Under the pieces are notes generated by a model. It saw nothing but the letters and a program-made list of their open reading frames with translations, was not told the DNA's origin and made no database searches. Shown piece after piece: positions 1-64,000 of a stretch of DNA of 64,000 nt. Source of the stretch: Wenzhouxiangella sp. 15190. GTDB taxonomy: Bacteria; Pseudomonadota; Gammaproteobacteria; Xanthomonadales; Wenzhouxiangellaceae. Made by a program: the position numbers and the translations under genes. Each line of letters begins with the position of its first letter. The stretch's first letter is position 1. Where the stretch lies: the NCBI RefSeq assembly GCF_003417465.1, contig NZ_QVMV01000003.1, forward strand, positions 1 through 64,000. Reading direction: 5' to 3'.

Positions 1-74
1 CCGGCCAGGACCGCCGCCAGAACAAGTGGCGCTGCCGTCACCGTAAAGATATGTCTGATTGAAGTGCTGTGCAT
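1..74 (-). CDS. N-terminal fragment of an exported protein (partial)
   Basis: An ATG on the minus strand at 72-74 opens a frame that runs off the left edge of the window (24 codons seen). The peptide begins MHSTSIRHIFTVTAAPLVLA and continues with Ala/Val/Leu, which looks like a signal peptide or first membrane segment. An AGGAGA Shine-Dalgarno lies about 9 nt upstream of the ATG. The function cannot be told from this fragment. The 204 bp between this start and the relic at 279 hold no convincing gene. Confidence 0.55.
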   Translation of the reverse strand, partial: MHSTSIRHIFTVTAAPLVLAAVLA

Positions 75-278
75 TTTCCTGTTCTCCTGCTTACTTTGAA
101 GCCAAAGCCGCCAAAACGCGGATGTGACTCTCAAGCTACAGGGGAGGCCTGCTGTATGTCCTGCGAAGCGTCTGGGCAAACTCTGGTATTTTTCTGTCAG
201 AAAGATGGGACGCGGCGTGGAGGGTGAAAACAGGCGCGATACAATCGGTCTTCAAATCCACCTGGAGCTGGTTGCCGC

Positions 279-452
279 ATGGATCTCGGCGGACTCCACC
301 TCTAAGAGCGGACCATCCATACCGAGCAAGATCGTTTGACAGGTCCGGGCGGGCAAATCCAGCTCACTTCACGAGCCATGGACGGGCTGGAGCGCCTGGA
401 CGAGCATGCAGGGGAAGTGAACAGTCGGGAAAAGTTCAGCCGCGTGTTGGTC
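279..452 (+). pseudogene. Decayed winged-helix (CadC/OmpR-type) DNA-binding domain
   Basis: Reading from ATG 279, the peptide matches the N-terminus of the CadC-like regulator encoded convergently next door. Over 34 aligned residues from TGPGGQIQLT (from 339) to EKFS, 18 are identical (for example GP, G, I, LT, R, MD, L, L, E, AG, V, R, FS). A TAA at 303-305 interrupts the frame where the intact gene has Arg, and similarity stops near 452. No transmembrane, TolB-like or TPR part remains. A TACAAT -10-like box (240-245) and a purine-rich CTGGAG survive upstream. I read it as the stump of a paralogous regulator, oriented tail to tail with the intact copy. Confidence 0.7.
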
Positions 453-465
453 TTTGACCCGCCAC

Positions 466-2355
466 TCAGGGAAGCCGGCCGTCGGCCTGCAAACCGTAAT
501 GGCGCCGCATTTCGGCGTGGATCGACTCGAAACGAGGATCGGATGCCAGGTTGGCCAGCAGGGAGTCCTGGAAATGATTCATCGCCAGTGCCGGCCATTC
601 ACCCCATTCTTCGATATCGGCAAGGGTTTCGACAGCAGCCTCTTCTTTTCCCATGGCGCCCAGTACCATCGCGACCGAGAAATGATCTTCCATTTCGCGT
701 AATTCTTCCAACAGGGATTCGGCCGGTTTCCTCTGATCGACGGCCATATATGCCATGGCCAGGAGAGCCTGCGATCCGCCACCGGACCAGGTTGCCGTCA
801 GGCCATCGAGAACCTCGATTGCTTCGTCGTAGCGGCCGGTCTTGTAAAACAGTATGCCCTTGTAGAAGCGGTCGGTGCTGTAGGAGAGACCAAGAGACTC
901 GATATTCTCAATCTGGCGCATCGCTTGTTCATGCCGGTCATTGATGATGTTGGACAGAACGAGGTTGCTCAGGGCTTCCGGCGACAATGGATCGAGGTCG
1001 ACGGCCCGTTCGGCACTGGCCAATGCCTGGCCAGGAAACCCGAGTACCTCGTAATTCCAGCTCAGCCAGTTGTGGGCTTCGGCATAACCCGGGCGCAGTT
1101 CCGTCGCCTTCTCGAGGGACTGCAGTGCAGCCGGTCCATCGCGCTGGGTCGAATTCAGCAAACCCAGCGAGGCATGGGCTTCAGCCAGCTCGGGGTTGAG
1201 TTCCAGCGCCCGATCCACCGCGGATTCGGCCTCGGGCAGGACCCCTTCGGAGCGATACTTGTAATCATGCAACAAGGCCAGCGTATCGGCCAGTCCGACC
1301 CAGGCGAGGGCGAACTCCGGATCTTGTTCCGTTGCCCGACGGAAGAATATCAACGCCTGGCTCATGCCGTTCTCGGTACGGGTATCGAGATAGGTCCGGC
1401 CCTGCACATAGAGCTTGTAGGAGGCCAGATTCCGTGTCGGTACCGCTTCGACCTGGCTTTCCTCACGAGCGGTCAGTTCCGCTTCCAGCGAGGTGGCAAT
1501 GTCATTGACGATCTCGGCCTGTATTGCAAACAGATTTTCGGCCGTCAGTGTGCGGCGATAATTGTTGGCCCAAATATGAGTGTCGTTTCGGGCATCGATC
1601 AACTGGGCATTGAGTTGGAACTCCTCTCCAGCTTGCTGTATCGAGCCTTCGAGCACCCAGCCCACATCCAGTTCCCGGGCGATTTCGGGTACTGATTTGA
1701 TGCTGTCCTGGTACTGCCGTACTGAGGTGCTGGAAATGGTCCGCAATTCGTCGATACTGGACAAGCGGGTGAGCAGGTCATGGTGCAGGCCGCCAATAAA
1801 AGAGTTGGCAGCCTCGTCACCGACAGCCTCGAAGGGCAGAACGGCAATTGACGGCTCGTCCGCGGCGGCACGTGGTTCATGTACCAGTACCAGCACCGTG
1901 ATCCCCACCAGGGCGACCGCCAGTGCTCCAAGCCCGGCGAGGGGCCAGCGTCGACGGGGCAATGTGCTACCCGGTTCGAACTCGACTGAACGTACTTCGG
2001 GTTGCGGCTCTTGGGAACCAGCCGGGGATTCCTCCAGCGGTTGCACCCTGGCCACCAGACGGTAGCCGCGTTTGGGGATGGTCTCGATGAATCTAGGACT
2101 TCTGATGGTGTCGCCAACGGCGCGCCTGAGCTCGGCGATGCAGCCAGTCAGGGCATCATCGGAAACCACGGTCGGGCTCCAGACCCGTTCACTGAATTCA
2201 TCGCGACCGACGACCTTTCCTGCCCGTTCGGCCAGGAGCACCAGAACATCCATGGTGCGCGGGGTCAGACGGATTTCCCCGTCCGGGCCGGAGATTCGAT
2301 TCTGCTGGGGCTCGACACGCCACTCGCGCAAGCGAAAGCCATTCTGGAAAATCAT
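466..2355 (-). CDS. CadC-like membrane transcriptional regulator (wHTH-TM-TolB-like-TPR)
   Basis: One-component regulator of the CadC/ToxR architecture. Residues about 6-101 are an OmpR/PhoB-type winged helix (LTPRTMDVLVLLAERAG, ending IPKRGYRLVA). Residues about 137-159 form one membrane span after an RRR stop-transfer cluster. Residues about 170-290 resemble the TolB/FlgO-like domain common in this group (SIAVLPFEAVGDE). The rest is a run of TPR helices. The start is taken as ATG 2355 rather than the in-frame GTG at 2382, because the wHTH begins there, a GGCGGGGG stretch precedes it, and the neighbouring relic starts at the equivalent residue. The periplasmic TPR part probably senses a ligand or partner; the target genes are unknown. 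Confidence 0.85.
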   Translation of the reverse strand: MIFQNGFRLREWRVEPQQNRISGPDGEIRLTPRTMDVLVLLAERAGKVVGRDEFSERVWSPTVVSDDALTGCIAELRRAVGDTIRSPRFIETIPKRGYRLVARVQPLEESPAGSQEPQPEVRSVEFEPGSTLPRRRWPLAGLGALAVALVGITVLVLVHEPRAAADEPSIAVLPFEAVGDEAANSFIGGLHHDLLTRLSSIDELRTISSTSVRQYQDSIKSVPEIARELDVGWVLEGSIQQAGEEFQLNAQLIDARNDTHIWANNYRRTLTAENLFAIQAEIVNDIATSLEAELTAREESQVEAVPTRNLASYKLYVQGRTYLDTRTENGMSQALIFFRRATEQDPEFALAWVGLADTLALLHDYKYRSEGVLPEAESAVDRALELNPELAEAHASLGLLNSTQRDGPAALQSLEKATELRPGYAEAHNWLSWNYEVLGFPGQALASAERAVDLDPLSPEALSNLVLSNIINDRHEQAMRQIENIESLGLSYSTDRFYKGILFYKTGRYDEAIEVLDGLTATWSGGGSQALLAMAYMAVDQRKPAESLLEELREMEDHFSVAMVLGAMGKEEAAVETLADIEEWGEWPALAMNHFQDSLLANLASDPRFESIHAEMRRHYGLQADGRLP

Positions 2356-2774
2356 CGCGAAGCCCCCGCCGGATTCCGGCACCGGTTCAACTGCCTGTGA
2401 ATCCGAAAAGTTACATCTCCATTATAAGCGCTTATCAACGTCTGGACTTGCTCACGGCCGACTTTTCGAAAAATCCGTGTGCTCTTAAAGTCGGCATTTG
2501 AGTTGCGTTCTGATCATGTTCTGCTCGGTCTCTGCAGTTTCCGCGGGAATCGGGCGCACCTATCTCCTGAGCGTGGATGTCTTTCTCGCCAATAAGCAAG
2601 CTCGCAACGGCGGTTTCGGTTCTTGGCCAGGCCGCGAAAACCACCCTCATCGTTTCCAATGTGCGCAAGAGAGGCCATCGGGCAAGCAGGAGGCCTGGCC
2701 GGCATTGAGCATTGGATTCCGCCGGGCAGCCTGGATCCGGCCGTGTATCATGAGGTTTTAGCTCCGGGGGATCC
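2356..2774. other. Intergenic region between divergent genes
   Basis: This 419-bp gap separates the CadC-like gene (minus) from the phosphotransferase (plus). Apart from the palindrome/-10 at 2421-2435 and a possible -10 (TATCAT, about 2745) before the phosphotransferase, I see no supported gene. The short frames here have no family resemblance and lack ribosome-binding sites. Confidence 0.4.
2421..2435 (-). promoter_or_regulatory. -10 box overlapping a perfect palindrome upstream of the CadC-like gene
   Basis: On the minus strand a consensus TATAAT (2421-2426) lies 66 nt before the chosen start. It overlaps the 12-bp perfect palindrome ATAAGCGCTTAT (2424-2435). No good -35 is visible. The same 13-mer ATTATAAGCGCTT (plus-strand spelling) recurs at 27407-27419, at nearly the same distance from another minus-strand gene, so the palindrome may be an operator. 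Confidence 0.4.
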
Positions 2775-3845
2775 ATGCCGGACACCGACCTGATCGATCG
2801 CCCGAAGGCTCTGCGTGACGAAGACCGGTTCGACGTTGATGCCGTCGATGCCTGGCTCAAGGAACACGTCGAGGGGCTGGAAGGCCGGCCCGAGGTCAAA
2901 CAGTTTTCGAAAGGCGCATCGAACCTGACCTACCTGCTGCGCTATCCGGATCGCGACCTGATCCTGCGCAGGCCGCCGCCGGGCACCAAGGCGAAGTCGG
3001 CACACAACATGGTGCGCGAGCACGACCTGCAGGACGCGCTCAAGCCGGTCTATCCTTATGTGCCGGAAATGCTGGCATTGTGCACCGATCATTCGGTGAT
3101 CGGTTGTGATTTCTACGTCATGGAGCGCATTTCGGGCATTATCCTCCGGCGCAATCTGCCCGACGGTCTCGAACTGGACGAGGCGCAGGTTCGCCGGCTT
3201 TGTCTCAACGCCGTCAATCGCCTGATCGAACTGCACTCGGTCGACGTCAAGGCGGCCGGGCTGGATGGCCTGGCCAAGGGCGCGGGCTACAACCGTCGCC
3301 AGATCGAGGGCTGGTCGAAGCGCTTCGGCAAGGCGAAGACCTGGAATGTCAGATCCGGCCGTTACGTCATGGACTGGCTGGCCGACAATATTCCCGACGA
3401 GGTCGCGATCCGCATCATCCACGGCGACTTTCGATTCGACAACCTGGTGCTGGATGCCGACGATCCGATGCGCATCATCGGCGTGCTGGACTGGGAACTG
3501 GCCACTTTGGGCGATCCCTTGATGGATCTGGGCAACTCCCTGGCCTACTGGGTACAGGCCGATGACGACTTCTATTTCCGAGGCTTCCGCCGCCAGCCAA
3601 CGCACCTGCCGGGCATGATGACGCGTCGCGAAGTTGTCGATTATTACTGTGAGAAGACCGGCTTCGAGCCGGAAAACTGGGCCTTTTACGAGGTCTATGG
3701 CCTGTTTCGTCTCGCCGTCATCGCCCAGCAGATCTATTACCGCTACCATCACCGGCAGACCAACAACAAGGCCTTCAAGCACTTCTGGCTCGCCGTCAAC
3801 TACTTGCTGTGGCGTTGCCGGAGGATCATCAAGCGTGGGCACTGA
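2775..3845 (+). CDS. Phosphotransferase family protein (APH/ACAD11-N-like kinase fold)
   Basis: A 356-residue aminoglycoside-phosphotransferase-fold protein. The catalytic loop HGDFRFDN is at residues 216-223 and the metal-binding DWELAT at 239-244. An N-lobe is seen around FSKGASNLTYLL and LILRRPPPG. This subgroup is related to the kinase domain of ACAD11 and is usually linked to acyl-CoA or lipid metabolism rather than antibiotic resistance; the substrate here is unknown. ATG 2775 follows a GGGGGA ribosome-binding site. It appears monocistronic. Confidence 0.8.
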   Translation: MPDTDLIDRPKALRDEDRFDVDAVDAWLKEHVEGLEGRPEVKQFSKGASNLTYLLRYPDRDLILRRPPPGTKAKSAHNMVREHDLQDALKPVYPYVPEMLALCTDHSVIGCDFYVMERISGIILRRNLPDGLELDEAQVRRLCLNAVNRLIELHSVDVKAAGLDGLAKGAGYNRRQIEGWSKRFGKAKTWNVRSGRYVMDWLADNIPDEVAIRIIHGDFRFDNLVLDADDPMRIIGVLDWELATLGDPLMDLGNSLAYWVQADDDFYFRGFRRQPTHLPGMMTRREVVDYYCEKTGFEPENWAFYEVYGLFRLAVIAQQIYYRYHHRQTNNKAFKHFWLAVNYLLWRCRRIIKRGH

Positions 3846-3900
3846 TCGGGAGCCGTCGCAAGCGGGGGTCCGCCAACCCCGAGCCTTGGGGCTGGAGCGA

Positions 3901-3935
3901 GTTTCAAAATTCGAATGACCGAAATTCCAATGTCC
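3901..3935 (+). repeat. Dispersed repeat family D, partial copy (D1)
   Basis: Two imperfect copies of the 14-nt unit AAATTCGAATGACC lie head to tail (CAAAATTCGAATGACC then GAAATTCCAATGTCC). They match half of the longer copies at 47213-47290, 38322-38393 and 63438-63508. The copy sits 56 bp downstream of the phosphotransferase stop, with no inverted partner arm nearby. Confidence 0.7.
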
Positions 3936-4049
3936 TAAGCCGGGCAATGGTGCCGTTGTGGGTTTTTAGCCACTGCGGGACTAAATGCACTATTCGTACG
4001 TGCATTTTTATACGACATTGATTGGTGTGTTCAATCGGAAGGGAGTGGG

Positions 4050-4643
4050 ATGGAACAGGGAGAGATTTTCAGCAACGAGAAGGTGGATGCCTCGACGCTG
4101 CCTGATTTTCAGCGCGTCGAGCTCACGCCGGTGGCGGATGCCTACCTGCCCTGGGCACTGATCACGCAGACGCTGTTCTGGCTGCTGCTGGCCGCCGTTG
4201 CCGTGGTGCTGCCGCTGCTGCCCTTCGAGATTTTTGATGTAATGGTGGCGATGGGATTCTGGTGGCTGCCGCTGCCGCCGCTGGGCGTGGCGGTGATCGC
4301 GGCGGTCCATGCCCGGCTGGATGCCCGCTATCGCGCCTGGGCGCTGCGCGAGCATGATCTGATCTACCGCTACGGGGTCGTTTGGCGCAAGACGGTGATC
4401 GTGCCGTTTGCCCGAATCCAGCACGTCGAGGCGGTGCACGGACCGCTGGAGCGCTACCTGGACCTGATGCGGGTCAAGTGCTTCACCGCCGGCGGCATGA
4501 CCGCCGACCTGACCGTCAAGGGACTGGATCGAGCCTCAGCGCGACGTGTGCGCCAATACCTGCTCGAGCAAATCGCTGCAAGCGCCGATGGCGACGAGCA
4601 AACTGATGAGCAGGCACAGGAGTCGGCCCGTGAGGCCGATTGA
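4050..4643 (+). CDS. PH-domain membrane protein (bPH2/DUF304, YdbS-like)
   Basis: A 197-residue membrane protein with two transmembrane segments (about 33-58 and 65-85), followed by a bacterial pleckstrin-homology domain. The typical core is ALREHDLIYRYGVVWRKTVI with PFARIQHVEAVHGPLERYLDL. The C-terminus is acidic and disordered. It pairs with the larger bPH2 protein that overlaps its 3' end, the same arrangement as ydbS-ydbT in Bacillus and its proteobacterial counterparts. The function is not established; a membrane-associated role is inferred. Confidence 0.8.
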   Translation: MEQGEIFSNEKVDASTLPDFQRVELTPVADAYLPWALITQTLFWLLLAAVAVVLPLLPFEIFDVMVAMGFWWLPLPPLGVAVIAAVHARLDARYRAWALREHDLIYRYGVVWRKTVIVPFARIQHVEAVHGPLERYLDLMRVKCFTAGGMTADLTVKGLDRASARRVRQYLLEQIAASADGDEQTDEQAQESAREAD

Positions 4644-6156
4644 TCTCAATACCTGGCAGCGTCTCGCACCGATGGCGTTGCTGTTCTTGATCATCAACGG
4701 CGGCGCGAAGTTCGTTCGCGAGAATCTCTATGCCTTTGCCGGCGCCGGTGCCGGTTTCGCCTTCCTCGATCGGCTGGGTATGCGCGAATTCCTGCTCGGC
4801 GGCTTGATTGCGCTGCTCGTGGCCGTGCTGATTGCCGCGATCTACCACCGGCGTTTCCGGTTCCGAATCGAAGGCGATGCCATTCGCCTTCGCCGAGGCA
4901 TCATTGAAAACAAGGACTTGCGCATCCGTTTCGCGCGTATTCAGAACGTGGGTTTGAGCCAGCCGATCTACTTCCGGCCCTTCGGGCTGGTGCGCTTTAC
5001 GCTCGAAACGCCGGGTGCGGAGTCCACCGAAGTGGCGCTGCCGGGTATCAGCCGCGAGCTGGCCCTTGCGCTGCGCGACCACATCGCCCGGGCGGGTGGT
5101 GGGGCGATTGCGGAAGCCAGTGATGAGGATGTGACGGCGGAAGAGGCCGTAGAAGATGTCGGTCGCGAGACGGGCGATACCGCGGTCCTGCATCGGCCCG
5201 GCAGCCTGCGACTGTTCACCCATGGTCTGGTCAGCAACCAGGTCTGGCTGATCGCCGGCGTGGGCGCCTGGCTGATCGGTACGCTGCGGGAACGCTTCGA
5301 GCAGTGGATCGACTCGATTGGTGTCAGCCTGGTGGCACAGCGCCTTATCGAGTTGGGCTGGGTTGCGGCCCTGGCGGGTGTGTTGTCGCTGGTCCTGTTG
5401 CTGTTCGGACTCTCGGGCGTGCTGTCCCTGATCCGCTTTCACGGCTTCGTGCTGCGCGATCTTGGAGATCGCTTTCTGGCAGTCGGCGGGCTGCTCGACA
5501 AGCGTGAGCAGAATATCCGTCGTGAGAAACTCACCGGGCTCACCCTCTACCAGACCGCCCTTGGCCGCCTGATTGGTCAGTGGTATCTGGTCGGCAAACA
5601 GGCGACCAGCAAGGAAGTCGAGGTGGACCGCTCGGGTCAAAACTTCCTGATACCGGGCCTGAGGAAAGACAACTTCGACATCGTCGCCCGCCTTATGGAG
5701 GGCTTTTCGGTGCCGGATGAAATGCGACCGATCAGCCGCCGTTTCAGAACCCTGTTCTGGTCACGCATCAGTGCCGTCGCGCTGGTGCTGGCCGGGCTGG
5801 CATTCTGGCAGTTGCCGGACCAGCGTCTGGCGGTCGCCGGGGCCCTGGGTTTGCTGTTGCTGGTGCTGTGGTTGATCCACCGTAGCTGGCGTTGTTGGGG
5901 ATGGCAGGTCGCCGACGGTGTGTGCTGGATCCAGCAGGGGCTGTTCGGGCTGCGACGTGATGCTTTCGAGCTTTCCCAAGTGCAGCAGGCTTCGGTTGTG
6001 CGCACGCCGTACTTTCGACGTCACGGCCTGGCCTCGGTGCGACTGGTGCTCCCCCAGGGACAGGTCACGGTGCCGTTCATTGCCCTTGATGACGCGGTTG
6101 ATCTGGCCAATCGGGCGATCCATGCGGCCGAGACTTCCCTGGCGCATCGCGTCTGA
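4630..6156 (+). CDS. PH-domain membrane protein, multi-repeat (bPH2/DUF304, YdbT-like)
   Basis: A protein of about 508 residues with repeated bPH2 modules separated by pairs of transmembrane helices. The modules show the signature (I)RLRRGIIENKDLRIRFARIQ, then EQNIRREKLTGLTLYQ and IQQGLFGLRRDAF. GTG 4630 is chosen because AGGAG lies 7 nt upstream; in-frame ATGs at 4588 and 4606 have no such site. The start lies inside the 3' end of the YdbS-like gene, implying translational coupling and a shared complex. Confidence 0.78.
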   Translation: MRPIDLNTWQRLAPMALLFLIINGGAKFVRENLYAFAGAGAGFAFLDRLGMREFLLGGLIALLVAVLIAAIYHRRFRFRIEGDAIRLRRGIIENKDLRIRFARIQNVGLSQPIYFRPFGLVRFTLETPGAESTEVALPGISRELALALRDHIARAGGGAIAEASDEDVTAEEAVEDVGRETGDTAVLHRPGSLRLFTHGLVSNQVWLIAGVGAWLIGTLRERFEQWIDSIGVSLVAQRLIELGWVAALAGVLSLVLLLFGLSGVLSLIRFHGFVLRDLGDRFLAVGGLLDKREQNIRREKLTGLTLYQTALGRLIGQWYLVGKQATSKEVEVDRSGQNFLIPGLRKDNFDIVARLMEGFSVPDEMRPISRRFRTLFWSRISAVALVLAGLAFWQLPDQRLAVAGALGLLLLVLWLIHRSWRCWGWQVADGVCWIQQGLFGLRRDAFELSQVQQASVVRTPYFRRHGLASVRLVLPQGQVTVPFIALDDAVDLANRAIHAAETSLAHRV

Positions 6157-6192
6157 GCTCACCGCGATTGGCCGGGTCCGAGAGCGGCCCCG

Positions 6193-6201
6193 TGATAAAA
6201 T
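6193..6201 (+). promoter_or_regulatory. Extended -10 promoter element before prpB
   Basis: TGATAAAAT (6193-6201) fits an extended -10 (TGn plus TAAAAT), 36 bp before the prpB start, in the only gap of this stretch. No recognisable -35 is visible. A GGAG ribosome-binding site follows at 6223-6226. Confidence 0.4.
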
Positions 6202-6237
6202 GCGCGGCTGTTTCCCTACACCGGAGTCCGGTTGACA

Positions 6238-7122
6238 ATGAGCGATTACACGCCCGGCGCACGCTTTCGAAAGCTGGTGGCCGAACAGCCGCCACTGCAG
6301 GTCGTCGGCACCATCAATGCCTATTCCGCGCTGCTGGCCGAAAACGCGGGTCATCGCGCCATCTACCTGTCCGGCGGCGGCGTGGCGAACGCTTCCTACG
6401 GCCTGCCGGACCTGGGGATCACGCAACTGGCCGACGTGCTCGAGGACGCCCGTCGTATCACCGCCGTCAGCGACCTGCCGCTGCTGGTCGACGTCGATAC
6501 CGGCTGGGGCAGTGCGTTCAATATCGCCAGAACGATTCGTGAAATGGAGCGCGCCGGCGTGGCGGCCGTCCACCTCGAGGATCAGGTGGCGGCCAAGCGC
6601 TGCGGGCATCGGCCCAACAAGGCCCTGGTCAGCCCCGAGGAGATGGCCGACCGGGTGCGCGCCGCTGTCGACGCCCGGCAGGACGATTCGTTCGTGTTCA
6701 TGGCGCGTACCGACGCCTACGCCGGCGAGGGCATGGCCGCCGCGGTCGATCGGGCCAGTCTCTACGCCGAATCCGGGGCGGACATGATCTTCGCCGAGGC
6801 ACTGCACACGCTCGAGGAGTTCGCCGAGTTCGCCCGCCAGGTCGATGTGCCGGTGCTGGCCAATATCACCGAGTTCGGCAAGACGCCGCTGTTCTCGGTC
6901 GACGAGTTGCGCGAAGCGGGCGCCGGCCTGGTGTTGTATCCGCTGTCGGCCTTCCGCGCCATGAGCAAGGCGGCGCTGGCGGTGTACGAGGCGATCGGGC
7001 GCGACGGCCACCAGAAGAATGTGGTCGACTCGATGCAGACGCGCGATGAACTATACGAGGTGCTCGGCTATCACGAGTACGAACAGAAACTGGATCAGTT
7101 GTTCAGCAAGGAGTCGTCATGA
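6238..7122 (+). CDS. prpB: 2-methylisocitrate lyase
   Basis: Cleaves 2-methylisocitrate to succinate and pyruvate, the last step of the 2-methylcitrate cycle for propionyl-CoA. The 294-residue length and the ICL/PEP-mutase barrel fit. Visible motifs are [18 protein letters not shown], the metal-site stretch DVDTGWGS, and the catalytic loop KRCGH (residues 120-124, Cys122). ATG 6238 is preferred over the TTG two codons earlier. The stop overlaps the prpC start (ATGA), so the two are translationally coupled. No prpD, acnD or prpR is present in the window. Confidence 0.92.
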
Positions 7123-8240
7123 CCGAGAAGAAACCCTCAGCCGGCCTGCGCGGCCAGTCCGCCGGCCAGACCGAGATCTGCACCGTCGGTGCAGCGGGCA
7201 ACAGCCTGCGATATCGCGGCTATGCCGTCGACGATCTGGCCGAAAAGGCCTCGTTCAACGAGGTGGCCCACCTGATTCTCAAGGGGCATCTGCCCAATCG
7301 CGAGGAGCTGGACGCCTACACGAAGCGGCTGAAGTCGCTGCGCGGTCTGCCCGACGCGCTCAAGGAAGTGCTGGAGCGTATTCCGGATTCGGCACATCCC
7401 ATGGATGTCCTTCGGACCGGTTGTTCGTTCCTGGGCAACCTGGAAACCGAAGAGAGCTTCGACGCGCAACAGGATGTAGCCGATCGCCTGCTGGCGAGTT
7501 TCCCGTCGATGATCAACTACTGGTATCGCTTCAGCCACGACGGCAAGCGCATCGACGTGGAAACCGACGACGACAGCATCGGCGGCCATTTCCTGCACTT
7601 GCTGCACGGCAAGCCGCCGAGTGAACTGCACGCGCGGGTGATGGATGTCTCGTTGATCCTCTACGCCGAGCATGAATTCAATGCCTCGACCTTCACCGCC
7701 CGCGTGTGCGCCTCGACCCTGTCGGACATGCATTCCTGCGTGACCGGCGCCATCGGTTCACTCCGGGGCCCGCTGCACGGTGGCGCCAACGAGATGGCCA
7801 TGGCCATGCTCGAGCAATATCACACACCGGAGCAGGCGCGCGATGACGTGCTGCGCAAGCTCGAGGTCAAGGAAAAGATCATGGGCTTCGGTCACGCGGT
7901 CTATCGCGAGAAGGACCCGCGCAATGCGATTATCCGCGAGTGGTCGCGCAAGCTGTCCGAGGACGTCGGGGACGACACCTTGTTCCCCGTCTCGGAAATC
8001 GTCGAGAAGACGATGTGGGACGAGAAAAAGCTGTTCGCCAATGCCGACTTCTATCACGCCTCGGCCTATCACTTCATGGGTATCCCGACGGGGCTGTTCA
8101 CGCCGATTTTCGTGATGTCGCGTGTGACCGGCTGGTGCGCTCACATCATGGAGCAGCGCGCTGACAACCGTATCATTCGTCCCGGTGCGGATTACATCGG
8201 GCCTGACGATCGGGCAGTCCCTTCAATCGACGAACGATAA
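7119..8240 (+). CDS. prpC: 2-methylcitrate synthase (citrate synthase family)
   Basis: Condenses propionyl-CoA with oxaloacetate. The 373 residues match the short, dimeric-type citrate synthases. Active-site motifs are [10 protein letters not shown] (His220), [14 protein letters not shown] (His259) and the Asp near [12 protein letters not shown]. Assignment to methylcitrate rather than citrate synthase rests on coupling to prpB. The methylcitrate dehydratase step must be encoded elsewhere. A weak hairpin follows the gene. Confidence 0.88.
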
Positions 8241-8252
8241 CGGAACAGTGTG

Positions 8253-8269
8253 GCCGGGCACAGCCCGGC
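8253..8269 (+). terminator. Hairpin between prpC and DUF502 gene
   Basis: Perfect 7-bp stem GCCGGGC/GCCCGGC with an ACA loop, followed by the T-rich but interrupted TCTCTTAATCTTAT. It lies in the 39-bp gap between convergent genes, so it probably ends prpBC transcription, though it is not a strong intrinsic terminator. Confidence 0.45.
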
Positions 8270-8279
8270 TCTCTTAATC

Positions 8280-8897
8280 TTATCCTCCTCGTCGTGACAT
8301 TCCGGCGGTAAGAATCAACCGCAGGGCGTCCTCGAACTGAAGATCGACCGGCTCGCACCATGCCTTCGGCACGAACAGCGTGTAGCCGCCAATCTGGTAG
8401 CTCATCGGCAGGTAGACGGCGACCTCTCCCTCCTCGCCGAACGGCAGTTCGGAAAACTCCTCACGGGTAATGAAGCCCAGCAGGCCGGCTTTCAGTTCCG
8501 GGTGGCGGACCATGACGACCTGGCTGAAGCGCCGGGTGTCGTCACTGGAAAAATACCCCACGAAATCCTTGGTGGCCCGGAAGACCGACTTGATCACCGG
8601 CATGCGGTCGAGAATCGCTTCACCCAGATCGATGACCTTGCGAAACAGCCAGACCTGGCTGAGCACGCCGATGGCGAGCACCAGTGCGATACCGCCGACC
8701 AACCCCATCCCCGTAATGTAGAGGTCTTCCGGCAGGACCAGCTTGATCAGTGTCCCGATTCCTTTCTCGGCGATGCCGGCAAGCCAGATGACGATAGCTA
8801 CCGTCAGCGCGATCGGGATGATCGCGGCCAGACCCTTCAGGAACAAGCCGACGAGTCGCGTGACGAGGGATTCAGACTGTTCGGTTTCAAAGGTCAT
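8280..8897 (-). CDS. DUF502 family inner-membrane protein
   Basis: A 205-residue protein with two transmembrane helices (about 15-45 and 62-88), followed by a soluble domain with the DUF502 hallmark ILDRMPVIKSVFRATKDF and the later LPMSYQIGGYTLFVPKAW. The biochemical role of DUF502 is unknown. Its start overlaps the stop of the PspB-like gene, so the two are probably one transcript; an envelope-stress role is inference from that neighbour. Confidence 0.85.
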   Translation of the reverse strand: MTFETEQSESLVTRLVGLFLKGLAAIIPIALTVAIVIWLAGIAEKGIGTLIKLVLPEDLYITGMGLVGGIALVLAIGVLSQVWLFRKVIDLGEAILDRMPVIKSVFRATKDFVGYFSSDDTRRFSQVVMVRHPELKAGLLGFITREEFSELPFGEEGEVAVYLPMSYQIGGYTLFVPKAWCEPVDLQFEDALRLILTAGMSRRGG

Positions 8898-9096
8898 CGA
8901 TTTTTTTCCTCAGTTTCTCTCGCTGATCGGTGACGATGCGTTCGAGTGTCTCGATGCGCTCTCGCAACTCGGTTTCCACCCGTTCGAAGTGTTCCCGCTC
9001 GACGGCCTGGCTATGCCTTGACTCGAACCAGTACCGGGAAACGGCAACGATACCGATGATCGCGGCAATGGCAACCATGGCGGAAAAGAGATTCAT
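8887..9096 (-). CDS. Small PspB-like membrane protein
   Basis: A 69-residue protein with one N-terminal transmembrane helix (residues 3-22), then a charged coiled coil (RVETELRERIETLERIV). This is the layout of the phage-shock protein PspB (membrane helix, then RIQALE-type coiled coil). No pspA, pspC or pspF lies nearby, so the assignment is by form only. It overlaps the DUF502 gene by 11 bp. Confidence 0.55.
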   Translation of the reverse strand: MNLFSAMVAIAAIIGIVAVSRYWFESRHSQAVEREHFERVETELRERIETLERIVTDQREKLRKKIDDL

Positions 9097-9126
9097 ATTC
9101 CAATCCTTCTGCGAGGGACAGACAAT

Positions 9127-10191
9127 TCAGGGCTGACTTTCGGGCAGCTCGTGCCAGTCGTCGAAATCCCGCACCGGCCGCCCTACCGGAATTCGCTCCA
9201 TAAGATGGCACAAGCAGTCTTGCCGAATGACGCGCTCGTCGGTCGTGAGCATGGCCGGCATTATGGGTCTACTGGTGAGGATATCGTCATTGTCGATGTG
9301 GAACCAGGTCGACGAGGCATCAATGTTGTCGTGCCCACGCACCAGCAAGGGTCGATCGATTTGCGCATTGACATGACCCAGTCGGGATCCCGGCGGCAGC
9401 TCCCGGAAATTGAGCTGGTCCAGATCGGGACGCAGAACGATATCCGATCCGTCCGGTGCAAAGCTGAACGAGTGTGCCGGTGGCAGATTAACCGTGGCGA
9501 CCATCTGAAAGAGTTCGACATCTTCCGGGGAGGGCGGCCGACTGTCGAGCCCCTCGGCATTGATGATCGACGACAGAAAGGACATGGCGTGGTCAGCCCC
9601 ATCCAGGCGCGACGGTGGTCCGCATTCAAGCGTTACCGACGGACAGAATTCGCCGAAGGCCATGGACTGAACGCCCCGCGGCTGGGTGAAATAAACCACC
9701 GTGCGCGAGAACAGCGAGGCCAGGCGAAGATGGGCCGGCTCGATGCGGTTGATGGCCGAGTAGTGGGGGTTTTCTCCGGTGTTGTTGTGGATGTCGATGC
9801 TGGCCAGTGGTTTCTGTGCGCGTACATGCGCCGTGATGTGCTCGAACAGCCGGTGGAAGGGGCCGGCTTCGGTAGCGGATCCCGGCCAGCAGCGGTTGAA
9901 ATCGGGCTGGTCGGACAGGTAGCGCCGGTTGCGCGAGGCGGCGCGGACGTTGGCGATCATCAGGATCAGGCTGCGCGGCAGGGGGTCGCGGGCGTAGCGC
10001 CCCTTCAACAGGCGCCGGACGGCTTCCCAGCCCGATATTTCGTTGCCGTGCTGGAGCACGCTGACAAAAAGCGGTTGCGGACGCCGTCCCGGCAGATGAA
10101 TGAGCGTGGGCCCGTCGAGCACTTCGTGCAGGCGACTGGCGGGCCGATCGAGCAGGCCGTCGGGCAGATGATCGAGAATGACGGGTTCCAT
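9127..10191 (-). CDS. Succinylglutamate desuccinylase/aspartoacylase (AstE/AspA) family zinc hydrolase
   Basis: A 354-residue M14-like metal-dependent hydrolase. The first zinc ligands are in QHGNEISGWEA (H..E) and the third in SIDIHNNTGENPHY. An Arg-rich substrate stretch (NVRAASRNRRYLSDQPDFNR) and the general-base region TLECGPP are visible. The family removes acyl groups from amino acids or trims carboxy-terminal residues; the substrate here is unknown and no arginine-succinyl pathway genes are adjacent. It starts 138 bp from the divergent ABC operon. Confidence 0.8.
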   Translation of the reverse strand: MEPVILDHLPDGLLDRPASRLHEVLDGPTLIHLPGRRPQPLFVSVLQHGNEISGWEAVRRLLKGRYARDPLPRSLILMIANVRAASRNRRYLSDQPDFNRCWPGSATEAGPFHRLFEHITAHVRAQKPLASIDIHNNTGENPHYSAINRIEPAHLRLASLFSRTVVYFTQPRGVQSMAFGEFCPSVTLECGPPSRLDGADHAMSFLSSIINAEGLDSRPPSPEDVELFQMVATVNLPPAHSFSFAPDGSDIVLRPDLDQLNFRELPPGSRLGHVNAQIDRPLLVRGHDNIDASSTWFHIDNDDILTSRPIMPAMLTTDERVIRQDCLCHLMERIPVGRPVRDFDDWHELPESQP

Positions 10192-10328
10192 AAGGGGAGA
10201 TAACGTAACCGCTTCCCGTCCCGGTGGAAAGACCTGTTATGGTGCTTCGAGCCCGATCGGGGGAACTCGCCGCGCCCAAGCGCGGTCTTGATAAACCGCG
10301 AGCCTGCCCCTAGAGGAGGGGATGGCGA

Positions 10329-11291
10329 ATGGTTCTTGAACAACAACCAGCCAAAAAAGAGAACGGACAGATGCTTGCAGCCAGGAATCTGACCCGTCGT
10401 TTCGGCAACCTTCTGGCCGTCGACGATATTTCCTTCGAGGTGGAACCCGGAACCGTCCTCGGTTTCCTCGGGCCCAATGGAGCCGGCAAGTCCACCACCA
10501 TGAAAATGCTGACCGGTTTCCTGTCACCGTCCTCGGGTACGGCAGAAGTCTTCGGCCACGATATCCGCAGCGACTCGGTGGCTGCGCGCCGCCTGATCGG
10601 TTACCTGCCGGAGGGTGCGCCCCTGTATGGCGAATTGACGGTCTCCCAGCTTCTGGATTTCATCGCTGATGCACGCGGCTTCTCCGGTGCCGAACGGGAC
10701 CGCAGGATCGCCGACGCGGCGGCACGGCTCGAACTGGCAGGCGTGATGCAGCAGACGGTCGAGACCCTTTCGAAAGGCTTCAAGCGGCGGGTCGGCCTGG
10801 CGCAGGCCATTCTCCACGATCCGCCGGTGCTCATCCTCGACGAACCGACCGACGGCCTCGACCCCAACCAGAAGCAGCAGGTGCGCCACTTGATTCGGGA
10901 AATGGCGCCCGACAAGATCATCGTGATCTCCACGCATATCCTCGAGGAAGTCGACGCCCTGTGCAGCCGGGCGATGATCATCGCGAACGGTCGTTTGCTG
11001 GCGGACGATACGCCGGCCGGGTTGCTGACGAGGTCGCGGTATCACAACGCCGTAACCCTTCACGTCGACGATCCCGAACGAGCAGCCTCCCGGCTGGGCC
11101 GACTCGAAGAGGCGCGCGAGGTGGAAGTGCGCAATGCACGCGTGACCGTCTTTCCGTCCGAGCACGGCAACCTGTTCCAGGCGGTCAGCCGGGTGATCGA
11201 GGAGGAGGGCTGGACGGTGCAGCAGCTTCAGTACGAGCCCGGCCGGCTCGACGAAGTATTCCGCAGCATCACGCGCGAGGAGGCGGCATGA
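10329..11291 (+). CDS. ABC transporter ATP-binding protein (GldA/CcmA-like)
   Basis: A 320-residue ATPase with Walker A GPNGAGKST, signature-equivalent TLSKGFKRRVGLAQ, Walker B VLILDEPTDGLDP and switch His in ISTHILEEV. The C-terminal about 80 residues form the accessory domain typical of GldA/NatA-like subunits. ATG 10329 has an AGGAGG site 10 nt upstream; a later in-frame ATG (10371) is possible. It is the first gene of a four-gene operon and overlaps the permease (ATGA). Confidence 0.88.
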   Translation: MVLEQQPAKKENGQMLAARNLTRRFGNLLAVDDISFEVEPGTVLGFLGPNGAGKSTTMKMLTGFLSPSSGTAEVFGHDIRSDSVAARRLIGYLPEGAPLYGELTVSQLLDFIADARGFSGAERDRRIADAAARLELAGVMQQTVETLSKGFKRRVGLAQAILHDPPVLILDEPTDGLDPNQKQQVRHLIREMAPDKIIVISTHILEEVDALCSRAMIIANGRLLADDTPAGLLTRSRYHNAVTLHVDDPERAASRLGRLEEAREVEVRNARVTVFPSEHGNLFQAVSRVIEEEGWTVQQLQYEPGRLDEVFRSITREEAA

Positions 11292-12028
11292 GTCTTCGAA
11301 ATATCTCAACGGTCATGCGGCGTGAGCTGATCGGCTATTTTGCCACGCCGGTCGCCTACGTGTTCATCGTCATCTTCCTGATGATGTCCTCGGCGTTCAC
11401 GTTCTACCTGGGCGGCTTCTACGAACGTGAAATCGCCGACCTGGAGCCGTTCTTCCGCTTCCATCCCTGGCTGTACCTGTTCCTGGTGCCGGCCGTGGGC
11501 ATGCGGCTGTGGGCCGAGGAGCGCAAGTCCGGCACGGTCGAGCTGTTGCTGACCCTGCCGTTGACCATCACCGAGGCCGTGGTCGGCAAGTTCGTCGCGG
11601 CCTGGCTGTTCATCGGCCTGGCGCTGGCACTGACCTTTCCCATCTGGATCACCGTCAATATGCTGGGCAACCCGGACAACGGCGTGATCGTGGCTGCCTA
11701 TATCGGTAGCTGGTTGATGGCCGGCGGAATGCTCGCCATCAGCGAAGCGCTTTCAGCGGTCACGCGCAACCAGGTGGTGGCCTTCATTATTTCGGTGGTG
11801 GTGTGTTTCGGTTTCCTGCTGTCGGGCCTGCCGATGGTGCTCGATCTCTTCCGGGGCTGGATGCCACAAGTGCTGCTCGACGGCGTGGCCAACCTGAGCT
11901 TCCTGGTGCATTTCAATTCGATTTCCCGTGGCGTCATCGACTTGCGCGATCTGGTGTACTTCGCCCTGGTCATCGGCTTCTGGCTGACGGCCAATCGCAT
12001 CGTGCTCGAACTGAAAAAGGCGGACTGA
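11288..12028 (+). CDS. ABC-2 type permease (GldF-like)
   Basis: A 246-residue inner-membrane permease with six hydrophobic segments. It begins with the amphipathic MSLRNISTVMRRELIGYF and carries the ABC-2 motif RLWAEERKSGTVELLLTLPL. It overlaps the ATPase stop by 4 bp and is followed 3 nt later by the GldG-like gene. With the ATPase it should form an export-type transporter; the cargo is unknown. Confidence 0.87.
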   Translation: MSLRNISTVMRRELIGYFATPVAYVFIVIFLMMSSAFTFYLGGFYEREIADLEPFFRFHPWLYLFLVPAVGMRLWAEERKSGTVELLLTLPLTITEAVVGKFVAAWLFIGLALALTFPIWITVNMLGNPDNGVIVAAYIGSWLMAGGMLAISEALSAVTRNQVVAFIISVVVCFGFLLSGLPMVLDLFRGWMPQVLLDGVANLSFLVHFNSISRGVIDLRDLVYFALVIGFWLTANRIVLELKKAD

Positions 12029-12031
12029 GTC

Positions 12032-13879
12032 ATGAAGAACGTCTACAGTGCAACCGGGCTGGTGCTGCTTGCGATCCTGTTCCTCGCCCTGACCATTCTC
12101 GGCGGGGCGGCCCTGCGCGGCATGCGCATCGACTTGACCGAACAGGGGCTCTACACGCTCAGCTCCGGAACGATCGACATCCTGGAGGATCTGGAGGAGC
12201 CGGTCACGCTCGAGTTCTACTTCAGCGAGGAGGCCAGCGCCGATCTACCGATGGTGCGCAATTTCGCCCGTCGTGTTCAGGAACTGCTCGACGAGATGGC
12301 CGAGCAGGCCGACGGCAATCTGCGCGTGCGCCGCGTCGACCCGGAGCCCTTCAGCGAGGCGGAGGACCAGGCCGCCAGTTATGGCCTGGAAGCCGCGCCG
12401 GTGGGTAGCGGCGGCGACAGCGTCTATCTCGGGATCGTCGGTACCAACACGATCGACGGTCTGGAGGTCCTGCCGTTTCTCTCGCCTTCGCGAGAGCAGT
12501 TCCTCGAGTACGAGCTCGCGCGCATGGTCTATCTGCTCAGCCGGCCCGACAAGCCGCGCGTCGCGCTGCTCAGCGGCATCGACATGGACGGCGGCATGGA
12601 CATGCAGACCGGCCAGCAGCGTGACCCATGGGCCATCCAGGAACAGATCAACGAGATGTTCGAAGTCGAAACGGTGGCCGCCGAGGACGATTCCCTGCCC
12701 GATGATGTGGATGTGCTCGCACTCATCCATCCCCAGGGACTGTCGGAAGCGCTGCTTGCCGATATCGAGCGATTCCTTTCCGAGGGCGGAAGATTGCTGG
12801 CCTTCGTCGATCCCTGGGCCGAGAACGCCACGCCGGCCAACCCGAATGACCCCATGGCTGCGATGAACATGGATCGCGGTTCGAATCTGGCAACCTTGTT
12901 CGATGCGTGGGGGGTCGATTTCAGCCCCGAGCGCTTCGTTGCCGACGCCGGTCTGGCGCTGCAGGTGAATACCGCCCAAAGCCAGCGGCCGGTACGGCAT
13001 GTCGGTATCCTGGGCGTCACAGGAGACAACATGAATGCCGACGACGTCATCACCGGTGAACTCGACGCGGTCAACCTGGCCAGTGTGGGCCGGCTGGCGC
13101 TTGGCGAGGACAGCCCGCTCGAGATGGAGCCGTTGATGCGCTCGAGCGAGCAGGCGGGCCTGATGGACGCCGAGCAGCTCCAGATGCTGTCCGATCCCTC
13201 GGAGTTGATCGACCAGATGGGCGCCACCGGCGAGCAATACACGCTGGCCGCGAGGCTCAGCGGTGAGGTACCGAAGGTGCTTGGTGGCGGTAATGGCGAA
13301 TATCCACTCAACGCCATCGTCGTCGCTGACGTCGACATGCTCGCCGACCGCTACTGGGTGCAGCGTCAGCGTTTCTTCGGGACGAGCGTGCTCGAACCCT
13401 TTGCCGACAACGGCGATTTCGTGATCAATGCCATCGACAACCTGATCGGCAACGCCGACCTGATCAGCGTTCGTTCGCGCGCGACATCGAACCGGCCGTT
13501 CACGCTGGTCGAATCGCTTCGACGCGAGGCCGAGGAAAACCTTCGCTCCACGGAACAGCGTCTCGAAGCCGAACTGGCCGAGACCGAGCAGCGGCTCACC
13601 GAACTGCAGCAGGCTCGGGGCGGTACGGATCTCGATATCCTCACCGAGGAGCAGGAGGCTGAACTCGATCGCTTCATGGAGCAGCGCGTGGAGATCCGGC
13701 GCGAACTACGTCAAGTGCGCCGCGAACTTGACGAGGAGATCGAGGAGTTGGGCACGCGCATCAAGGTGCTCAATATCGCGCTGATGCCCGCGTTGGTCAC
13801 CCTGTTCGCGCTCGGCCTGGCATGGCGCAAGCGGCGGCAGCGCTACCAGAGCGACGCGGTGGGAGGTGACGGACAATGA
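12032..13879 (+). CDS. GldG-family ABC auxiliary protein
   Basis: A 615-residue membrane-anchored protein. It has an N-terminal transmembrane helix (about 8-30), then the ABC_transp_aux domain starting GMRIDLTEQGLYTLSSGT and continuing LEFYFSEE, then an intrinsic extracytoplasmic region. A coiled coil (about 490-580, ETEQRLTELQQARGG) precedes a C-terminal helix (about 582-602). This order is characteristic of GldG-like partners of GldA/GldF transporters. No gliding-motility genes are present, so the name denotes family only. Confidence 0.82.
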   Translation: MKNVYSATGLVLLAILFLALTILGGAALRGMRIDLTEQGLYTLSSGTIDILEDLEEPVTLEFYFSEEASADLPMVRNFARRVQELLDEMAEQADGNLRVRRVDPEPFSEAEDQAASYGLEAAPVGSGGDSVYLGIVGTNTIDGLEVLPFLSPSREQFLEYELARMVYLLSRPDKPRVALLSGIDMDGGMDMQTGQQRDPWAIQEQINEMFEVETVAAEDDSLPDDVDVLALIHPQGLSEALLADIERFLSEGGRLLAFVDPWAENATPANPNDPMAAMNMDRGSNLATLFDAWGVDFSPERFVADAGLALQVNTAQSQRPVRHVGILGVTGDNMNADDVITGELDAVNLASVGRLALGEDSPLEMEPLMRSSEQAGLMDAEQLQMLSDPSELIDQMGATGEQYTLAARLSGEVPKVLGGGNGEYPLNAIVVADVDMLADRYWVQRQRFFGTSVLEPFADNGDFVINAIDNLIGNADLISVRSRATSNRPFTLVESLRREAEENLRSTEQRLEAELAETEQRLTELQQARGGTDLDILTEEQEAELDRFMEQRVEIRRELRQVRRELDEEIEELGTRIKVLNIALMPALVTLFALGLAWRKRRQRYQSDAVGGDGQ

Positions 13880-14946
13880 ATGCCCGGATGCTGTTGGTTC
13901 TGGGGCTGGGAACCGTCATGGCCATCGCGCTGGCGCTGATGTTTGTTGATCGTTCCGATGAAACCCCCTCACAAGGCGACGAGCAACTTCTCCTGCCCGG
14001 GCTGGCCGATCGGGTCAATTCCATCGATGCCCTGGATATCGTCGGGCCCGATGGCGAGACCGTGGCCACCCTGCGCCGCGAGCGAGAGCGCTGGCGGATG
14101 CGCGAGAAGCACGATTACGAAGCGGATTTCGCCCGTATCCACGACCTCTTGCGGGATCTGGCCCGGGCTGAGCGCCTGGAAGGGAAAACCGACAAGCCCG
14201 AGTGGTACGGGCGACTCGGTGTGGCCGCCCCGGGCGAAGGCGAGGGCAGCGGTACGGTGGTGCGTTTTCCGGACTCGGAGTTACCGTCGGTGATCGTGGG
14301 TCGGACGGATCCCGCGGGCATCGGGCGCTACGTTCGACGGGAAGACGAGTCACAGGCCTGGCTGACTGACCGGAACCTGGAATTGCCACTCGAAAGAATG
14401 GAATGGCTCGAGCGCGCAATCATGGGCATCCCGGCCACCGATATTCGCGAAGTGAGCGTGCGCCATCCGGACGGTGACGAAGTCGAGCTCAGACCCGGTG
14501 ACGAGGAGGGCAGCATCTGGGTGATGCTCGATCCGCCGGCCGATCGGGAGGTCAAGCAGGCCTGGCAGCTGCAGCAGACGGCGAATGCGCTTGCCACGTT
14601 GAACATGGAGGACGTGCGGCCCCATGAGTCCGCTCCGGTACCCGACGACGCCGTCGAAACTGTTTACCGAACCCGCGACGGCATGATCTTTACCGCAAGG
14701 ACCTGGTCGGACGAGGAAGGCAATTGGGTGCACTTCCGGGTGAGCGAAGACGAGTCCCGTGATTCGTCTGAGGATTCCGGCACCGACTCCCCCGAAACCG
14801 GGGACGCGGAGCGGGAGATTGATATCGTCGCCGTGGACGGGCGCCTGGCACCATGGCAATTTGCCGTCTCCGAAGAGCGCTTCGATTTTCTCAGACCCAC
14901 CACCGAGGATCTGCTGGTGGCACCGGAAAAAGCGTCGGAAGGTTGA
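13876..14946 (+). CDS. DUF4340 domain-containing exported/membrane-anchored protein
   Basis: A 356-residue protein with an N-terminal signal anchor (about 5-22) and a DUF4340 body (LEIVGPDGETVATLRRERERW-like beta repeats, VIVGRTDPAGIGRYVRREDE). A low-complexity acidic linker lies around 290-310. It overlaps the GldG-like gene by 4 bp, and DUF4340 proteins regularly end such operons, so it is probably an extracytoplasmic partner of the transporter. It ends 6 bp from the convergent oxyR. Confidence 0.8.
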   Translation: MNARMLLVLGLGTVMAIALALMFVDRSDETPSQGDEQLLLPGLADRVNSIDALDIVGPDGETVATLRRERERWRMREKHDYEADFARIHDLLRDLARAERLEGKTDKPEWYGRLGVAAPGEGEGSGTVVRFPDSELPSVIVGRTDPAGIGRYVRREDESQAWLTDRNLELPLERMEWLERAIMGIPATDIREVSVRHPDGDEVELRPGDEEGSIWVMLDPPADREVKQAWQLQQTANALATLNMEDVRPHESAPVPDDAVETVYRTRDGMIFTARTWSDEEGNWVHFRVSEDESRDSSEDSGTDSPETGDAEREIDIVAVDGRLAPWQFAVSEERFDFLRPTTEDLLVAPEKASEG

Positions 14947-14952
14947 GGCACC

Positions 14953-15876
14953 TCAGTCTCCGGTATCGCTCCCGGGTGGAGTGAGCAGGACCGGATCGAT
15001 GTCGGCAAAGATTTCCGCGAGTTCTTCAAGAAAATCGGCCAGCGCCGAGGACTTGCGCCAGACCATCGCGATCGTGCGCTTGGGGCCGGGGCTTTTGAAT
15101 GGCCGGGTCACGAGGTTTTCCGTGTTGGCCAGGGGCGGCTTGATGGAGAGCGTCGGCATTAGTGTGATACCGGCATTAGCAGCCACCATGTGGCGGAGTG
15201 TTTCCATGCTGGTGGCGTGGAAGTCCAGCTTTTCCTGGGCACCGGTCAGCTGACAGACTTCCAGGGCCTGCTCCCGCAGGCAGTGGCCATCTTCGAGCAG
15301 CAGAAGCTCCTGGTCCGCCAGATCGTCCATGTCCACTTCCGGCACCGAAGCCAGGGAATGGTTCTCGGGCACGGCCAGGACGAAAGGCTCTTCGAACAGA
15401 ATCCGGCTCTCCAGCCAGTCCGCCGTCAGGGGCAGCGCCAGCAGGCCGGCATCCAGCTTGCCCTCGGCGAGCATGTGGAGGACATCCTCCGTCTTTTCCT
15501 CATACAGCCGAAGGGTGAGCCGCGGAAACGCCTTTCGGATTCCCGGAATGACATGCGGCAGAAAGTAGGGTGCCAGGGTCGGGAAGATACCGATACGCAC
15601 CGTTCCGCTGTGCGGATCGTGCGAACGGCGCGCAATCGCCCGGATGGCTTCCATCTCTCCGATCAGCGTGCGCGCACGGCTGACGATTTCCTCACCCACG
15701 GGAGTCAGCATGACCTGGCGCGGATGACGTTCGACCAGTTGCACCTCGAGCTCTTCCTCGAGTTTACGGATCTGCGTGCTCAGCGTCGGCTGGCTGACGT
15801 GGCAGCGTTCCGCGGCGCGGGAAAAATGCCGCACGTCGGCCAGCGCGATAAGGTACTGAAGAGCGCGCAGATTCAT
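14953..15876 (-). CDS. oxyR: Hydrogen-peroxide sensor/regulator OxyR
   Basis: A 307-residue LysR-family regulator. The N-terminal wHTH is MNLRALQYLIALADVRHFSR with SQPTLSTQIRKLE. The redox pair is conserved at the same residue numbers as E. coli OxyR: Cys199 in LLEDGHCLREQ and Cys208 eight residues later, followed by FHATSMETLRHMVAA. Oxidation to the disulfide should switch on antioxidant genes. No katG, ahpC or dps is in the window. The promoter side carries a candidate OxyR site. Confidence 0.93.
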   Translation of the reverse strand: MNLRALQYLIALADVRHFSRAAERCHVSQPTLSTQIRKLEEELEVQLVERHPRQVMLTPVGEEIVSRARTLIGEMEAIRAIARRSHDPHSGTVRIGIFPTLAPYFLPHVIPGIRKAFPRLTLRLYEEKTEDVLHMLAEGKLDAGLLALPLTADWLESRILFEEPFVLAVPENHSLASVPEVDMDDLADQELLLLEDGHCLREQALEVCQLTGAQEKLDFHATSMETLRHMVAANAGITLMPTLSIKPPLANTENLVTRPFKSPGPKRTIAMVWRKSSALADFLEELAEIFADIDPVLLTPPGSDTGD

Positions 15877-15887
15877 GGGGCAAGATC

Positions 15888-15924
15888 ATATCAAATAACT
15901 ATGAAATCGATATGCTGGGGTGAT
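15888..15924. promoter_or_regulatory. Candidate OxyR operator
   Basis: Four tetrads with exact 7-nt spacing follow the OxyR pattern ATAG-n7-CTAT-n7-ATAG-n7-CTAT: ATAT (15888-15891), CTAT (15899-15902), ATAT (15910-15913) and TGAT (15921-15924). They score 3, 4, 3 and 2 matches out of four. The site begins 12 bp upstream of the oxyR start, where autoregulation would be expected, and about 35 bp before the divergent thioesterase gene. Confidence 0.5.
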
Positions 15925-15947
15925 GCCGGCATTCTGTCTCGCTCGCG

Positions 15948-15953
15948 TATACT
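15948..15953 (+). promoter_or_regulatory. -10 element of the thioesterase gene; likely leaderless transcript
   Basis: TATACT ends 6 nt before the ATG at 15960. A start site 6-8 nt downstream of the -10 would fall on or next to the ATG, so the mRNA would have almost no 5' UTR. No Shine-Dalgarno is visible before the ATG, which agrees. No clear -35 is seen. Confidence 0.4.
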
Positions 15954-15959
15954 GCGGGC

Positions 15960-16355
15960 ATGAATGAGCACGAAGTTCGCATCGAACAATCACGCACGCG
16001 CATCACCAAACTCGTGTTCCCGCAGGACACCAACCCCATCGGCACGCTCTACGGGGGCACGGCGCTGAAGTGGATGGACGAGGTCGCATTTCTGACCGCT
16101 ACGCGCTTCGCTCGCTGCCAGATCGTGACCGTCTCCATGGACCGGGTGGATTTCAAGGTGCCGATTCCGCAGGGCGCCATCGTCGAACTGGTTGGAGAGG
16201 TCACGAAGGTCGGGAACACCTCGGTGACCGTCCGTGTACAGATCCTGCTCGAAAACACGCGTAGCGCCACCCAGAAGCTGGCAATCGAGGGGCATCTTGC
16301 CATGGTTGCCGTCGATGACGACATGGAGCCGATTTCAGTGATCCGTGACGCCTGA
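15960..16355 (+). CDS. Acyl-CoA thioesterase, hotdog fold (YciA-like)
   Basis: A 131-residue single-hotdog protein. The motif NPIGTLYGGTALKWMDEVAF holds the active-site Asp of the YciA/BACH group, followed by VDFKVPIPQGAIVEL. It hydrolyses acyl-CoA thioesters; chain-length preference is unknown. It starts at ATG 15960 directly after a -10 box and lies divergent from oxyR, possibly sharing its operator. It ends 5 bp from the convergent RuBisCO-like gene. Confidence 0.82.
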   Translation: MNEHEVRIEQSRTRITKLVFPQDTNPIGTLYGGTALKWMDEVAFLTATRFARCQIVTVSMDRVDFKVPIPQGAIVELVGEVTKVGNTSVTVRVQILLENTRSATQKLAIEGHLAMVAVDDDMEPISVIRDA

Positions 16356-16360
16356 GCGGT

Positions 16361-17464
16361 TCAGTGCAGGCTGGCGATAGCCTGTCGTGTAGCTTCTTCC
16401 AGTTGCTCACCCTGTCTGAGCAGGTCTCCGCCCACCAGGACAGCATAATCGGGCCCGAGTCGCCGGCCGGCATCGTCTACCTGGTCGAGTCGCTTGCCAC
16501 CGCCGGTACAGGGAAGGGTGGGTTTCAACGTGCCCAGCTCGCCCGTCAATCTCCGGCAGGTGGTCGTTTCGTCATTGTGGCTGGAATGAATGCGTCCGCC
16601 ACTACCGGGGAAAATGCTGATATCGGCCCCGGCCGCGCGCACGAGGGTGCCAAGAAGTACGTCAGTGCTCACGCCCCGGTCTTCGGGCTCGGTCAGGCTG
16701 CCGGCCAGGGCGGGGTGGGCCAGCCACATCAGGTCGAATTCCCGTGCCGCCGCGGCCGCCGTTTCCAGGCCCATCACCCACGGGCAGAGCACGACACCCT
16801 GAAGTCCGGCCTCGGCGACTGCCTCGACCTGCCTGTGCAGGTGCTCGCCGCTACCGGCCACGTGCGGAAGGTAGAGACAGCGCCAGCCAGTCATTTCCGA
16901 TGCTTTTTCAATGGATTGTGCGCATTTTCTTATGCGGTCTGTGAAGCTATGAATGTCGGTTTCGACCAGGTTCTGATCGTCCTTGAGCAGGTCGCCGCCA
17001 CCGCGGGCGAAGCGCAGGGCAAGGTCGGCCAGATAGTCCGGATTGCTACCGCGTGGCTTCAGCACGGTCATCAGCATGGCGCGATTGTCCACGCCGGTGA
17101 TTTCGCGAATGCGTTCGATGCCGCCGATCGGCCCCGGCAGGTCCTGCAGGAGTGATTCGGGCAGCGCGAGCTCGGTCAGGCGGATGCGGGGATAGAAGGA
17201 GACATTGCCGTAGAGCAAATGGAGCAGCTGCCCGACCTGCCGGCTGGCCAGTTCCCCGGGATAGCCGATACGCAGCGCCCATCGCACCTCGTCGAGTTGT
17301 TCGACGCTAAGCACGCGGCCGAGCAGACGATCACGGATCTCGTCGGAAATCAGTTCCGGCACGATCTCCAGGCTCTGCTCGCGGGCGATGTTCTCGGCCA
17401 GCACTTCCGGCTCGCGATCCGGGCGGGTGGCAACGTAGGTGGCTTCGATCAGGTTGGTTGCCAT
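16361..17464 (-). CDS. RuBisCO-like protein (form IV-type large-subunit homologue)
   Basis: A 367-residue homologue of the RuBisCO large subunit, shorter than true RuBisCO (about 420-480). The N-domain has VLAENIAREQS. The barrel has TVLKPRGS (Lys136, equivalent of K175), GGGDLLKDDQN (Lys161 at the carbamylation position, then Asp-Asp-Gln where RuBisCO has Asp-Asp-Glu), LAHPALAG, FPGSGGRIH and the phosphate-loop-like LPCTGGGK. The metal-ligand Glu-to-Gln change and the absence of an obvious loop-6 Lys argue against CO2 fixation. Known form IV proteins act as enolases, isomerases or transcarboxylases on sugar phosphates or methylthio sugars. No pathway partner is adjacent. Confidence 0.82.
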   Translation of the reverse strand: MATNLIEATYVATRPDREPEVLAENIAREQSLEIVPELISDEIRDRLLGRVLSVEQLDEVRWALRIGYPGELASRQVGQLLHLLYGNVSFYPRIRLTELALPESLLQDLPGPIGGIERIREITGVDNRAMLMTVLKPRGSNPDYLADLALRFARGGGDLLKDDQNLVETDIHSFTDRIRKCAQSIEKASEMTGWRCLYLPHVAGSGEHLHRQVEAVAEAGLQGVVLCPWVMGLETAAAAAREFDLMWLAHPALAGSLTEPEDRGVSTDVLLGTLVRAAGADISIFPGSGGRIHSSHNDETTTCRRLTGELGTLKPTLPCTGGGKRLDQVDDAGRRLGPDYAVLVGGDLLRQGEQLEEATRQAIASLH

Positions 17465-17503
17465 CTTCGGAACTTGGTAACTCGCGGATTAGGTCGGGAC
17501 AGT

Positions 17504-17575
17504 GGTCAGTTATCGGTGGTCGGTGGTCTGTGTTGAGTTGACGGACTACAGACCACCGACAACCGACAACCGACC
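17504..17575. repeat. Inverted repeat family E (E1)
   Basis: Two 28-nt arms (17504-17531 and 17548-17575) are built of 7-nt units of the type GTCGGTT/GTCGGTG. They are complementary at nearly every position and separated by 16 nt. The single copy in a divergent gap, between the RuBisCO-like gene and trpS, it ends 5 bp before a -10-like TACAAT. A second copy lies at 42287-42337. Confidence 0.85.
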
Positions 17576-17580
17576 CAGCT

Positions 17581-17586
17581 TACAAT
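17581..17586 (+). promoter_or_regulatory. -10 element before trpS
   Basis: TACAAT lies 31 bp before the trpS ATG and immediately after repeat E1. The only -35-like hexamer (CCGACA, 17556-17561, 19-bp spacing) is inside the repeat arm, so the insertion may have rebuilt the trpS promoter. Confidence 0.35.
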
Positions 17587-17617
17587 AAGCCGTTTGGATC
17601 CGAGCCAGAAACCAGCC

Positions 17618-18628
17618 ATGACCGCCAAAAAGCGCGTCCTCACCGGAATTACCACGACAGGAACGCCGCATCTGGGCAACTATGTCGGCGCGATCAAGCC
17701 GGCCATCGCCGCCAGCCGCGATGCCGAGATCGATACGTTCTATTTCCTGGCCGACTACCATGCGCTGGTCAAGTGCGAGGATCCGGGGCGCGTGCAGCAG
17801 TCCACGCTGGAGATCGCGGCGACCTGGCTGGCGCTGGGCCTGGATACCTCGCGCTCGCTGTTCTACCGGCAGTCGGATATCACCGAGATTCCCGAACTCA
17901 CCTGGCTTTTGACCTGCGTGACCGCCAAGGGCCTGATGAACCGGGCGCACGCCTACAAGGCGGCGGTCGACGACAACGTCGAGGCCGGTGAGGATCCGGA
18001 CTGGGGCATCACCATGGGGCTTTTTTCCTACCCGGTGCTGATGGCGGCCGATATCCTGATGTTCAATGCCCACACGGTGCCGGTGGGTCGGGACCAGGTG
18101 CAGCACCTCGAGATGGCGCGCGACATTGCCCAGCGCTTCAACCATCGCTACGGCGAGCACTTCGTGCTGCCCGAAGCCCAGGTAGACGAACATGTCGCCA
18201 CCTTGCCGGGCACCGATGGGCGCAAGATGTCGAAGAGCTACGACAACACCATCCCGCTGTGGCTGCCCGAGAAGAAATTGCGCAAGGCCATCATGAAGAT
18301 CAAGACCAACTCGCAGGAGCCCGGCGAACCCAAGGATCCCGATACGGCCTCTGTCTACGCCGTCTACGCGGCCTTCGCCAGCGAGCGACAGCGAGCGGAA
18401 ATGCGCCAGGCCTTCGCCGACGGCATCGCCTGGGGTGAGGTCAAGCAGCAGTTGTTCGAACTGATCAACGCCGAGCTCGCGGGCCCGCGCGAGCGTTACG
18501 AGGCCTTGATCAACAACCCGGCCACGGTCGAGCAGGAACTCCAGCGCGGGGCAGAGCGCGCGCGTGAACTCAGCCGGCCCTTCGTCGAACAACTGCGTGA
18601 AGCTGTGGGTATTCGTTCCCTGGGATGA
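17618..18628 (+). CDS. trpS: Tryptophanyl-tRNA synthetase
   Basis: Class I aminoacyl-tRNA synthetase, 336 residues. The HIGH-equivalent is in [12 protein letters not shown], the KMSKS loop is [12 protein letters not shown], and a [11 protein letters not shown] stretch is seen. ATG 17618 is chosen over an in-frame TTG at 17594. The C-terminus overlaps the next gene by 4 bp (ATGA). Confidence 0.95.
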
Positions 18629-19311
18629 GCGAGTTGGCCGTGTCATGGCAGCCGCCAATGCTGCCGGTGAGCGACGGGCGCGTCTTTCCGGTGCGGCATG
18701 CCTGGTGCGTGGGCCGCAACTATGTCGAGCACGCCCGCGAGATGGGTGTCGATCCCGAGCGATCGGCGCCGGTTTTCTTCTCGAAGCCGGCCCGGGCACT
18801 GGTGCACGCCGATCAAGTGCAGTATCCGCCCGACACCGGCGAGCTGCATCACGAAGTCGAACTCGTGGTCTTTCTGGCCGACGGCGGTCGTGATCTCTCG
18901 CCGGAACAGGTGAAAGCTGCGATTTTCGGCTATGCCGTCGGCGTCGACCTGACGCGGCGGGACGTCCAGGCCCGCGCCAAGGCGGCCGGCCAGCCCTGGG
19001 AGATGAGCAAGGGCTTCGATCAGTCGGGACCGGCGGGCATGATCGTGCCCGCGGGTAGCTGGCAACCGAATCCGGAAAGCGCCATCGGACTGTCTGTCGA
19101 TGGCGATCAGCGTCAGTCCGCCGAACTCGGTCAGATGATCTGGACTGTGCCTGAACTGCTCGCGCAGTTGTCGCGGACGGTCACCCTGGCCGCCGGCGAT
19201 GCGGTATTCACCGGTACACCGGCCGGGGTCTCGGCGCTCTATCCGGGCCAGCATGTGCGTGCGCACATCGAGGGATTGCCGGAACTCGCTTTCGAACTCG
19301 TTGCCGCCTGA
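18625..19311 (+). CDS. Fumarylacetoacetate hydrolase family protein (FAHD1/YcgM-like)
   Basis: A 228-residue single-domain FAH-fold protein. It shows [13 protein letters not shown], the metal-binding [10 protein letters not shown] (E-x-E), [11 protein letters not shown] (Asp ligand) and [12 protein letters not shown]. Such proteins act as acylpyruvate hydrolases or oxaloacetate decarboxylases/tautomerases; which one is not decided here. It is translationally coupled to trpS and followed 2 nt later by crcB. Confidence 0.85.
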
Positions 19312-19313
19312 AG

Positions 19314-19691
19314 ATGGTCGAGATTGTCCTGGTGGCCCTGGGCAGCGCGCTGGGTGCGCTGTCGAGATTTGCACTGGGGCAGTGGTTCCTGCGCATCGAT
19401 TCCCGCTTCCCCCTGCTGGCCACGCTGGGGGTGAACCTGAGTGGTTGCGGGCTGGCTGGCTTGTTCGCCGGAAGCGCCTGGCAATCACACGAGCTCCTGG
19501 CAGGTTTTCTGGCAACGGGTTTTCTGGGCAGCTATACCACCGTGTCCTCCTTTTCGCTGGAAACGCTGGGTCTCTGGCAGTCGGGCAGGCGGGGCAGGGC
19601 GGCTGTCTACGTCCTGTTGTCGATGCTGGGCGGACTGCTTCTGGCCTGGGCCGGCTGGCTGCTGGCCGCCCGGATGGTTGGGTTGTCGTGA
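19314..19691 (+). CDS. crcB: Fluoride channel subunit CrcB/Fluc, first copy
   Basis: A 125-residue four-helix membrane protein with GSALGALSRF, the pore Asn in VNLSGCGLAG (Asn41) and the third-helix break GFLGSYTTVSSFSLE. The usual TTFSTF 'Phe box' is TTVSSF here: the first Phe is Val77 and the second is kept as Phe80. It overlaps the second crcB (GTGA). Fluc channels are dual-topology dimers, and tandem genes often encode heterodimers. No fluoride riboswitch is seen upstream, where the FAH gene abuts. Confidence 0.85.
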   Translation: MVEIVLVALGSALGALSRFALGQWFLRIDSRFPLLATLGVNLSGCGLAGLFAGSAWQSHELLAGFLATGFLGSYTTVSSFSLETLGLWQSGRRGRAAVYVLLSMLGGLLLAWAGWLLAARMVGLS

Positions 19692-20095
19692 GGCTGGGGC
19701 CTTCGGTTGGCGTCTATGTCGCCGTCGCCGTCGGAGGCGTTGCCGGCGGCCTGCTGCGCGCACTGGTACTGGCCCTGTGGTCGGGGCAGCCCGGGGAGTT
19801 TCCGCTGGCGTTGCTAGCGATCAATTCTGGCGGTTCATTCCTTATCGGCCTGGTACTGGCCTTCAGCGAATCCGCTGGACGTCACCGGCTGCCGCCGGCC
19901 GTCGCACTGGGCCTGATGGCCGGTTTCTGCGGCGCCCTGACGACGTTCTCGACCTTTGCGCTGGAATCACTTGCCCTCCTGGCGGAGCCGGCGATTGTCG
20001 CCTGGCATGTCGCCGTGTCGCTCACGTGCTGGCTTGCTGCCGGAGCACTCGGCCTGTTCGCGGGCAGACGCATGAACGCGCCGGCCGGCGACTGA
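19688..20095 (+). CDS. crcB: Fluoride channel subunit CrcB/Fluc, second copy
   Basis: A 135-residue paralogue starting at GTG 19688, which overlaps the first copy's stop. It keeps the full signature: pore Asn in AINSGGSFLIG (Asn46) and GFCGALTTFSTFALE with both Phe residues (Phe87, Phe90). Four hydrophobic helices are visible. It is the likely partner of the first copy in an antiparallel heterodimer exporting fluoride. Confidence 0.83.
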   Translation: MRLGPSVGVYVAVAVGGVAGGLLRALVLALWSGQPGEFPLALLAINSGGSFLIGLVLAFSESAGRHRLPPAVALGLMAGFCGALTTFSTFALESLALLAEPAIVAWHVAVSLTCWLAAGALGLFAGRRMNAPAGD

Positions 20096-20122
20096 CGAAA
20101 TAATCGATGACTGGAGAATTCG

Positions 20123-20404
20123 ATGTTGATTGATGCCCTGATTCTGCTTCCGGTCACGCTGTTCCTGCTGTGGCTTTACGCTTACTCGGGGCCGCGGGGC
20201 TTAACCGGCCGACGTTGGCTGGCCGACCGTCTGCCGGCGCTCCTGGCTTTGGTGCTGGCCGGTGCGGTGCTGGTCGGGCTGCACCGGACCCTGGCGTACG
20301 ACGATCTCAATCGCAATATCATCGCCGTGGTCAGCGCCTACCTGGTGTTGCTGGCCGGTCTCGGTGTCGCCTGGTTGCTTCGCTGGCGGCGATCGAGACG
20401 TTGA
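20123..20404 (+). CDS. Small three-helix membrane protein, uncharacterised
   Basis: A 93-residue hydrophobic protein with three membrane spans (about 5-21, 37-54, 66-87) and an Arg-rich C-terminal tail (RWRRSRR). GGAGAATTCG precedes ATG 20123. No family recognised. It begins 27 bp after crcB and may belong to the same transcript. Confidence 0.6.
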   Translation: MLIDALILLPVTLFLLWLYAYSGPRGLTGRRWLADRLPALLALVLAGAVLVGLHRTLAYDDLNRNIIAVVSAYLVLLAGLGVAWLLRWRRSRR

Positions 20405-20438
20405 TATACTGCCGGCTGATCAGAGGGAGACGGCCGCG

Positions 20439-20999
20439 ATGATGCCCAACGGTTCTTACTCGGTAGACACCCTGCTGGAGTTCCTCAAGCACGCCGGAAT
20501 GGAGGGCTTGATCAATCCGGCGGTGGCACGTGCGCGGCGGAAGGCCATCGAGCGGCTGGCGGACGAAATGACCGAGGCGGAGCGTGACGACGTGCGAGAG
20601 CTCGACGTCGATGAACTGGCCTCGCGTTTCCACAAGCTCGAAGGCTCGAGCATCCGCAGCGAGGCCCTGTCGCTGTACGCGGAGCGGGTACGGATGGCGC
20701 AGGCCGACTTCCTGGCCTGGAACGAGAACCCGGCCGGCTTCCAGAGTGTCGGCGGCGAGCGGCGCCGCGCCATTCCGCGCGGATCGCTTACGCCCGAGCG
20801 TGAGGTGGCCGAACGCATCACCCTGGAATCGACCGAGAATCCGTCCAATATCGTTCCCATCGCGCTGCGCGAGGACGAAACGGTCTATGTGGCCAACCTA
20901 CCGCTGGATCTGTCCCGCCTGGAGGCCGAACGCATCGCACGGGTGGTGCGGGCGTTCGCCCGTGACGATGACGAAACACCGCCGGACGCAGAGTCATGA
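20439..20999 (+). CDS. Uncharacterised soluble protein
   Basis: A 186-residue, charged, mainly helical protein starting MMPNGSYSVDTLLEFLKHAG, with no signal peptide or membrane span. I recognise no catalytic motif. The start follows GAGGGAG by about 9 nt, and a TATACT -10 (20405-20410) lies just upstream. It overlaps the next gene (ATGA) and the two probably act together. Confidence 0.65.
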   Translation: MMPNGSYSVDTLLEFLKHAGMEGLINPAVARARRKAIERLADEMTEAERDDVRELDVDELASRFHKLEGSSIRSEALSLYAERVRMAQADFLAWNENPAGFQSVGGERRRAIPRGSLTPEREVAERITLESTENPSNIVPIALREDETVYVANLPLDLSRLEAERIARVVRAFARDDDETPPDAES

Positions 21000-21586
21000 G
21001 TCGCCTGTTCATCATCGTTCTGATGGTGGTCTTCGGGCTCACCGGGGTCGGGCTGTGGCTGTACTTTGTCTACGGCACGGGCGGCGGCCAGTTTCGCGGG
21101 GAACTGGTGCCGGAACTGGTCGTCTTCTGCATCGAGGCTTTCTTCCTGGTCGGTCTGCTCGGCCTGATCCAGCGCTACCTGGAGCATCGACGTCGGCAGC
21201 AGATGTGGCTGAGCCTGCGCGGGTCATTTCGCGACCTGTTGTCCCTGCTCGATATCGCCTTCCTCGAGCCCAACACCGAGCCCACCTCCTCGAAGGAGCT
21301 CGAGCGTGATCCCCAGGTGATCGACCGCATGCTCAGCGAGCTCGAGCACAAGCACCCCGATCTCGACAGCCTGGTGGCGCTCAAGCGCGAAGGTGAGGAA
21401 TCGCTGTCGATGACGCGCGACCTGGTGGCGGTGGCCGCCCAGCTTTCGGCCACGCACATGAACTGGTGGATCGCCATTGTCGACAGCATCCGGCGCCTGG
21501 CCGAAGCGACCGATCGTCGCGGCATGGAGAAGGGCATCCACGAGATGCTGGTCAATATCCGTGAGTTCGATCGCCTGGAATTCTGA
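20996..21586 (+). CDS. Uncharacterised membrane protein with cytoplasmic helical domain
   Basis: A 196-residue protein with two transmembrane helices (about 4-24 and 39-62), then a Lys/Arg/Glu-rich helical domain of about 130 residues. Coupled to the preceding gene by a 4-bp overlap. No family recognised. A hairpin lies between it and the convergent hsp20. Confidence 0.65.
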   Translation: MSRLFIIVLMVVFGLTGVGLWLYFVYGTGGGQFRGELVPELVVFCIEAFFLVGLLGLIQRYLEHRRRQQMWLSLRGSFRDLLSLLDIAFLEPNTEPTSSKELERDPQVIDRMLSELEHKHPDLDSLVALKREGEESLSMTRDLVAVAAQLSATHMNWWIAIVDSIRRLAEATDRRGMEKGIHEMLVNIREFDRLEF

Positions 21587-21618
21587 CGTGGCAAGCAGGC
21601 TGATGCGGCCATAAAAAA

Positions 21619-21638
21619 CGGGGTGGCAAGCCACCCCG
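21619..21638. terminator. Intrinsic terminator, strongest for hsp20
   Basis: The stem CGGGGTGG/CCACCCCG closes a 4-nt loop. On the minus strand it is followed directly by TTTTTT (21613-21618), the classic terminator form for hsp20. On the plus strand only an interrupted T-rich stretch (AATCTTCTTCTTCC) follows, so it may also work weakly for the plus-strand gene. Confidence 0.75.
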
Positions 21639-21670
21639 AAATCTTCTTCTTCCGGCTGTAATCGGGCGAA

Positions 21671-22216
21671 TCAGCCGCCCTTGATGTCGATTCGCCGGCC
21701 GCTGGTCGTCTCGATGTCGTCGCGGCGCGGGATCGTTACCTCGAGCACGCCGTTTTTGAGTTCAGCACCGATCTTTTCGGTGTCCGCGTCCATGGGCAGC
21801 GTGAGCATGCGTTCGAAACGGCCGTAGCTGCGTTCGACGCGATGGTACCGGTCTTCATCGACGTCTTCGCTGCGACGCTCCTTGCGTGCCCGGATGACCA
21901 GCGCGTCGTCATCTATACTCAGGTCGATGTCATCGCGCTCCACGCCCGGCAGTTCGACCGACAGCCGATATTCCTTGTCGGTTTCGAAAATGTCGAGCTG
22001 GGGCTGCATCAGCGCATTGGAACCGTCGACCAGTGGACGGTCCATCGACCAGCCGGCATCGCCGAAGAAGTTGTCGAACAACTGGTTCATCTGTTCGTGC
22101 ATGCGGGCGAGGGGATCGTTGTCCCGCGTCATCGAGCCGCTTTGCATGCGGCTGACCGGTTCAGCGCCGGAACGACGGAACCAGCGAGTGGGGGTCGTCA
22201 GGTGGGTCATTGCCAT
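21671..22216 (-). CDS. Small heat-shock protein (Hsp20/alpha-crystallin family)
   Basis: A 181-residue chaperone. An N-terminal arm is followed by the alpha-crystallin domain from about 75 to 168 (MQPQLDIFETDKEYRLSVEL, SYGRFERMLTLP, AELKNGVLEVTIPR) and a short tail. It holds unfolding proteins for refolding by other chaperones. ATG 22216 is selected by the near-perfect AGGAGGT site 7 nt upstream; an ORF extension upstream overlaps the leader. It is preceded by a sigma-32-like promoter and followed by a strong terminator, so it is monocistronic and heat-inducible. Confidence 0.92.
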   Translation of the reverse strand: MAMTHLTTPTRWFRRSGAEPVSRMQSGSMTRDNDPLARMHEQMNQLFDNFFGDAGWSMDRPLVDGSNALMQPQLDIFETDKEYRLSVELPGVERDDIDLSIDDDALVIRARKERRSEDVDEDRYHRVERSYGRFERMLTLPMDADTEKIGAELKNGVLEVTIPRRDDIETTSGRRIDIKGG

Positions 22217-22264
22217 ACGAATCACCTCCTCAGCCAAATTGACCGAAAGCAAAACGAACAACAA

Positions 22265-22296
22265 CGACTTTCGTCGGCGGGCACACCCGTGCCCGC
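22265..22296 (-). promoter_or_regulatory. Two hairpins at the 5' end of the hsp20 leader
   Basis: Read on the minus strand, the leader begins with GCGGGCAC/GTGCCCGC (8 bp, 4-nt loop, 22277-22296), then CGAC-GAAA-GTCG (22265-22276) with a GNRA tetraloop. If transcription starts near 22297 they form the extreme 5' end of the mRNA. The Shine-Dalgarno is not obviously paired, so this looks like a stabilising leader rather than a ROSE-type thermometer. Confidence 0.4.
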
Positions 22297-22303
22297 ATTA
22301 CGC

Positions 22304-22332
22304 ATAATAGGGATGACGCGGCGGTTTTCAAG
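22304..22332 (-). promoter_or_regulatory. Sigma-32 (RpoH)-like heat-shock promoter of hsp20
   Basis: On the minus strand CTTGAAA (22326-22332) is followed after 13 nt by CCCTATTAT (22304-22312). This resembles the sigma-32 pattern CTTGAAA-n(11-16)-CCCCATnT. The same bases could be read as a sigma-70 TTGAAA-n16-TATTAT. It lies about 88 nt upstream of the hsp20 ATG. Confidence 0.6.
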
Positions 22333-22361
22333 ACCCGCCTGGCCGCAAGAATTCCTCTGGA

Positions 22362-23267
22362 TCAACCCTTTCCGCGGGTGCGCGTCTTGTTCTTTTGGGC
22401 GTTCTTTTCCATGAAGCTGATGATCAGGCCGGCGACATCCTTGCCGGTTGCCGTCTCGATGCCTTCCAGGCCGGGCGAGGAGTTGACTTCCATGACCAGC
22501 GGTCCGTGGTTGGAACGGAGCAGGTCCACGCCGGCAACATTGAGGCCCATGATCTTGGCCGCGCGCACGGCCGTGGAGCGCTCTTCGGGCGTGATCTTGA
22601 TCAGGCTGGCCGAGCCGCCCCGGTGCAGGTTCGAGCGGAACTCGCCCGGCTGGGCCTGACGCTTGATGGCGGCGACCACCTTGCCGCCGACGATGAAGCA
22701 ACGGATGTCGGCGCCGCCGGCTTCCTTGATGTATTCCTGCACCATGATCGAGACATTCAGGCCCATGAAGGCCTCGAGGACGCTCTCGGCGGCCTTTTTC
22801 GTCTCGCACAGCACCACGCCGATACCCTGGGTGCCTTCGAGCAGCTTGACCACCAGTGGAGCGCCGCCGACCATCTGGATCAAATCACTGATGTCCTTGG
22901 TGGCGTAGGCGAAGCCGGTCACCGGCAGGCCGATGCCCTTGCGGGCGAGCAACTGCAGGGAACGCAGCTTGTCGCGCGAGCGCGTGACCGCCACCGACTC
23001 GTTGAGCGGGAATGTACCCATCATTTCGAACTGGCGCAGGACCGCCGTGCCGTAAAAGGTAACGGACGAACCGATTCGCGGAATGACGGCGTCGAACGGA
23101 GCGATCGGGTCGCCGCGGAAATGGATCGTCGGCCGGTGCGAGGCAATGTTCATGTAGCAGCGCAGGGTGTCGACCACCTGGACTTCGTGACCGCGGTCCT
23201 TTGCGGCTTCGACCAGGCGGCGAGTGGAGTAGATGCGGCGGCTACGGGAGAGAATGGCGATGCGCAT
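22362..23267 (-). CDS. rimK: Ribosomal protein S6--L-glutamate ligase
   Basis: A 301-residue ATP-grasp ligase that adds glutamates to the C-terminus of ribosomal protein S6. It shows the RimK start [29 protein letters not shown], the ATP-grasp stretches [19 protein letters not shown] and SNLHRGGSA, and the Mg-site [11 protein letters not shown]. The C-terminal [10 protein letters not shown] tail is basic. It lies 32 bp downstream of the retropepsin-like gene and is probably co-transcribed with it. Confidence 0.9.
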
Positions 23268-23299
23268 GGTCGGCGAATCCCTGAGTGTTCGAATGAAGC

Positions 23300-23749
23300 T
23301 TACAGGCGCGGTTTGCCCTGCAGGAACGTGCGTGCCGGGTAGACCAGCGCATGGTTTTCCATGGCGGTGCGTCCCAGCAGCATACGATAGCGCATTTTCT
23401 CACGGTTGGTCAGGGTGATGTCGACGTCCCAGCGCGAATGCCCGATCACCAGTGGAGTTCGTATCGTCAGGCGTTCTTCCGGCTCACCGGAGGTGTTGCG
23501 GACCCGTCGAATCCGGCGTACTTCGGCTTCGCAGCGCTGCCAGCGGACGGTCTCGTGGCGGCCGATGGGAATGTGGAAGATGGCCAGCGTGACGCCATCG
23601 CGTTCGACCTGCTCGATGTCGCTGGCATGCATCGCGCACGTCTTGGCGCCGGTATCGACCCGCGCCCGCAGCTGACTGATTCCCAGGTCGGGCAGGGCGA
23701 CCCACTCGCAGGCGCCGATAATCATGTTGGGCTGGATCTGCGATTTCAT
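23300..23749 (-). CDS. Retropepsin-like aspartic protease, RimK-associated (RimB/DUF785 type)
   Basis: A 149-residue protein annotated in relatives as 'ATP-dependent zinc protease' although its fold is retropepsin-like. The active-site triad is [12 protein letters not shown] (Asp32-Thr-Gly), with the later [13 protein letters not shown]. Adjacent to rimK, as in the rimK cluster of pseudomonads; a role in trimming or controlling S6 glutamylation is inference. An in-frame ATG eight codons in is an alternative start. Confidence 0.75.
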
Positions 23750-23777
23750 CCTCTTATGCCGGTTCCGGAAAACAATG

Positions 23778-23858
23778 AACCACGGAAGACACTGAAATCA
23801 CGGAGGTCAAAAAGGATCTGCTGATGACATTCCGTGTTTTCAGTGATTTCCGTGGTTG
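23778..23858. repeat. Inverted repeat family A (A1)
   Basis: Arms 23778-23804 and 23830-23857 are built of CACGGAA-type units about 10 nt apart (CACGGAA, CACTGAAA, CACGGA). They are complementary with about four mismatches across a spacer of about 24 nt. It lies between the E2 stop and the next gene on the minus strand. Copy A2 is at 43818-43892 and shares an arm with a single difference. Confidence 0.85.
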
Positions 23859-23873
23859 CATGTTTTTCGGCCT

Positions 23874-25262
23874 TTATTCTGCCTTCGAGAGGTCGGCGAT
23901 CATGGCCCTGAGGAAGCGCGCCGCTTCGCCGCCGGTGCAGGCGCGGTGATCGAAAGTCAGCGACAGCGGGATCATGCGGTGTACTTCCATGCCGCCGAGA
24001 ACCGGGACCACGTCGTGGCGCAGCACGCCCGCGGCGACGATGGACACGCAGGGCGGATTGATGATCGGCGTGGCATAGCGCCCGGCGAACACCCCGAAGT
24101 TGGACAGCATGATCGTGTAGTCCTTGAGGTCTTCGGGCGGGATGCTGCGGTTGTTGACGTTTTCCTTCAGGCGGTTGATCTCGCCGCGGATGTCCTCGTG
24201 CGAGCCGTTGTGCACGCCCTTGAGCCGGGCCACGAACAGGCCGTCGGCGGTGTCGACCGCCATGCCGACGTCCATGCCCTTGTGCACCATGCGCATGTTC
24301 TGTTCGTCGTCGAACCAGGCGTTGAGTCCCGGCTCGGCCTTCGCGCCGGCGGCGAGCGCGCGCAGCAGGCGGAAAGTGACGTCCTCGCCCGCACGCCATG
24401 CGTGGATGTCGGCGTCGTCCATCAGGGTGGTGGGTACGACGCGCTTGTGCGCTTCGCTCATCGTGCGCGCCATGGTTCGGCGGGTGCCGCGCAGCGGTTC
24501 CCATTCGCCGCTGGCCGATGCGGCCGGCTGGCTGGGTCGGCCGGACTCGGCCGGCTTTTGCGCGCGTTCGGCGTCGGTCGGAAAATCCGGCTCGGGGCGA
24601 CCTGCCGACTGCGCCTGGCGCGGTTTCGACGGAGCCGTACCCTCTTCGGCTGCCTTTCGAACGTCCGCGGCCGTGACTACGCCGTCGGCGCCGGTAGGCG
24701 TGACCTGGCCGAGATCGACCTTGTGCTTGCGTGCGAGGGCGCGGACGGCCGGAGTGACCTTGACGCCCCCGACGGTCGAAGTGCGTTCCTGCAGCACTTC
24801 GCCACCGGCCTGCATCTTGCCGACGACCGTGCCTGAATCCTCGCGTTCTTCACTCCCGGTGGTTTCGGAGTCGCCGGTTTCGGAGCCAGTGGTATCGGAC
24901 TCGGAGCTTTCCTGCGGCGATGCTTCGCTTGAGGCCTCGCCCGCAGCTTCGTCCGGCTGTTCCGATTCGGCCGCCGCCTCGGTGGCCGGCGGTTCGTCCT
25001 GCGTGGAGGCTTCGGTGCCGGCATCGCCCTCGACCTCGAACTCGGCCAGCGGGGCGCCGGTCTTGATCACGTCGCCGGGGCCGCCGTAGAACTTGACCAC
25101 CTTGCCGTCGAACGGGCTCGGGACTTCCACCACGGCCTTGGCCGTTTCCATCGAAACGAGGGGTTGGTCCACTTCGACCTCGTCACCCTCGGAAACCAGC
25201 CATTCGACGATTTCGGCATCGGGCAGACCCTCGCCGAGATCGGGCAGATTGAAAACGCTCAT
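23874..25262 (-). CDS. 2-oxoacid dehydrogenase E2 (dihydrolipoamide acyltransferase)
   Basis: A 462-residue E2. The lipoyl domain is at 1-80 (lipoylated Lys42 in METAKAVVEV), followed by a Glu/Ser/Ala-rich linker. The peripheral-subunit-binding domain is around 170-205 (VTPAVRALARKHKVDLGQV) and the catalytic domain about 240-462. The usual active-site HRxxDG reads DHRACTGGEAARF, with His439 present and Thr443 in the Asp position. It lies last in an E1-alpha/E1-beta/E2 operon, overlapping E1-beta by 4 bp. E3 is not encoded here. Substrate (pyruvate or branched-chain 2-oxoacids) is undecided. Confidence 0.88.
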   Translation of the reverse strand: MSVFNLPDLGEGLPDAEIVEWLVSEGDEVEVDQPLVSMETAKAVVEVPSPFDGKVVKFYGGPGDVIKTGAPLAEFEVEGDAGTEASTQDEPPATEAAAESEQPDEAAGEASSEASPQESSESDTTGSETGDSETTGSEEREDSGTVVGKMQAGGEVLQERTSTVGGVKVTPAVRALARKHKVDLGQVTPTGADGVVTAADVRKAAEEGTAPSKPRQAQSAGRPEPDFPTDAERAQKPAESGRPSQPAASASGEWEPLRGTRRTMARTMSEAHKRVVPTTLMDDADIHAWRAGEDVTFRLLRALAAGAKAEPGLNAWFDDEQNMRMVHKGMDVGMAVDTADGLFVARLKGVHNGSHEDIRGEINRLKENVNNRSIPPEDLKDYTIMLSNFGVFAGRYATPIINPPCVSIVAAGVLRHDVVPVLGGMEVHRMIPLSLTFDHRACTGGEAARFLRAMIADLSKAE

Positions 25263-26239
25263 GAAACCTCCAGAATCTCTTTGGCCGCGTCGACGATGCG
25301 ACGGGCGCTGGGCATGTACTTCATTTCATTTCGATACAGCGGCATGACCACATCGTAGCCGCAAACGCGCTTGACCGGCGCGTGCAGGTGCCAGATGCCG
25401 GCGTCTGCCAGGCCGGCCGCGATTTCGCTGGCCACGCCGCAGTGTTTCGGCGCTTCCTGCACGATCACGCAACGACCCGTGCGCTCCACCGACTCGATGA
25501 TGGTCTCCATGTCGAGCGGGCTGACCGTGGCCACGTCGATGACCTCGACGCTCAGTCCCTGCTCTTCGAGCTGATCGGCGGCCTCCTGGGTCTCCTTGAC
25601 CATCGAACCCCAGGTGACCAGGGTGATGTCGTTGCCGTCGCGGAGGGTGTAGCAGACGTCCATCGGCAGTTCTTCACCGTCGTCGGCCACTTCTTCCTTC
25701 TGCCAGCGGTAGATGCGCTTGGGTTCCATGACGATGACCGGATCGGGATCGCGGATGGCCGCCAGCATCAGCCCGTAGGCGCGCGACGGGGAGGAGGGGA
25801 TCACGACCCGAACCCCCGGCATGTGGGCGAACAGTGCTTCGGGACTTTCGGAATGATGTTCCGGTGCGTGAATGCCGCCGCCGGAAGGAAAACGCAGCAC
25901 CATCGGGCAACTCATCCGGCCACGGGTTCGATTGCGCAGGCGGCCGGCGTGGCACATGATGTGGTCGATCATCGGCATGGTAAAGCCGCAGAACTGGGCC
26001 TCGGCAACCGGTTTCATGTGCTGGGCGGCCATGCCGACGCTCATCCCGGCAATCATCACTTCGGCCAGAGGAGTATCGATGACGCGTTCCTCGCCGAACT
26101 TGTCGTACAGGCCGGCGGTGGCCCGGAAGACGCCGCCGTTGACGCCGACGTCCTCGCCAAACATGACCACGGCCGGGTCTTCTTCCATGGCCCGCGCGAG
26201 CGCCATGGTGATCCCGTCAATCAGGGTAATCGCTGCCAT
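25259..26239 (-). CDS. 2-oxoacid dehydrogenase E1 component, beta subunit
   Basis: A 326-residue E1-beta. It shows MFGEDVGVNGGVFRATAGL, DTPLAEVMIAGMSVGMA, and the C-terminal transketolase-type part with VIDVATVSPLDMETI and IVQEAPKHCGVASEI. ATG 26239 is chosen from the ATGA overlap with E1-alpha; an upstream ORF extension is a shadow. It assembles with E1-alpha as an alpha2beta2 ThDP enzyme. Confidence 0.9.
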   Translation of the reverse strand: MAAITLIDGITMALARAMEEDPAVVMFGEDVGVNGGVFRATAGLYDKFGEERVIDTPLAEVMIAGMSVGMAAQHMKPVAEAQFCGFTMPMIDHIMCHAGRLRNRTRGRMSCPMVLRFPSGGGIHAPEHHSESPEALFAHMPGVRVVIPSSPSRAYGLMLAAIRDPDPVIVMEPKRIYRWQKEEVADDGEELPMDVCYTLRDGNDITLVTWGSMVKETQEAADQLEEQGLSVEVIDVATVSPLDMETIIESVERTGRCVIVQEAPKHCGVASEIAAGLADAGIWHLHAPVKRVCGYDVVMPLYRNEMKYMPSARRIVDAAKEILEVS

Positions 26240-27339
26240 CAGTGCTGCCCTCCGTCCTCGGCGTAGTCCTGCGCGTAGCTGCGCTGTTCGATCAGGTCGT
26301 GCGGCAACTCCTTGAACATGTAATCGAACATGGCCGTCACGGGCTGCGGATCGTTCTCGATCATCTCGAGGTACTCGTCCGCTGCCTGCTGCACCCATTG
26401 CTTGCACTCACCCAGCAATTCCTCTTCCTGCTCTTCGTTCCAGGCACCCTGTTCGACCAGGTAGGTCTTGAGGCGTGACAGCGGTTCCTTGTCCCAGGCT
26501 TCGTCGACTTCGTCGCTGGGACGGTAGCGACGGGCATCGTCGGCCGTGGTGTGGTCGCTTAGGCGGTAGGTGAGCATCTCGATGACGAAAGCACCCTTTC
26601 CCCGGCGCGCGGCGTTGATCGCCTTGTCCATGGCCCACAGGCACGCGATCAGGTCGTTGCCGTCGACCTGGATGCTGGGCAGGCCGCCGGCAATGCCCTT
26701 CTGCGCCAGCGTCGCGGCGGTATTCTGCTTCTTGCGCGGCACCGAGATGGCCCACTGATTGTTGACGATGACCAGCACCAGCGGCAGCTTCCAGGCGCTG
26801 CCGGCGTTGATGGCCTCGAGAAAGTCACCCTTGGAGGAGCCGCCGTCGCCGACGACGGTCACGGCCACGCGCTCTTCCTTCTTGAGCTTGAAGGCCATGG
26901 CAGCACCGGCAGCGTGCAGGCACTGCGTGGCGATGGGTACGCACCAGGCGAAATCGTGTTCGGGTCCGCTGAAATCGCTGCCGCGTTCGTCGCCACCCCA
27001 GTAGAGGAGAACCTCCGACATTTTCACGCCGCGATAGAACTGTGCGCCGTACTCGCGGTACATGGGAGCGAAACAGTCCTCTTCCTTCATGGCCGCGCCG
27101 ATGGACACGTGGGCGGCTTCGTGCCCCAGGCTTGACGCATACGTGCCGAGTTTGCCGGTACGCTGCAGGGCAACGGCCTTCTTGTCGAAGCTGCGCGTGA
27201 GCACCATCAGCTTGTAGAGCTCGGTCAGCCTATCGAAGTCCTTCGCCAGCGCCGGCACCTGCTGGTCCTCGACCAGCTTGCCGTCGGGCTTGAGAAACTG
27301 GAAATAATCCACCTTGAAGGCGGCGGCGGTCTGCGCCAT
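26239..27339 (-). CDS. 2-oxoacid dehydrogenase E1 component, alpha subunit
   Basis: A 366-residue E1-alpha. The ThDP-binding motif runs from GDGGSSKGDFLEAIN to LVIVNNQWAIS. The phosphorylation-loop region has YRLSDHTTADDARRYR, and SLGHEAAHVSIGAAM lies near the N-terminus. The start at 27339 has an upstream GAGAGGA site. It performs decarboxylation of the 2-oxoacid and reductive acylation of the E2 lipoyl group. It heads the operon; a -10 box lies 68 nt upstream. Confidence 0.9.
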   Translation of the reverse strand: MAQTAAAFKVDYFQFLKPDGKLVEDQQVPALAKDFDRLTELYKLMVLTRSFDKKAVALQRTGKLGTYASSLGHEAAHVSIGAAMKEEDCFAPMYREYGAQFYRGVKMSEVLLYWGGDERGSDFSGPEHDFAWCVPIATQCLHAAGAAMAFKLKKEERVAVTVVGDGGSSKGDFLEAINAGSAWKLPLVLVIVNNQWAISVPRKKQNTAATLAQKGIAGGLPSIQVDGNDLIACLWAMDKAINAARRGKGAFVIEMLTYRLSDHTTADDARRYRPSDEVDEAWDKEPLSRLKTYLVEQGAWNEEQEEELLGECKQWVQQAADEYLEMIENDPQPVTAMFDYMFKELPHDLIEQRSYAQDYAEDGGQH

Positions 27340-27406
27340 GACGAATCCTCTCTTTGTGATTTTCCGGATCCCGGAGCGCCGGCCGGCCACTCCGAAACGG
27401 GGGCGT

Positions 27407-27419
27407 ATTATAAGCGCTT
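27407..27419 (-). promoter_or_regulatory. -10 box with AAGCGCTT motif upstream of E1-alpha
   Basis: The minus strand reads AAGCGCTTATAAT, a consensus TATAAT (27407-27412) 68 nt before the E1-alpha start. The 13-mer is identical to that upstream of the CadC-like gene at 2421-2433. No good -35 is visible. Confidence 0.4.
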
Positions 27420-27567
27420 CGAACCGGCGGGAGGAAACACCCTGTCACCTTCGCGCCTGGGCGGCTTCAGGACGGGAAAAGTGGCAAATGCCGCCAATTC
27501 GGAGGCTATCGGGGCGTTTATGCCATAATCACTTTTGCTTTAACACAACAATCAGGGGTACTCGAGG

Positions 27568-30417
27568 ATGAAAAAACTGATCACACTCGTCGGCGGACTG
27601 GCGCTGGCTGCCGGCCTCAATGCGCAGTCGGTGCCGATGCCGGCCCTTTCCGCGCCGGTGACGGTTCATACCGATGCCAACGGCATACCGACGATCGTCG
27701 GCGACACCGAGCACGACGTCAACTACGTGCGCGGCTTCCTGCACGCGCGCGATCGACTCTTCCAGATGGATTACCTGCGGCGGGTCGCGTCCGGTACCCT
27801 GGCCGAGTTGCTGGGCGAAGGCGCGCTGAGCAGCGACATCGAACTGCGTACGCTGGGACTGCGGCGCGGAGCGCTCGAAACCTGGCAGCACATGAACGCC
27901 GACGAGAAGGCCTGGGTCAAGGCGTATTCCGACGGCGTCAACGCCTTCCTGGCCGCGGCCGATCAGCTGCCGCCGGAATACGGCGCCCTGGAATTGACCC
28001 AGGTCGAACGCTGGTCGCCGGTGGATTCGCTCATTATCGGCAAGCTGCTGGCATTCCAGCTGTCGTTCGACTCCGGCGTGGTCGATCGCACCATCCGACT
28101 GGCCAACTACCAGGGGGTCGGCGACGCAGCCGGTTTCGACGGCATGGCGCTGTTTTCCGAGGATCTCTCGCGCAGCGCGCCCATGGATGATCGCCTCAGT
28201 ATTCCGAATTTCTTCGAGTCCGCCGGCATCGTTCAGGTCCCCGGCTCGAAAGAGCCGAGCCTGCAGTCGGAAGGCGGCGAATCTTCTGCATCAGGTGGCT
28301 GGCAGAACGTACCGCAGCTCGACGATGCAGTCGTCGACAGCCTGAGCAGCTACATGGAGCGTGTCCGCAACATCCCGCTGCTGGGCACGACCGTCGGCCG
28401 GGCCGAGAACCGTGCCGGTTCGAACTGGTGGGTCGTTTCGGGCGAACACACCGAAAGCGGTTTCCCGGTCATGGCCAACGATCCCCACCTGGGCCTGGAC
28501 ATGCCGGCGCTGATGATCAACGAGAATATTGTCATCCGTGACGAAGAACGGGTCGTCAGCGGTGTGAACCCGCCCGGAACGCCGCTCACGCTGCTGGGCT
28601 GCAACCTCAACATCTGCTGGGGGCTGACCAATCACAATATCGACGTCACCGACTACTTCCAGGAAGACATCCTGACCAACAGCTACGGCCTGCCCACGCA
28701 CACCGTTCACGAAGACGGCGAAGAGTCTGTGCTCTATGCTTTCCAGAGCTATTTCGTCAACGGCGTCGGCGACGGCGAAATGGACAACGTCAATCGGGCC
28801 AACGTCGGCTACGATGCCGGTGGCATCACCTTCCTTGTGCCGCGTCGTAACAATGGCCCCATCGTCGCTCAGCCCGATGCCAGTTCCGCGATTTCGGTGC
28901 AGTACGCCGGCTGGGGCGCGACGTTCGAACTGAGCACCTTGCGCGGGTTCGAGCGTGCCAGCAATATGGAGGAATTCCGGGCGGCCATCGACAACTGGAC
29001 CTTCGGCTCACAGAACGTCGCCTACGCCGACGTCGAGGGCAACATCGCCTATTTCACCACCGGCGCGGTGCCACTGCGCGAAGACCTGCAAAACAACAAC
29101 GTCGGCGGCGGCGTTCCGCCATTCCTGCTTCGCGACGGCTCGGGCGCCCTCGGCCACGACTGGTTGCCCGCCAACGAAGACTCGCCGCGGGCAGCGCCGT
29201 TCGCCTCGCTGCCGAAGTCGGAAATGCCGCACGTGGTCAATCCGCCCTGGGGCTACATCGCCAACGCCAACAACGATCCGGTGGGTACCACGCTGGATAA
29301 CAACCCGCTCAACCAACTGCGTCCGGACGGCAACGGCATCTATTACCTCAACCCGTCCTACTCGGGACTGCGCATGGCGCGCATCGATCGGGAACTGCAG
29401 GACATGATCGCCGCCGGTCCGGTCAGCGTTGATCAGATGAAGGCCCTGCAGGCCAACAACCAGATGTTCGATGCCGAACTGCTGGTGCCCCATATTCTCG
29501 AGGCCTTCGAAAACGCCACCGGGGAGGATGCCTGGCCCGGACTGGCGCAGTTCGCCCTCGATCCGGGTGTGCAGGAAGCCATCGGTCGTCTGGCCGAATG
29601 GGATTTCTCCACGCCTACGGGCCTGGCCGCAGGCTGGGATCCCGGCAGCCCGGCCGGTAGTGGTGAGCCTTCGGCCGAGGAAGTTGCCAACAGCGTGGCG
29701 GCCACCATCTACTCGGTCTGGCGCGGCCAGGTGATCGGTAACACGATCGATGCCACGCTCGAGGCCCTGCAGCTTGGCGACCATCGACCGGGTTCGAGCG
29801 ACGCCCTGCGCGCATTCCATAACCTGCTGGCCAACTTTGATGAAAATGGCGGCTTTGGCGCTTCAGGCGTGCCGTTTTTCAATGTCGAGGAAGCCCCGGA
29901 CATGGCCTCGGCGCGAGACACGATTCTGCTCGCCAGTCTGGCGCAGTCGCTCGAGCTGCTGGCCAGCGACGAGTTCGCACCGGCGTTCGCCAACTCTACC
30001 GACCAGAGCGACTATCGCTGGGGCAAGCTGCACCGCATCGTCTTCAGTCATCCCCTGGGCAGCGATCCGTTCAACGTACCCAACGGCGGCGGCCTGAGCG
30101 ACGTGGGTGAGGGCCTGCCCGGCGTGGCACGAGCGGGTGGCTACCAGACGGTCGATGCCGCCTCGCACAGCGTTCGGGCCGATGGGGTCAACGATTTCAT
30201 GTTTGGATCCGGCCCGGCGCGTCGCACGGTTGCCGAGATGACGCCCGGCACGCCAAACGTATCGGAGGTTCTGCCCGGTGGTCGCAGCGGTGTACTGGTG
30301 AGTCCCTTCTACACCAACCAGTTGCGTCTGTGGCTCGTCAACGACTACCTGCCGCTGAGCTTCGGCGAAAGCGGTGGTCAGTCGAGCGCCGTGGATAGCA
30401 CGACCTTCACGCCATGA
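27568..30417 (+). CDS. Penicillin acylase family Ntn hydrolase (exported)
   Basis: A 949-residue precursor. The signal peptide is about 1-19 (MKKLITLVGGLALAAGLNA). The alpha chain has GIPTIVGDTEHDVNYVRGF and ARDRLFQMDYLRR. The autoproteolysis site precedes Ser285 in AENRAGSNWWVVSG, the new N-terminal nucleophile of the beta chain, followed by MANDPHLGLDMPAL. Relatives include beta-lactam acylases and AHL/pyoverdine acylases (PvdQ, QuiP). The substrate here is unknown; hydrolysis of an N-acyl amide in the periplasm is the safe statement. Monocistronic, with a terminator behind. Confidence 0.87.
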   Translation: MKKLITLVGGLALAAGLNAQSVPMPALSAPVTVHTDANGIPTIVGDTEHDVNYVRGFLHARDRLFQMDYLRRVASGTLAELLGEGALSSDIELRTLGLRRGALETWQHMNADEKAWVKAYSDGVNAFLAAADQLPPEYGALELTQVERWSPVDSLIIGKLLAFQLSFDSGVVDRTIRLANYQGVGDAAGFDGMALFSEDLSRSAPMDDRLSIPNFFESAGIVQVPGSKEPSLQSEGGESSASGGWQNVPQLDDAVVDSLSSYMERVRNIPLLGTTVGRAENRAGSNWWVVSGEHTESGFPVMANDPHLGLDMPALMINENIVIRDEERVVSGVNPPGTPLTLLGCNLNICWGLTNHNIDVTDYFQEDILTNSYGLPTHTVHEDGEESVLYAFQSYFVNGVGDGEMDNVNRANVGYDAGGITFLVPRRNNGPIVAQPDASSAISVQYAGWGATFELSTLRGFERASNMEEFRAAIDNWTFGSQNVAYADVEGNIAYFTTGAVPLREDLQNNNVGGGVPPFLLRDGSGALGHDWLPANEDSPRAAPFASLPKSEMPHVVNPPWGYIANANNDPVGTTLDNNPLNQLRPDGNGIYYLNPSYSGLRMARIDRELQDMIAAGPVSVDQMKALQANNQMFDAELLVPHILEAFENATGEDAWPGLAQFALDPGVQEAIGRLAEWDFSTPTGLAAGWDPGSPAGSGEPSAEEVANSVAATIYSVWRGQVIGNTIDATLEALQLGDHRPGSSDALRAFHNLLANFDENGGFGASGVPFFNVEEAPDMASARDTILLASLAQSLELLASDEFAPAFANSTDQSDYRWGKLHRIVFSHPLGSDPFNVPNGGGLSDVGEGLPGVARAGGYQTVDAASHSVRADGVNDFMFGSGPARRTVAEMTPGTPNVSEVLPGGRSGVLVSPFYTNQLRLWLVNDYLPLSFGESGGQSSAVDSTTFTP

Positions 30418-30442
30418 ACTTTTGACGGCGTTGACGGAGTCG

Positions 30443-30475
30443 AAAGCGCCCGCCACCGTGCGGGCGCTTTCCTTT
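30443..30475 (+). terminator. Intrinsic terminator of the acylase gene
   Basis: A perfect 11-bp stem AAAGCGCCCGC/GCGGGCGCTTT (30443-30453, 30460-30470) with a 6-nt loop. The stem's own CTTT is followed by CCTTT. It lies 25 bp after the stop codon. Confidence 0.75.
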
Positions 30476-30553
30476 CCGGTCTGGGGCCTGAATCTTGAAA
30501 CGCATCGAGATCAAGGCCATCTTCTGTACTTGTTCCGCCCCTGTGGATGTTTC

Positions 30554-31006
30554 ATGATCAACCTGCTAGACCATTTTTCCCTTGCGCACACCCAGGTAAC
30601 GCGCCTCAATGCGGACCTGCGGGAAATCGTGTCGCCTGACGAGCCGTTCAGCGCCAAGGTGGAACTCAAGCTCACGCCGCTGGAGATGCCTTACGAGGGT
30701 GAGCTGCCCCAGTATCAGGTGACTGCCCGCCTGAAATGCCGGGGAAACAGGGAATCGGACAACCCCGACCAGCCACTGTTCACGATCGAGTTGGTCCTGC
30801 AAGTGGTCTACGAACAGTTTCGGGGTGAGCCGGTCGGGTTCGAGACGTTCAAGGAAAATCACGGCACCCTGACCAGGCAGCTCTACCCCCTCATTCACCA
30901 CCAGCTCCAGCCGATTTTCAAGCAATTCGGGCTCGACCAGATCAAACTGCCTTACGATCTGGCAGGCAACGCGGCCCAGCAGGTCGGCCAGAGACAGGTG
31001 CATTGA
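30554..31006 (+). CDS. SecB-fold-like small protein, function unknown
   Basis: A 150-residue acidic/neutral protein without signal peptide, beginning MINLLDHFSLAHTQVTRLNA. Alternating beta strands (FSAKVELKLTPLEM, YQVTARLKC, TIELVLQVVYEQF) are followed by a helix and LYPLIHHQLQPIFKQFG then LDQIKLPYDL. This resembles the SecB/SecB-like chaperone layout. The resemblance is by pattern only. ATG 30554 is preferred to the ORF extension that runs through the upstream terminator. Confidence 0.45.
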   Translation: MINLLDHFSLAHTQVTRLNADLREIVSPDEPFSAKVELKLTPLEMPYEGELPQYQVTARLKCRGNRESDNPDQPLFTIELVLQVVYEQFRGEPVGFETFKENHGTLTRQLYPLIHHQLQPIFKQFGLDQIKLPYDLAGNAAQQVGQRQVH

Positions 31007-31111
31007 CCCATTTCAAGTGTGAAGTGCGCTTGTTGGTGAAAGGGGATCAAATTGACCCGGGGTGGTGGGCGTGGAAGAATCGAGCCACGACAACAGCAGG
31101 GACATGAGCAC

Positions 31112-32587
31112 GTGACGGGAGTGCAGCGGGAACCCATTTCCAAGGTCGATATCGCCTGGCTGCGGATGGAGCAGCCGACGAATCTGATGATGATCACCGG
31201 TGTGATCATGCTCGATGAGCCGGTCGACTTCGAGGCGTTTCGCGATGTACTGGTCAACCGTTTTCTGGCTTTTCGCCGATTTCGCCAGAAGGCTGTGGAA
31301 TCCGCTCGAGGTTGCTGGTGGGAAACCGACGAGCTTTTCGAGCCCAGCGCCCACATCGTGCGCACCGCGCTTCCCGGCGACGCCGGCAAGGTGGAGCTCG
31401 AGGAGCTGGTCTCCCAGCTTGCCTCGACCCCCCTGGACAAGACGAAGCCGCTTTGGCAGTTCCACCTGGTCGAGAACTACGCGGGCGGTCCGGCGGTCAT
31501 CAGCCGCATTCACCACTGTTATGCAGACGGCATCGCGCTGGTGGAGGTGCTGCTGTCACTGACCGAGTCCGATCCCGACAAGTCGCTGCGGCAAATCAGC
31601 CCCGAGCGCTGGAAGAAGCGGCGGGCGGCGGAATCGAACATATTCCGACGGCTGATGGCTCCGGCGCGGGAGGGAATCGACGCAGTGAGCCATTTAAGCT
31701 ACAAGATGCTGGAGGAGGTCGCGCAGGTGTTTCGCGAGCCCCATCTGGCGGGCGATTACGCCGGGATCGCCACTGACCTGAGCGCCGAACTGATCAATGT
31801 GTTGCTGCTGCCGGACGATCCGCCGTCACGTTTCAAGGGGGAGCTCGGCGTGCGCAAGAACGTCGCCTGGGCCGAGCCAATCGATCTCGAGGAGGTCAAG
31901 GCCGTCGGCAAGGCGCTGGGCTGCACCGTCAACGATGTGCTCATTGCGGTGATGAGCGGGGCGCTGCATCGCTACATGGTCGAATGTGGCGACGACCCGT
32001 CGGAGGTCACCATGCGTGCCACGGTCCCGGTGAACCTGCGACCACTGGAGCATGCTCGCGAGCTCGGCAACCATTTCGGCCTGGTGTTCCTCGAGCTGCC
32101 GGTCGCAGAGGACAATCCGTTGGCCCGAGTCTACCGCGTGGCCGACCTCATGCATGAACTCAAGAATTCCAGGCAGGCAATGATGTCCCTGGGTCTTCTA
32201 GCCGCGCTCGGTATGGGCCCGGCGTCCTTGCAGAAACCCGCGCTCGACTTATTCAGTCGCAAGGCCTCTTCCGTCCTGACCAATGTGCCCGGTCCGCAGG
32301 CACCGCTTTACATGGCCGGCGCCAGAATTCGCGAAATGATGGTCTGGGTTCCGCAAAACGGATCGGTGGGCATGGGCATCAGCATCATCAGCTACAACGG
32401 CAAGGTGTTCTCGGGGTTGATTACCGACAACAAGCTGGTGCCCGACCCGCACAATGTCGTGGTCAACTTCGGCCGTGAATTCGAAAACCTGCTGCACCTG
32501 GCCATGCTGCTGGGCCCGCAGGAAGAGCCGCCCCACCCGGAGATGGCCGAGATGGTGCATGAGTGGATCGATGGGGAGGGGATTTAA
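31112..32587 (+). CDS. Wax ester synthase/diacylglycerol acyltransferase (WS/DGAT)
   Basis: A bifunctional acyltransferase of about 491 residues that esterifies fatty alcohols or diacylglycerol with acyl-CoA to make storage lipid. The catalytic HHxxxDG motif is HHCYADG (residues 134-140). The conserved KPLWQFHLVE, GCTVNDVLIAVMSGAL and TNVPGPQAPLYMAG are present. GTG 31112 is the most likely start (another GTG at 31121); the longer ORF begins at a TTG. It pairs functionally with the FAR, ACBP and phasin genes just downstream. Confidence 0.88.
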   Translation: MTGVQREPISKVDIAWLRMEQPTNLMMITGVIMLDEPVDFEAFRDVLVNRFLAFRRFRQKAVESARGCWWETDELFEPSAHIVRTALPGDAGKVELEELVSQLASTPLDKTKPLWQFHLVENYAGGPAVISRIHHCYADGIALVEVLLSLTESDPDKSLRQISPERWKKRRAAESNIFRRLMAPAREGIDAVSHLSYKMLEEVAQVFREPHLAGDYAGIATDLSAELINVLLLPDDPPSRFKGELGVRKNVAWAEPIDLEEVKAVGKALGCTVNDVLIAVMSGALHRYMVECGDDPSEVTMRATVPVNLRPLEHARELGNHFGLVFLELPVAEDNPLARVYRVADLMHELKNSRQAMMSLGLLAALGMGPASLQKPALDLFSRKASSVLTNVPGPQAPLYMAGARIREMMVWVPQNGSVGMGISIISYNGKVFSGLITDNKLVPDPHNVVVNFGREFENLLHLAMLLGPQEEPPHPEMAEMVHEWIDGEGI

Positions 32588-32642
32588 GTGGCTTGCCGAA
32601 GCAGGGGGCTCGGCTGTCCGTAGGTGCCGTGCCAGTAGTGGC

Positions 32643-32738
32643 AAGAAAATAGTAAATAGAAAATAGAGGCGGTCCTCGATCAGGCCTCGTGGAGTACTTC
32701 TTTTCACTTTTTTCTATTTACTTTTTTCTATTTTCTGG
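32643..32738. repeat. Inverted repeat family C (C1)
   Basis: The left arm (32643-32667) is made of AAATAG-type units about 7 nt apart. The right arm (32704-32738) has the complementary CTATTT units, with a spacer of about 36 nt between. It lies in the convergent gap between the wax synthase and the TPR-like gene. Copy C2 is at 34461-34592. Confidence 0.8.
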
Positions 32739-32800
32739 TCACCACTGCGTGATTAGGTCAGCTGATCAATGGGCGCCCCAATGATTGAGTCGGCGCCCCC

Positions 32801-33577
32801 TCACACGCTCGCCTTCGCAAACTCCACATCCAGCTTCTGCATGGCATCGATGGGCTTGATGGTTGCGGCCTTCTCATAAGCGGCGTTGGAGTCGTCCAGG
32901 CGGTCGTCACCGAACAGCAGGTGCAGACCGTTGCCGTACTCGATGTGTGCGATCGGCGCCTCGGGAGTCAGTTTCAGGGCCTGCTCGAAATGTTCGAGCG
33001 CCTTTTCGGTAGTGGCGCCGTATGTGAGCTTGCCGACCATCCTGCCGACCTTGCCTATGATCTCTGCGTGATAGAGCCCGAGTGCGGTATGGGCTTCGGC
33101 GTGGTCGGGAGCCAGCGACAGGGCATTCTCGAGCGAATCGCGTACCTTGCCGCCGATACCCTGCGTCAGGGCCCGGCCGATCGAAATGCTCTGGCTGTAG
33201 CGGCCGAGCAGGAAGGCGTGAAAGTAGTGAGCGTTGGCGTCGTCATCCCACTTTCGAATCGCCGCCTCGGCGCGCCGGATACCCTCCTGATAGATGGCCA
33301 CCTGGGTGTCCTCGTCTTCTTCAAGGTAGTCGGCGTAGATACCGCTTGCCTTGTTGGCCACGGCATGCGCCTCGAGGCCGGTGCTGTCCGCCAGGTCCAC
33401 CGCTTGGGCAAAGTCGCCAGCGTGAAATCGGCGCCAAGCCTCGAGGATGGCGGAATCTTCCGGGAGCGGTTCAGCGTCGCCGCGATGGAGCTCATCCCAG
33501 GCCTGGACAAGCTTGTCACCGGGGTACTGAAGCGTCTTGTTGGCATGCGGGAAGGCGGCCCAGCTGGCGGTATCCAT
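32801..33577 (-). CDS. TPR-like repeat protein, function unknown
   Basis: A 258-residue soluble helical-repeat protein starting MDTASWAAFPHANKTLQYPG, with repeated helix pairs (SLENALSLAPDHAEAHTALG, EKALEHFEQALKLTPEAPIA). The start at ATG 33577 discards a hydrophobic ORF extension that is only the antisense of the phasin's Lys-rich tail. No enzymatic motif. It is divergent from the phasin gene by 88 bp. Confidence 0.7.
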   Translation of the reverse strand: MDTASWAAFPHANKTLQYPGDKLVQAWDELHRGDAEPLPEDSAILEAWRRFHAGDFAQAVDLADSTGLEAHAVANKASGIYADYLEEDEDTQVAIYQEGIRRAEAAIRKWDDDANAHYFHAFLLGRYSQSISIGRALTQGIGGKVRDSLENALSLAPDHAEAHTALGLYHAEIIGKVGRMVGKLTYGATTEKALEHFEQALKLTPEAPIAHIEYGNGLHLLFGDDRLDDSNAAYEKAATIKPIDAMQKLDVEFAKASV

Positions 33578-33665
33578 GATTAGTGTGCCTGCTCTAGAAA
33601 TTCGGCCTATCTTACAACTGAAATCCACGTGACATCCGCCAAGCGGCGGAGAAAGGAGCAGAGAC

Positions 33666-34283
33666 ATGGCTAAGAAGACTGCCAAGAAGAAGGTCGCCAA
33701 GAAGAAGGTGGCCAAGAAGACTGCAACGCGCAAGACGGCAACCCGCAAGACCGCCGCGCGCAAGACTGCCACTTCACAGGTTCAGGACTACGCCCACGAG
33801 ATCTGGTTGGCCGGCTTGGGCGCTTTCGCAATGGCGCAGCAGGAAGGTGAGAAGCTGTTCGATCAAAGTCGCAAGACCGTCGAGCAAACCAGCAGCCGAG
33901 TTGTGGGTGAAAGCAACAAGATGTTCGAACGCCTGGTCAAGGAAGGCAGCAAGCTCGAAGGCCGGGGCCGCAAGGCGGCCACTGACACCGTCAGCGGTGT
34001 GCGCGACGACGTCGAAAACCGAGTCGGCAAGGTGCGCGAATCGGCCCAGAGCAACTGGGACAAGCTTGAGAAGGTATTCGAGCAGCGCGTCGCTCGTGCC
34101 CTGTCTCGCCTGGGTGTACCGACCTCCGACGAAATCACCCAGCTCAGCAATCGTGTCGCCGAGTTGAACAAGGAGGTTCGCACACTTTCCCAGCAGCAGA
34201 AGAAGTCTGCCGGCGGAGGCAGCAAGAAGACGGCCAGCAAGAAGGCCGCCAGCAAGCCTGCCGAGAGCAAGAGCGCTTCCTGA
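33666..34283 (+). CDS. Phasin-family granule protein with basic tails (PhaF/PhaI-like)
   Basis: A 205-residue protein. Residues 2-37 are a Lys/Arg/Ala/Thr repeat tail (AKKTAKKKVAKKKVAKKTAT and onward), like histone H1. The phasin core is about 38-130 (IWLAGLGAFAMAQQEGEKLF). A helical/coiled region (SRLGVPTSDEITQLSNRVAE) and a second short basic tail (SKKTASKKAASK) follow. PhaF-type phasins coat storage granules and bind the nucleoid through the basic tail, which is C-terminal in Pseudomonas PhaF. No PHA synthase is present here; nearby wax genes suggest a lipid-inclusion role. A strong terminator follows. Confidence 0.82.
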   Translation: MAKKTAKKKVAKKKVAKKTATRKTATRKTAARKTATSQVQDYAHEIWLAGLGAFAMAQQEGEKLFDQSRKTVEQTSSRVVGESNKMFERLVKEGSKLEGRGRKAATDTVSGVRDDVENRVGKVRESAQSNWDKLEKVFEQRVARALSRLGVPTSDEITQLSNRVAELNKEVRTLSQQQKKSAGGGSKKTASKKAASKPAESKSAS

Positions 34284-34360
34284 GGTGCAGTAGTCGACTT
34301 CTCCAGACTACCCCGAAGCAGCCCGGGCTCCCTCCCTCGGCCCGGAACCGCTGCTCCTTC

Positions 34361-34388
34361 GACCCGGACCCTGTCCGGGTCTTTTTTT
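34361..34388 (+). terminator. Intrinsic terminator of the phasin gene
   Basis: The 8-bp stem GACCCGGA/TCCGGGTC with a 5-nt loop is followed by seven T residues (34382-34388). It lies 77 bp after the phasin stop. The remaining bases to the tetR gene hold only repeat C2. Confidence 0.85.
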
Positions 34389-34460
34389 GTCTGGCTGATG
34401 GCCGTGCGGGCTGGGATGCGCCTGGTTAAGGCTTTGAGCGAGATGCTGGAGATTCGCCTT

Positions 34461-34592
34461 CTAGAAAAAAGAAAATGGGGTTAGAAAATAGAAAATAGAA
34501 AAAAGGAAAGGTGGATCGCGGCCGCAGCAACGCCGCAGTGGCCGACAGGGTCACCCTCTATTTTCTATTCACTATTTTCTTTTTTTCTATTC
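34461..34592. repeat. Inverted repeat family C (C2), overlapping the tetR stop codon
   Basis: The left arm (34461-34506) has AGAAAATAG units, interrupted by a GGGGTT insertion. The right arm (34557-34592) carries the complementary CTATTTT units. The spacer is about 50 nt. The right arm contains the TAG stop (34587-34589, minus strand) of the tetR gene. It lies in the convergent gap behind the phasin terminator. Confidence 0.8.
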
Positions 34593-35213
34593 CCGGCGAT
34601 ACGCCCTGGCCAGCTCCGACAACTCCTCCCGCGCCTCCCCGACCAAATACGGACCAATCAGGCTCATCACCTGCCAAGCAGCACGATCCGGTTGCGGCTC
34701 TGCGTTGCGCTCGGCGACCTGGTCGAAGGACAGCCAGAAGGTCGAGACCAGCACGATGTTGCGGACAAGTGCGTCCAACTCTTCGGGGCTCGCCTCGAGT
34801 TGCCCCTGATCGGCCAGGCCTTCACTCAGGTGGCGGGCTGTCTGCATCGACAATTTGATGATGGCCTGGAAACGTTGCTGCAGGTTGCGGAAGCGTCCGC
34901 AAAGGTCGGTCAGGTCACGGTAGATGAAGCGATACTCGCCGATGGTTTCGAATACCAGGTGCAGGAAAAACCAGATATCCTCGACGTGGACATTGCGTGA
35001 ATCGGGTGTGGCCAGCAGATCCAGCATGCGGTGTTCGAAGGATTCGAACAGCGCCTGGATCAGGTCACCCTTGGTGCGGAAGTGATAATGCAGATTGCCG
35101 GGGCTGATTTCGAGTTCATCGGCAATCCGGTTGGTGGGAACGTGCGGCTCACCCAGTTCATTGAACAGGGTCAGGGCGACGCCCTGAATGCGTTCACGCG
35201 TGTTCCGGCTCAT
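34587..35213 (-). CDS. TetR-family transcriptional regulator
   Basis: A 208-residue repressor. The N-terminal helix-turn-helix includes IADELEISPGNLHYHFRTKG and the rest is an all-helical ligand/dimer domain. It is encoded 25 bp downstream of the acyl-CoA-binding protein on the same strand, and that pair is divergent from the fatty acyl-CoA reductase. It is therefore a candidate acyl-CoA-responsive repressor of this lipid cluster (inference). Its last codons run into repeat C2. Confidence 0.85.
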   Translation of the reverse strand: MSRNTRERIQGVALTLFNELGEPHVPTNRIADELEISPGNLHYHFRTKGDLIQALFESFEHRMLDLLATPDSRNVHVEDIWFFLHLVFETIGEYRFIYRDLTDLCGRFRNLQQRFQAIIKLSMQTARHLSEGLADQGQLEASPEELDALVRNIVLVSTFWLSFDQVAERNAEPQPDRAAWQVMSLIGPYLVGEAREELSELARAYRRE

Positions 35214-35238
35214 TCCTGTCGCGGCCGGGAAGGCAGAC

Positions 35239-35496
35239 TCAGCTTTTCAGGGACTCGACCAGGTCGATGTATTTCTGCTTCGCCTCGTCGGCATCCATGC
35301 CCTGCAGTTTCTCCCAGGCTTCGTACTTGGCCACGCCGACGAAGTCGAAAAACCCCGGCTTTTCCCCGGAGACGTCTCCTTTCGAACCCTGTTTGTACAG
35401 CGCGTAGAGTTTGAGCAGTGTGTCGTTGTCCGGACGCTGGTCAAGATTCTGGGCATCGTCGGCTGCCTGCTTGAAGCGTGTCTCCAGGTCGCTCAT
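35239..35496 (-). CDS. Acyl-CoA-binding protein (ACBP)
   Basis: An 85-residue four-helix ACBP. It shows DNDTLLKLYALYKQGSKGDV, KPGFFDFVGVAKYEAWEKLQ and a C-terminal YIDLVESL. ACBP buffers and delivers long-chain acyl-CoA; it is universal in eukaryotes but patchy in bacteria. It lies upstream of tetR on one transcript and 156 bp from the divergent acyl-CoA reductase, fitting a role in feeding acyl-CoA to wax synthesis. Confidence 0.9.
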   Translation of the reverse strand: MSDLETRFKQAADDAQNLDQRPDNDTLLKLYALYKQGSKGDVSGEKPGFFDFVGVAKYEAWEKLQGMDADEAKQKYIDLVESLKS

Positions 35497-35652
35497 CGAG
35501 TCGTTTTCCCTTTATGGTCGCCAGTATCGGTCTTTCTAGCATGCCGCCCGAAACGGGTCAACGCTTCGATTCCGGCGCTGGATGGTGGCGGAATGGGAAT
35601 TGAGTCGGTATCTTTGGGGCTGATCACAACCACGTCGCAGGGAGTGCCAGAA

Positions 35653-37641
35653 ATGAGCTATTTCGTCACCGGGGGGACCGGATTTATCGGCCGCAATCTG
35701 ATCGACCAGCTCGTCAGGCGCAAGGGAACGATCTACGTGCTGGTGCGGCGGGGTTCGAAGACCAAGTTCAACAAGCTCGTCGAAGAACGCTGGCCGGATC
35801 ACAAGCGGCGCCTGGTGGCGGTGACCGGTAACCTGACCAAGCCGGCACTCGGCGTCGGCAAGGCGGATGTTGAGCAGCTCAAGGGGAAGGTCAGGCATTT
35901 CTTCCACCTGGCCGCAGTCTATGACCTGGCGGCGGATGCCGAAAGCAATGAGGCGGCCAATATCGGTGGCACCAGGCACGCCATCGAGCTGGCCGAAAAG
36001 ATCAATGCCAAGCGTTTCCACCACACTTCATCGATAGCGGCTGCCGGCCTCTACCAGGGCACTTTCCGGGAAGACATGTTCGAGGAGGCGACGGGACTGC
36101 AGCACCCGTACTTTCGGAGCAAGCACGAGTCAGAGGGCCTGGTGCGCCGGACATGTTCCGTTCCCTGGCGGATCTACCGGCCGGGTATCGTCGTCGGTCA
36201 CTCGAAGACCGGCGAGATCGACAAGATCGACGGCCCCTACTATTTCTTCAAGCTGATTCAGAAAATGCGTCGCATGCTGCCGCCCTGGGTGCCGACGCTC
36301 GGCCTGGAGGGTAGCCGCATCAATATCGTGCCGGTCGACTTCGTCGCCCAGGCCATGGATCACATCGCCCACAAGCCCAAGCTCGACGGCCAGTGTTTTC
36401 ACCTGACCGATCCCAACCCCAAGCGCATCGGCGAGGTGATGAACCTGTTTGCCGAAGCCGCGCATGCGCCGCTGATGTCGATGCGCATCGATGCACGGCT
36501 GTTCAGTTTCATTCCGGCCCCGGTCAAGCAGGGGCTGACCATGCTTCCGCCGGTACGCCGGATCATCAAGCAGGTGCTCGAGGATCTCGGCATTCCGAAG
36601 GACATGCTCAGCTTTTTCAGCTACCCCACGCGCTTCGACAATCGCGATGCGGAAAAGGCGCTCAAGGGTTCGGGTATTTCAGTGCCGCCGCTGGAAGATT
36701 ATGCCTGGGTGCTCTGGGACTACTGGGAACGTCACCTCGATCCGGAGTTGTTCATCGACCGGTCACTGTCGGGGCAGGTGCGCGACAAGATCGTTTTGAT
36801 CACCGGCGCTTCCTCAGGTATCGGAAAGGCCACCGCCTTGATGATGGGGCAGGCCGGCGCCAAGGTCGTGATTGTCGCGCGCGGCGAGGAGGGCCTGAAG
36901 GAGACCCAGGCCGAAATCGAGGCCGACGGCGGGAAGGCCTTCTACTACACCGCCGACCTTGCCGACATGAAGCAGGGCGAGAAGCTGATCGAGCAAGTGC
37001 TGGCCGACCATGGCGCGGTCGATATCCTGGTCAACAACGCGGGCCGCTCGATTCGCCGTTCCATCCAGCTTTCCTACGACCGCTTCCACGATTACGAGCG
37101 CCTCATGCAGCTCAACTATTTCGGTTCTTTGAAGCTGATCATGGGGTTCCTGCCCGTGATGGTCGAGCGTGGCGGCGGACAGGTCATCAATATTTCGTCG
37201 ATCGGCGTGCTCTCGAACGCACCACGGTTTTCAGCCTACGTCGCGTCCAAGGCGGCCCTGGATGCATTTTCGCGTTGCGCGGCTTCGGAGTTTGCCGATA
37301 CCGGGGTGTCGTTCACCACCATCAACATGCCCCTTGTACGCACGCCGATGATCGCGCCGACCAAGATCTACGAGCACGTACCGACCATCACGCCCGAGGA
37401 TGCCGCCGACATGATCAAGCAGGCGGTCATCTACCGGCCGCAGCGGATCGCGACCAGGTTGGGCATCTTTTCCCAGGTCCTGCACGCCACAACGCCCAAG
37501 ATCGCGGAGATCGTGATGAATTCCGCGTTCCGGATGTTCCCGGACTCGGCGGCCGCCAAGGGGCGCGAGGACGAAGGTGAAGTCCAGCCGACCCAGGAGC
37601 AGGTGGCCTTCGCTTCGCTCATGCGCGGTATCCACTGGTAG
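35653..37641 (+). CDS. Fatty acyl-CoA reductase, two-domain (alcohol-forming, Marinobacter FAR type)
   Basis: A 662-residue fusion. The N-terminal extended-SDR domain has FVTGGTGFIGR at 4-14 and YFRSK active site Tyr153/Lys157. The C-terminal classical SDR domain has LITGASSGIG at 382-391, VNNAG and YVASK. Length and order match the Marinobacter enzyme (about 661 residues) that reduces acyl-CoA via aldehyde to fatty alcohol with NADPH. ATG 35653 is chosen with AGGGAG upstream; the longer ORF runs antisense through ACBP. It supplies the alcohol for the WS/DGAT. Confidence 0.88.
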   Translation: MSYFVTGGTGFIGRNLIDQLVRRKGTIYVLVRRGSKTKFNKLVEERWPDHKRRLVAVTGNLTKPALGVGKADVEQLKGKVRHFFHLAAVYDLAADAESNEAANIGGTRHAIELAEKINAKRFHHTSSIAAAGLYQGTFREDMFEEATGLQHPYFRSKHESEGLVRRTCSVPWRIYRPGIVVGHSKTGEIDKIDGPYYFFKLIQKMRRMLPPWVPTLGLEGSRINIVPVDFVAQAMDHIAHKPKLDGQCFHLTDPNPKRIGEVMNLFAEAAHAPLMSMRIDARLFSFIPAPVKQGLTMLPPVRRIIKQVLEDLGIPKDMLSFFSYPTRFDNRDAEKALKGSGISVPPLEDYAWVLWDYWERHLDPELFIDRSLSGQVRDKIVLITGASSGIGKATALMMGQAGAKVVIVARGEEGLKETQAEIEADGGKAFYYTADLADMKQGEKLIEQVLADHGAVDILVNNAGRSIRRSIQLSYDRFHDYERLMQLNYFGSLKLIMGFLPVMVERGGGQVINISSIGVLSNAPRFSAYVASKAALDAFSRCAASEFADTGVSFTTINMPLVRTPMIAPTKIYEHVPTITPEDAADMIKQAVIYRPQRIATRLGIFSQVLHATTPKIAEIVMNSAFRMFPDSAAAKGREDEGEVQPTQEQVAFASLMRGIHW

Positions 37642-37654
37642 GCGGGGATCAACC

Positions 37655-38152
37655 GTGACTCGTTTGCAGGATTTCTATCGCGTCGTGGAGGTCAGCGACG
37701 GCGACTTTCTCGCCGGCGAGATTTTTCGCCACAAGCTGGGCCATGAACTGCCCGATCGCGGTCGGCACCTCATCGGCTGCTATCGGGCCGGGCCGTTTCG
37801 ATTCGTGCCCCTGGGATACCTGCAGATCGGTCGGCATGAAACGGTCGCGTTGGTCGGAGGAGGCTGCACGGACGGCCGGGCCTTTGCGCATGTCGACGCC
37901 GGGCACGCCGCGGCCATCCGCGAAGCCGGCGGTGTCCTCTATTCGCTCCTGCGTCATGCCTTCACGCGAATGGCCGGGGACTTCGAGGCTTTTTTCGGCT
38001 ACTGCGGGGACGCCCGCGCCGAAGAAGTGGACCTGCAAGCCGGATTCGAGTACACCCGGTACAAGCACCTGCTCGCTCATTTTCATCGACCGATCGAAGC
38101 GCAGCGCAAGCAGGCACTGACCGAGGCGGTATACGAGTTGGGTCCCTTTTGA
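37655..38152 (+). CDS. Uncharacterised protein downstream of the acyl-CoA reductase
   Basis: A 165-residue soluble protein starting at GTG 37655 (TRLQDFYRVVEVSDG), 13 bp after the reductase stop and preceded by GGCGGGGAT. I do not recognise a family; there is a Gly-rich VALVGGGCTDGRAF stretch. The close spacing implies a shared transcript with the reductase and perhaps a role in wax synthesis. Confidence 0.6.
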   Translation: MTRLQDFYRVVEVSDGDFLAGEIFRHKLGHELPDRGRHLIGCYRAGPFRFVPLGYLQIGRHETVALVGGGCTDGRAFAHVDAGHAAAIREAGGVLYSLLRHAFTRMAGDFEAFFGYCGDARAEEVDLQAGFEYTRYKHLLAHFHRPIEAQRKQALTEAVYELGPF

Positions 38153-38224
38153 ATGGAAGGACGCCGCGCTTTCGAGTCCCGGATAGGGGATCCGCAAACT
38201 ACTCGCCTTTTGGCTATGGATCGG

Positions 38225-38393
38225 GCTTGAAGAATCCCAAATTTCAAGCACCCATATGCGAGGTCAATAAGGGCCGATCTGACCCGGGATTGCGGCAAAC
38301 CGCATGATCTCGCCGGCGGCCCGGTTTGGGTCATTGAAATTTCGTTCATTGGGAATTGTTTGAAATTTGGTGCTTGTGATTTGGTACTTCAAC
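38225..38393. repeat. Repeat family D with inverted partial arm (D3)
   Basis: The long arm (38322-38393, minus orientation) aligns over about 65 nt with the copy at 63438-63508 (units like CACAAGCACCAAAT and GAAATTTCAATGACC). A shorter opposite-sense arm (38225-38251, TCCCAAATTTCAAGCACC) lies about 70 nt to the left. It occupies most of the 272-bp convergent gap between the hypothetical gene and the deacetylase, which holds no other feature. Confidence 0.75.
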
Positions 38394-38424
38394 CGGCGTT
38401 GAGCCGTAACAGCAAGCCACCGAT

Positions 38425-39279
38425 TTAGCCGGTGATCGTTGACGCGGTCAGTTTCGGAGCCGCCTCATTGAGCAGGCGCTCGAGTTCCTGATCACTGGTC
38501 CAGTCGTGGCCGCAGACATAGCGTGGCAGCATCCAGCGATTGCTTCCTGCAGTGACGGGGGCCGGCTCGCACCCCAGCGCTGCTTCCAGGCCGAGATTCC
38601 CGGCGTGGCGGGGCAGGTAATCATTGACCAGGTAGTCGCTGGCCTGGCCGTAGGGGTAGGCCAGAAAGCGCGGGCGGCGACCGGCGCGATGCTCGATGTA
38701 GTCGCTGGCCTGGTCGATCTCGGCGCGGCATTCGGCGGGTGTGTCGATCAGCTTGAAGTCGCCGCGGCGGTTGTCCCGCTGGGCTGTGCGGGCCAGCGCA
38801 TCGTGGTTGTGATCCCAGCTGTGGCTTTCGATTGACATCAGGCCGCTGGCGTTCGCGGCCGACCACCAGTCGTCCGGCCAGACGCCCAGATCGAGGGTGG
38901 TTTTCCGGTCGAGCTCTTCGCGCGCCTCGGGCGAGGCAATCACGAAGGTGCTGGCGTGAACGCGATGGCGCGGCCCGATGGCGGGGGATTGGGCGAAGGC
39001 CCGAAGGCGGTTGTAGATGCTTTCTTGCGGGCCGCAAGTGGGATGTTCGAAATCATGGAAGTCCATGATCGAGCCATCATCCAGGGTCAACACCACGCTT
39101 CGCTCGGGCAAGTCGCCCGTTGCCAGGCGGCGAAGCGCGTCGGATAGCGGCAGGATGGTCCAGCCGAGCCTGTCGAGCAGCGCGAGGTTGTCACTGAACG
39201 CGATCAGGTCGTTCTCCGCCGGGGTGTTGTCGAGCACCCGGATGGAATGCCAGGTCAGAATGACGAAGCGCGCGCCCAT
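38425..39279 (-). CDS. Polysaccharide deacetylase family protein
   Basis: A 284-residue NodB-homology protein without signal peptide, starting MGARFVILTWHSIRV. It shows LTLDDGS (first motif TFDDG-like), SIESHSWDHNHDAL (metal His pair) and FLAYPYGQASDYL. It probably deacetylates an N-acetylated glycan or small substrate. It lies 16 bp downstream of the carbamoylputrescine amidase on the same strand, but a role in polyamine metabolism is not evident. Confidence 0.78.
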   Translation of the reverse strand: MGARFVILTWHSIRVLDNTPAENDLIAFSDNLALLDRLGWTILPLSDALRRLATGDLPERSVVLTLDDGSIMDFHDFEHPTCGPQESIYNRLRAFAQSPAIGPRHRVHASTFVIASPEAREELDRKTTLDLGVWPDDWWSAANASGLMSIESHSWDHNHDALARTAQRDNRRGDFKLIDTPAECRAEIDQASDYIEHRAGRRPRFLAYPYGQASDYLVNDYLPRHAGNLGLEAALGCEPAPVTAGSNRWMLPRYVCGHDWTSDQELERLLNEAAPKLTASTITG

Positions 39280-39295
39280 GGATCCCGGCTGCCGC

Positions 39296-40183
39296 TCAGT
39301 TTCGCCAGCGCTTGAGAAGATCGCCATAGGCGTCGATGCGCCGATCGCGCAGGAAGGGCCAGATGCGCCGGACTTCCTCGGAGCGGCCGAGATCGACCCG
39401 GGCGAAAACGACTTCCGCTTCGCTGCCGGCCTCGGCGAGAATCTCGCCCTGCGGGCCGGCGACCAGGCTGTGGCCCCAGAATTCCGCCTCTCGCTCTCCG
39501 CCCGAGCGGTCGGGTTCGAAACCGACCCGATTACAGGTGGCGACCGGGATCCCGTTGGCCACTGCGTGGGCCCGCTGGATTGTGCGCCAGGCATCGAGTT
39601 GACGGAGCTGTTCGGGTTCCTCGTCGTCGGGGTCGAGACCGATCGCGGTTGGATACAGCAGAACTTCCGCGCCCGCGAGGGCCATCAGCCGGGCCGCTTC
39701 CGGGTACCACTGATCCCAGCACACCAGGACGCCCAGTCTTCCTGCCGAGGTATCGATGGGTTCGAAGCCCAGGTCGCCCGGCGTGAAGTAAAACTTTTCG
39801 TTGTAGCCGGGATCGTCGGGTATGTGCATCTTGCGATAGATGCCGGCCAGGCTGCCGTCGCGTTCGAACACGAGTGCGGTATTGTGCGCAAGCCCGGCCG
39901 CCCGATGCTCGAAAATCGACCCGACCACCACCACGCCGTGATCGGCTGCCGCGTGCGAGAGCATTCGCGCGGTGGGTCCGTCGAGTGGCTCGGCCAGGTC
40001 GAACAGGGCCGGGTCCTGGTATTTGCAGAAATACTCGCTGGCATGCAGTTCCGGCAGCACGACCAGTTCGGCGCCCAGTTCGGCCGCCTCGGCGATGCCG
40101 CTGGCCGTGGTGGCTCGGTTGTCTTCGGCCTCCGGCCCCATGGCGTGCTGGATAAGGGCGATGTCGAGTTGGCGTGTGCTCAT
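39296..40183 (-). CDS. aguB: N-carbamoylputrescine amidase (nitrilase superfamily)
   Basis: A 295-residue enzyme that hydrolyses N-carbamoylputrescine to putrescine, CO2 and ammonia. The nitrilase triad is visible: Glu in VLPELHASEYFC, Lys in YRKMHIPDDPGYNEKFYF, Cys in GVLVCWDQWYPEAAR. The start at ATG 40183 overlaps the aguA stop (ATGA), so the two-step pathway is translationally coupled. Confidence 0.92.
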   Translation of the reverse strand: MSTRQLDIALIQHAMGPEAEDNRATTASGIAEAAELGAELVVLPELHASEYFCKYQDPALFDLAEPLDGPTARMLSHAAADHGVVVVGSIFEHRAAGLAHNTALVFERDGSLAGIYRKMHIPDDPGYNEKFYFTPGDLGFEPIDTSAGRLGVLVCWDQWYPEAARLMALAGAEVLLYPTAIGLDPDDEEPEQLRQLDAWRTIQRAHAVANGIPVATCNRVGFEPDRSGGEREAEFWGHSLVAGPQGEILAEAGSEAEVVFARVDLGRSEEVRRIWPFLRDRRIDAYGDLLKRWRN

Positions 40184-41166
40184 CCGAGTGCCGCCGGGAT
40201 GTGCATGCTGGCGCAATGCGGACCGCCTGATTGGGTGATCATCGTGGCTGCCGGTATGGATACCACCACTCTGTCAGGCAGGAGTTCGGCCATGATGTCG
40301 CATGCACGCTCATCATGTCGACTGCCGTAGGCGGGGACCAGGCAGCCCCCGTTGACGAACAGGAAGTTGGCGTAACTGGCAGGCAGATCGTCACCGATAT
40401 CGTCGGGGTGGGGCAGGGCGATCAAGCGGTATTCGGCATCGTCGCGCGTACGCAACGCCTCCAGCTGGCCTCGTAGCCGATTCGAGCGCTTCGCCTGCGA
40501 CTGGGTCTGGAAGACGATGGTGTCGTGGTCGGCAAACCGTGCCAGGGTGTCGATGTGACCGTCGGTGTCGTCGCCCGTCATGGGCTCGAGATCGATGCCC
40601 ATGACCTTGTCCACATTGAGCAGGTTATGCAGTTCGAAGTCGATCTCGCCCTTGTCAAGATGGGGATGGCGCATGCTCAGACAATGCCAGTTGACCAGCA
40701 GGCGACCGCGACCGTCGCTGTCAATGGCGCCGCCCTCGAGTTCGAAGAGGTACTGGCGGAACTGCATCCGGTCGAAAAGGTCGTGGCGCGACAGGTGCGT
40801 ATTGACGCGGTTGTCCAGCGAGGCCGGATACTTGCCACCCCAGCCGTTGAAGTAGAAATCGAGCGCCAGACGATACCCGGAAAATACCAGGGTGATCGGG
40901 CCGTAGTCGCGGCACCAGGTGTCGTTGTAGCGCATCGGCAGGCGATGCAGGTCGGGCCGCCGGGGCAGCCCTTCCGGGCCGGATTCGCCGGCGGAGTGCA
41001 GCAGGACGACCGGCTGGAAAGCCAGTGTGGCTTCGATCAATGCCCGGTATTCGTCCCGTATGGCTTCCAGGCTATGGTGCCAGTCGGAATCGTCTGCCGG
41101 CCAGGCGAGCAGGGTTGCGCTCTGGGTCTCCCATTCCGCCGGAAGACGGTAGTCGGTATGCGACAT
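40180..41166 (-). CDS. aguA: Agmatine deiminase
   Basis: A 328-residue guanidino-modifying enzyme that converts agmatine to N-carbamoylputrescine and ammonia. The catalytic elements are present: the RDYGP region (NDTWCRDYGPITLVF), ELEGGAIDSDG, TGDDTDGHIDTLARF (His) and the nucleophile Cys near the C-terminus in GGPHCASMHIP. Arginine decarboxylase is not in the window. Confidence 0.93.
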   Translation of the reverse strand: MSHTDYRLPAEWETQSATLLAWPADDSDWHHSLEAIRDEYRALIEATLAFQPVVLLHSAGESGPEGLPRRPDLHRLPMRYNDTWCRDYGPITLVFSGYRLALDFYFNGWGGKYPASLDNRVNTHLSRHDLFDRMQFRQYLFELEGGAIDSDGRGRLLVNWHCLSMRHPHLDKGEIDFELHNLLNVDKVMGIDLEPMTGDDTDGHIDTLARFADHDTIVFQTQSQAKRSNRLRGQLEALRTRDDAEYRLIALPHPDDIGDDLPASYANFLFVNGGCLVPAYGSRHDERACDIMAELLPDRVVVSIPAATMITQSGGPHCASMHIPAALG

Positions 41167-41187
41167 GACTGCTCGCGGCTTCCAGGG

Positions 41188-41505
41188 CTAGCGCCGAGCC
41201 TCGGCCTCTCGAACGATGGCGTCGTGGTGGAGCACGCTTTCAATGACGAGGTTGTATTCGAAAAAGACGTTGAAATCGTCGTAGACCCAGCGCGTGATCG
41301 GCGGCTCACCCACGGCCGCATGCTTTTCTTCGGGTGCGCCGTAGCGCTCCTCGACCCGGGCCTTGGTGAGCCCGTTCTGAGGGAGGTCGCGCATCATGCG
41401 CTCCTCGACCTTTTCGATCAACAGCACATCGCCGGCCATGGCGATCCCCGTCATTCCAATCAAAGCCGCCCCCAAAACCAGCTTGCCCGGTATTCTTCGC
41501 ATCAT
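41188..41505 (-). CDS. Small exported protein, BamE/SmpA-like
   Basis: A 105-residue protein with a signal peptide (residues 1-24, ending MTGIAMA before GDV). The mature domain is LTKARVEERYGAPEEKHAAV then ITRWVYDDFNVFFEYNLVI. The helix-turn 'RVEERYGAP' followed by beta strands is the SmpA/OmlA-type pattern. AGAGGA precedes ATG 41505, with a second ATG directly following. Its role is unknown. It lies 113 bp from the divergent SDR gene. Confidence 0.6.
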   Translation of the reverse strand: MMRRIPGKLVLGAALIGMTGIAMAGDVLLIEKVEERMMRDLPQNGLTKARVEERYGAPEEKHAAVGEPPITRWVYDDFNVFFEYNLVIESVLHHDAIVREAEARR

Positions 41506-41617
41506 GGCAGTTCCTCTGGTAGTGCCCTCACGGCCTGCAGTGATTTTCACAGCAAGACTAAACGTACGCGCAAAAATAGTAGCATAAGGGCCGGACCCAA
41601 AGCGGACTCTCGCAATC

Positions 41618-42286
41618 ATGAAAACAGCCGTAATTACTGGTGCAAATCGCGGTATCGGGCTCGAACTGGCCCGCCAGCTCGGCGATCGGGGTTACCGAAT
41701 CATCGCCGTCTGCCGTGAGGCGTCACCCGATCTCAAGGCGCTCGACGCCCAGGTCGAGGAGGGCATCGACATCACTGATCGCGCGAGCCTGGAGGACCTG
41801 GCCAACCGCCTGAGAGGCACGCGGATCGACCTGCTGGTCAACAACGCCGGCCTCCTGATTCCTTCGAGTCTGGACAGCATCGAGGATGAAATCGACAACT
41901 GGCGGGCCCAGTATGAAGTCAACTCCCTCGGACCCCTGCGCGTGACGCGCGCCCTGCTCAATCACCTCAACGACGGGGGCAAGGTGGCGATCGTTTCTTC
42001 GCGGGTCGGTTCCATCGCCGACAACGGTTCCGGAGGCGCCTGGGCCTATCGCATGTCCAAGGCCGCCGTGAACATGGCCGGGGTGACCCTGGCTCACGAG
42101 CTCAGGGACCGGGAGATTGCCGTCGGCCTGTTGCACCCGGGCTTCGTTCGCACGGACATGACCGGCGGTCAGGGGCACGTTGATCCCGCCGAGGCGGCTG
42201 CCGGCCTGGTCGAGCGCATCGACGAGCTGAGCATGGAAACGACCGGCAGCTTCCGCCACGCCAATGGCGAGGAATTGCCATGGTAG
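41618..42286 (+). CDS. Short-chain dehydrogenase/reductase
   Basis: A 222-residue classical SDR. It has TGANRGIG (residues 7-14), NNAG, the catalytic Ser in VSSRVGS and YRMSK (Tyr-x-x-x-Lys). The substrate is unknown; short SDRs of this shape (C-factor-like) are common beside housekeeping genes. Its TAG stop is immediately followed by repeat E2. Confidence 0.85.
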   Translation: MKTAVITGANRGIGLELARQLGDRGYRIIAVCREASPDLKALDAQVEEGIDITDRASLEDLANRLRGTRIDLLVNNAGLLIPSSLDSIEDEIDNWRAQYEVNSLGPLRVTRALLNHLNDGGKVAIVSSRVGSIADNGSGGAWAYRMSKAAVNMAGVTLAHELRDREIAVGLLHPGFVRTDMTGGQGHVDPAEAAAGLVERIDELSMETTGSFRHANGEELPW

Positions 42287-42337
42287 GACTGTAGTCTGTC
42301 GTCAGAGGTGCAGACCACAGACTACCGACTACCGACC
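42287..42337. repeat. Inverted repeat family E (E2), spans the rsgA stop codon
   Basis: The left arm 42287-42303 and right arm 42313-42329 pair at 14 of 17 positions across a 9-nt loop. The right arm continues with another GTCGGTA unit to 42337. It begins on the base after the SDR stop and contains the TAG stop and last two codons (Gly-Arg) of rsgA on the other strand. The sequence matches E1 in its 7-nt unit. Confidence 0.8.
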
Positions 42338-43204
42338 CAATCGCTCCTGCTCGGCCAGCAGGCGCAGCCAGGCTTCGTGGCGGAAGGCGGGCAGGGCGCT
42401 CGATTCGACGGCGGCGATGACGCCGCAACCCGGCTCGGAGCGGTGGCGGCAGTCGCGGAAGCGGCAGGCGGCGGCGTGCTCCGAGAATTCGGGGAAGCCG
42501 CGCTCCAGCGTCCTGGCGTCCATTTTCCAGAGCCCGTACTCCCATACCCCGGGCGTATCGATCAGCCAGCCTCCGTCCGCGTAGGGGTGGGCCGTGGCCG
42601 TGGTGGTTGTGTGTCTGCCCTTGCCGGTGACCCGTGACAGCTGCCTGGTCCGGGCTTCCAGGTCCGGAATGAGCGCATTGAGCAGCGACGACTTGCCGAC
42701 GCCGGACTGGCCGGCAAGCAGGGTGACGCCCGAGCGAATCCTTGCTTCGAGCGACGCGACGTCCAGGTCCGGCTGGCAGCGTGCCTCGATCGAGGCAAAG
42801 CCGAGTTCGGCAAGTTGGTCGAGTTCGGTAAATGGCGGCTGCTCGGGCCGCGGGAGATCGGACTTGTTGACCACGATCAGCGGTTCAATCTCGCGTATGA
42901 GGCAGGCGGCGAGGTAGCGGTGCAGCAGGTCCCGGCTGGGTGCCGGTTCGGCTGCGATAACGATCACCGCGCGGTCGAGATTGGCGGCAATCGGGCGAAA
43001 GCGGCCGCGATTATCGCCGCGGCCGAAGAGGTTTCGTCGCTCGAGAACCTCGGTCAGGGTTCCGGCGTTGTCGATCCGGACGAGATCGCCGGGCAGGGGG
43101 CGTTCGATTCGGCGTGGGAAGTGGACCGGCTTCAGTTCACCGTCGACCGCGGCTGCCCCATGATTGGCGTGCGCCTGAACAAGACGGACAGCGCCAGCGG
43201 TCAT
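42329..43204 (-). CDS. rsgA: Small-subunit ribosome maturation GTPase RsgA
   Basis: A 291-residue circularly permuted GTPase assisting late 30S assembly. An N-terminal OB domain is followed by G4 VVNKSDL, G1 LAGQSGVGKSSLLN, G3 IDTPGVWEYGL, and a C-terminal zinc finger from CRFRDCRHRSEPGC. ATG 43204 is preferred over an ORF extension that reads through the divergent orn promoter. The 3' end lies inside repeat E2. Confidence 0.93.
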   Translation of the reverse strand: MTAGAVRLVQAHANHGAAAVDGELKPVHFPRRIERPLPGDLVRIDNAGTLTEVLERRNLFGRGDNRGRFRPIAANLDRAVIVIAAEPAPSRDLLHRYLAACLIREIEPLIVVNKSDLPRPEQPPFTELDQLAELGFASIEARCQPDLDVASLEARIRSGVTLLAGQSGVGKSSLLNALIPDLEARTRQLSRVTGKGRHTTTTATAHPYADGGWLIDTPGVWEYGLWKMDARTLERGFPEFSEHAAACRFRDCRHRSEPGCGVIAAVESSALPAFRHEAWLRLLAEQERLGR

Positions 43205-43260
43205 GCGCAACGTCCGGGCTGGTATAGTGCGAAGCCGGTTTTGCAACTCCCCGCCCGGGC

Positions 43261-43809
43261 ATGAACGACAACTACCTGATCTGGATCGACCTGGAAATGA
43301 CCGGCCTTGACCCGGCCGCCGACACGATCATCGAAATCGCCACGCTGGTGACCGATGCCGATCTTGCCGAGGTGGCCGTCGGGCCGGAACTGGCGATCGC
43401 CACGCCTCGGGCGATGCTCGAGGGCATGGACGAATGGAACACGCGCACGCATACCGAGTCCGGGCTCGTGCGCCGCTGTCTTGAGTCGGAGATCGATCTG
43501 CCCGAAGCCGAGCGACGGACAATCGCTTTCCTGGAGAAGCACGTTGCGGCCGGCGTCTCGCCGATGTGCGGCAATTCCATCTGCCAGGATCGCCGTTTCA
43601 TGGCGCGTCTGATGCCCGAACTCGAAGCCTACTTTCACTACAGGAATCTCGATGTCAGCACCCTCAAGGAACTGGCGCGCCGCTGGGCGCCGCGGGTGGC
43701 CGAGGGTTTCAGCAAGGAATCCAGCCACCAGGCGCTTGAGGATATCAGGGATTCGGTCGAGGAGCTCAAGTACTATCGGCGATTCATGGGGGAGCTTGGT
43801 GGGACTTAA
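43261..43809 (+). CDS. orn: Oligoribonuclease
   Basis: A 182-residue 3'-5' exoribonuclease that degrades diribonucleotides, including pGpG. The DEDDh motifs are [12 protein letters not shown] (Asp, Glu), [10 protein letters not shown] (Asp) and [16 protein letters not shown] (His, Asp). Divergent from rsgA over 56 bp, with a TATAGT -10 near 43222. Repeat A2 begins 9 bp after the stop. Confidence 0.95.
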
Positions 43810-43817
43810 AATCTTGT

Positions 43818-43892
43818 AACCACGGAACTCACTGAAAACACGGAAGAGTGAAAAGGTTTTCTTTTTCCGTGCCTTCCGTGATTTCCGTGGTT
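43818..43892. repeat. Inverted repeat family A (A2)
   Basis: Arms 43818-43845 and 43865-43892 are complementary over 28 nt with a few mismatches and 19 nt between. The units are CACGGAA-type with about 10-nt period. The left arm differs by one base from the complement of the right arm of A1, 20 kb away. It lies in the convergent orn/ppsA gap. Confidence 0.85.
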
Positions 43893-43960
43893 CCGGTTGT
43901 CTTCGACAGTCGAGCCACCGGATTCCCCGACGGACGAGGTTAGACCAACCACCACCGAAC

Positions 43961-46324
<2,364 letters not shown>

Positions 46325-46391
46325 TCGAACTCCAACAGCAGCGGTTTAGACCAGCTGCTTATTGTAACCGCTTGTAGATGGCACGAGGCTC

Positions 46392-47210
46392 ATGCGAAGA
46401 ACCGTATTTTTCGTTTCCGACGGCACCGCGATTACCGCCGAAACCTTCGGGCACAGCCTGATGACGCAGTTTTCGAACGTGGATTTCCGGCAGGTGCGAT
46501 TGCCTTTCGTCGATACACCGAGCAAGGCGCGTGATGCGGTCTCCCTGATCGATCGGGCAGCCGAGGCCGAAAACGGCGAAGGACCCATTATTTTCAGCAC
46601 GATCGTCGACCCGGAAGTCAGCGGCATCCTGGACGATTCGAAAGGCCACCTGTTCGATATGTTCGGTACTTTCATGGGAACGCTGGAGGAGGTGTTGGGC
46701 GTGCCCCGTTCACCCCGTGTCGGCCAGGCGCACGGCATGGGCGACTCGCAGGGTTACGAGGACCGGATGGAGGCGACCAATTATGCGCTGACGCACGATG
46801 ACGGCATCTCCAAGCGTCTGGATACGGCCGAAGTGATCCTGGTCGGCGTTTCCCGTTCCGGCAAGACCCCGACCTGCCTGTACATGGCCCTGCATTTCGG
46901 CGTCAAGGCGGCGAACTATCCGCTGACCGAGGAGGATCTCGAACAAACGCGCCTGCCGGGTTTCCTGCGCGAGCACAAGCGGAAACTGTTCGGTCTGAGT
47001 ATCGACCCCGAGCGCCTGTCCCACATTCGCGAAGCGCGACGCCCGGGTAGCCGTTACGCTTCGCTCAAGCAGTGTCGATACGAGGTCGAGGCGGCCGAGG
47101 CCATGCTTCGAACAGAAGGCGTGCCGATGCTGTCGTCGACCGAGACCTCGGTGGAAGAGCTGGCCAGCCGGATCCTGCTGGAACTGGGTCTCAACCGCGA
47201 AATGCGCTAA
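46392..47210 (+). CDS. ppsR: PEP synthase regulatory protein (DUF299 kinase/pyrophosphorylase)
   Basis: A 272-residue bifunctional ADP-dependent kinase and Pi-dependent pyrophosphorylase that inactivates and reactivates PpsA by threonine phosphorylation. The P-loop is GVSRSGKTPTCLYMA and the N-terminus is VFFVSDGTAITAETFGHSLM. It is divergent from ppsA over 67 bp, the usual arrangement. Repeat D2 begins 3 bp after the stop. Confidence 0.93.
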   Translation: MRRTVFFVSDGTAITAETFGHSLMTQFSNVDFRQVRLPFVDTPSKARDAVSLIDRAAEAENGEGPIIFSTIVDPEVSGILDDSKGHLFDMFGTFMGTLEEVLGVPRSPRVGQAHGMGDSQGYEDRMEATNYALTHDDGISKRLDTAEVILVGVSRSGKTPTCLYMALHFGVKAANYPLTEEDLEQTRLPGFLREHKRKLFGLSIDPERLSHIREARRPGSRYASLKQCRYEVEAAEAMLRTEGVPMLSSTETSVEELASRILLELGLNREMR

Positions 47211-47212
47211 TC

Positions 47213-47290
47213 CGTTTGGAACATTCGAATTTCGATCATTCGAATTTGTTTGGAAATTGGGTTTTGGGATTTGGTGCTTGAAGTTGGGCA
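47213..47290. repeat. Dispersed repeat family D (D2)
   Basis: In complement it reads through CACCAAATCCCAAAACCC, TTTCCAAACAAATTCGAATG and ATCGAAATTCGAATGTTCC. This is the same order as the copy at 63438-63508 in the opposite orientation. It lies between the ppsR stop and the DUF1249 gene. Confidence 0.8.
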
Positions 47291-47331
47291 GGGGGTGGCA
47301 GTTTTCTGCCGGTGTGATATTCTCGCCGGCC

Positions 47332-47826
47332 ATGCTCACAACGACCCGCCAACTGCAGCCCTCGAGCCGGATTCTGGCGCGGCGGCTTCCGGAACTGCAC
47401 AGCGCGCTCTATCGCGCGCTCAATGTCCTGTTGCCCGATGCGCTTGCCGAAAGCGACCACCTCGTCTCGCAGCCGGGTTCCGAGCCCGAGCTGTACCTGG
47501 AGGTGATCGAGCGTCATCCCTATACCACTTTCGTTCGCCTGTCCTACATTATCGGGGCGGAGCGTTCGCACAATCCCAACGCCCACGTGCGTATCTATCA
47601 CGACGCTGCCATGGCCGAAGCCACTGCTTTCAGCCCCCAGCAGGGAATCCAGCGATTCGCCGGGCCGGATCTGGCGATCAACGGTCTGGTCGCTCGCAAC
47701 TGGCGGCTCAACCGGGCACTGCTGAAGTGGCTAGATCATCTCATCGCCCGGGGCCACGGTGCCGAGACAATGCACCCTGTGGGCGATTTTTCGCCGGAAG
47801 TCGGGGCGGCGGCTCCCGAAGCCTGA
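47332..47826 (+). CDS. DUF1249 family protein (YqiB-like)
   Basis: A 164-residue soluble protein. It shows [19 protein letters not shown] and [18 protein letters not shown], with C-terminal [17 protein letters not shown]; these are the features of DUF1249/YqiB, whose function is unknown. ATG 47332 is chosen; the upstream extension is translated repeat D2. No Shine-Dalgarno is evident, and a TATTCT box lies only about 10 nt before the start. Confidence 0.78.
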
Positions 47827-47865
47827 TTCGAGGCGGTTTTTCTGGCCTGCCCGGCCGGCTTGGTT

Positions 47866-47965
47866 TAGAATACTGATCCGGATGCCGGGCGGCTGGCCCG
47901 GTAAGCGACAAGCGGGCCTTGCCGTGCGCGGCTTCGGCCCGCTTTGTGTACCCGGAGGTTCTTCA
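47866..47965 (+). promoter_or_regulatory. carA promoter and structured leader (possible attenuator)
   Basis: A TAGAAT -10 (47866-47871) is followed by two hairpins: CCGGGC/GCCCGG (47885-47901) and the stronger AAGCGGGCC/GGCCCGCTT (47910-47918, 47936-47944), the latter with an inner GCCG-TGCG-CGGC helix and a TTGTGT tail. Because the hairpins lie downstream of the -10, they would be in the carA mRNA leader and could act as a leaky terminator. GGAGG (47954-47958) then precedes carA. Confidence 0.5.
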
Positions 47966-49082
47966 ATGCAGGCAATTCTGGCGCTGGAAGACGGTACGAC
48001 GTTTTCCGGGCGGGGCATCGGCGCGCCGGGCACGCGGGCCGGTGAGGTGGTCTTCAACACGGCCATGACCGGCTATCAGGAGATCCTTACCGATCCCAGT
48101 TATGCCGGCCAGCTTGTCACCCTCACCGCATCCCACGTCGGCAATACCGGCGTCAATCCACAGGACGTCGAAGCTGGAAGAATCCATGCCGCCGGCCTGG
48201 TCATCCGTCATTATCCCCGCCGCCACAGTAACTGGCGTGCCACGCAGTCGCTGTCGGACTGGATGGCGGATAACGACGCCTCGGGCATTGCAGGAATCGA
48301 CACCCGTGCGCTGACCGTTCTGCTGCGCGACAAGGGCGCCCAGAATGGCTGTCTGCTGGTCGGAGATACCGTCGATGCCGAGGAAGCACTGCGCCGGGCC
48401 CGCGAATGCGCCCCGATGAGCGGTCAGGATCTCGCCCGCACGGTCACTGTCGAGCGCGCCTACGAGTGGAACGACGGCAGTTGGGATCTGGGAGCGGGCG
48501 AGTTCCGTCAGGGCCAGGGCCGCCTTCATGTCGTTTGCTATGACTACGGGGTCAAGCGCAACATTCTGCGTCTCCTGGTCGATGCCGGCTGCCGTGTGAC
48601 CGTCGTGCCCGCCCGGACGCCGCTGGCCGACGTGCTGGCGATGAAGCCCGACGGCGTGATGCTGTCCAACGGCCCCGGCGATCCCGAGCCCTGCGACTAT
48701 GCCATCGAGGCGATCCGCGGCCTGCTCGAGAAGGATGTGCCGACATTCGGCATTTGCCTGGGCCACCAGTTGCTGGCTCTGAGTGGTGGGGCGAAGACGG
48801 TCAAGATGAAGTTCGGCCATCATGGCGCCAATCACCCGGTCAAGGATCTCGTGACCGGCCAGGTTCTGATCACCAGCCAGAACCACGGCTTTGCCGTCGA
48901 TGAATCGAGCTTGCCGGCGACGGTCATTCCGACCCACCGCTCGCTGTTCGATGGCACGCTCCAGGGAATTCGCATCAAGGACAAACCGGCCATGGGCTTC
49001 CAGGGCCATCCCGAAGCCAGCCCGGGCCCGCACGACTTGCGGCCACTGTTTGCCCAATTCGTGGAAATGATGGAAACCGCAG

Positions 49083-49090
<8 letters not shown>
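47966..49090 (+). CDS. carA: Carbamoyl-phosphate synthase small (glutaminase) subunit
   Basis: A 374-residue glutamine amidotransferase subunit that delivers ammonia to CarB for arginine and pyrimidine synthesis. The N-terminal CPSase domain has [19 protein letters not shown]. The class I GATase has SNGPGDPEP and the nucleophile Cys in [12 protein letters not shown], with His/Glu in [13 protein letters not shown] 47966 has GGAGG 7 nt upstream. It overlaps carB by 8 bp. Confidence 0.96.
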
Positions 49091-52298
<3,208 letters not shown>

Positions 52299-52314
52299 TC
52301 CCTTAGGAGTAACT

Positions 52315-52797
52315 ATGAGCCAGACGCCACTGACCAAGGCGGGCGCCGAGCGCCTGCGTGCCGAACTCGATCGGCTCAAGAAAAAGGAACGTCCGGCGGT
52401 GATCGAGGCCATCGCCGAGGCGCGTGCGCATGGCGATCTCAAGGAAAATGCCGAATACCATGCCGCGCGCGAGCAGCAGGGCTTCATCGAGGCCCGCATT
52501 CGGGATCTCGAGGCCGCGCTGGGCAATTCCCGCGTGATCGACGTTGCCTCGCTCAATGCCGGCAGCAAGGTGGTCTTCGGTGCCACGGTGGTACTGATGG
52601 AGGATGCCGACGATGCCGAGGAAGTGACCTGGCAGATTGTCGGCGACCTCGAAGCCGACACAAGCGAGGGCCGGCTGGCCATCTCCGCGCCCCTGGCTCG
52701 CGCCCTGATCGGGCATGAGGAGGGTGACGTTGTGGAGTTCGAAGCGCCCAACGGCAAACGGACCTATGAGATTGTCGAGGTCCGATACGAAGCCTGA
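52315..52797 (+). CDS. greA: Transcription elongation factor GreA
   Basis: A 160-residue factor that rescues backtracked RNA polymerase by stimulating transcript cleavage. The N-terminal coiled coil has [18 protein letters not shown], with the acidic tip in [20 protein letters not shown]. The FKBP-like C-terminal domain ends in [27 protein letters not shown] precedes the ATG. In line with carAB and recJ. Confidence 0.95.
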
Positions 52798-53689
52798 GCA
52801 GCGCCTTGTCCTGTATGTCCCGCAGCTGGAGTCCCTGCTGCGGGAAGCCGCGTGCCTGCCGCCGTTGATTGCTGCGCTGATTCGCAGCGGCCGGCCGCAG
52901 ACGCTGGATCGACAATCGCCCCAGGCTGAACTGGCGTCCGGCGTCGCGCTGCCGGCCGCACCACTGACCCGACGGATCGACCGGCCCCATGATGCAAGCG
53001 GCACCTGGTTGCGGGCCGATCCGGTCGGGCTGATTCCCGATCTCGCGGCGGTCTGGCTGCAAGCCGACAAGGGATTCGAGCCCGGTCCCTGGAAACGGGA
53101 GCTGGTCGAATTGCTCGCGGAGGAGGATCTCGATCTGGATCTGACCGAGCATGGGCGGGGCTACCTGAGGCTCGATTCCCCTCCCGATGCGCGTTTTCAG
53201 CCCCCCTGGACCCTGGCGGGCAACAGCCTCGAACATTGCCTGCCGGAAGGCCCCGATGCCCGCCAATGGCGCCGGCTGCTCAACGAAACGCAGGTTCTCC
53301 TGCAGCAGTATCGCCAAGGCGCGGAAGAGCCGGCTTCGATTCCGGGGAGCCTGTGGTTCTGGGGTGGCGGTGCGCTGCCGGACCCCGAGTCGATCGAGCC
53401 GCGAGTGTGCCGCATCGTCGCCGACGACCCGATATTGGGTGGCCTCGCGGATTGGCTGGGTCTGCCGAATCGGACGTTTGGCAGGAACGTCGAGCTGCAA
53501 GCCGGCGATCTGGTCGAGTGGCCGTCACGCTTCGAGGCCTCCGCCGAATCCAATCTCGAGCAATTGCAGGAATACCTTCGTCCTGTCTGGCGTCGGCTGC
53601 GGCTGGGTCGTATCCGCGAGCTGGAGTTGGCCGGCATGGAAACGCTGCGTCGTTTCTCGGTTGGAGATGCCTGGCGGGTGTGGCGATGA
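52766..53689 (+). CDS. Uncharacterised protein, phosphoglycerate-mutase-like regulatory family
   Basis: A protein of about 307 residues between greA and recJ. It has Leu/Pro/Trp-rich stretches ([43 protein letters not shown]). Proteins of this form at this locus in xanthomonads and relatives are annotated as phosphoglycerate mutase or regulatory protein on weak grounds, and I see no mutase active site. The start is uncertain: ATG 52766 overlaps the end of greA. Its stop overlaps the recJ start. Confidence 0.6.
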
Positions 53690-55398
53690 TCCGCCGTGTG
53701 CATGTCCGCCGTCGCGACGGGCTGGCCTCATCCGTGGCCGGTGTTCACCCGGTGGTCGGCCGTGTGCTGGCCGCGCGGGGTGCCACGGGCGTTCCCGATT
53801 ATTCCTTGTCGACGCTTTTGCCGCCAACCTTGCAGGGGTTGGAAGCCGCCTGCGAATTGTTGTCCGACGCCATCGCCGAAAAGCGGCGCATCGTCGTGGT
53901 GGGCGACTTCGATGCCGACGGGGCCACGGGCACGGCTTTGGCCGTGCGCGGATTGTGCGCGCTGGGCGCGACTGATGTGCACTGGCGGGTACCCGACCGC
54001 TTTCGTCACGGCTATGGCCTCGGTCTCACCCTTGTCGAAGAACTGGAGCAACTCGCGCCCGACCTCGTTGTTACCGTCGATCAGGGCGTGAGTTCGCACC
54101 AGGGTATCGGGCGTGCGATCGAGGCCGGCATGCGCGTGATCGTCACCGACCACCATCTGCCGGGCGAGGAACTGCCGCCGGCCCACGCCATCGTCAACCC
54201 CAACCTTCCCGGAGAGACCTTCGGTTCCAGGGCGCTCGCCGGAGTGGGGGTGATGTTCTACCTGCTCATGGCCCTTAGATCGCATTTGCGCAAGCACGGC
54301 CGTTTTGCGCACGGAACCGAGCCGCGGCTCGATCAGTGGCTCGACCTGGTCGCGCTTGGCACGGTGGCCGACCTGGTGCCGCTTGACGAGAACAACCGCC
54401 GCCTGGTCCAACAGGGATTGCAGCGCATCCGTGCCGGACGATGCCTGCCGGGCATCCGCGCTCTGCTGGAAGTGGCGGGGCGCAACGTGCGCCATGTCGA
54501 CGCGTCAGACATGGGCTTTGCCGCCGGCCCTCGCCTCAATGCCGCGGGGCGCCTGGAGGATATGGGTATCGGCATTCGCTGCCTGCTGGCAGACAACGAA
54601 TCGGAGGCCACCGAACTGGCGCAACAACTGGATGCGCTCAATCGCGAGCGCCAGTCGCTGCAGGCCGACATGCAGGAAATGGCCGAAGAACAGGCGAAGC
54701 GCCTGGGTGAGCAATTCGATGGCGACCTGCCGGGCCTTTGCGTCTTCGATCCCGATTGGCACCAGGGCGTCGTCGGACTGGTGGCCGGGCGCCTGGTCGA
54801 GCGCCTGCAACGACCGGTTATCGCCTTTGCGCCGGCCGAAGCCGGCGGCAGCGAACTCAAGGGGTCGGGGCGCAGCCCCGCCGGCGTGCACATGCGCGAC
54901 CTGCTGGTCGATATCGACGTCCGGAATCCGGGGTTGATCGACCGATTCGGCGGTCATGCCCGGGCGGCCGGACTGAGCCTCAACGAAGACCGCCTGGAGG
55001 CCTTTCGCCAGGCCTTTCACGAACAGTTGGCCGATCGAACCTTCGAGCCCGATATCGTCCATACGGATGGCGCGCTGGCGGCCGAGGAACTGTCGCTGGA
55101 GACGGCCGCCGCGCTCGCCGAGGCGGGTCCCTGGGGTCAGGCCTGGCCGGAGCCGTTGTTCGACGGTCGTTTTCGGGTGCTCGACCGCCGCGTGGTCGGC
55201 GCGCACCATCTCAAGCTGCGACTCCAGGCGGAGTCGGGTGGTCCCGCGCTCGATGCCATCGCCTTCGGAGCCGGCAGCCTCTGCCACCAGGAGCTGCCGG
55301 ACCCGCTCGGCGTGGTCTACAGCCTGGAAGTCAACCGCTGGCAGGGGCGAGTGATACCCCAGATGAAGATCCGTTACCTGGTGGAATCGCTCGGTTAG
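53686..55398 (+). CDS. recJ: Single-stranded-DNA-specific exonuclease RecJ
   Basis: A 570-residue 5'-3' exonuclease of recombination and mismatch repair. The DHH phosphoesterase motifs are VVVGDFDADGATG (Asp74-Asp78), TVDQGVSSHQG, VTDHHLPG (DHH at 155-157) and GTVADLVPL. The DHHA1 domain has SGRSPAGVHMRDLL and FGGHARAAGLSL. ATG 53686 overlaps the upstream stop (ATGA), excluding a long ORF extension. Confidence 0.95.
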   Translation: MIRRVHVRRRDGLASSVAGVHPVVGRVLAARGATGVPDYSLSTLLPPTLQGLEAACELLSDAIAEKRRIVVVGDFDADGATGTALAVRGLCALGATDVHWRVPDRFRHGYGLGLTLVEELEQLAPDLVVTVDQGVSSHQGIGRAIEAGMRVIVTDHHLPGEELPPAHAIVNPNLPGETFGSRALAGVGVMFYLLMALRSHLRKHGRFAHGTEPRLDQWLDLVALGTVADLVPLDENNRRLVQQGLQRIRAGRCLPGIRALLEVAGRNVRHVDASDMGFAAGPRLNAAGRLEDMGIGIRCLLADNESEATELAQQLDALNRERQSLQADMQEMAEEQAKRLGEQFDGDLPGLCVFDPDWHQGVVGLVAGRLVERLQRPVIAFAPAEAGGSELKGSGRSPAGVHMRDLLVDIDVRNPGLIDRFGGHARAAGLSLNEDRLEAFRQAFHEQLADRTFEPDIVHTDGALAAEELSLETAAALAEAGPWGQAWPEPLFDGRFRVLDRRVVGAHHLKLRLQAESGGPALDAIAFGAGSLCHQELPDPLGVVYSLEVNRWQGRVIPQMKIRYLVESLG

Positions 55399-55478
55399 GT
55401 GTGCTGGCCGCTGGTGACTGGGCGGCGTTACAATAGCGCGTTTTGCCATTCAGACTTGCTACAAGGATCACAGCCGAA

Positions 55479-56577
55479 ATGGAACTGACTGCAATCAAGA
55501 CCCTTCTGGACGACCTGGAGCGCCGTGTTAGTGCGCTGAGGGGGTACCTTTGACTACGATGGCAAGGTAGAAAGGCTCGAAGAAGTCACCCGGGAACTCG
55601 AGGATCCATCCGTCTGGGACGATCCCGAACATGCCCAGAAGCTGGGCAAGGAACGTTCCGATCTCGACCGGTCCGTGTCCGCCCAGCGGGCGGTGATCGA
55701 AGGTGTCAGCGACGCCGCGGACCTGCTCGAGCTGGCCCAGGAGGAAGAGGACGAGGACACGCTCGAGAGCGTGGCCGGCGATCTACAGGATCTCGAAAAA
55801 CAGGTCGCGGAGCTGGAGTTCCAGCGCATGTTCTCCGGAGAAATGGACAACCGCCCCTGTTTCATCGACATCCAGGCCGGCTCCGGCGGCACCGAAGCGC
55901 AGGACTGGGCGGAAATGCTGCTGCGCATGTATCTGCGCTGGGCCGAGAATCGCGGTTGGAAGGCCGAGATCATCGAATTGTCCGAGGGTGACGTGGCCGG
56001 CATCAAGAGTGCGACTATTCACGTCGAGGGGGATCATGCCTTCGGCTGGTGCAAGACGGAGACCGGTGTGCACCGCCTGGTTCGCAAGTCGCCGTTCGAC
56101 TCGGGCAATCGCCGGCACACTTCGTTTGCCAGCGTGTTCGTCTCGCCCGAGATCGATGAGGACATTGCGATCGACGTCGATCCCTCGGACCTGCGTATCG
56201 ATGTATATCGGGCCTCGGGCGCGGGCGGTCAGCACGTCAACACGACCGAGTCGGCGGTGCGTATCACCCACGAGCCGACGGGCATCGTGGTGCAGTGCCA
56301 GAACGATCGCTCGCAGCACAAAAACCGCGATCACGCCATGAAGCAGCTGCGTGCCAAGCTCTACGAACTGGAGCTGCAGAAGCAGCGCGACAAGGCGCAG
56401 AGCACGGAAGACGAGAAAGCCGACATCGGCTGGGGCAGTCAGATCCGCAATTACGTGCTCGATCAGTCGCGGATCAAGGACCTGCGCACCGGTATCGAGC
56501 GTAGCGATACCCAGAAAGTGCTCGACGGCGACCTCGACGAATTCGCCGCCGCGCAATTACAAGCTGGATTGGAATAA
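55479..56577 (+). CDS. prfB: Peptide chain release factor 2 (programmed +1 frameshift)
   Basis: RF2 recognises UGA/UAA. Translation starts at ATG 55479, reads 24 codons to CTT (55548-55550), skips the T at 55551 and continues in the +1 frame from GAC 55552 to TAA 56575-56577, giving 365 residues as in E. coli. The class signature [12 protein letters not shown] (stop-codon recognition) and [10 protein letters not shown] (GGQ) are present. A TACAAT box (55429-55434) lies upstream. Coordinates span both segments: 55479..55550 joined to 55552..56577. Confidence 0.95.
55539..55554 (+). promoter_or_regulatory. RF2 autoregulatory frameshift site
   Basis: AGGGGG (55539-55544, internal Shine-Dalgarno), TAC, then CTT-TGA-C (55548-55554) with in-frame TGA as codon 25. 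This matches the canonical RF2 site, where slow RF2-dependent termination at UGA-C lets the ribosome slip +1 on CUU. Confidence 0.95.
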
Positions 56578-56581
56578 ATTT

Positions 56582-56739
56582 TGTCCACAGATGAACACAG
56601 ATGAACACAGATATGGATTTTTTTGAGCTTTAGAGCGCTACGGGAATTCATCGTGTTCGAAGGTGGATAGTTAAAGCTGGTTTCATTTTATTTTTCAATC
56701 TGTGTTTATCTGTGTTTATCTGTGTTCATCTGTGGACAG
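56582..56739. repeat. Inverted repeat family B (B1)
   Basis: The left arm (56582-56612) has three 10-nt units CACAGATGAA preceded by TGTC. The right arm (56697-56739) has four complementary units ATCTGTGTTT/ATCTGTGTTC ending in TGGACAG. The arms are near-perfect complements; the AT-rich spacer is about 85 nt. It fills the gap between prfB and lysS. Confidence 0.85.
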
Positions 56740-56758
56740 TTTTTTAAAGTGATTTTCA

Positions 56759-58294
<1,536 letters not shown>

Positions 58295-58315
58295 CGCGGG
58301 CCTGCGCGAGTACAG

Positions 58316-60160
58316 TCAGCAGCTGGAGCCGCGGAAGGCATCCTCGAAGATCAGATTCATCCCTGCTGCGGGTGCGAGTATTTCCACGTTCCTCTCCATA
58401 TCGTTGCCGTCACCACACAGGTCGAGCTTAACTCGGGAATTGACCGGCGGAGCGTCCGTTTCGATTTCGAAGTTGAACAGCGTGAACCAGCTCAGGGGAT
58501 TGCCGGGGGGCGCCTGGAAGGACACGTAAGTGTCGTGAACTCCGATACGCCAGTCATTGACAGCATCCCTGTCAGTGTCTCCGAAATACGTGTCGAAAAC
58601 CGTGGCGTTGTCAGGCAGCTCGATACGGAAGCCTTCCAGTGCCCGGTCGAAGTCGTAGTTCTGCAGCGCGTAGTTGTATCGATAGCGGTCGGTTTCGACC
58701 TCGGTGACCTTGACCAGGAGCCGCAGGTGGCCCTGCGGCATGTTATCGGGGTAGTCTTGTTCGGGGGATTCGGACGCAATGACGATGACTTCGTGGTCGG
58801 TCTTGGGACCGGTATTTCCGGTGCCTACCCATTCCGATACGACGGGACCGTTCGTGAACGTTCCTTCATTCATCACCCAGCCGTCGCCGATTGGTTCCGG
58901 ATCGATGGGCCGGTACCCCATGGTGTTCCAGATGTCGACGTCGTGCTGCACGACATACCAGGCATCCATGAAGTACTCGGCTCCGGGCCGCTGTAGCTCG
59001 TCGGGGTCGACCAGAAGCCGGTGCTGCCACTCGCCGGCATCGTCGGTTAGACTGCCGGTGCAGTCCGGGTCGAAGAAGGAGCCGCAGTTGTCCCACTCGC
59101 CTATGCTGGCTTCGATCTCGTTTCGCGGGCCCTGGTGGGCCGGCATGTCGTTGCTGCCGGCCGCGTAGATGTCCTCGCAGCCTTTCCAGACCACGTTGTT
59201 GTTGTCACAGTTGATGTCGCAGGAAGTATTGACTGTGAAGAAAGCGTGTTTTGCCCCCGAAGCGGCCAGCATCTCGATCCGGCCGTCGGCGATTCGGTAA
59301 AGATTCCAGACCAGGTAGGCGTGCTGGTCGGACGGTTCGAAGGGGTAGTCGTAGCCATCGAGTGTTTCGAACTGTGGAATCCAGGGGATATCCGCTTCGG
59401 AAACATTCTTGAGGATGGCCGAGGGGGCGAGCTTGATACGGCCGTCGGCGTGCTTACCCTGGTAGGCGACGTTGTTCATTCCGATCAGCTCGATATCCGC
59501 CTCCACGCCGTCCTGCGGCCAGATCGGTCGTCCGTCACATGCCTCCGGCAACCCGGAGAGGTCGCCGCGGTCCGTGATCTCGAGTTCGAGATCCATCCGG
59601 GCCGCGCCGATCGGCATCCCGGCCAGTTTCCCGAAGCCCAGTCGCCGCGCCAGATCTTCTGTCGCTTCCAGTTCGGCGTGACTGACGGAAAATCGCCCGT
59701 CTTCGATATCAAGCGATACGTGCAGATGGGACAGCGTGAAAAGGGCATTGTCCCGGTCGTCCAGGACGACGAACCGGGGATGCCCGGCACTTTCTCCGGG
59801 AAGGATCGTCATCGTGTCGATGATGACTTCCCGGTCGCCACGGCGAAGGACGACGTCCGCCTCGGCAGTCAGCCGTCCGCTGCCCGGCTTTAGTGCCTCG
59901 AAGACGCCCCGGGGCGCGTCAATGCCGACCGGCTCGGTAGCATCGACCCGAAATCTCAGCTGCTTGCGCGTGGTGATCGGTTGCCCGCCATGAAGAATTT
60001 CGATACCGAAATCCGGGAGGTAATCACCACGCATCTCCAGCGTCAGGCTACCGGCACCGGCTTGCAGGGATGCCTCCGAATACGCGGATCCGGCCCAGAT
60101 GAGTTGTGCGAGGCAGGCTGTTGCCAGTAATAAAAGGGTGGACAGGCCGCGGAGATTCAT
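58316..60160 (-). CDS. Large exported protein, function unknown
   Basis: A 614-residue protein with a signal peptide (about 1-30 from ATG 60160: MNLRGLSTLLLLATACLAQL). The mature part is acidic and beta-rich with several Cys, some in short pairs (TSCDINCDNN, FFDPDCTGS), and ends in GSSC. I recognise no catalytic domain. Location outside the inner membrane is inferred. It lies 21 bp from convergent lysS. Confidence 0.65.
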   Translation of the reverse strand: MNLRGLSTLLLLATACLAQLIWAGSAYSEASLQAGAGSLTLEMRGDYLPDFGIEILHGGQPITTRKQLRFRVDATEPVGIDAPRGVFEALKPGSGRLTAEADVVLRRGDREVIIDTMTILPGESAGHPRFVVLDDRDNALFTLSHLHVSLDIEDGRFSVSHAELEATEDLARRLGFGKLAGMPIGAARMDLELEITDRGDLSGLPEACDGRPIWPQDGVEADIELIGMNNVAYQGKHADGRIKLAPSAILKNVSEADIPWIPQFETLDGYDYPFEPSDQHAYLVWNLYRIADGRIEMLAASGAKHAFFTVNTSCDINCDNNNVVWKGCEDIYAAGSNDMPAHQGPRNEIEASIGEWDNCGSFFDPDCTGSLTDDAGEWQHRLLVDPDELQRPGAEYFMDAWYVVQHDVDIWNTMGYRPIDPEPIGDGWVMNEGTFTNGPVVSEWVGTGNTGPKTDHEVIVIASESPEQDYPDNMPQGHLRLLVKVTEVETDRYRYNYALQNYDFDRALEGFRIELPDNATVFDTYFGDTDRDAVNDWRIGVHDTYVSFQAPPGNPLSWFTLFNFEIETDAPPVNSRVKLDLCGDGNDMERNVEILAPAAGMNLIFEDAFRGSSC

Positions 60161-60297
60161 TCTTGCGCGCTGGGGACTCGAAATGAAATGGCAGTCGGCC
60201 GAGACTACCCCATTTCCACCGTCCTTGTGAACGTCGGGCGGCCCCGAGCGAAAAGCGCGCCCGATCCCGCGCGACGGGTCAGGGCGTTGAGCCCTTG

Positions 60298-61749
60298 TCA
60301 ACCATGGGCGGCGGCTGGTGGTGACCGGTGCCGATTTTCTTTCGTCGATTGCCTGCGTGGCCGCCACTGGGCCAGCCATCTTTCGGCGCTATCCGGAAAG
60401 CGCTGCTGGACGAAGTGCCGCAATTCTCGTGCTCTCGGTGCGTCGCCGAGCCGCTCTTCCAGGATGCGCGCCGCCTCCATCCATGCCTCTGCAATATGGA
60501 AGAACTTGCGATCGTCCTGCGGCAGGCTGAGAAGAAGCCGGCAAGCGATCTGGTGGTCGCCCAGTTCGTCGAGTTCCAGCGCAAGGCGGTACCGGGTTTC
60601 GCTCAGACGAGGCACCCAGTTGTCGAGGCTCGGGCTGTTTCGCTGCCACAATTCGGTTGCCGCGGCGACCTGACCACCGCGGATGAGGCGCTGCATGCGG
60701 CGTTCGAGATGATTGCGATATTCGTCGGGTCCCGCCGTCTCCCAGACCAGCTGGTCGAACAACGCATTGAGAGCCGGTTCGTCCGGGTAGCGCGTGAGCG
60801 CCGTTCCCAGCAGTTGCCTTGCCTCATGCAAGTGGTTTTCGCGCAGTAGCACTTCGGCATCGGCCGCCATCAGGGCCGGTTCATACAAGGCGGGTTCCGG
60901 ACGGCGCGGGCGATCGATGCGGGCGACGCCGGCAGGATAGTCGAGCCTGCGGCGATGGGTGCGAGCGATCATGCCCACCCGTGCGCTTATCCCCAGGGCG
61001 AGCATGGTGGCGATGAATGCCAGCGGACCGCGAACAAAGACAGCGCCATCGCCCGCGAGAGCGATTACACCCGCGCCCGCGATGACGGTAGCCATGGCCA
61101 GTAGCGAGAGTTTCACCAGTTCCCGCTTCGTGACACCGACGACGTGGGCGACCGATGCCGGATTGAACGCTGCACGAGGAGATTCGAAAACAATCGCCGT
61201 CATCAGTGCCGCGGGTAGAACGGCAGCGGCTGCAAGCCAGGTCAGGGTCGCCAGTGCTGTCGAAGTCGCCGCCATTGTGATCAGCAGCAGCAAGATGAAT
61301 GGCAATCCGAAAGTCAGTATGCGACAGCCGTATTCGATCTGGTCGATATCGATCAGATCTCCGAGTGAAGGTGGATGCGCCAGGCCTTCGCCGGCTCTAC
61401 GCGTCAATATGACCATCATGTAAAACAGCAGGACGCCCAACGGCAGAGCCAGGACAAGCCCCGGCAGAGAGTCGAAGCCGACTGTTCCGACCGTGGCCGC
61501 AAGGGCGGCGATGACTAATGCTGGTGGGCAGGTCGCGTTCTTTCCGGGAATCTCGATCGGATCGGCTTGATCGACCCCTGCGGCTCGCTCCTGCATGGCT
61601 TTTCCGCAAAGCGGGCAGCCGACTTCCATGGGAAGTTGCTCGGCGTAGGGCTTGCAGGAGGTGCAAAGGGGCAGTAGGCAGGACTCACAGTACCAGTGGA
61701 TCGAACGCTGCGAATGGTAACGGCAACTGGAAGGGGTTGGGTGCTTCAT
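60298..61749 (-). CDS. B-box-type zinc-finger, multi-TM, TPR membrane protein
   Basis: A 483-residue protein. The N-terminal zinc-binding cluster Cys9-x2-His12-x8-Cys21-x2-Cys24-x4-Cys29-x2-Cys32, plus a CPLC at 45-48, resembles a B-box. About six hydrophobic helices follow (about 75-265), then a helical TPR-like C-terminus (about 295-460). It is upstream of the large exported protein on the same strand. Function unknown; the fold parts suggest protein-protein contacts at the inner membrane. Confidence 0.65.
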   Translation of the reverse strand: MKHPTPSSCRYHSQRSIHWYCESCLLPLCTSCKPYAEQLPMEVGCPLCGKAMQERAAGVDQADPIEIPGKNATCPPALVIAALAATVGTVGFDSLPGLVLALPLGVLLFYMMVILTRRAGEGLAHPPSLGDLIDIDQIEYGCRILTFGLPFILLLLITMAATSTALATLTWLAAAAVLPAALMTAIVFESPRAAFNPASVAHVVGVTKRELVKLSLLAMATVIAGAGVIALAGDGAVFVRGPLAFIATMLALGISARVGMIARTHRRRLDYPAGVARIDRPRRPEPALYEPALMAADAEVLLRENHLHEARQLLGTALTRYPDEPALNALFDQLVWETAGPDEYRNHLERRMQRLIRGGQVAAATELWQRNSPSLDNWVPRLSETRYRLALELDELGDHQIACRLLLSLPQDDRKFFHIAEAWMEAARILEERLGDAPRARELRHFVQQRFPDSAERWLAQWRPRRQSTKENRHRSPPAAAHG

Positions 61750-61887
61750 AGAGCCTCACTCCATCGTCACCCCCTTTTTATTGAAGGATTTCAGTTCATT
61801 GGTCGGCCAAGTCTATCAGCAATTGAGGTGCCCGCCCAAGACGCATCTGCATGGCAGGCGTATGATGGCGATACAATTTCCGGATGA

Positions 61888-62466
61888 ATGGATTCCATGC
61901 AGTCTTCGCGATTCTTTCGTCTCCGACCGGGCCCGGAAGTGGCCTTGTTCTTCATCGGCCTGATGCTGAGCTTTCCCTGTATGGCGCGTAGTCCCCTGGA
62001 ATTGGTCGACTCGCTCGACCTGGAGCGCTATCAAGGGCGCTGGTACGAGATTGCGCGGTTGCCCAACCGATTCCAGAGCCATTGCGACGGTGAGGTGACG
62101 GCCGAATATGCCTTGCTCGACGACGGGCGGGTCAGCGTCACCAACCGCTGCCGCCGGGCGGACGGGAGCTGGAGCGAGGCCGAAGGTATTGCCCGGCCCG
62201 ACGATGCCGACAGCCGTGAATCGGCGCTGGAAGTCCGGTTTGCCCCGCGATGGCTTTCCTGGCTGCCTTTTGTCTGGGGCGAGTACCGGGTCATGGCGCT
62301 GGATGACGATTATCAGTATGCACTGGTCGGCAGTGACGACAGGGAGCTGCTGTGGATACTGGCGCGGCAGCCGGAATTGCCGGACGATATTTTTGAGCAC
62401 CTGGTGGCCGAAGCGCAACGACAGGGCTTCGACACGACGGGCTTGATCCGAACGGAGCATCGATGA
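61888..62466 (+). CDS. Lipocalin family protein (Blc-like)
   Basis: A 192-residue lipocalin. An exported N-terminus (hydrophobic about 18-33, cleavage likely after FPCMA) is followed by the lipocalin signature DLERYQGRWYEIARLPNRFQ, VTNRCRRADGSWSEAEG and GEYRVMALDDDYQYALVGSD. Blc relatives bind lysophospholipids or fatty acids at the outer membrane; the Cys here does not fit a lipobox well. A TACAAT box (61872-61877) precedes the ATG. Overlaps the next gene by 4 bp. Confidence 0.88.
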   Translation: MDSMQSSRFFRLRPGPEVALFFIGLMLSFPCMARSPLELVDSLDLERYQGRWYEIARLPNRFQSHCDGEVTAEYALLDDGRVSVTNRCRRADGSWSEAEGIARPDDADSRESALEVRFAPRWLSWLPFVWGEYRVMALDDDYQYALVGSDDRELLWILARQPELPDDIFEHLVAEAQRQGFDTTGLIRTEHR

Positions 62467-63437
62467 TCGACGTGATCGTGATTGGTGCCGGCTGGAGCGG
62501 GCTGACCGCTGCGGCGAGGCTTGCTTCCAGCGGCCGTTCCGTTGCCGTGGTCGAGAAGTCCCGCGGCCCTGGTGGGCGCAGTGCAACGAGGCGAGAGGAG
62601 GGGTTCATCTTCGACCACGGCGCACAGTACTTGACGGCGCGCAGCGACGCATTTTCCCGCCAGGTCGAGGCCTGGACGGGTGCCGGGCTTCTTGCGCCGT
62701 GGACGCCAAGCTTGACCGTGTTCGGAAAGCGGCCCGATCATGCCGGCGAGTCACCGGCACGGCGTTGGGTCGGCGTCGGCGGGATGAATGCCGTGCTGCA
62801 TCGTCTCGCCGGTGGGCTCGACTGCCGCTGGGGCTGGCGCGCCGAATCCATCGAATTCGACAGGCAATCCTGGCGGGTCCGTTCGACCGATGGGCAGTTG
62901 CTGGAAGCTTGTTCTCTGCTGGTGACCGCGCCGCCGGCCCAGTCATCCGCTTTGCTGGGGCCGGAGCACGCCTTTTCCGGGCAGCTCGATACGGTCGAGA
63001 TGCTGCCGTGCTGGTCGGTCATGGTGGGCTTTGCAGAGCCACCGGCCACCGCCTTCGACGCCGCATTCGTCAACGAAGGGCCGTTGTCCTGGGTCGCACG
63101 CAACGACAGCAAACCCGGCAGTCAAAGCACGTCGGCCTGGATCGGGCATGCCAGTGCGGCGTGGTCGCGGGACAACCTGGAAGCCGAACCTGAAGAGGTG
63201 GCGGACGCGTTGTTCGCGGCCATGACTGAACTCGATTCCGCTTTCAACCGGCCTTCACGCCTGTGTCTTGCCCATCGCTGGCGCTATGCAATGGCTCGAG
63301 CTCCCCTGGACGGGCCGATACTGGCCGACGATGGGCGCAAGCTGGTGGTCGCCGGCGACTGGTGTGCCGGCGAACGAATCGAGGGTGCCTGGATCAGCGG
63401 CGTGGCGGCAGCGCAAAGGCTGGCGTCCGTGCTTTAG
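62463..63437 (+). CDS. FAD-dependent oxidoreductase (renalase-like)
   Basis: A 324-residue flavoprotein. The Rossmann FAD motif is VIVIGAGWSGLTAAARLA, then EKSRGPGGRSATRR with DHGAQYLTAR, and the C-terminal FAD contact is VVAGDWCAGERIEGAWISG. This is the renalase/amine-oxidase-like layout; bacterial renalases oxidise isomeric dihydronicotinamides, but the substrate here is not proven. Coupled to the lipocalin (ATGA). Repeat D4 starts at the stop codon. Confidence 0.82.
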   Translation: MIDVIVIGAGWSGLTAAARLASSGRSVAVVEKSRGPGGRSATRREEGFIFDHGAQYLTARSDAFSRQVEAWTGAGLLAPWTPSLTVFGKRPDHAGESPARRWVGVGGMNAVLHRLAGGLDCRWGWRAESIEFDRQSWRVRSTDGQLLEACSLLVTAPPAQSSALLGPEHAFSGQLDTVEMLPCWSVMVGFAEPPATAFDAAFVNEGPLSWVARNDSKPGSQSTSAWIGHASAAWSRDNLEAEPEEVADALFAAMTELDSAFNRPSRLCLAHRWRYAMARAPLDGPILADDGRKLVVAGDWCAGERIEGAWISGVAAAQRLASVL

Positions 63438-63508
63438 AAACCCAAATCCCAAGCACCAAGTACCAAACAAATTCGAATGATCAAAATTCGAATGACCCAA
63501 ACAGTCTG
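63438..63508. repeat. Dispersed repeat family D (D4)
   Basis: Plus strand: AACCCAAATCCCAAGCACC, AAGTACCAAACAAATTCG, then AATGATCAAAATTCGAATG and ACCCAAACAG. This is a run of about 14-nt units and the fullest copy of family D. It begins directly after the oxidoreductase TAG in the convergent gap before lpxH. Confidence 0.8.
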
Positions 63509-63568
63509 GGCGCCGTAAATGTCAGTTCTAGGCGGTTGAGTTAACTCGGGTGTCTTTCGCTGCACCCA

Positions 63569-64000
63569 TCAGCTCAGAGGCGCCGCCGTTTCCTGCAGCC
63601 TCAGTTCGACGCTGCCGTCGTCATTGCGGGCGACCGTCATCATGGTCACGCCTGAATCCACGCGCACGGTGCTGCCCGTCTCGTGCCAGTCGCCGAGTAC
63701 GATTCGTTGACAGTGACGCTGATCGACCGATATATCGTGAATCGCCAGTCGATGGGTGTGGCCGTGAATCATGCGGCGTACACCATGCTCGCGAAAGGCC
63801 GCCTCGACCGCCTCGAAATTGACATCCATGATGCTCTCTTCGGTAGAGGCCGTGTGCCGGAGACTCTTCCAGCGCGCCAGTCTTGCCATCAGTTTTCGCA
63901 GCCAGGCCGGCTTGCCGAGGATCCGCTGCTGCCAGCGGGGATCCCGTGCCTTGCGCCGGAATCTCTGATAGGACTCGTCGTCCGTGCAGAGCGTGTCACC
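63569..64000 (-). CDS. lpxH: UDP-2,3-diacylglucosamine diphosphatase, C-terminal part (partial)
   Basis: The last 143 codons of LpxH, which yields lipid X in lipid A synthesis; the start is beyond the right edge. Visible are GDTLCTDDESYQRFR, WQQRILGKPAWLRKLMARLA and the C-terminal metallophosphoesterase motif IHGHTHRLAIHD, followed by RIVLGDWHETGS. An internal Met at 63889 is not the true start, because the LpxH frame continues upstream to the edge. Confidence 0.92.
   Translation of the reverse strand, partial: GDTLCTDDESYQRFRRKARDPRWQQRILGKPAWLRKLMARLARWKSLRHTASTEESIMDVNFEAVEAAFREHGVRRMIHGHTHRLAIHDISVDQRHCQRIVLGDWHETGSTVRVDSGVTMMTVARNDDGSVELRLQETAAPLS

What the first reader, a model, noticed from the sequence alone, without database searches (positions are those of the whole stretch)
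3901..63508. Five unrelated families of intergenic tandem-unit inverted repeats with one shared architecture
At least 11 copies are seen: A (23778, 43818), B (56582), C (32643, 34461), D (3901, 38225, 47213, 63438), E (17504, 42287). The families share no sequence, but each is made of short tandem units (E and C about 7 nt, D about 14 nt, A and B about 10 nt). Most copies have two inverted arms that could form hairpins of 17-40 bp. All are intergenic and less GC-rich than the genes. Finding five sequence solutions to one architecture suggests a class of mobile or processed element acted on in trans. From memory, unverified, units like A and B occur between genes of unrelated bacteria, sometimes near small four-helix-bundle or GxxExxY ORFs; none is in this window.
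Basis: partly seen in the sequence, partly recalled or inferred. Interest (0 to 1): 0.75.

Follow-up and report, generated by a model that had tools for sequence, protein, structure and literature searches.

The report
Hairpin repeats flanking two gene families
The odd little hairpin repeats between genes in this window belong to two widespread kinds of tiny genetic element whose complete copies carry a small gene between the same repeats, which gives several long-unexplained bacterial repeat families a candidate owner.

Summary
In detail: the 11 copies are real and intergenic, and most have inverted arms of short tandem units. The five families fall into two classes. C, D and E (7/14-nt units) are arms of elements carrying an S23/IVP four-helix-bundle gene (PF05635): all 5 S23 genes found in this genome lie between such arms, three of them C, D and E types. 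A and B (core CRCNRA, units of 8-10 nt) are arms of elements carrying a GxxExxY gene, a PD-(D/E)XK nuclease: a sister species has GxxExxY between B arms. Across many phyla arm grammar alone predicts the protein (121 of 131 arm-bearing loci). Arm-bounded units recur at unrelated loci; sister species have empty gaps or other families in the same gap; orthologous B arms are kept while loops are lost or inverted. Published Xanthomonas GGGAATC heptads have the sequence of arms flanking close relatives of the S23 protein XCC0516. Best reading: hairpin-armed selfish or commensal elements whose gene-less copies are served in trans, REPIN-like but without a transposase. Anatomy and turnover are shown; binding, trans action and chemistry are inferred. 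My searches of the held papers found no description of this class.

The parts
3905..3938 (+). D1: short degenerate D-type arm piece; absent from the orthologous gap of G003
17504..17575 (+). E1: heptad inverted pair (GGTCGGT units), S23 class; gap 118 nt in window, 35 nt and no repeat in G003
23765..23870 (+). A1: inverted pair of CACGGAA-type units, GxxExxY class; same family kept in G003
32633..32747 (+). C1: inverted pair of AAAATAG heptads, S23 class; gap of 232 nt against 9 nt in G003
34464..34592 (+). C2: inverted pair of AAAATAG heptads, S23 class; gap of 204 nt against 29 nt in G003
38170..38394 (+). D2: D arms (38237-38250, 38357-38390) inside a longer repeated unit that also occurs at L110, L128 and L130; the G003 gap holds other content
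42287..42336 (+). E2: weak heptad inverted pair between convergent genes; the same gap holds three other families in G003, G010 and G016
43818..43892 (+). A2: A-type inverted pair between convergent genes, GxxExxY class; also A in G010, octad pair in G003, heptad pair in G018
47214..47274 (-). D3: single 61-nt D arm, same site in G003 and G016 (diverged)
49083..49090 (+). Empty site for a complete GxxExxY element of 427 nt that G018 carries at this junction (overlap of two genes, carA/carB by my reading); contains one arm unit, ACCGCAGATG, just upstream of and across the overlap
56582..56738 (+). B: inverted arms of CACAGATGAA units around a 93-nt loop, GxxExxY class; B also in the G003 gap with an unalignable loop, heptads in the G016 gap
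63442..63502 (+). D4: single 61-nt D arm; gap of 156 nt against 41 nt and no repeat in G003

Best explanation
The copies are arms, or arms plus a short spacer, of two kinds of small hairpin-armed element. A complete element is a left arm, one small gene, and a right arm that is the reverse complement of the left. In one kind the gene is S23/IVP (PF05635) and the arms are tandem units of 7, sometimes 8, nt. In the other the gene is GxxExxY (PF13366, a PD-(D/E)XK nuclease) and the units are 8-10 nt with core CRCNRA. The copies in the window lack the gene. Shown: this anatomy, the coupling of arm grammar to protein family, recurrence of arm-bounded units at unrelated loci, presence/absence and family replacement between sister species, and kept B arms around lost or inverted loops. 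Inferred: the encoded protein recognises its own class of arm as a hairpin or cruciform and serves gene-less copies in trans. For GxxExxY I propose cutting or resection of the hairpin DNA and annealing of the freed strand at short matches, with loop inversion as a by-product. S23 has no known catalytic centre and would need other enzymes. The elements persist as long-lived commensals, often in convergent gaps and between genes of operons.
For: Arms around 5 of 5 S23 genes found in G000; 37 of 47 S23 loci and 28 of 29 GxxExxY loci of 61 related genomes above the best of one shuffle per locus; 44 of 76 named GxxExxY loci above 380 shuffles, 0 of 71 shifted controls above 12; 22 of 30 S23 loci in named genomes; 29 of 30 XCC0516 relatives; 5 of 5 plasmid S23 genes examined. 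Arm grammar predicts the gene in 121 of 131. Own partner arm ranks first in 53 of 59 and 50 of 72. Arm-bounded unit at two unrelated loci, D unit at four loci. Turnover between sister species. Loop inversion in 3 of 17 loop pairs. Nuclease motif kept in 16 of 16.
Against: No movement, binding or cutting was observed. Close relatives of complete elements mostly sit at orthologous sites, so movement is slow. 14 of 20 own B loci are shared with G003, with arms conserved although G000 holds no GxxExxY gene between B arms, which also fits a host function. Gene-bearing elements did not invert in any of 24 pairs with matching flanks. 10 of 47, 8 of 30 and 32 of 76 loci lack arms above the cut. Against mismatched pairs instead of shuffles only 4 of 29 genus-level GxxExxY loci exceed the 99% level, because the loci share arm grammar. 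No clear target-site rule was found. One S23 locus (L268) has GxxExxY-like arms. Arms of S23 relatives under about 60% protein similarity are not recognisably alike.
Confidence: 0.6

Rival explanations
1. Host-serving hairpins: the arms are terminators, RNA-processing or nucleoid sites used by the cell, and the small genes are passengers caught in their loops or recruited as binding proteins.
For: 6 of 11 window copies lie between convergent genes (my reading); B arms are kept at orthologous gaps while loops are lost; Xanthomonas repeats are reported transcribed and mostly between the same genes in two species (PMC4692102).
Against: Arm grammar predicts which of two unrelated proteins is inside, gaps change family between sister species or are empty, and arm-bounded units recur at unrelated loci.
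Confidence: 0.22
2. RNA-level elements like the rRNA intervening sequences: the hairpin is cut from transcripts by RNase III and spread is by reverse transcription with an RT supplied in trans, S23 being a relative of the DGR protein Avd.
For: S23 proteins hit the Avd models weakly (2 of 5 own S23 proteins in NCBIfam NF033474 and the same 2 in Pfam bAvd, below cut-offs); the Coxiella element is cut by RNase III (PMC4990558, passages).
Against: G000, G003 and G038 hold such elements but no RVT_1 match; 19 of 61 genomes have one. GxxExxY is nearest to DNA end-processing nucleases. None of 20 S23 loci scanned lies in a known RNA family.
Confidence: 0.1
3. Simple tandem repeats made by polymerase slippage and strand switching at chance palindromes, with no element behind them.
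For: Unit number varies between orthologous B arms; slippage has been proposed for heptads (PMC4692102 discussion).
Against: Slippage does not explain why the arms flank two particular gene families, nor the class-specific grammar, nor units shared by unrelated loci.
Confidence: 0.04
4. REPINs of a RAYT (Y1 tyrosine transposase) family.
For: Similar plan, paired inverted repeats with a spacer of about 90 nt; G000 has 3 Y1_Tnp matches.
Against: Inverted pairs around these three genes are of other sequence or absent; complete elements carry S23 or GxxExxY instead.
Confidence: 0.03

Closest known systems
23S rRNA intervening sequences with an S23p ORF (Coxiella; PMC4990558, passages read)
   Same: S23 ORF between inverted repeats, tandem heptamers (GACAGAT) before the ORF, 28-bp terminal stem, suspected mobile element
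   Different: Inside an rRNA gene and cut by RNase III; the loci here are intergenic, with many arms-only copies and arms of many sequences; GxxExxY kind not described there
REPIN-RAYT systems (PMC8049555 abstract and outline read; PMC3116915 listing only)
   Same: Populations of short inverted-repeat copies that persist in a genome, with a gene elsewhere between the same repeats
   Different: Partner is a Y1 transposase there; here S23 or a PD-(D/E)XK nuclease, and arms are tandem units
Intergenic heptad repeats: GGGAATC of Xanthomonas and GGGGA(C/T)T of Nostoc (PMC4692102: abstract, passages, discussion read); TAACTGA of Beggiatoaceae (PMC4679880: passages read); STRR of cyanobacteria (seen only in a reference list)
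   Same: 7-nt units, intergenic, often inverted pairs in Xanthomonas; GGGAATC-type heptads flank close relatives of XCC0516, heptads flank cyanobacterial plasmid S23 genes
   Different: The passages I read link them to no gene; TAACTGA and STRR were not tested here
Avd of diversity-generating retroelements (PMC10053308, passages read)
   Same: Four-helix-bundle relative of PF05635
   Different: Works with a reverse transcriptase beside it; here no RT in the genome and own repeat arms
Cas4 / lambda-exonuclease type nucleases
   Same: Predicted GxxExxY fold is nearest to SSO0001 (4ic1; a Cas4, recalled), LHK-Exo and lambda exonuclease; D..ExK and QxxxY kept
   Different: Weak match (1 of 482 rows at E <= 0.001, TM about 0.5); stand-alone protein of about 120-130 aa inside a repeat-armed element

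Membership tests
rRNA intervening sequence (IVS) | Lies within an rRNA gene | tested here: not met
   No Rfam match in 20 S23 loci or in the window; the other S23 loci were not scanned
rRNA intervening sequence (IVS) | S23 ORF between inverted repeats | tested here: met
   For the S23 kind:
REPIN-RAYT | Y1 transposase gene flanked by the same repeats | tested here: not met
   3 Y1_Tnp in G000, no A-E arms among the strong inverted pairs around them
REPIN-RAYT | Dispersed paired inverted repeats with a spacer | tested here: met
   B, A and part of D
MITE of a DNA transposon | Related complete copy encodes a transposase | tested here: not met
   Complete copies encode S23 or GxxExxY, which match no transposase model in Pfam or NCBIfam (7 proteins)
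MITE of a DNA transposon | Target-site duplication | tested here: inconclusive
   One junction read closely (carA/carB); at most a 3-nt repeat ATG
Diversity-generating retroelement | Reverse transcriptase with template and variable repeats | tested here: not met
   No RVT_1 match in G000
PD-(D/E)XK nuclease (GxxExxY, TIGR04256) | Family match and D..ExK motif | tested here: met
   2 of 2 proteins scanned; D, E, K invariant in 16 of 16 and 28 of 28
PD-(D/E)XK nuclease (GxxExxY, TIGR04256) | Nuclease activity | not testable with these tools
   -

The most novel reading that the evidence does not exclude
Two unrelated small proteins have each become the core of the same kind of hairpin-armed selfish element, each reading its own unit length (7-8 nt for S23, 8-10 nt for GxxExxY). 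Several families of bacterial heptad repeats are the arms of the first kind. The second kind would be DNA mobility run by a stand-alone Cas4/lambda-exonuclease-like nuclease in place of a transposase.
Probability: 0.4. Interest if true: 0.93.

Novelty: categorically new. Interest (0 to 1): 0.86.

Why it matters
It gives a candidate owner to repeat families reported without a function (the authors of PMC4692102 leave the role of GGGAATC repeats open), to two widespread protein families of unknown role, and to unexplained hairpins between genes in many phyla. It makes the question testable: do S23 and GxxExxY bind and move their own arms? If so, bacteria hold two further classes of minimal mobile element without a known transposase, recombinase or reverse transcriptase. 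The S23 half extends the known rRNA intervening sequences; for the GxxExxY half I found no precedent in the held papers.

Tried and rejected
Chance pairing: disfavoured by shuffled and shifted controls. Mismatched-pair control: for S23 36 of 47 exceed its 99% level, for genus-level GxxExxY only 4 of 29, because those loci share arm grammar. RAYT origin. A resident reverse transcriptase. rRNA location of 20 S23 loci. A common B loop: not found, except in L103/L104. Phage carriage: no match for one protein of each family. Naming the organism: not achieved; its order includes genomes with XCC0516 relatives at 86-88% identity. B-arm identities rest on arms picked by a pattern, so they are biased upwards and I do not rely on them. 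Mantel test of S23 protein against arm similarity: small rho 0.20, 1 of 999 permutations as high. Papers: ten searches listed no paper that I could see to link these repeats with intergenic S23 or GxxExxY genes; most listed papers were not opened, and the library lacks preprints and many journals.
Full report
What was checked. The window is 64 kb of contig C24 of a 3.13-Mb draft genome (G000, 99.8% complete). By my reading of the ORF list they lie between genes, they are poorer in GC than the window, and of 10 stretches folded as DNA 7 beat at least 199 of 200 shuffles. Exceptions: E2 and D3 do not stand out from shuffles, D4 beats 197 of 200, D3 and D4 are single arms, and D1, a degenerate piece, was not folded.

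The families are genomic repeats. B gives 67 BLAST rows on many contigs, D 42 rows with 40 of 81 candidates scored, A 61 rows with 40 of 47 scored, E 3 rows of which 2 are the query itself. C was not searched as DNA genome-wide; C-type arms were found around an S23 gene on another contig.

Owners, class 1. PF05635 (S23/IVP) has five matches in G000. All five lie directly between inverted arms: C-type at C6:64503, E-type at C22:39082, D-type at C39:25596, heptads GTGTGAA at C22:2071 and octads GGTTGGCT at C15:46353. Over 61 genomes 49 matches were listed and 47 examined; 37 of 47 have inverted flanking arms above the best of 47 shuffles, one per locus. Ten have not.

Owners, class 2. PF13366 (GxxExxY) gave 42 rows in the same 61 genomes. 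Thirty came as loci, one was dropped for lack of flank, and 28 of 29 have arms above the best of 29 shuffles. In sister G003 a GxxExxY gene stands between B arms (L036) and in G006 between A-like arms (L053). G000 has one GxxExxY match, between arms of another sequence (L048).

Breadth. Of 76 with enough flank, 44 exceed the best of 380 shuffles; the same measure 900 nt upstream stays at or below 12 in 71 loci; pairs of mismatched loci reach 22. Those with arms include Bacteroidota, Chloroflexota, Verrucomicrobiota, Planctomycetota, Acidobacteria, cyanobacteria and proteobacteria; the one archaeon has none. Of 35 such genomes (36 of the 80 loci were given) 29 also hold S23, and 22 of 30 S23 loci taken from them have arms above 300 shuffles. 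On plasmids S23 matched 36 records; 5 from cyanobacteria were examined and all 5 have heptad arms, two of them lying between cas6 and cas4. GxxExxY matched 8 plasmids; the one examined has no arms.

Arm grammar. Among 59 S23 loci with arms (of 77 examined) the best lag is 7 in 42 and 8 in 11. Among 72 GxxExxY loci with arms (of 105 examined) it is 8, 9 or 10 in 58. The left arm is purine-rich in 50 of 59 and 63 of 72, and it matches its own right arm better than any other right flank of its class in 53 of 59 and 50 of 72. The core CRCNRA occurs at least twice in 59 of 72 GxxExxY left arms and in 1 of 59 S23 left arms. A classifier on arms alone names the gene in 121 of 131 leave-one-out trials, against at most 81 in 20 label shuffles. 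It assigns window A1, A2 and B to GxxExxY and C1, C2 and E1 to S23; D3 and D4 lean to S23 and D2 is undecided. D1 and E2 were not classified; D is placed by the D-type arms around an S23 gene.

Mobility and turnover. Against the syntenic region of G003 the gaps of D1, E1, C1, C2 and D4 lack the repeat; those of E2, A2 and D2 hold other content; A1, B and D3 keep the family. G003 has a D-like pair after a terminator-like hairpin where the window has 4 nt. The E2 gap holds four families in four species. The A2 gap holds A in two species, an octad pair in G003, a heptad pair in G018, and no clear pair in G016. L103 and L104, two loci of G000 about 12 kb apart with unrelated flanks, share about 285 nt (77%) that begins at the left B arm and ends inside the right B arm. 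Four D loci, D2 among them, share a unit that is longer than the arms. At one gap whose flanks are about 80% alike the GxxExxY genes of G000 and G006 are 33% alike and their arms differ.

An empty site in the window. At 49083-49090 two genes overlap (carA and carB by my reading). G018 has a 427-nt insert there with a complete GxxExxY element, and four more relatives have one at the same junction; the window, G003 and G016 do not. The empty sequence contains ACCGCAGATG, one arm unit. In G018 the arm supplies the stop of the upstream gene. Insertion in one clade and loss in the other are both open, and one case does not prove targeting.

Persistence. Of 20 own B loci, 14 have a B at the orthologous gap in G003. 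In 14 orthologous pairs with G003, G016 or G010 (4 of 18 dropped, no arm pair in the own copy) arms are 83% identical, loops 43%, outer flanks 85%. Of 17 loop pairs between species, 3 align only inverted (one at 91.6% over 286 nt), 4 align forward (one barely) and 10 not at all. Loops of different B loci are unrelated, apart from L103/L104, though 10 of 14 read are 82-104 nt long. Complete elements: 24 of 26 pairs have matching flanks, all in the same orientation, so gene-bearing elements were not seen to invert and close relatives are mostly inherited in place.

Link to published repeats. XCC0516, the S23 protein of PDB 2gsc, has relatives at 86-88% identity in three genomes of the window's order; 148 of 398 genomes drawn have some match. 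The 30 best loci were examined and 29 are flanked by inverted heptads of GGGAATC or similar type. GGGAATC is the Xanthomonas repeat reported with 70 and 75 inverted pairs in two genomes and no known role (PMC4692102: abstract, passages and discussion read). That the three genomes are Xanthomonas is inferred from the identity. The Coxiella intervening sequence has heptamers before its S23 ORF and a 28-bp terminal stem (PMC4990558: passages). TAACTGA repeats of Beggiatoaceae (PMC4679880: passages) were not tested.

Mechanism. GxxExxY keeps D..ExK and Q (invariant in 16 and 28 sequences) and a Y four residues on. Its model (pLDDT 95.6) is nearest to SSO0001, LHK-Exo and lambda exonuclease, with query TM-scores of 0.45-0.55, large rmsd and one row at E <= 0.001. 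From this I infer action on DNA hairpins. S23 is a pentamer of four-helix bundles (PMC4990558) with no known catalysis. G000 lacks RVT_1, so spread through RNA would need a visiting enzyme. Use of the arms by the host remains a serious rival, since B arms stay conserved in a genome whose only GxxExxY match has other arms.

Limits. Arm detection used 300-nt flanks and strict cuts, so loci counted as without arms may still have weak ones. Loci within a genus, and the 30 XCC0516 relatives, are not independent. No gene finder was run.

Noticed in passing
window 12026-12032 against L083 3662-3931 (G003): G003 has about 268 nt more than the window's 5 nt between the same two genes, with inverted ends (GTACCCCGTCACTCATT); it looks like another MITE-like insert of a different type.
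   Followed up: no
window 15903-15978 against L082 18168-19700 (G003): G003 has about 1.5 kb extra with reading frames that the window lacks at this gap.
   Followed up: no
G018:C1:3792391-3820990: Nine RVT_1 matches within about 29 kb in one relative, four with the same score.
   Followed up: no
L317 and L318 (cyanobacterial plasmids): An S23 gene with its own heptad arms lies between cas6 and cas4 in two plasmids, with different arm sequences.
   Followed up: partly
L268: An S23 gene of a Verrucomicrobia genome lies between arms of GxxExxY-like grammar (GACGCGGA octads), the one exception to the arm code by core motif.
   Followed up: no
L013: S23 arms here are long units (CTGGGGAACG plus a small palindrome) with hairpins nested inside each unit.
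   Followed up: no
L285 (G000:C52:28502): A Y1_Tnp gene of this genome has its own REP-like palindromes (CCGTAGGATGCG), unrelated to A-E.
   Followed up: partly
L226 and L229 (G003 contig ends): Two G003 contigs end within or next to B arms, so the assembly may break at these repeats.
   Followed up: no
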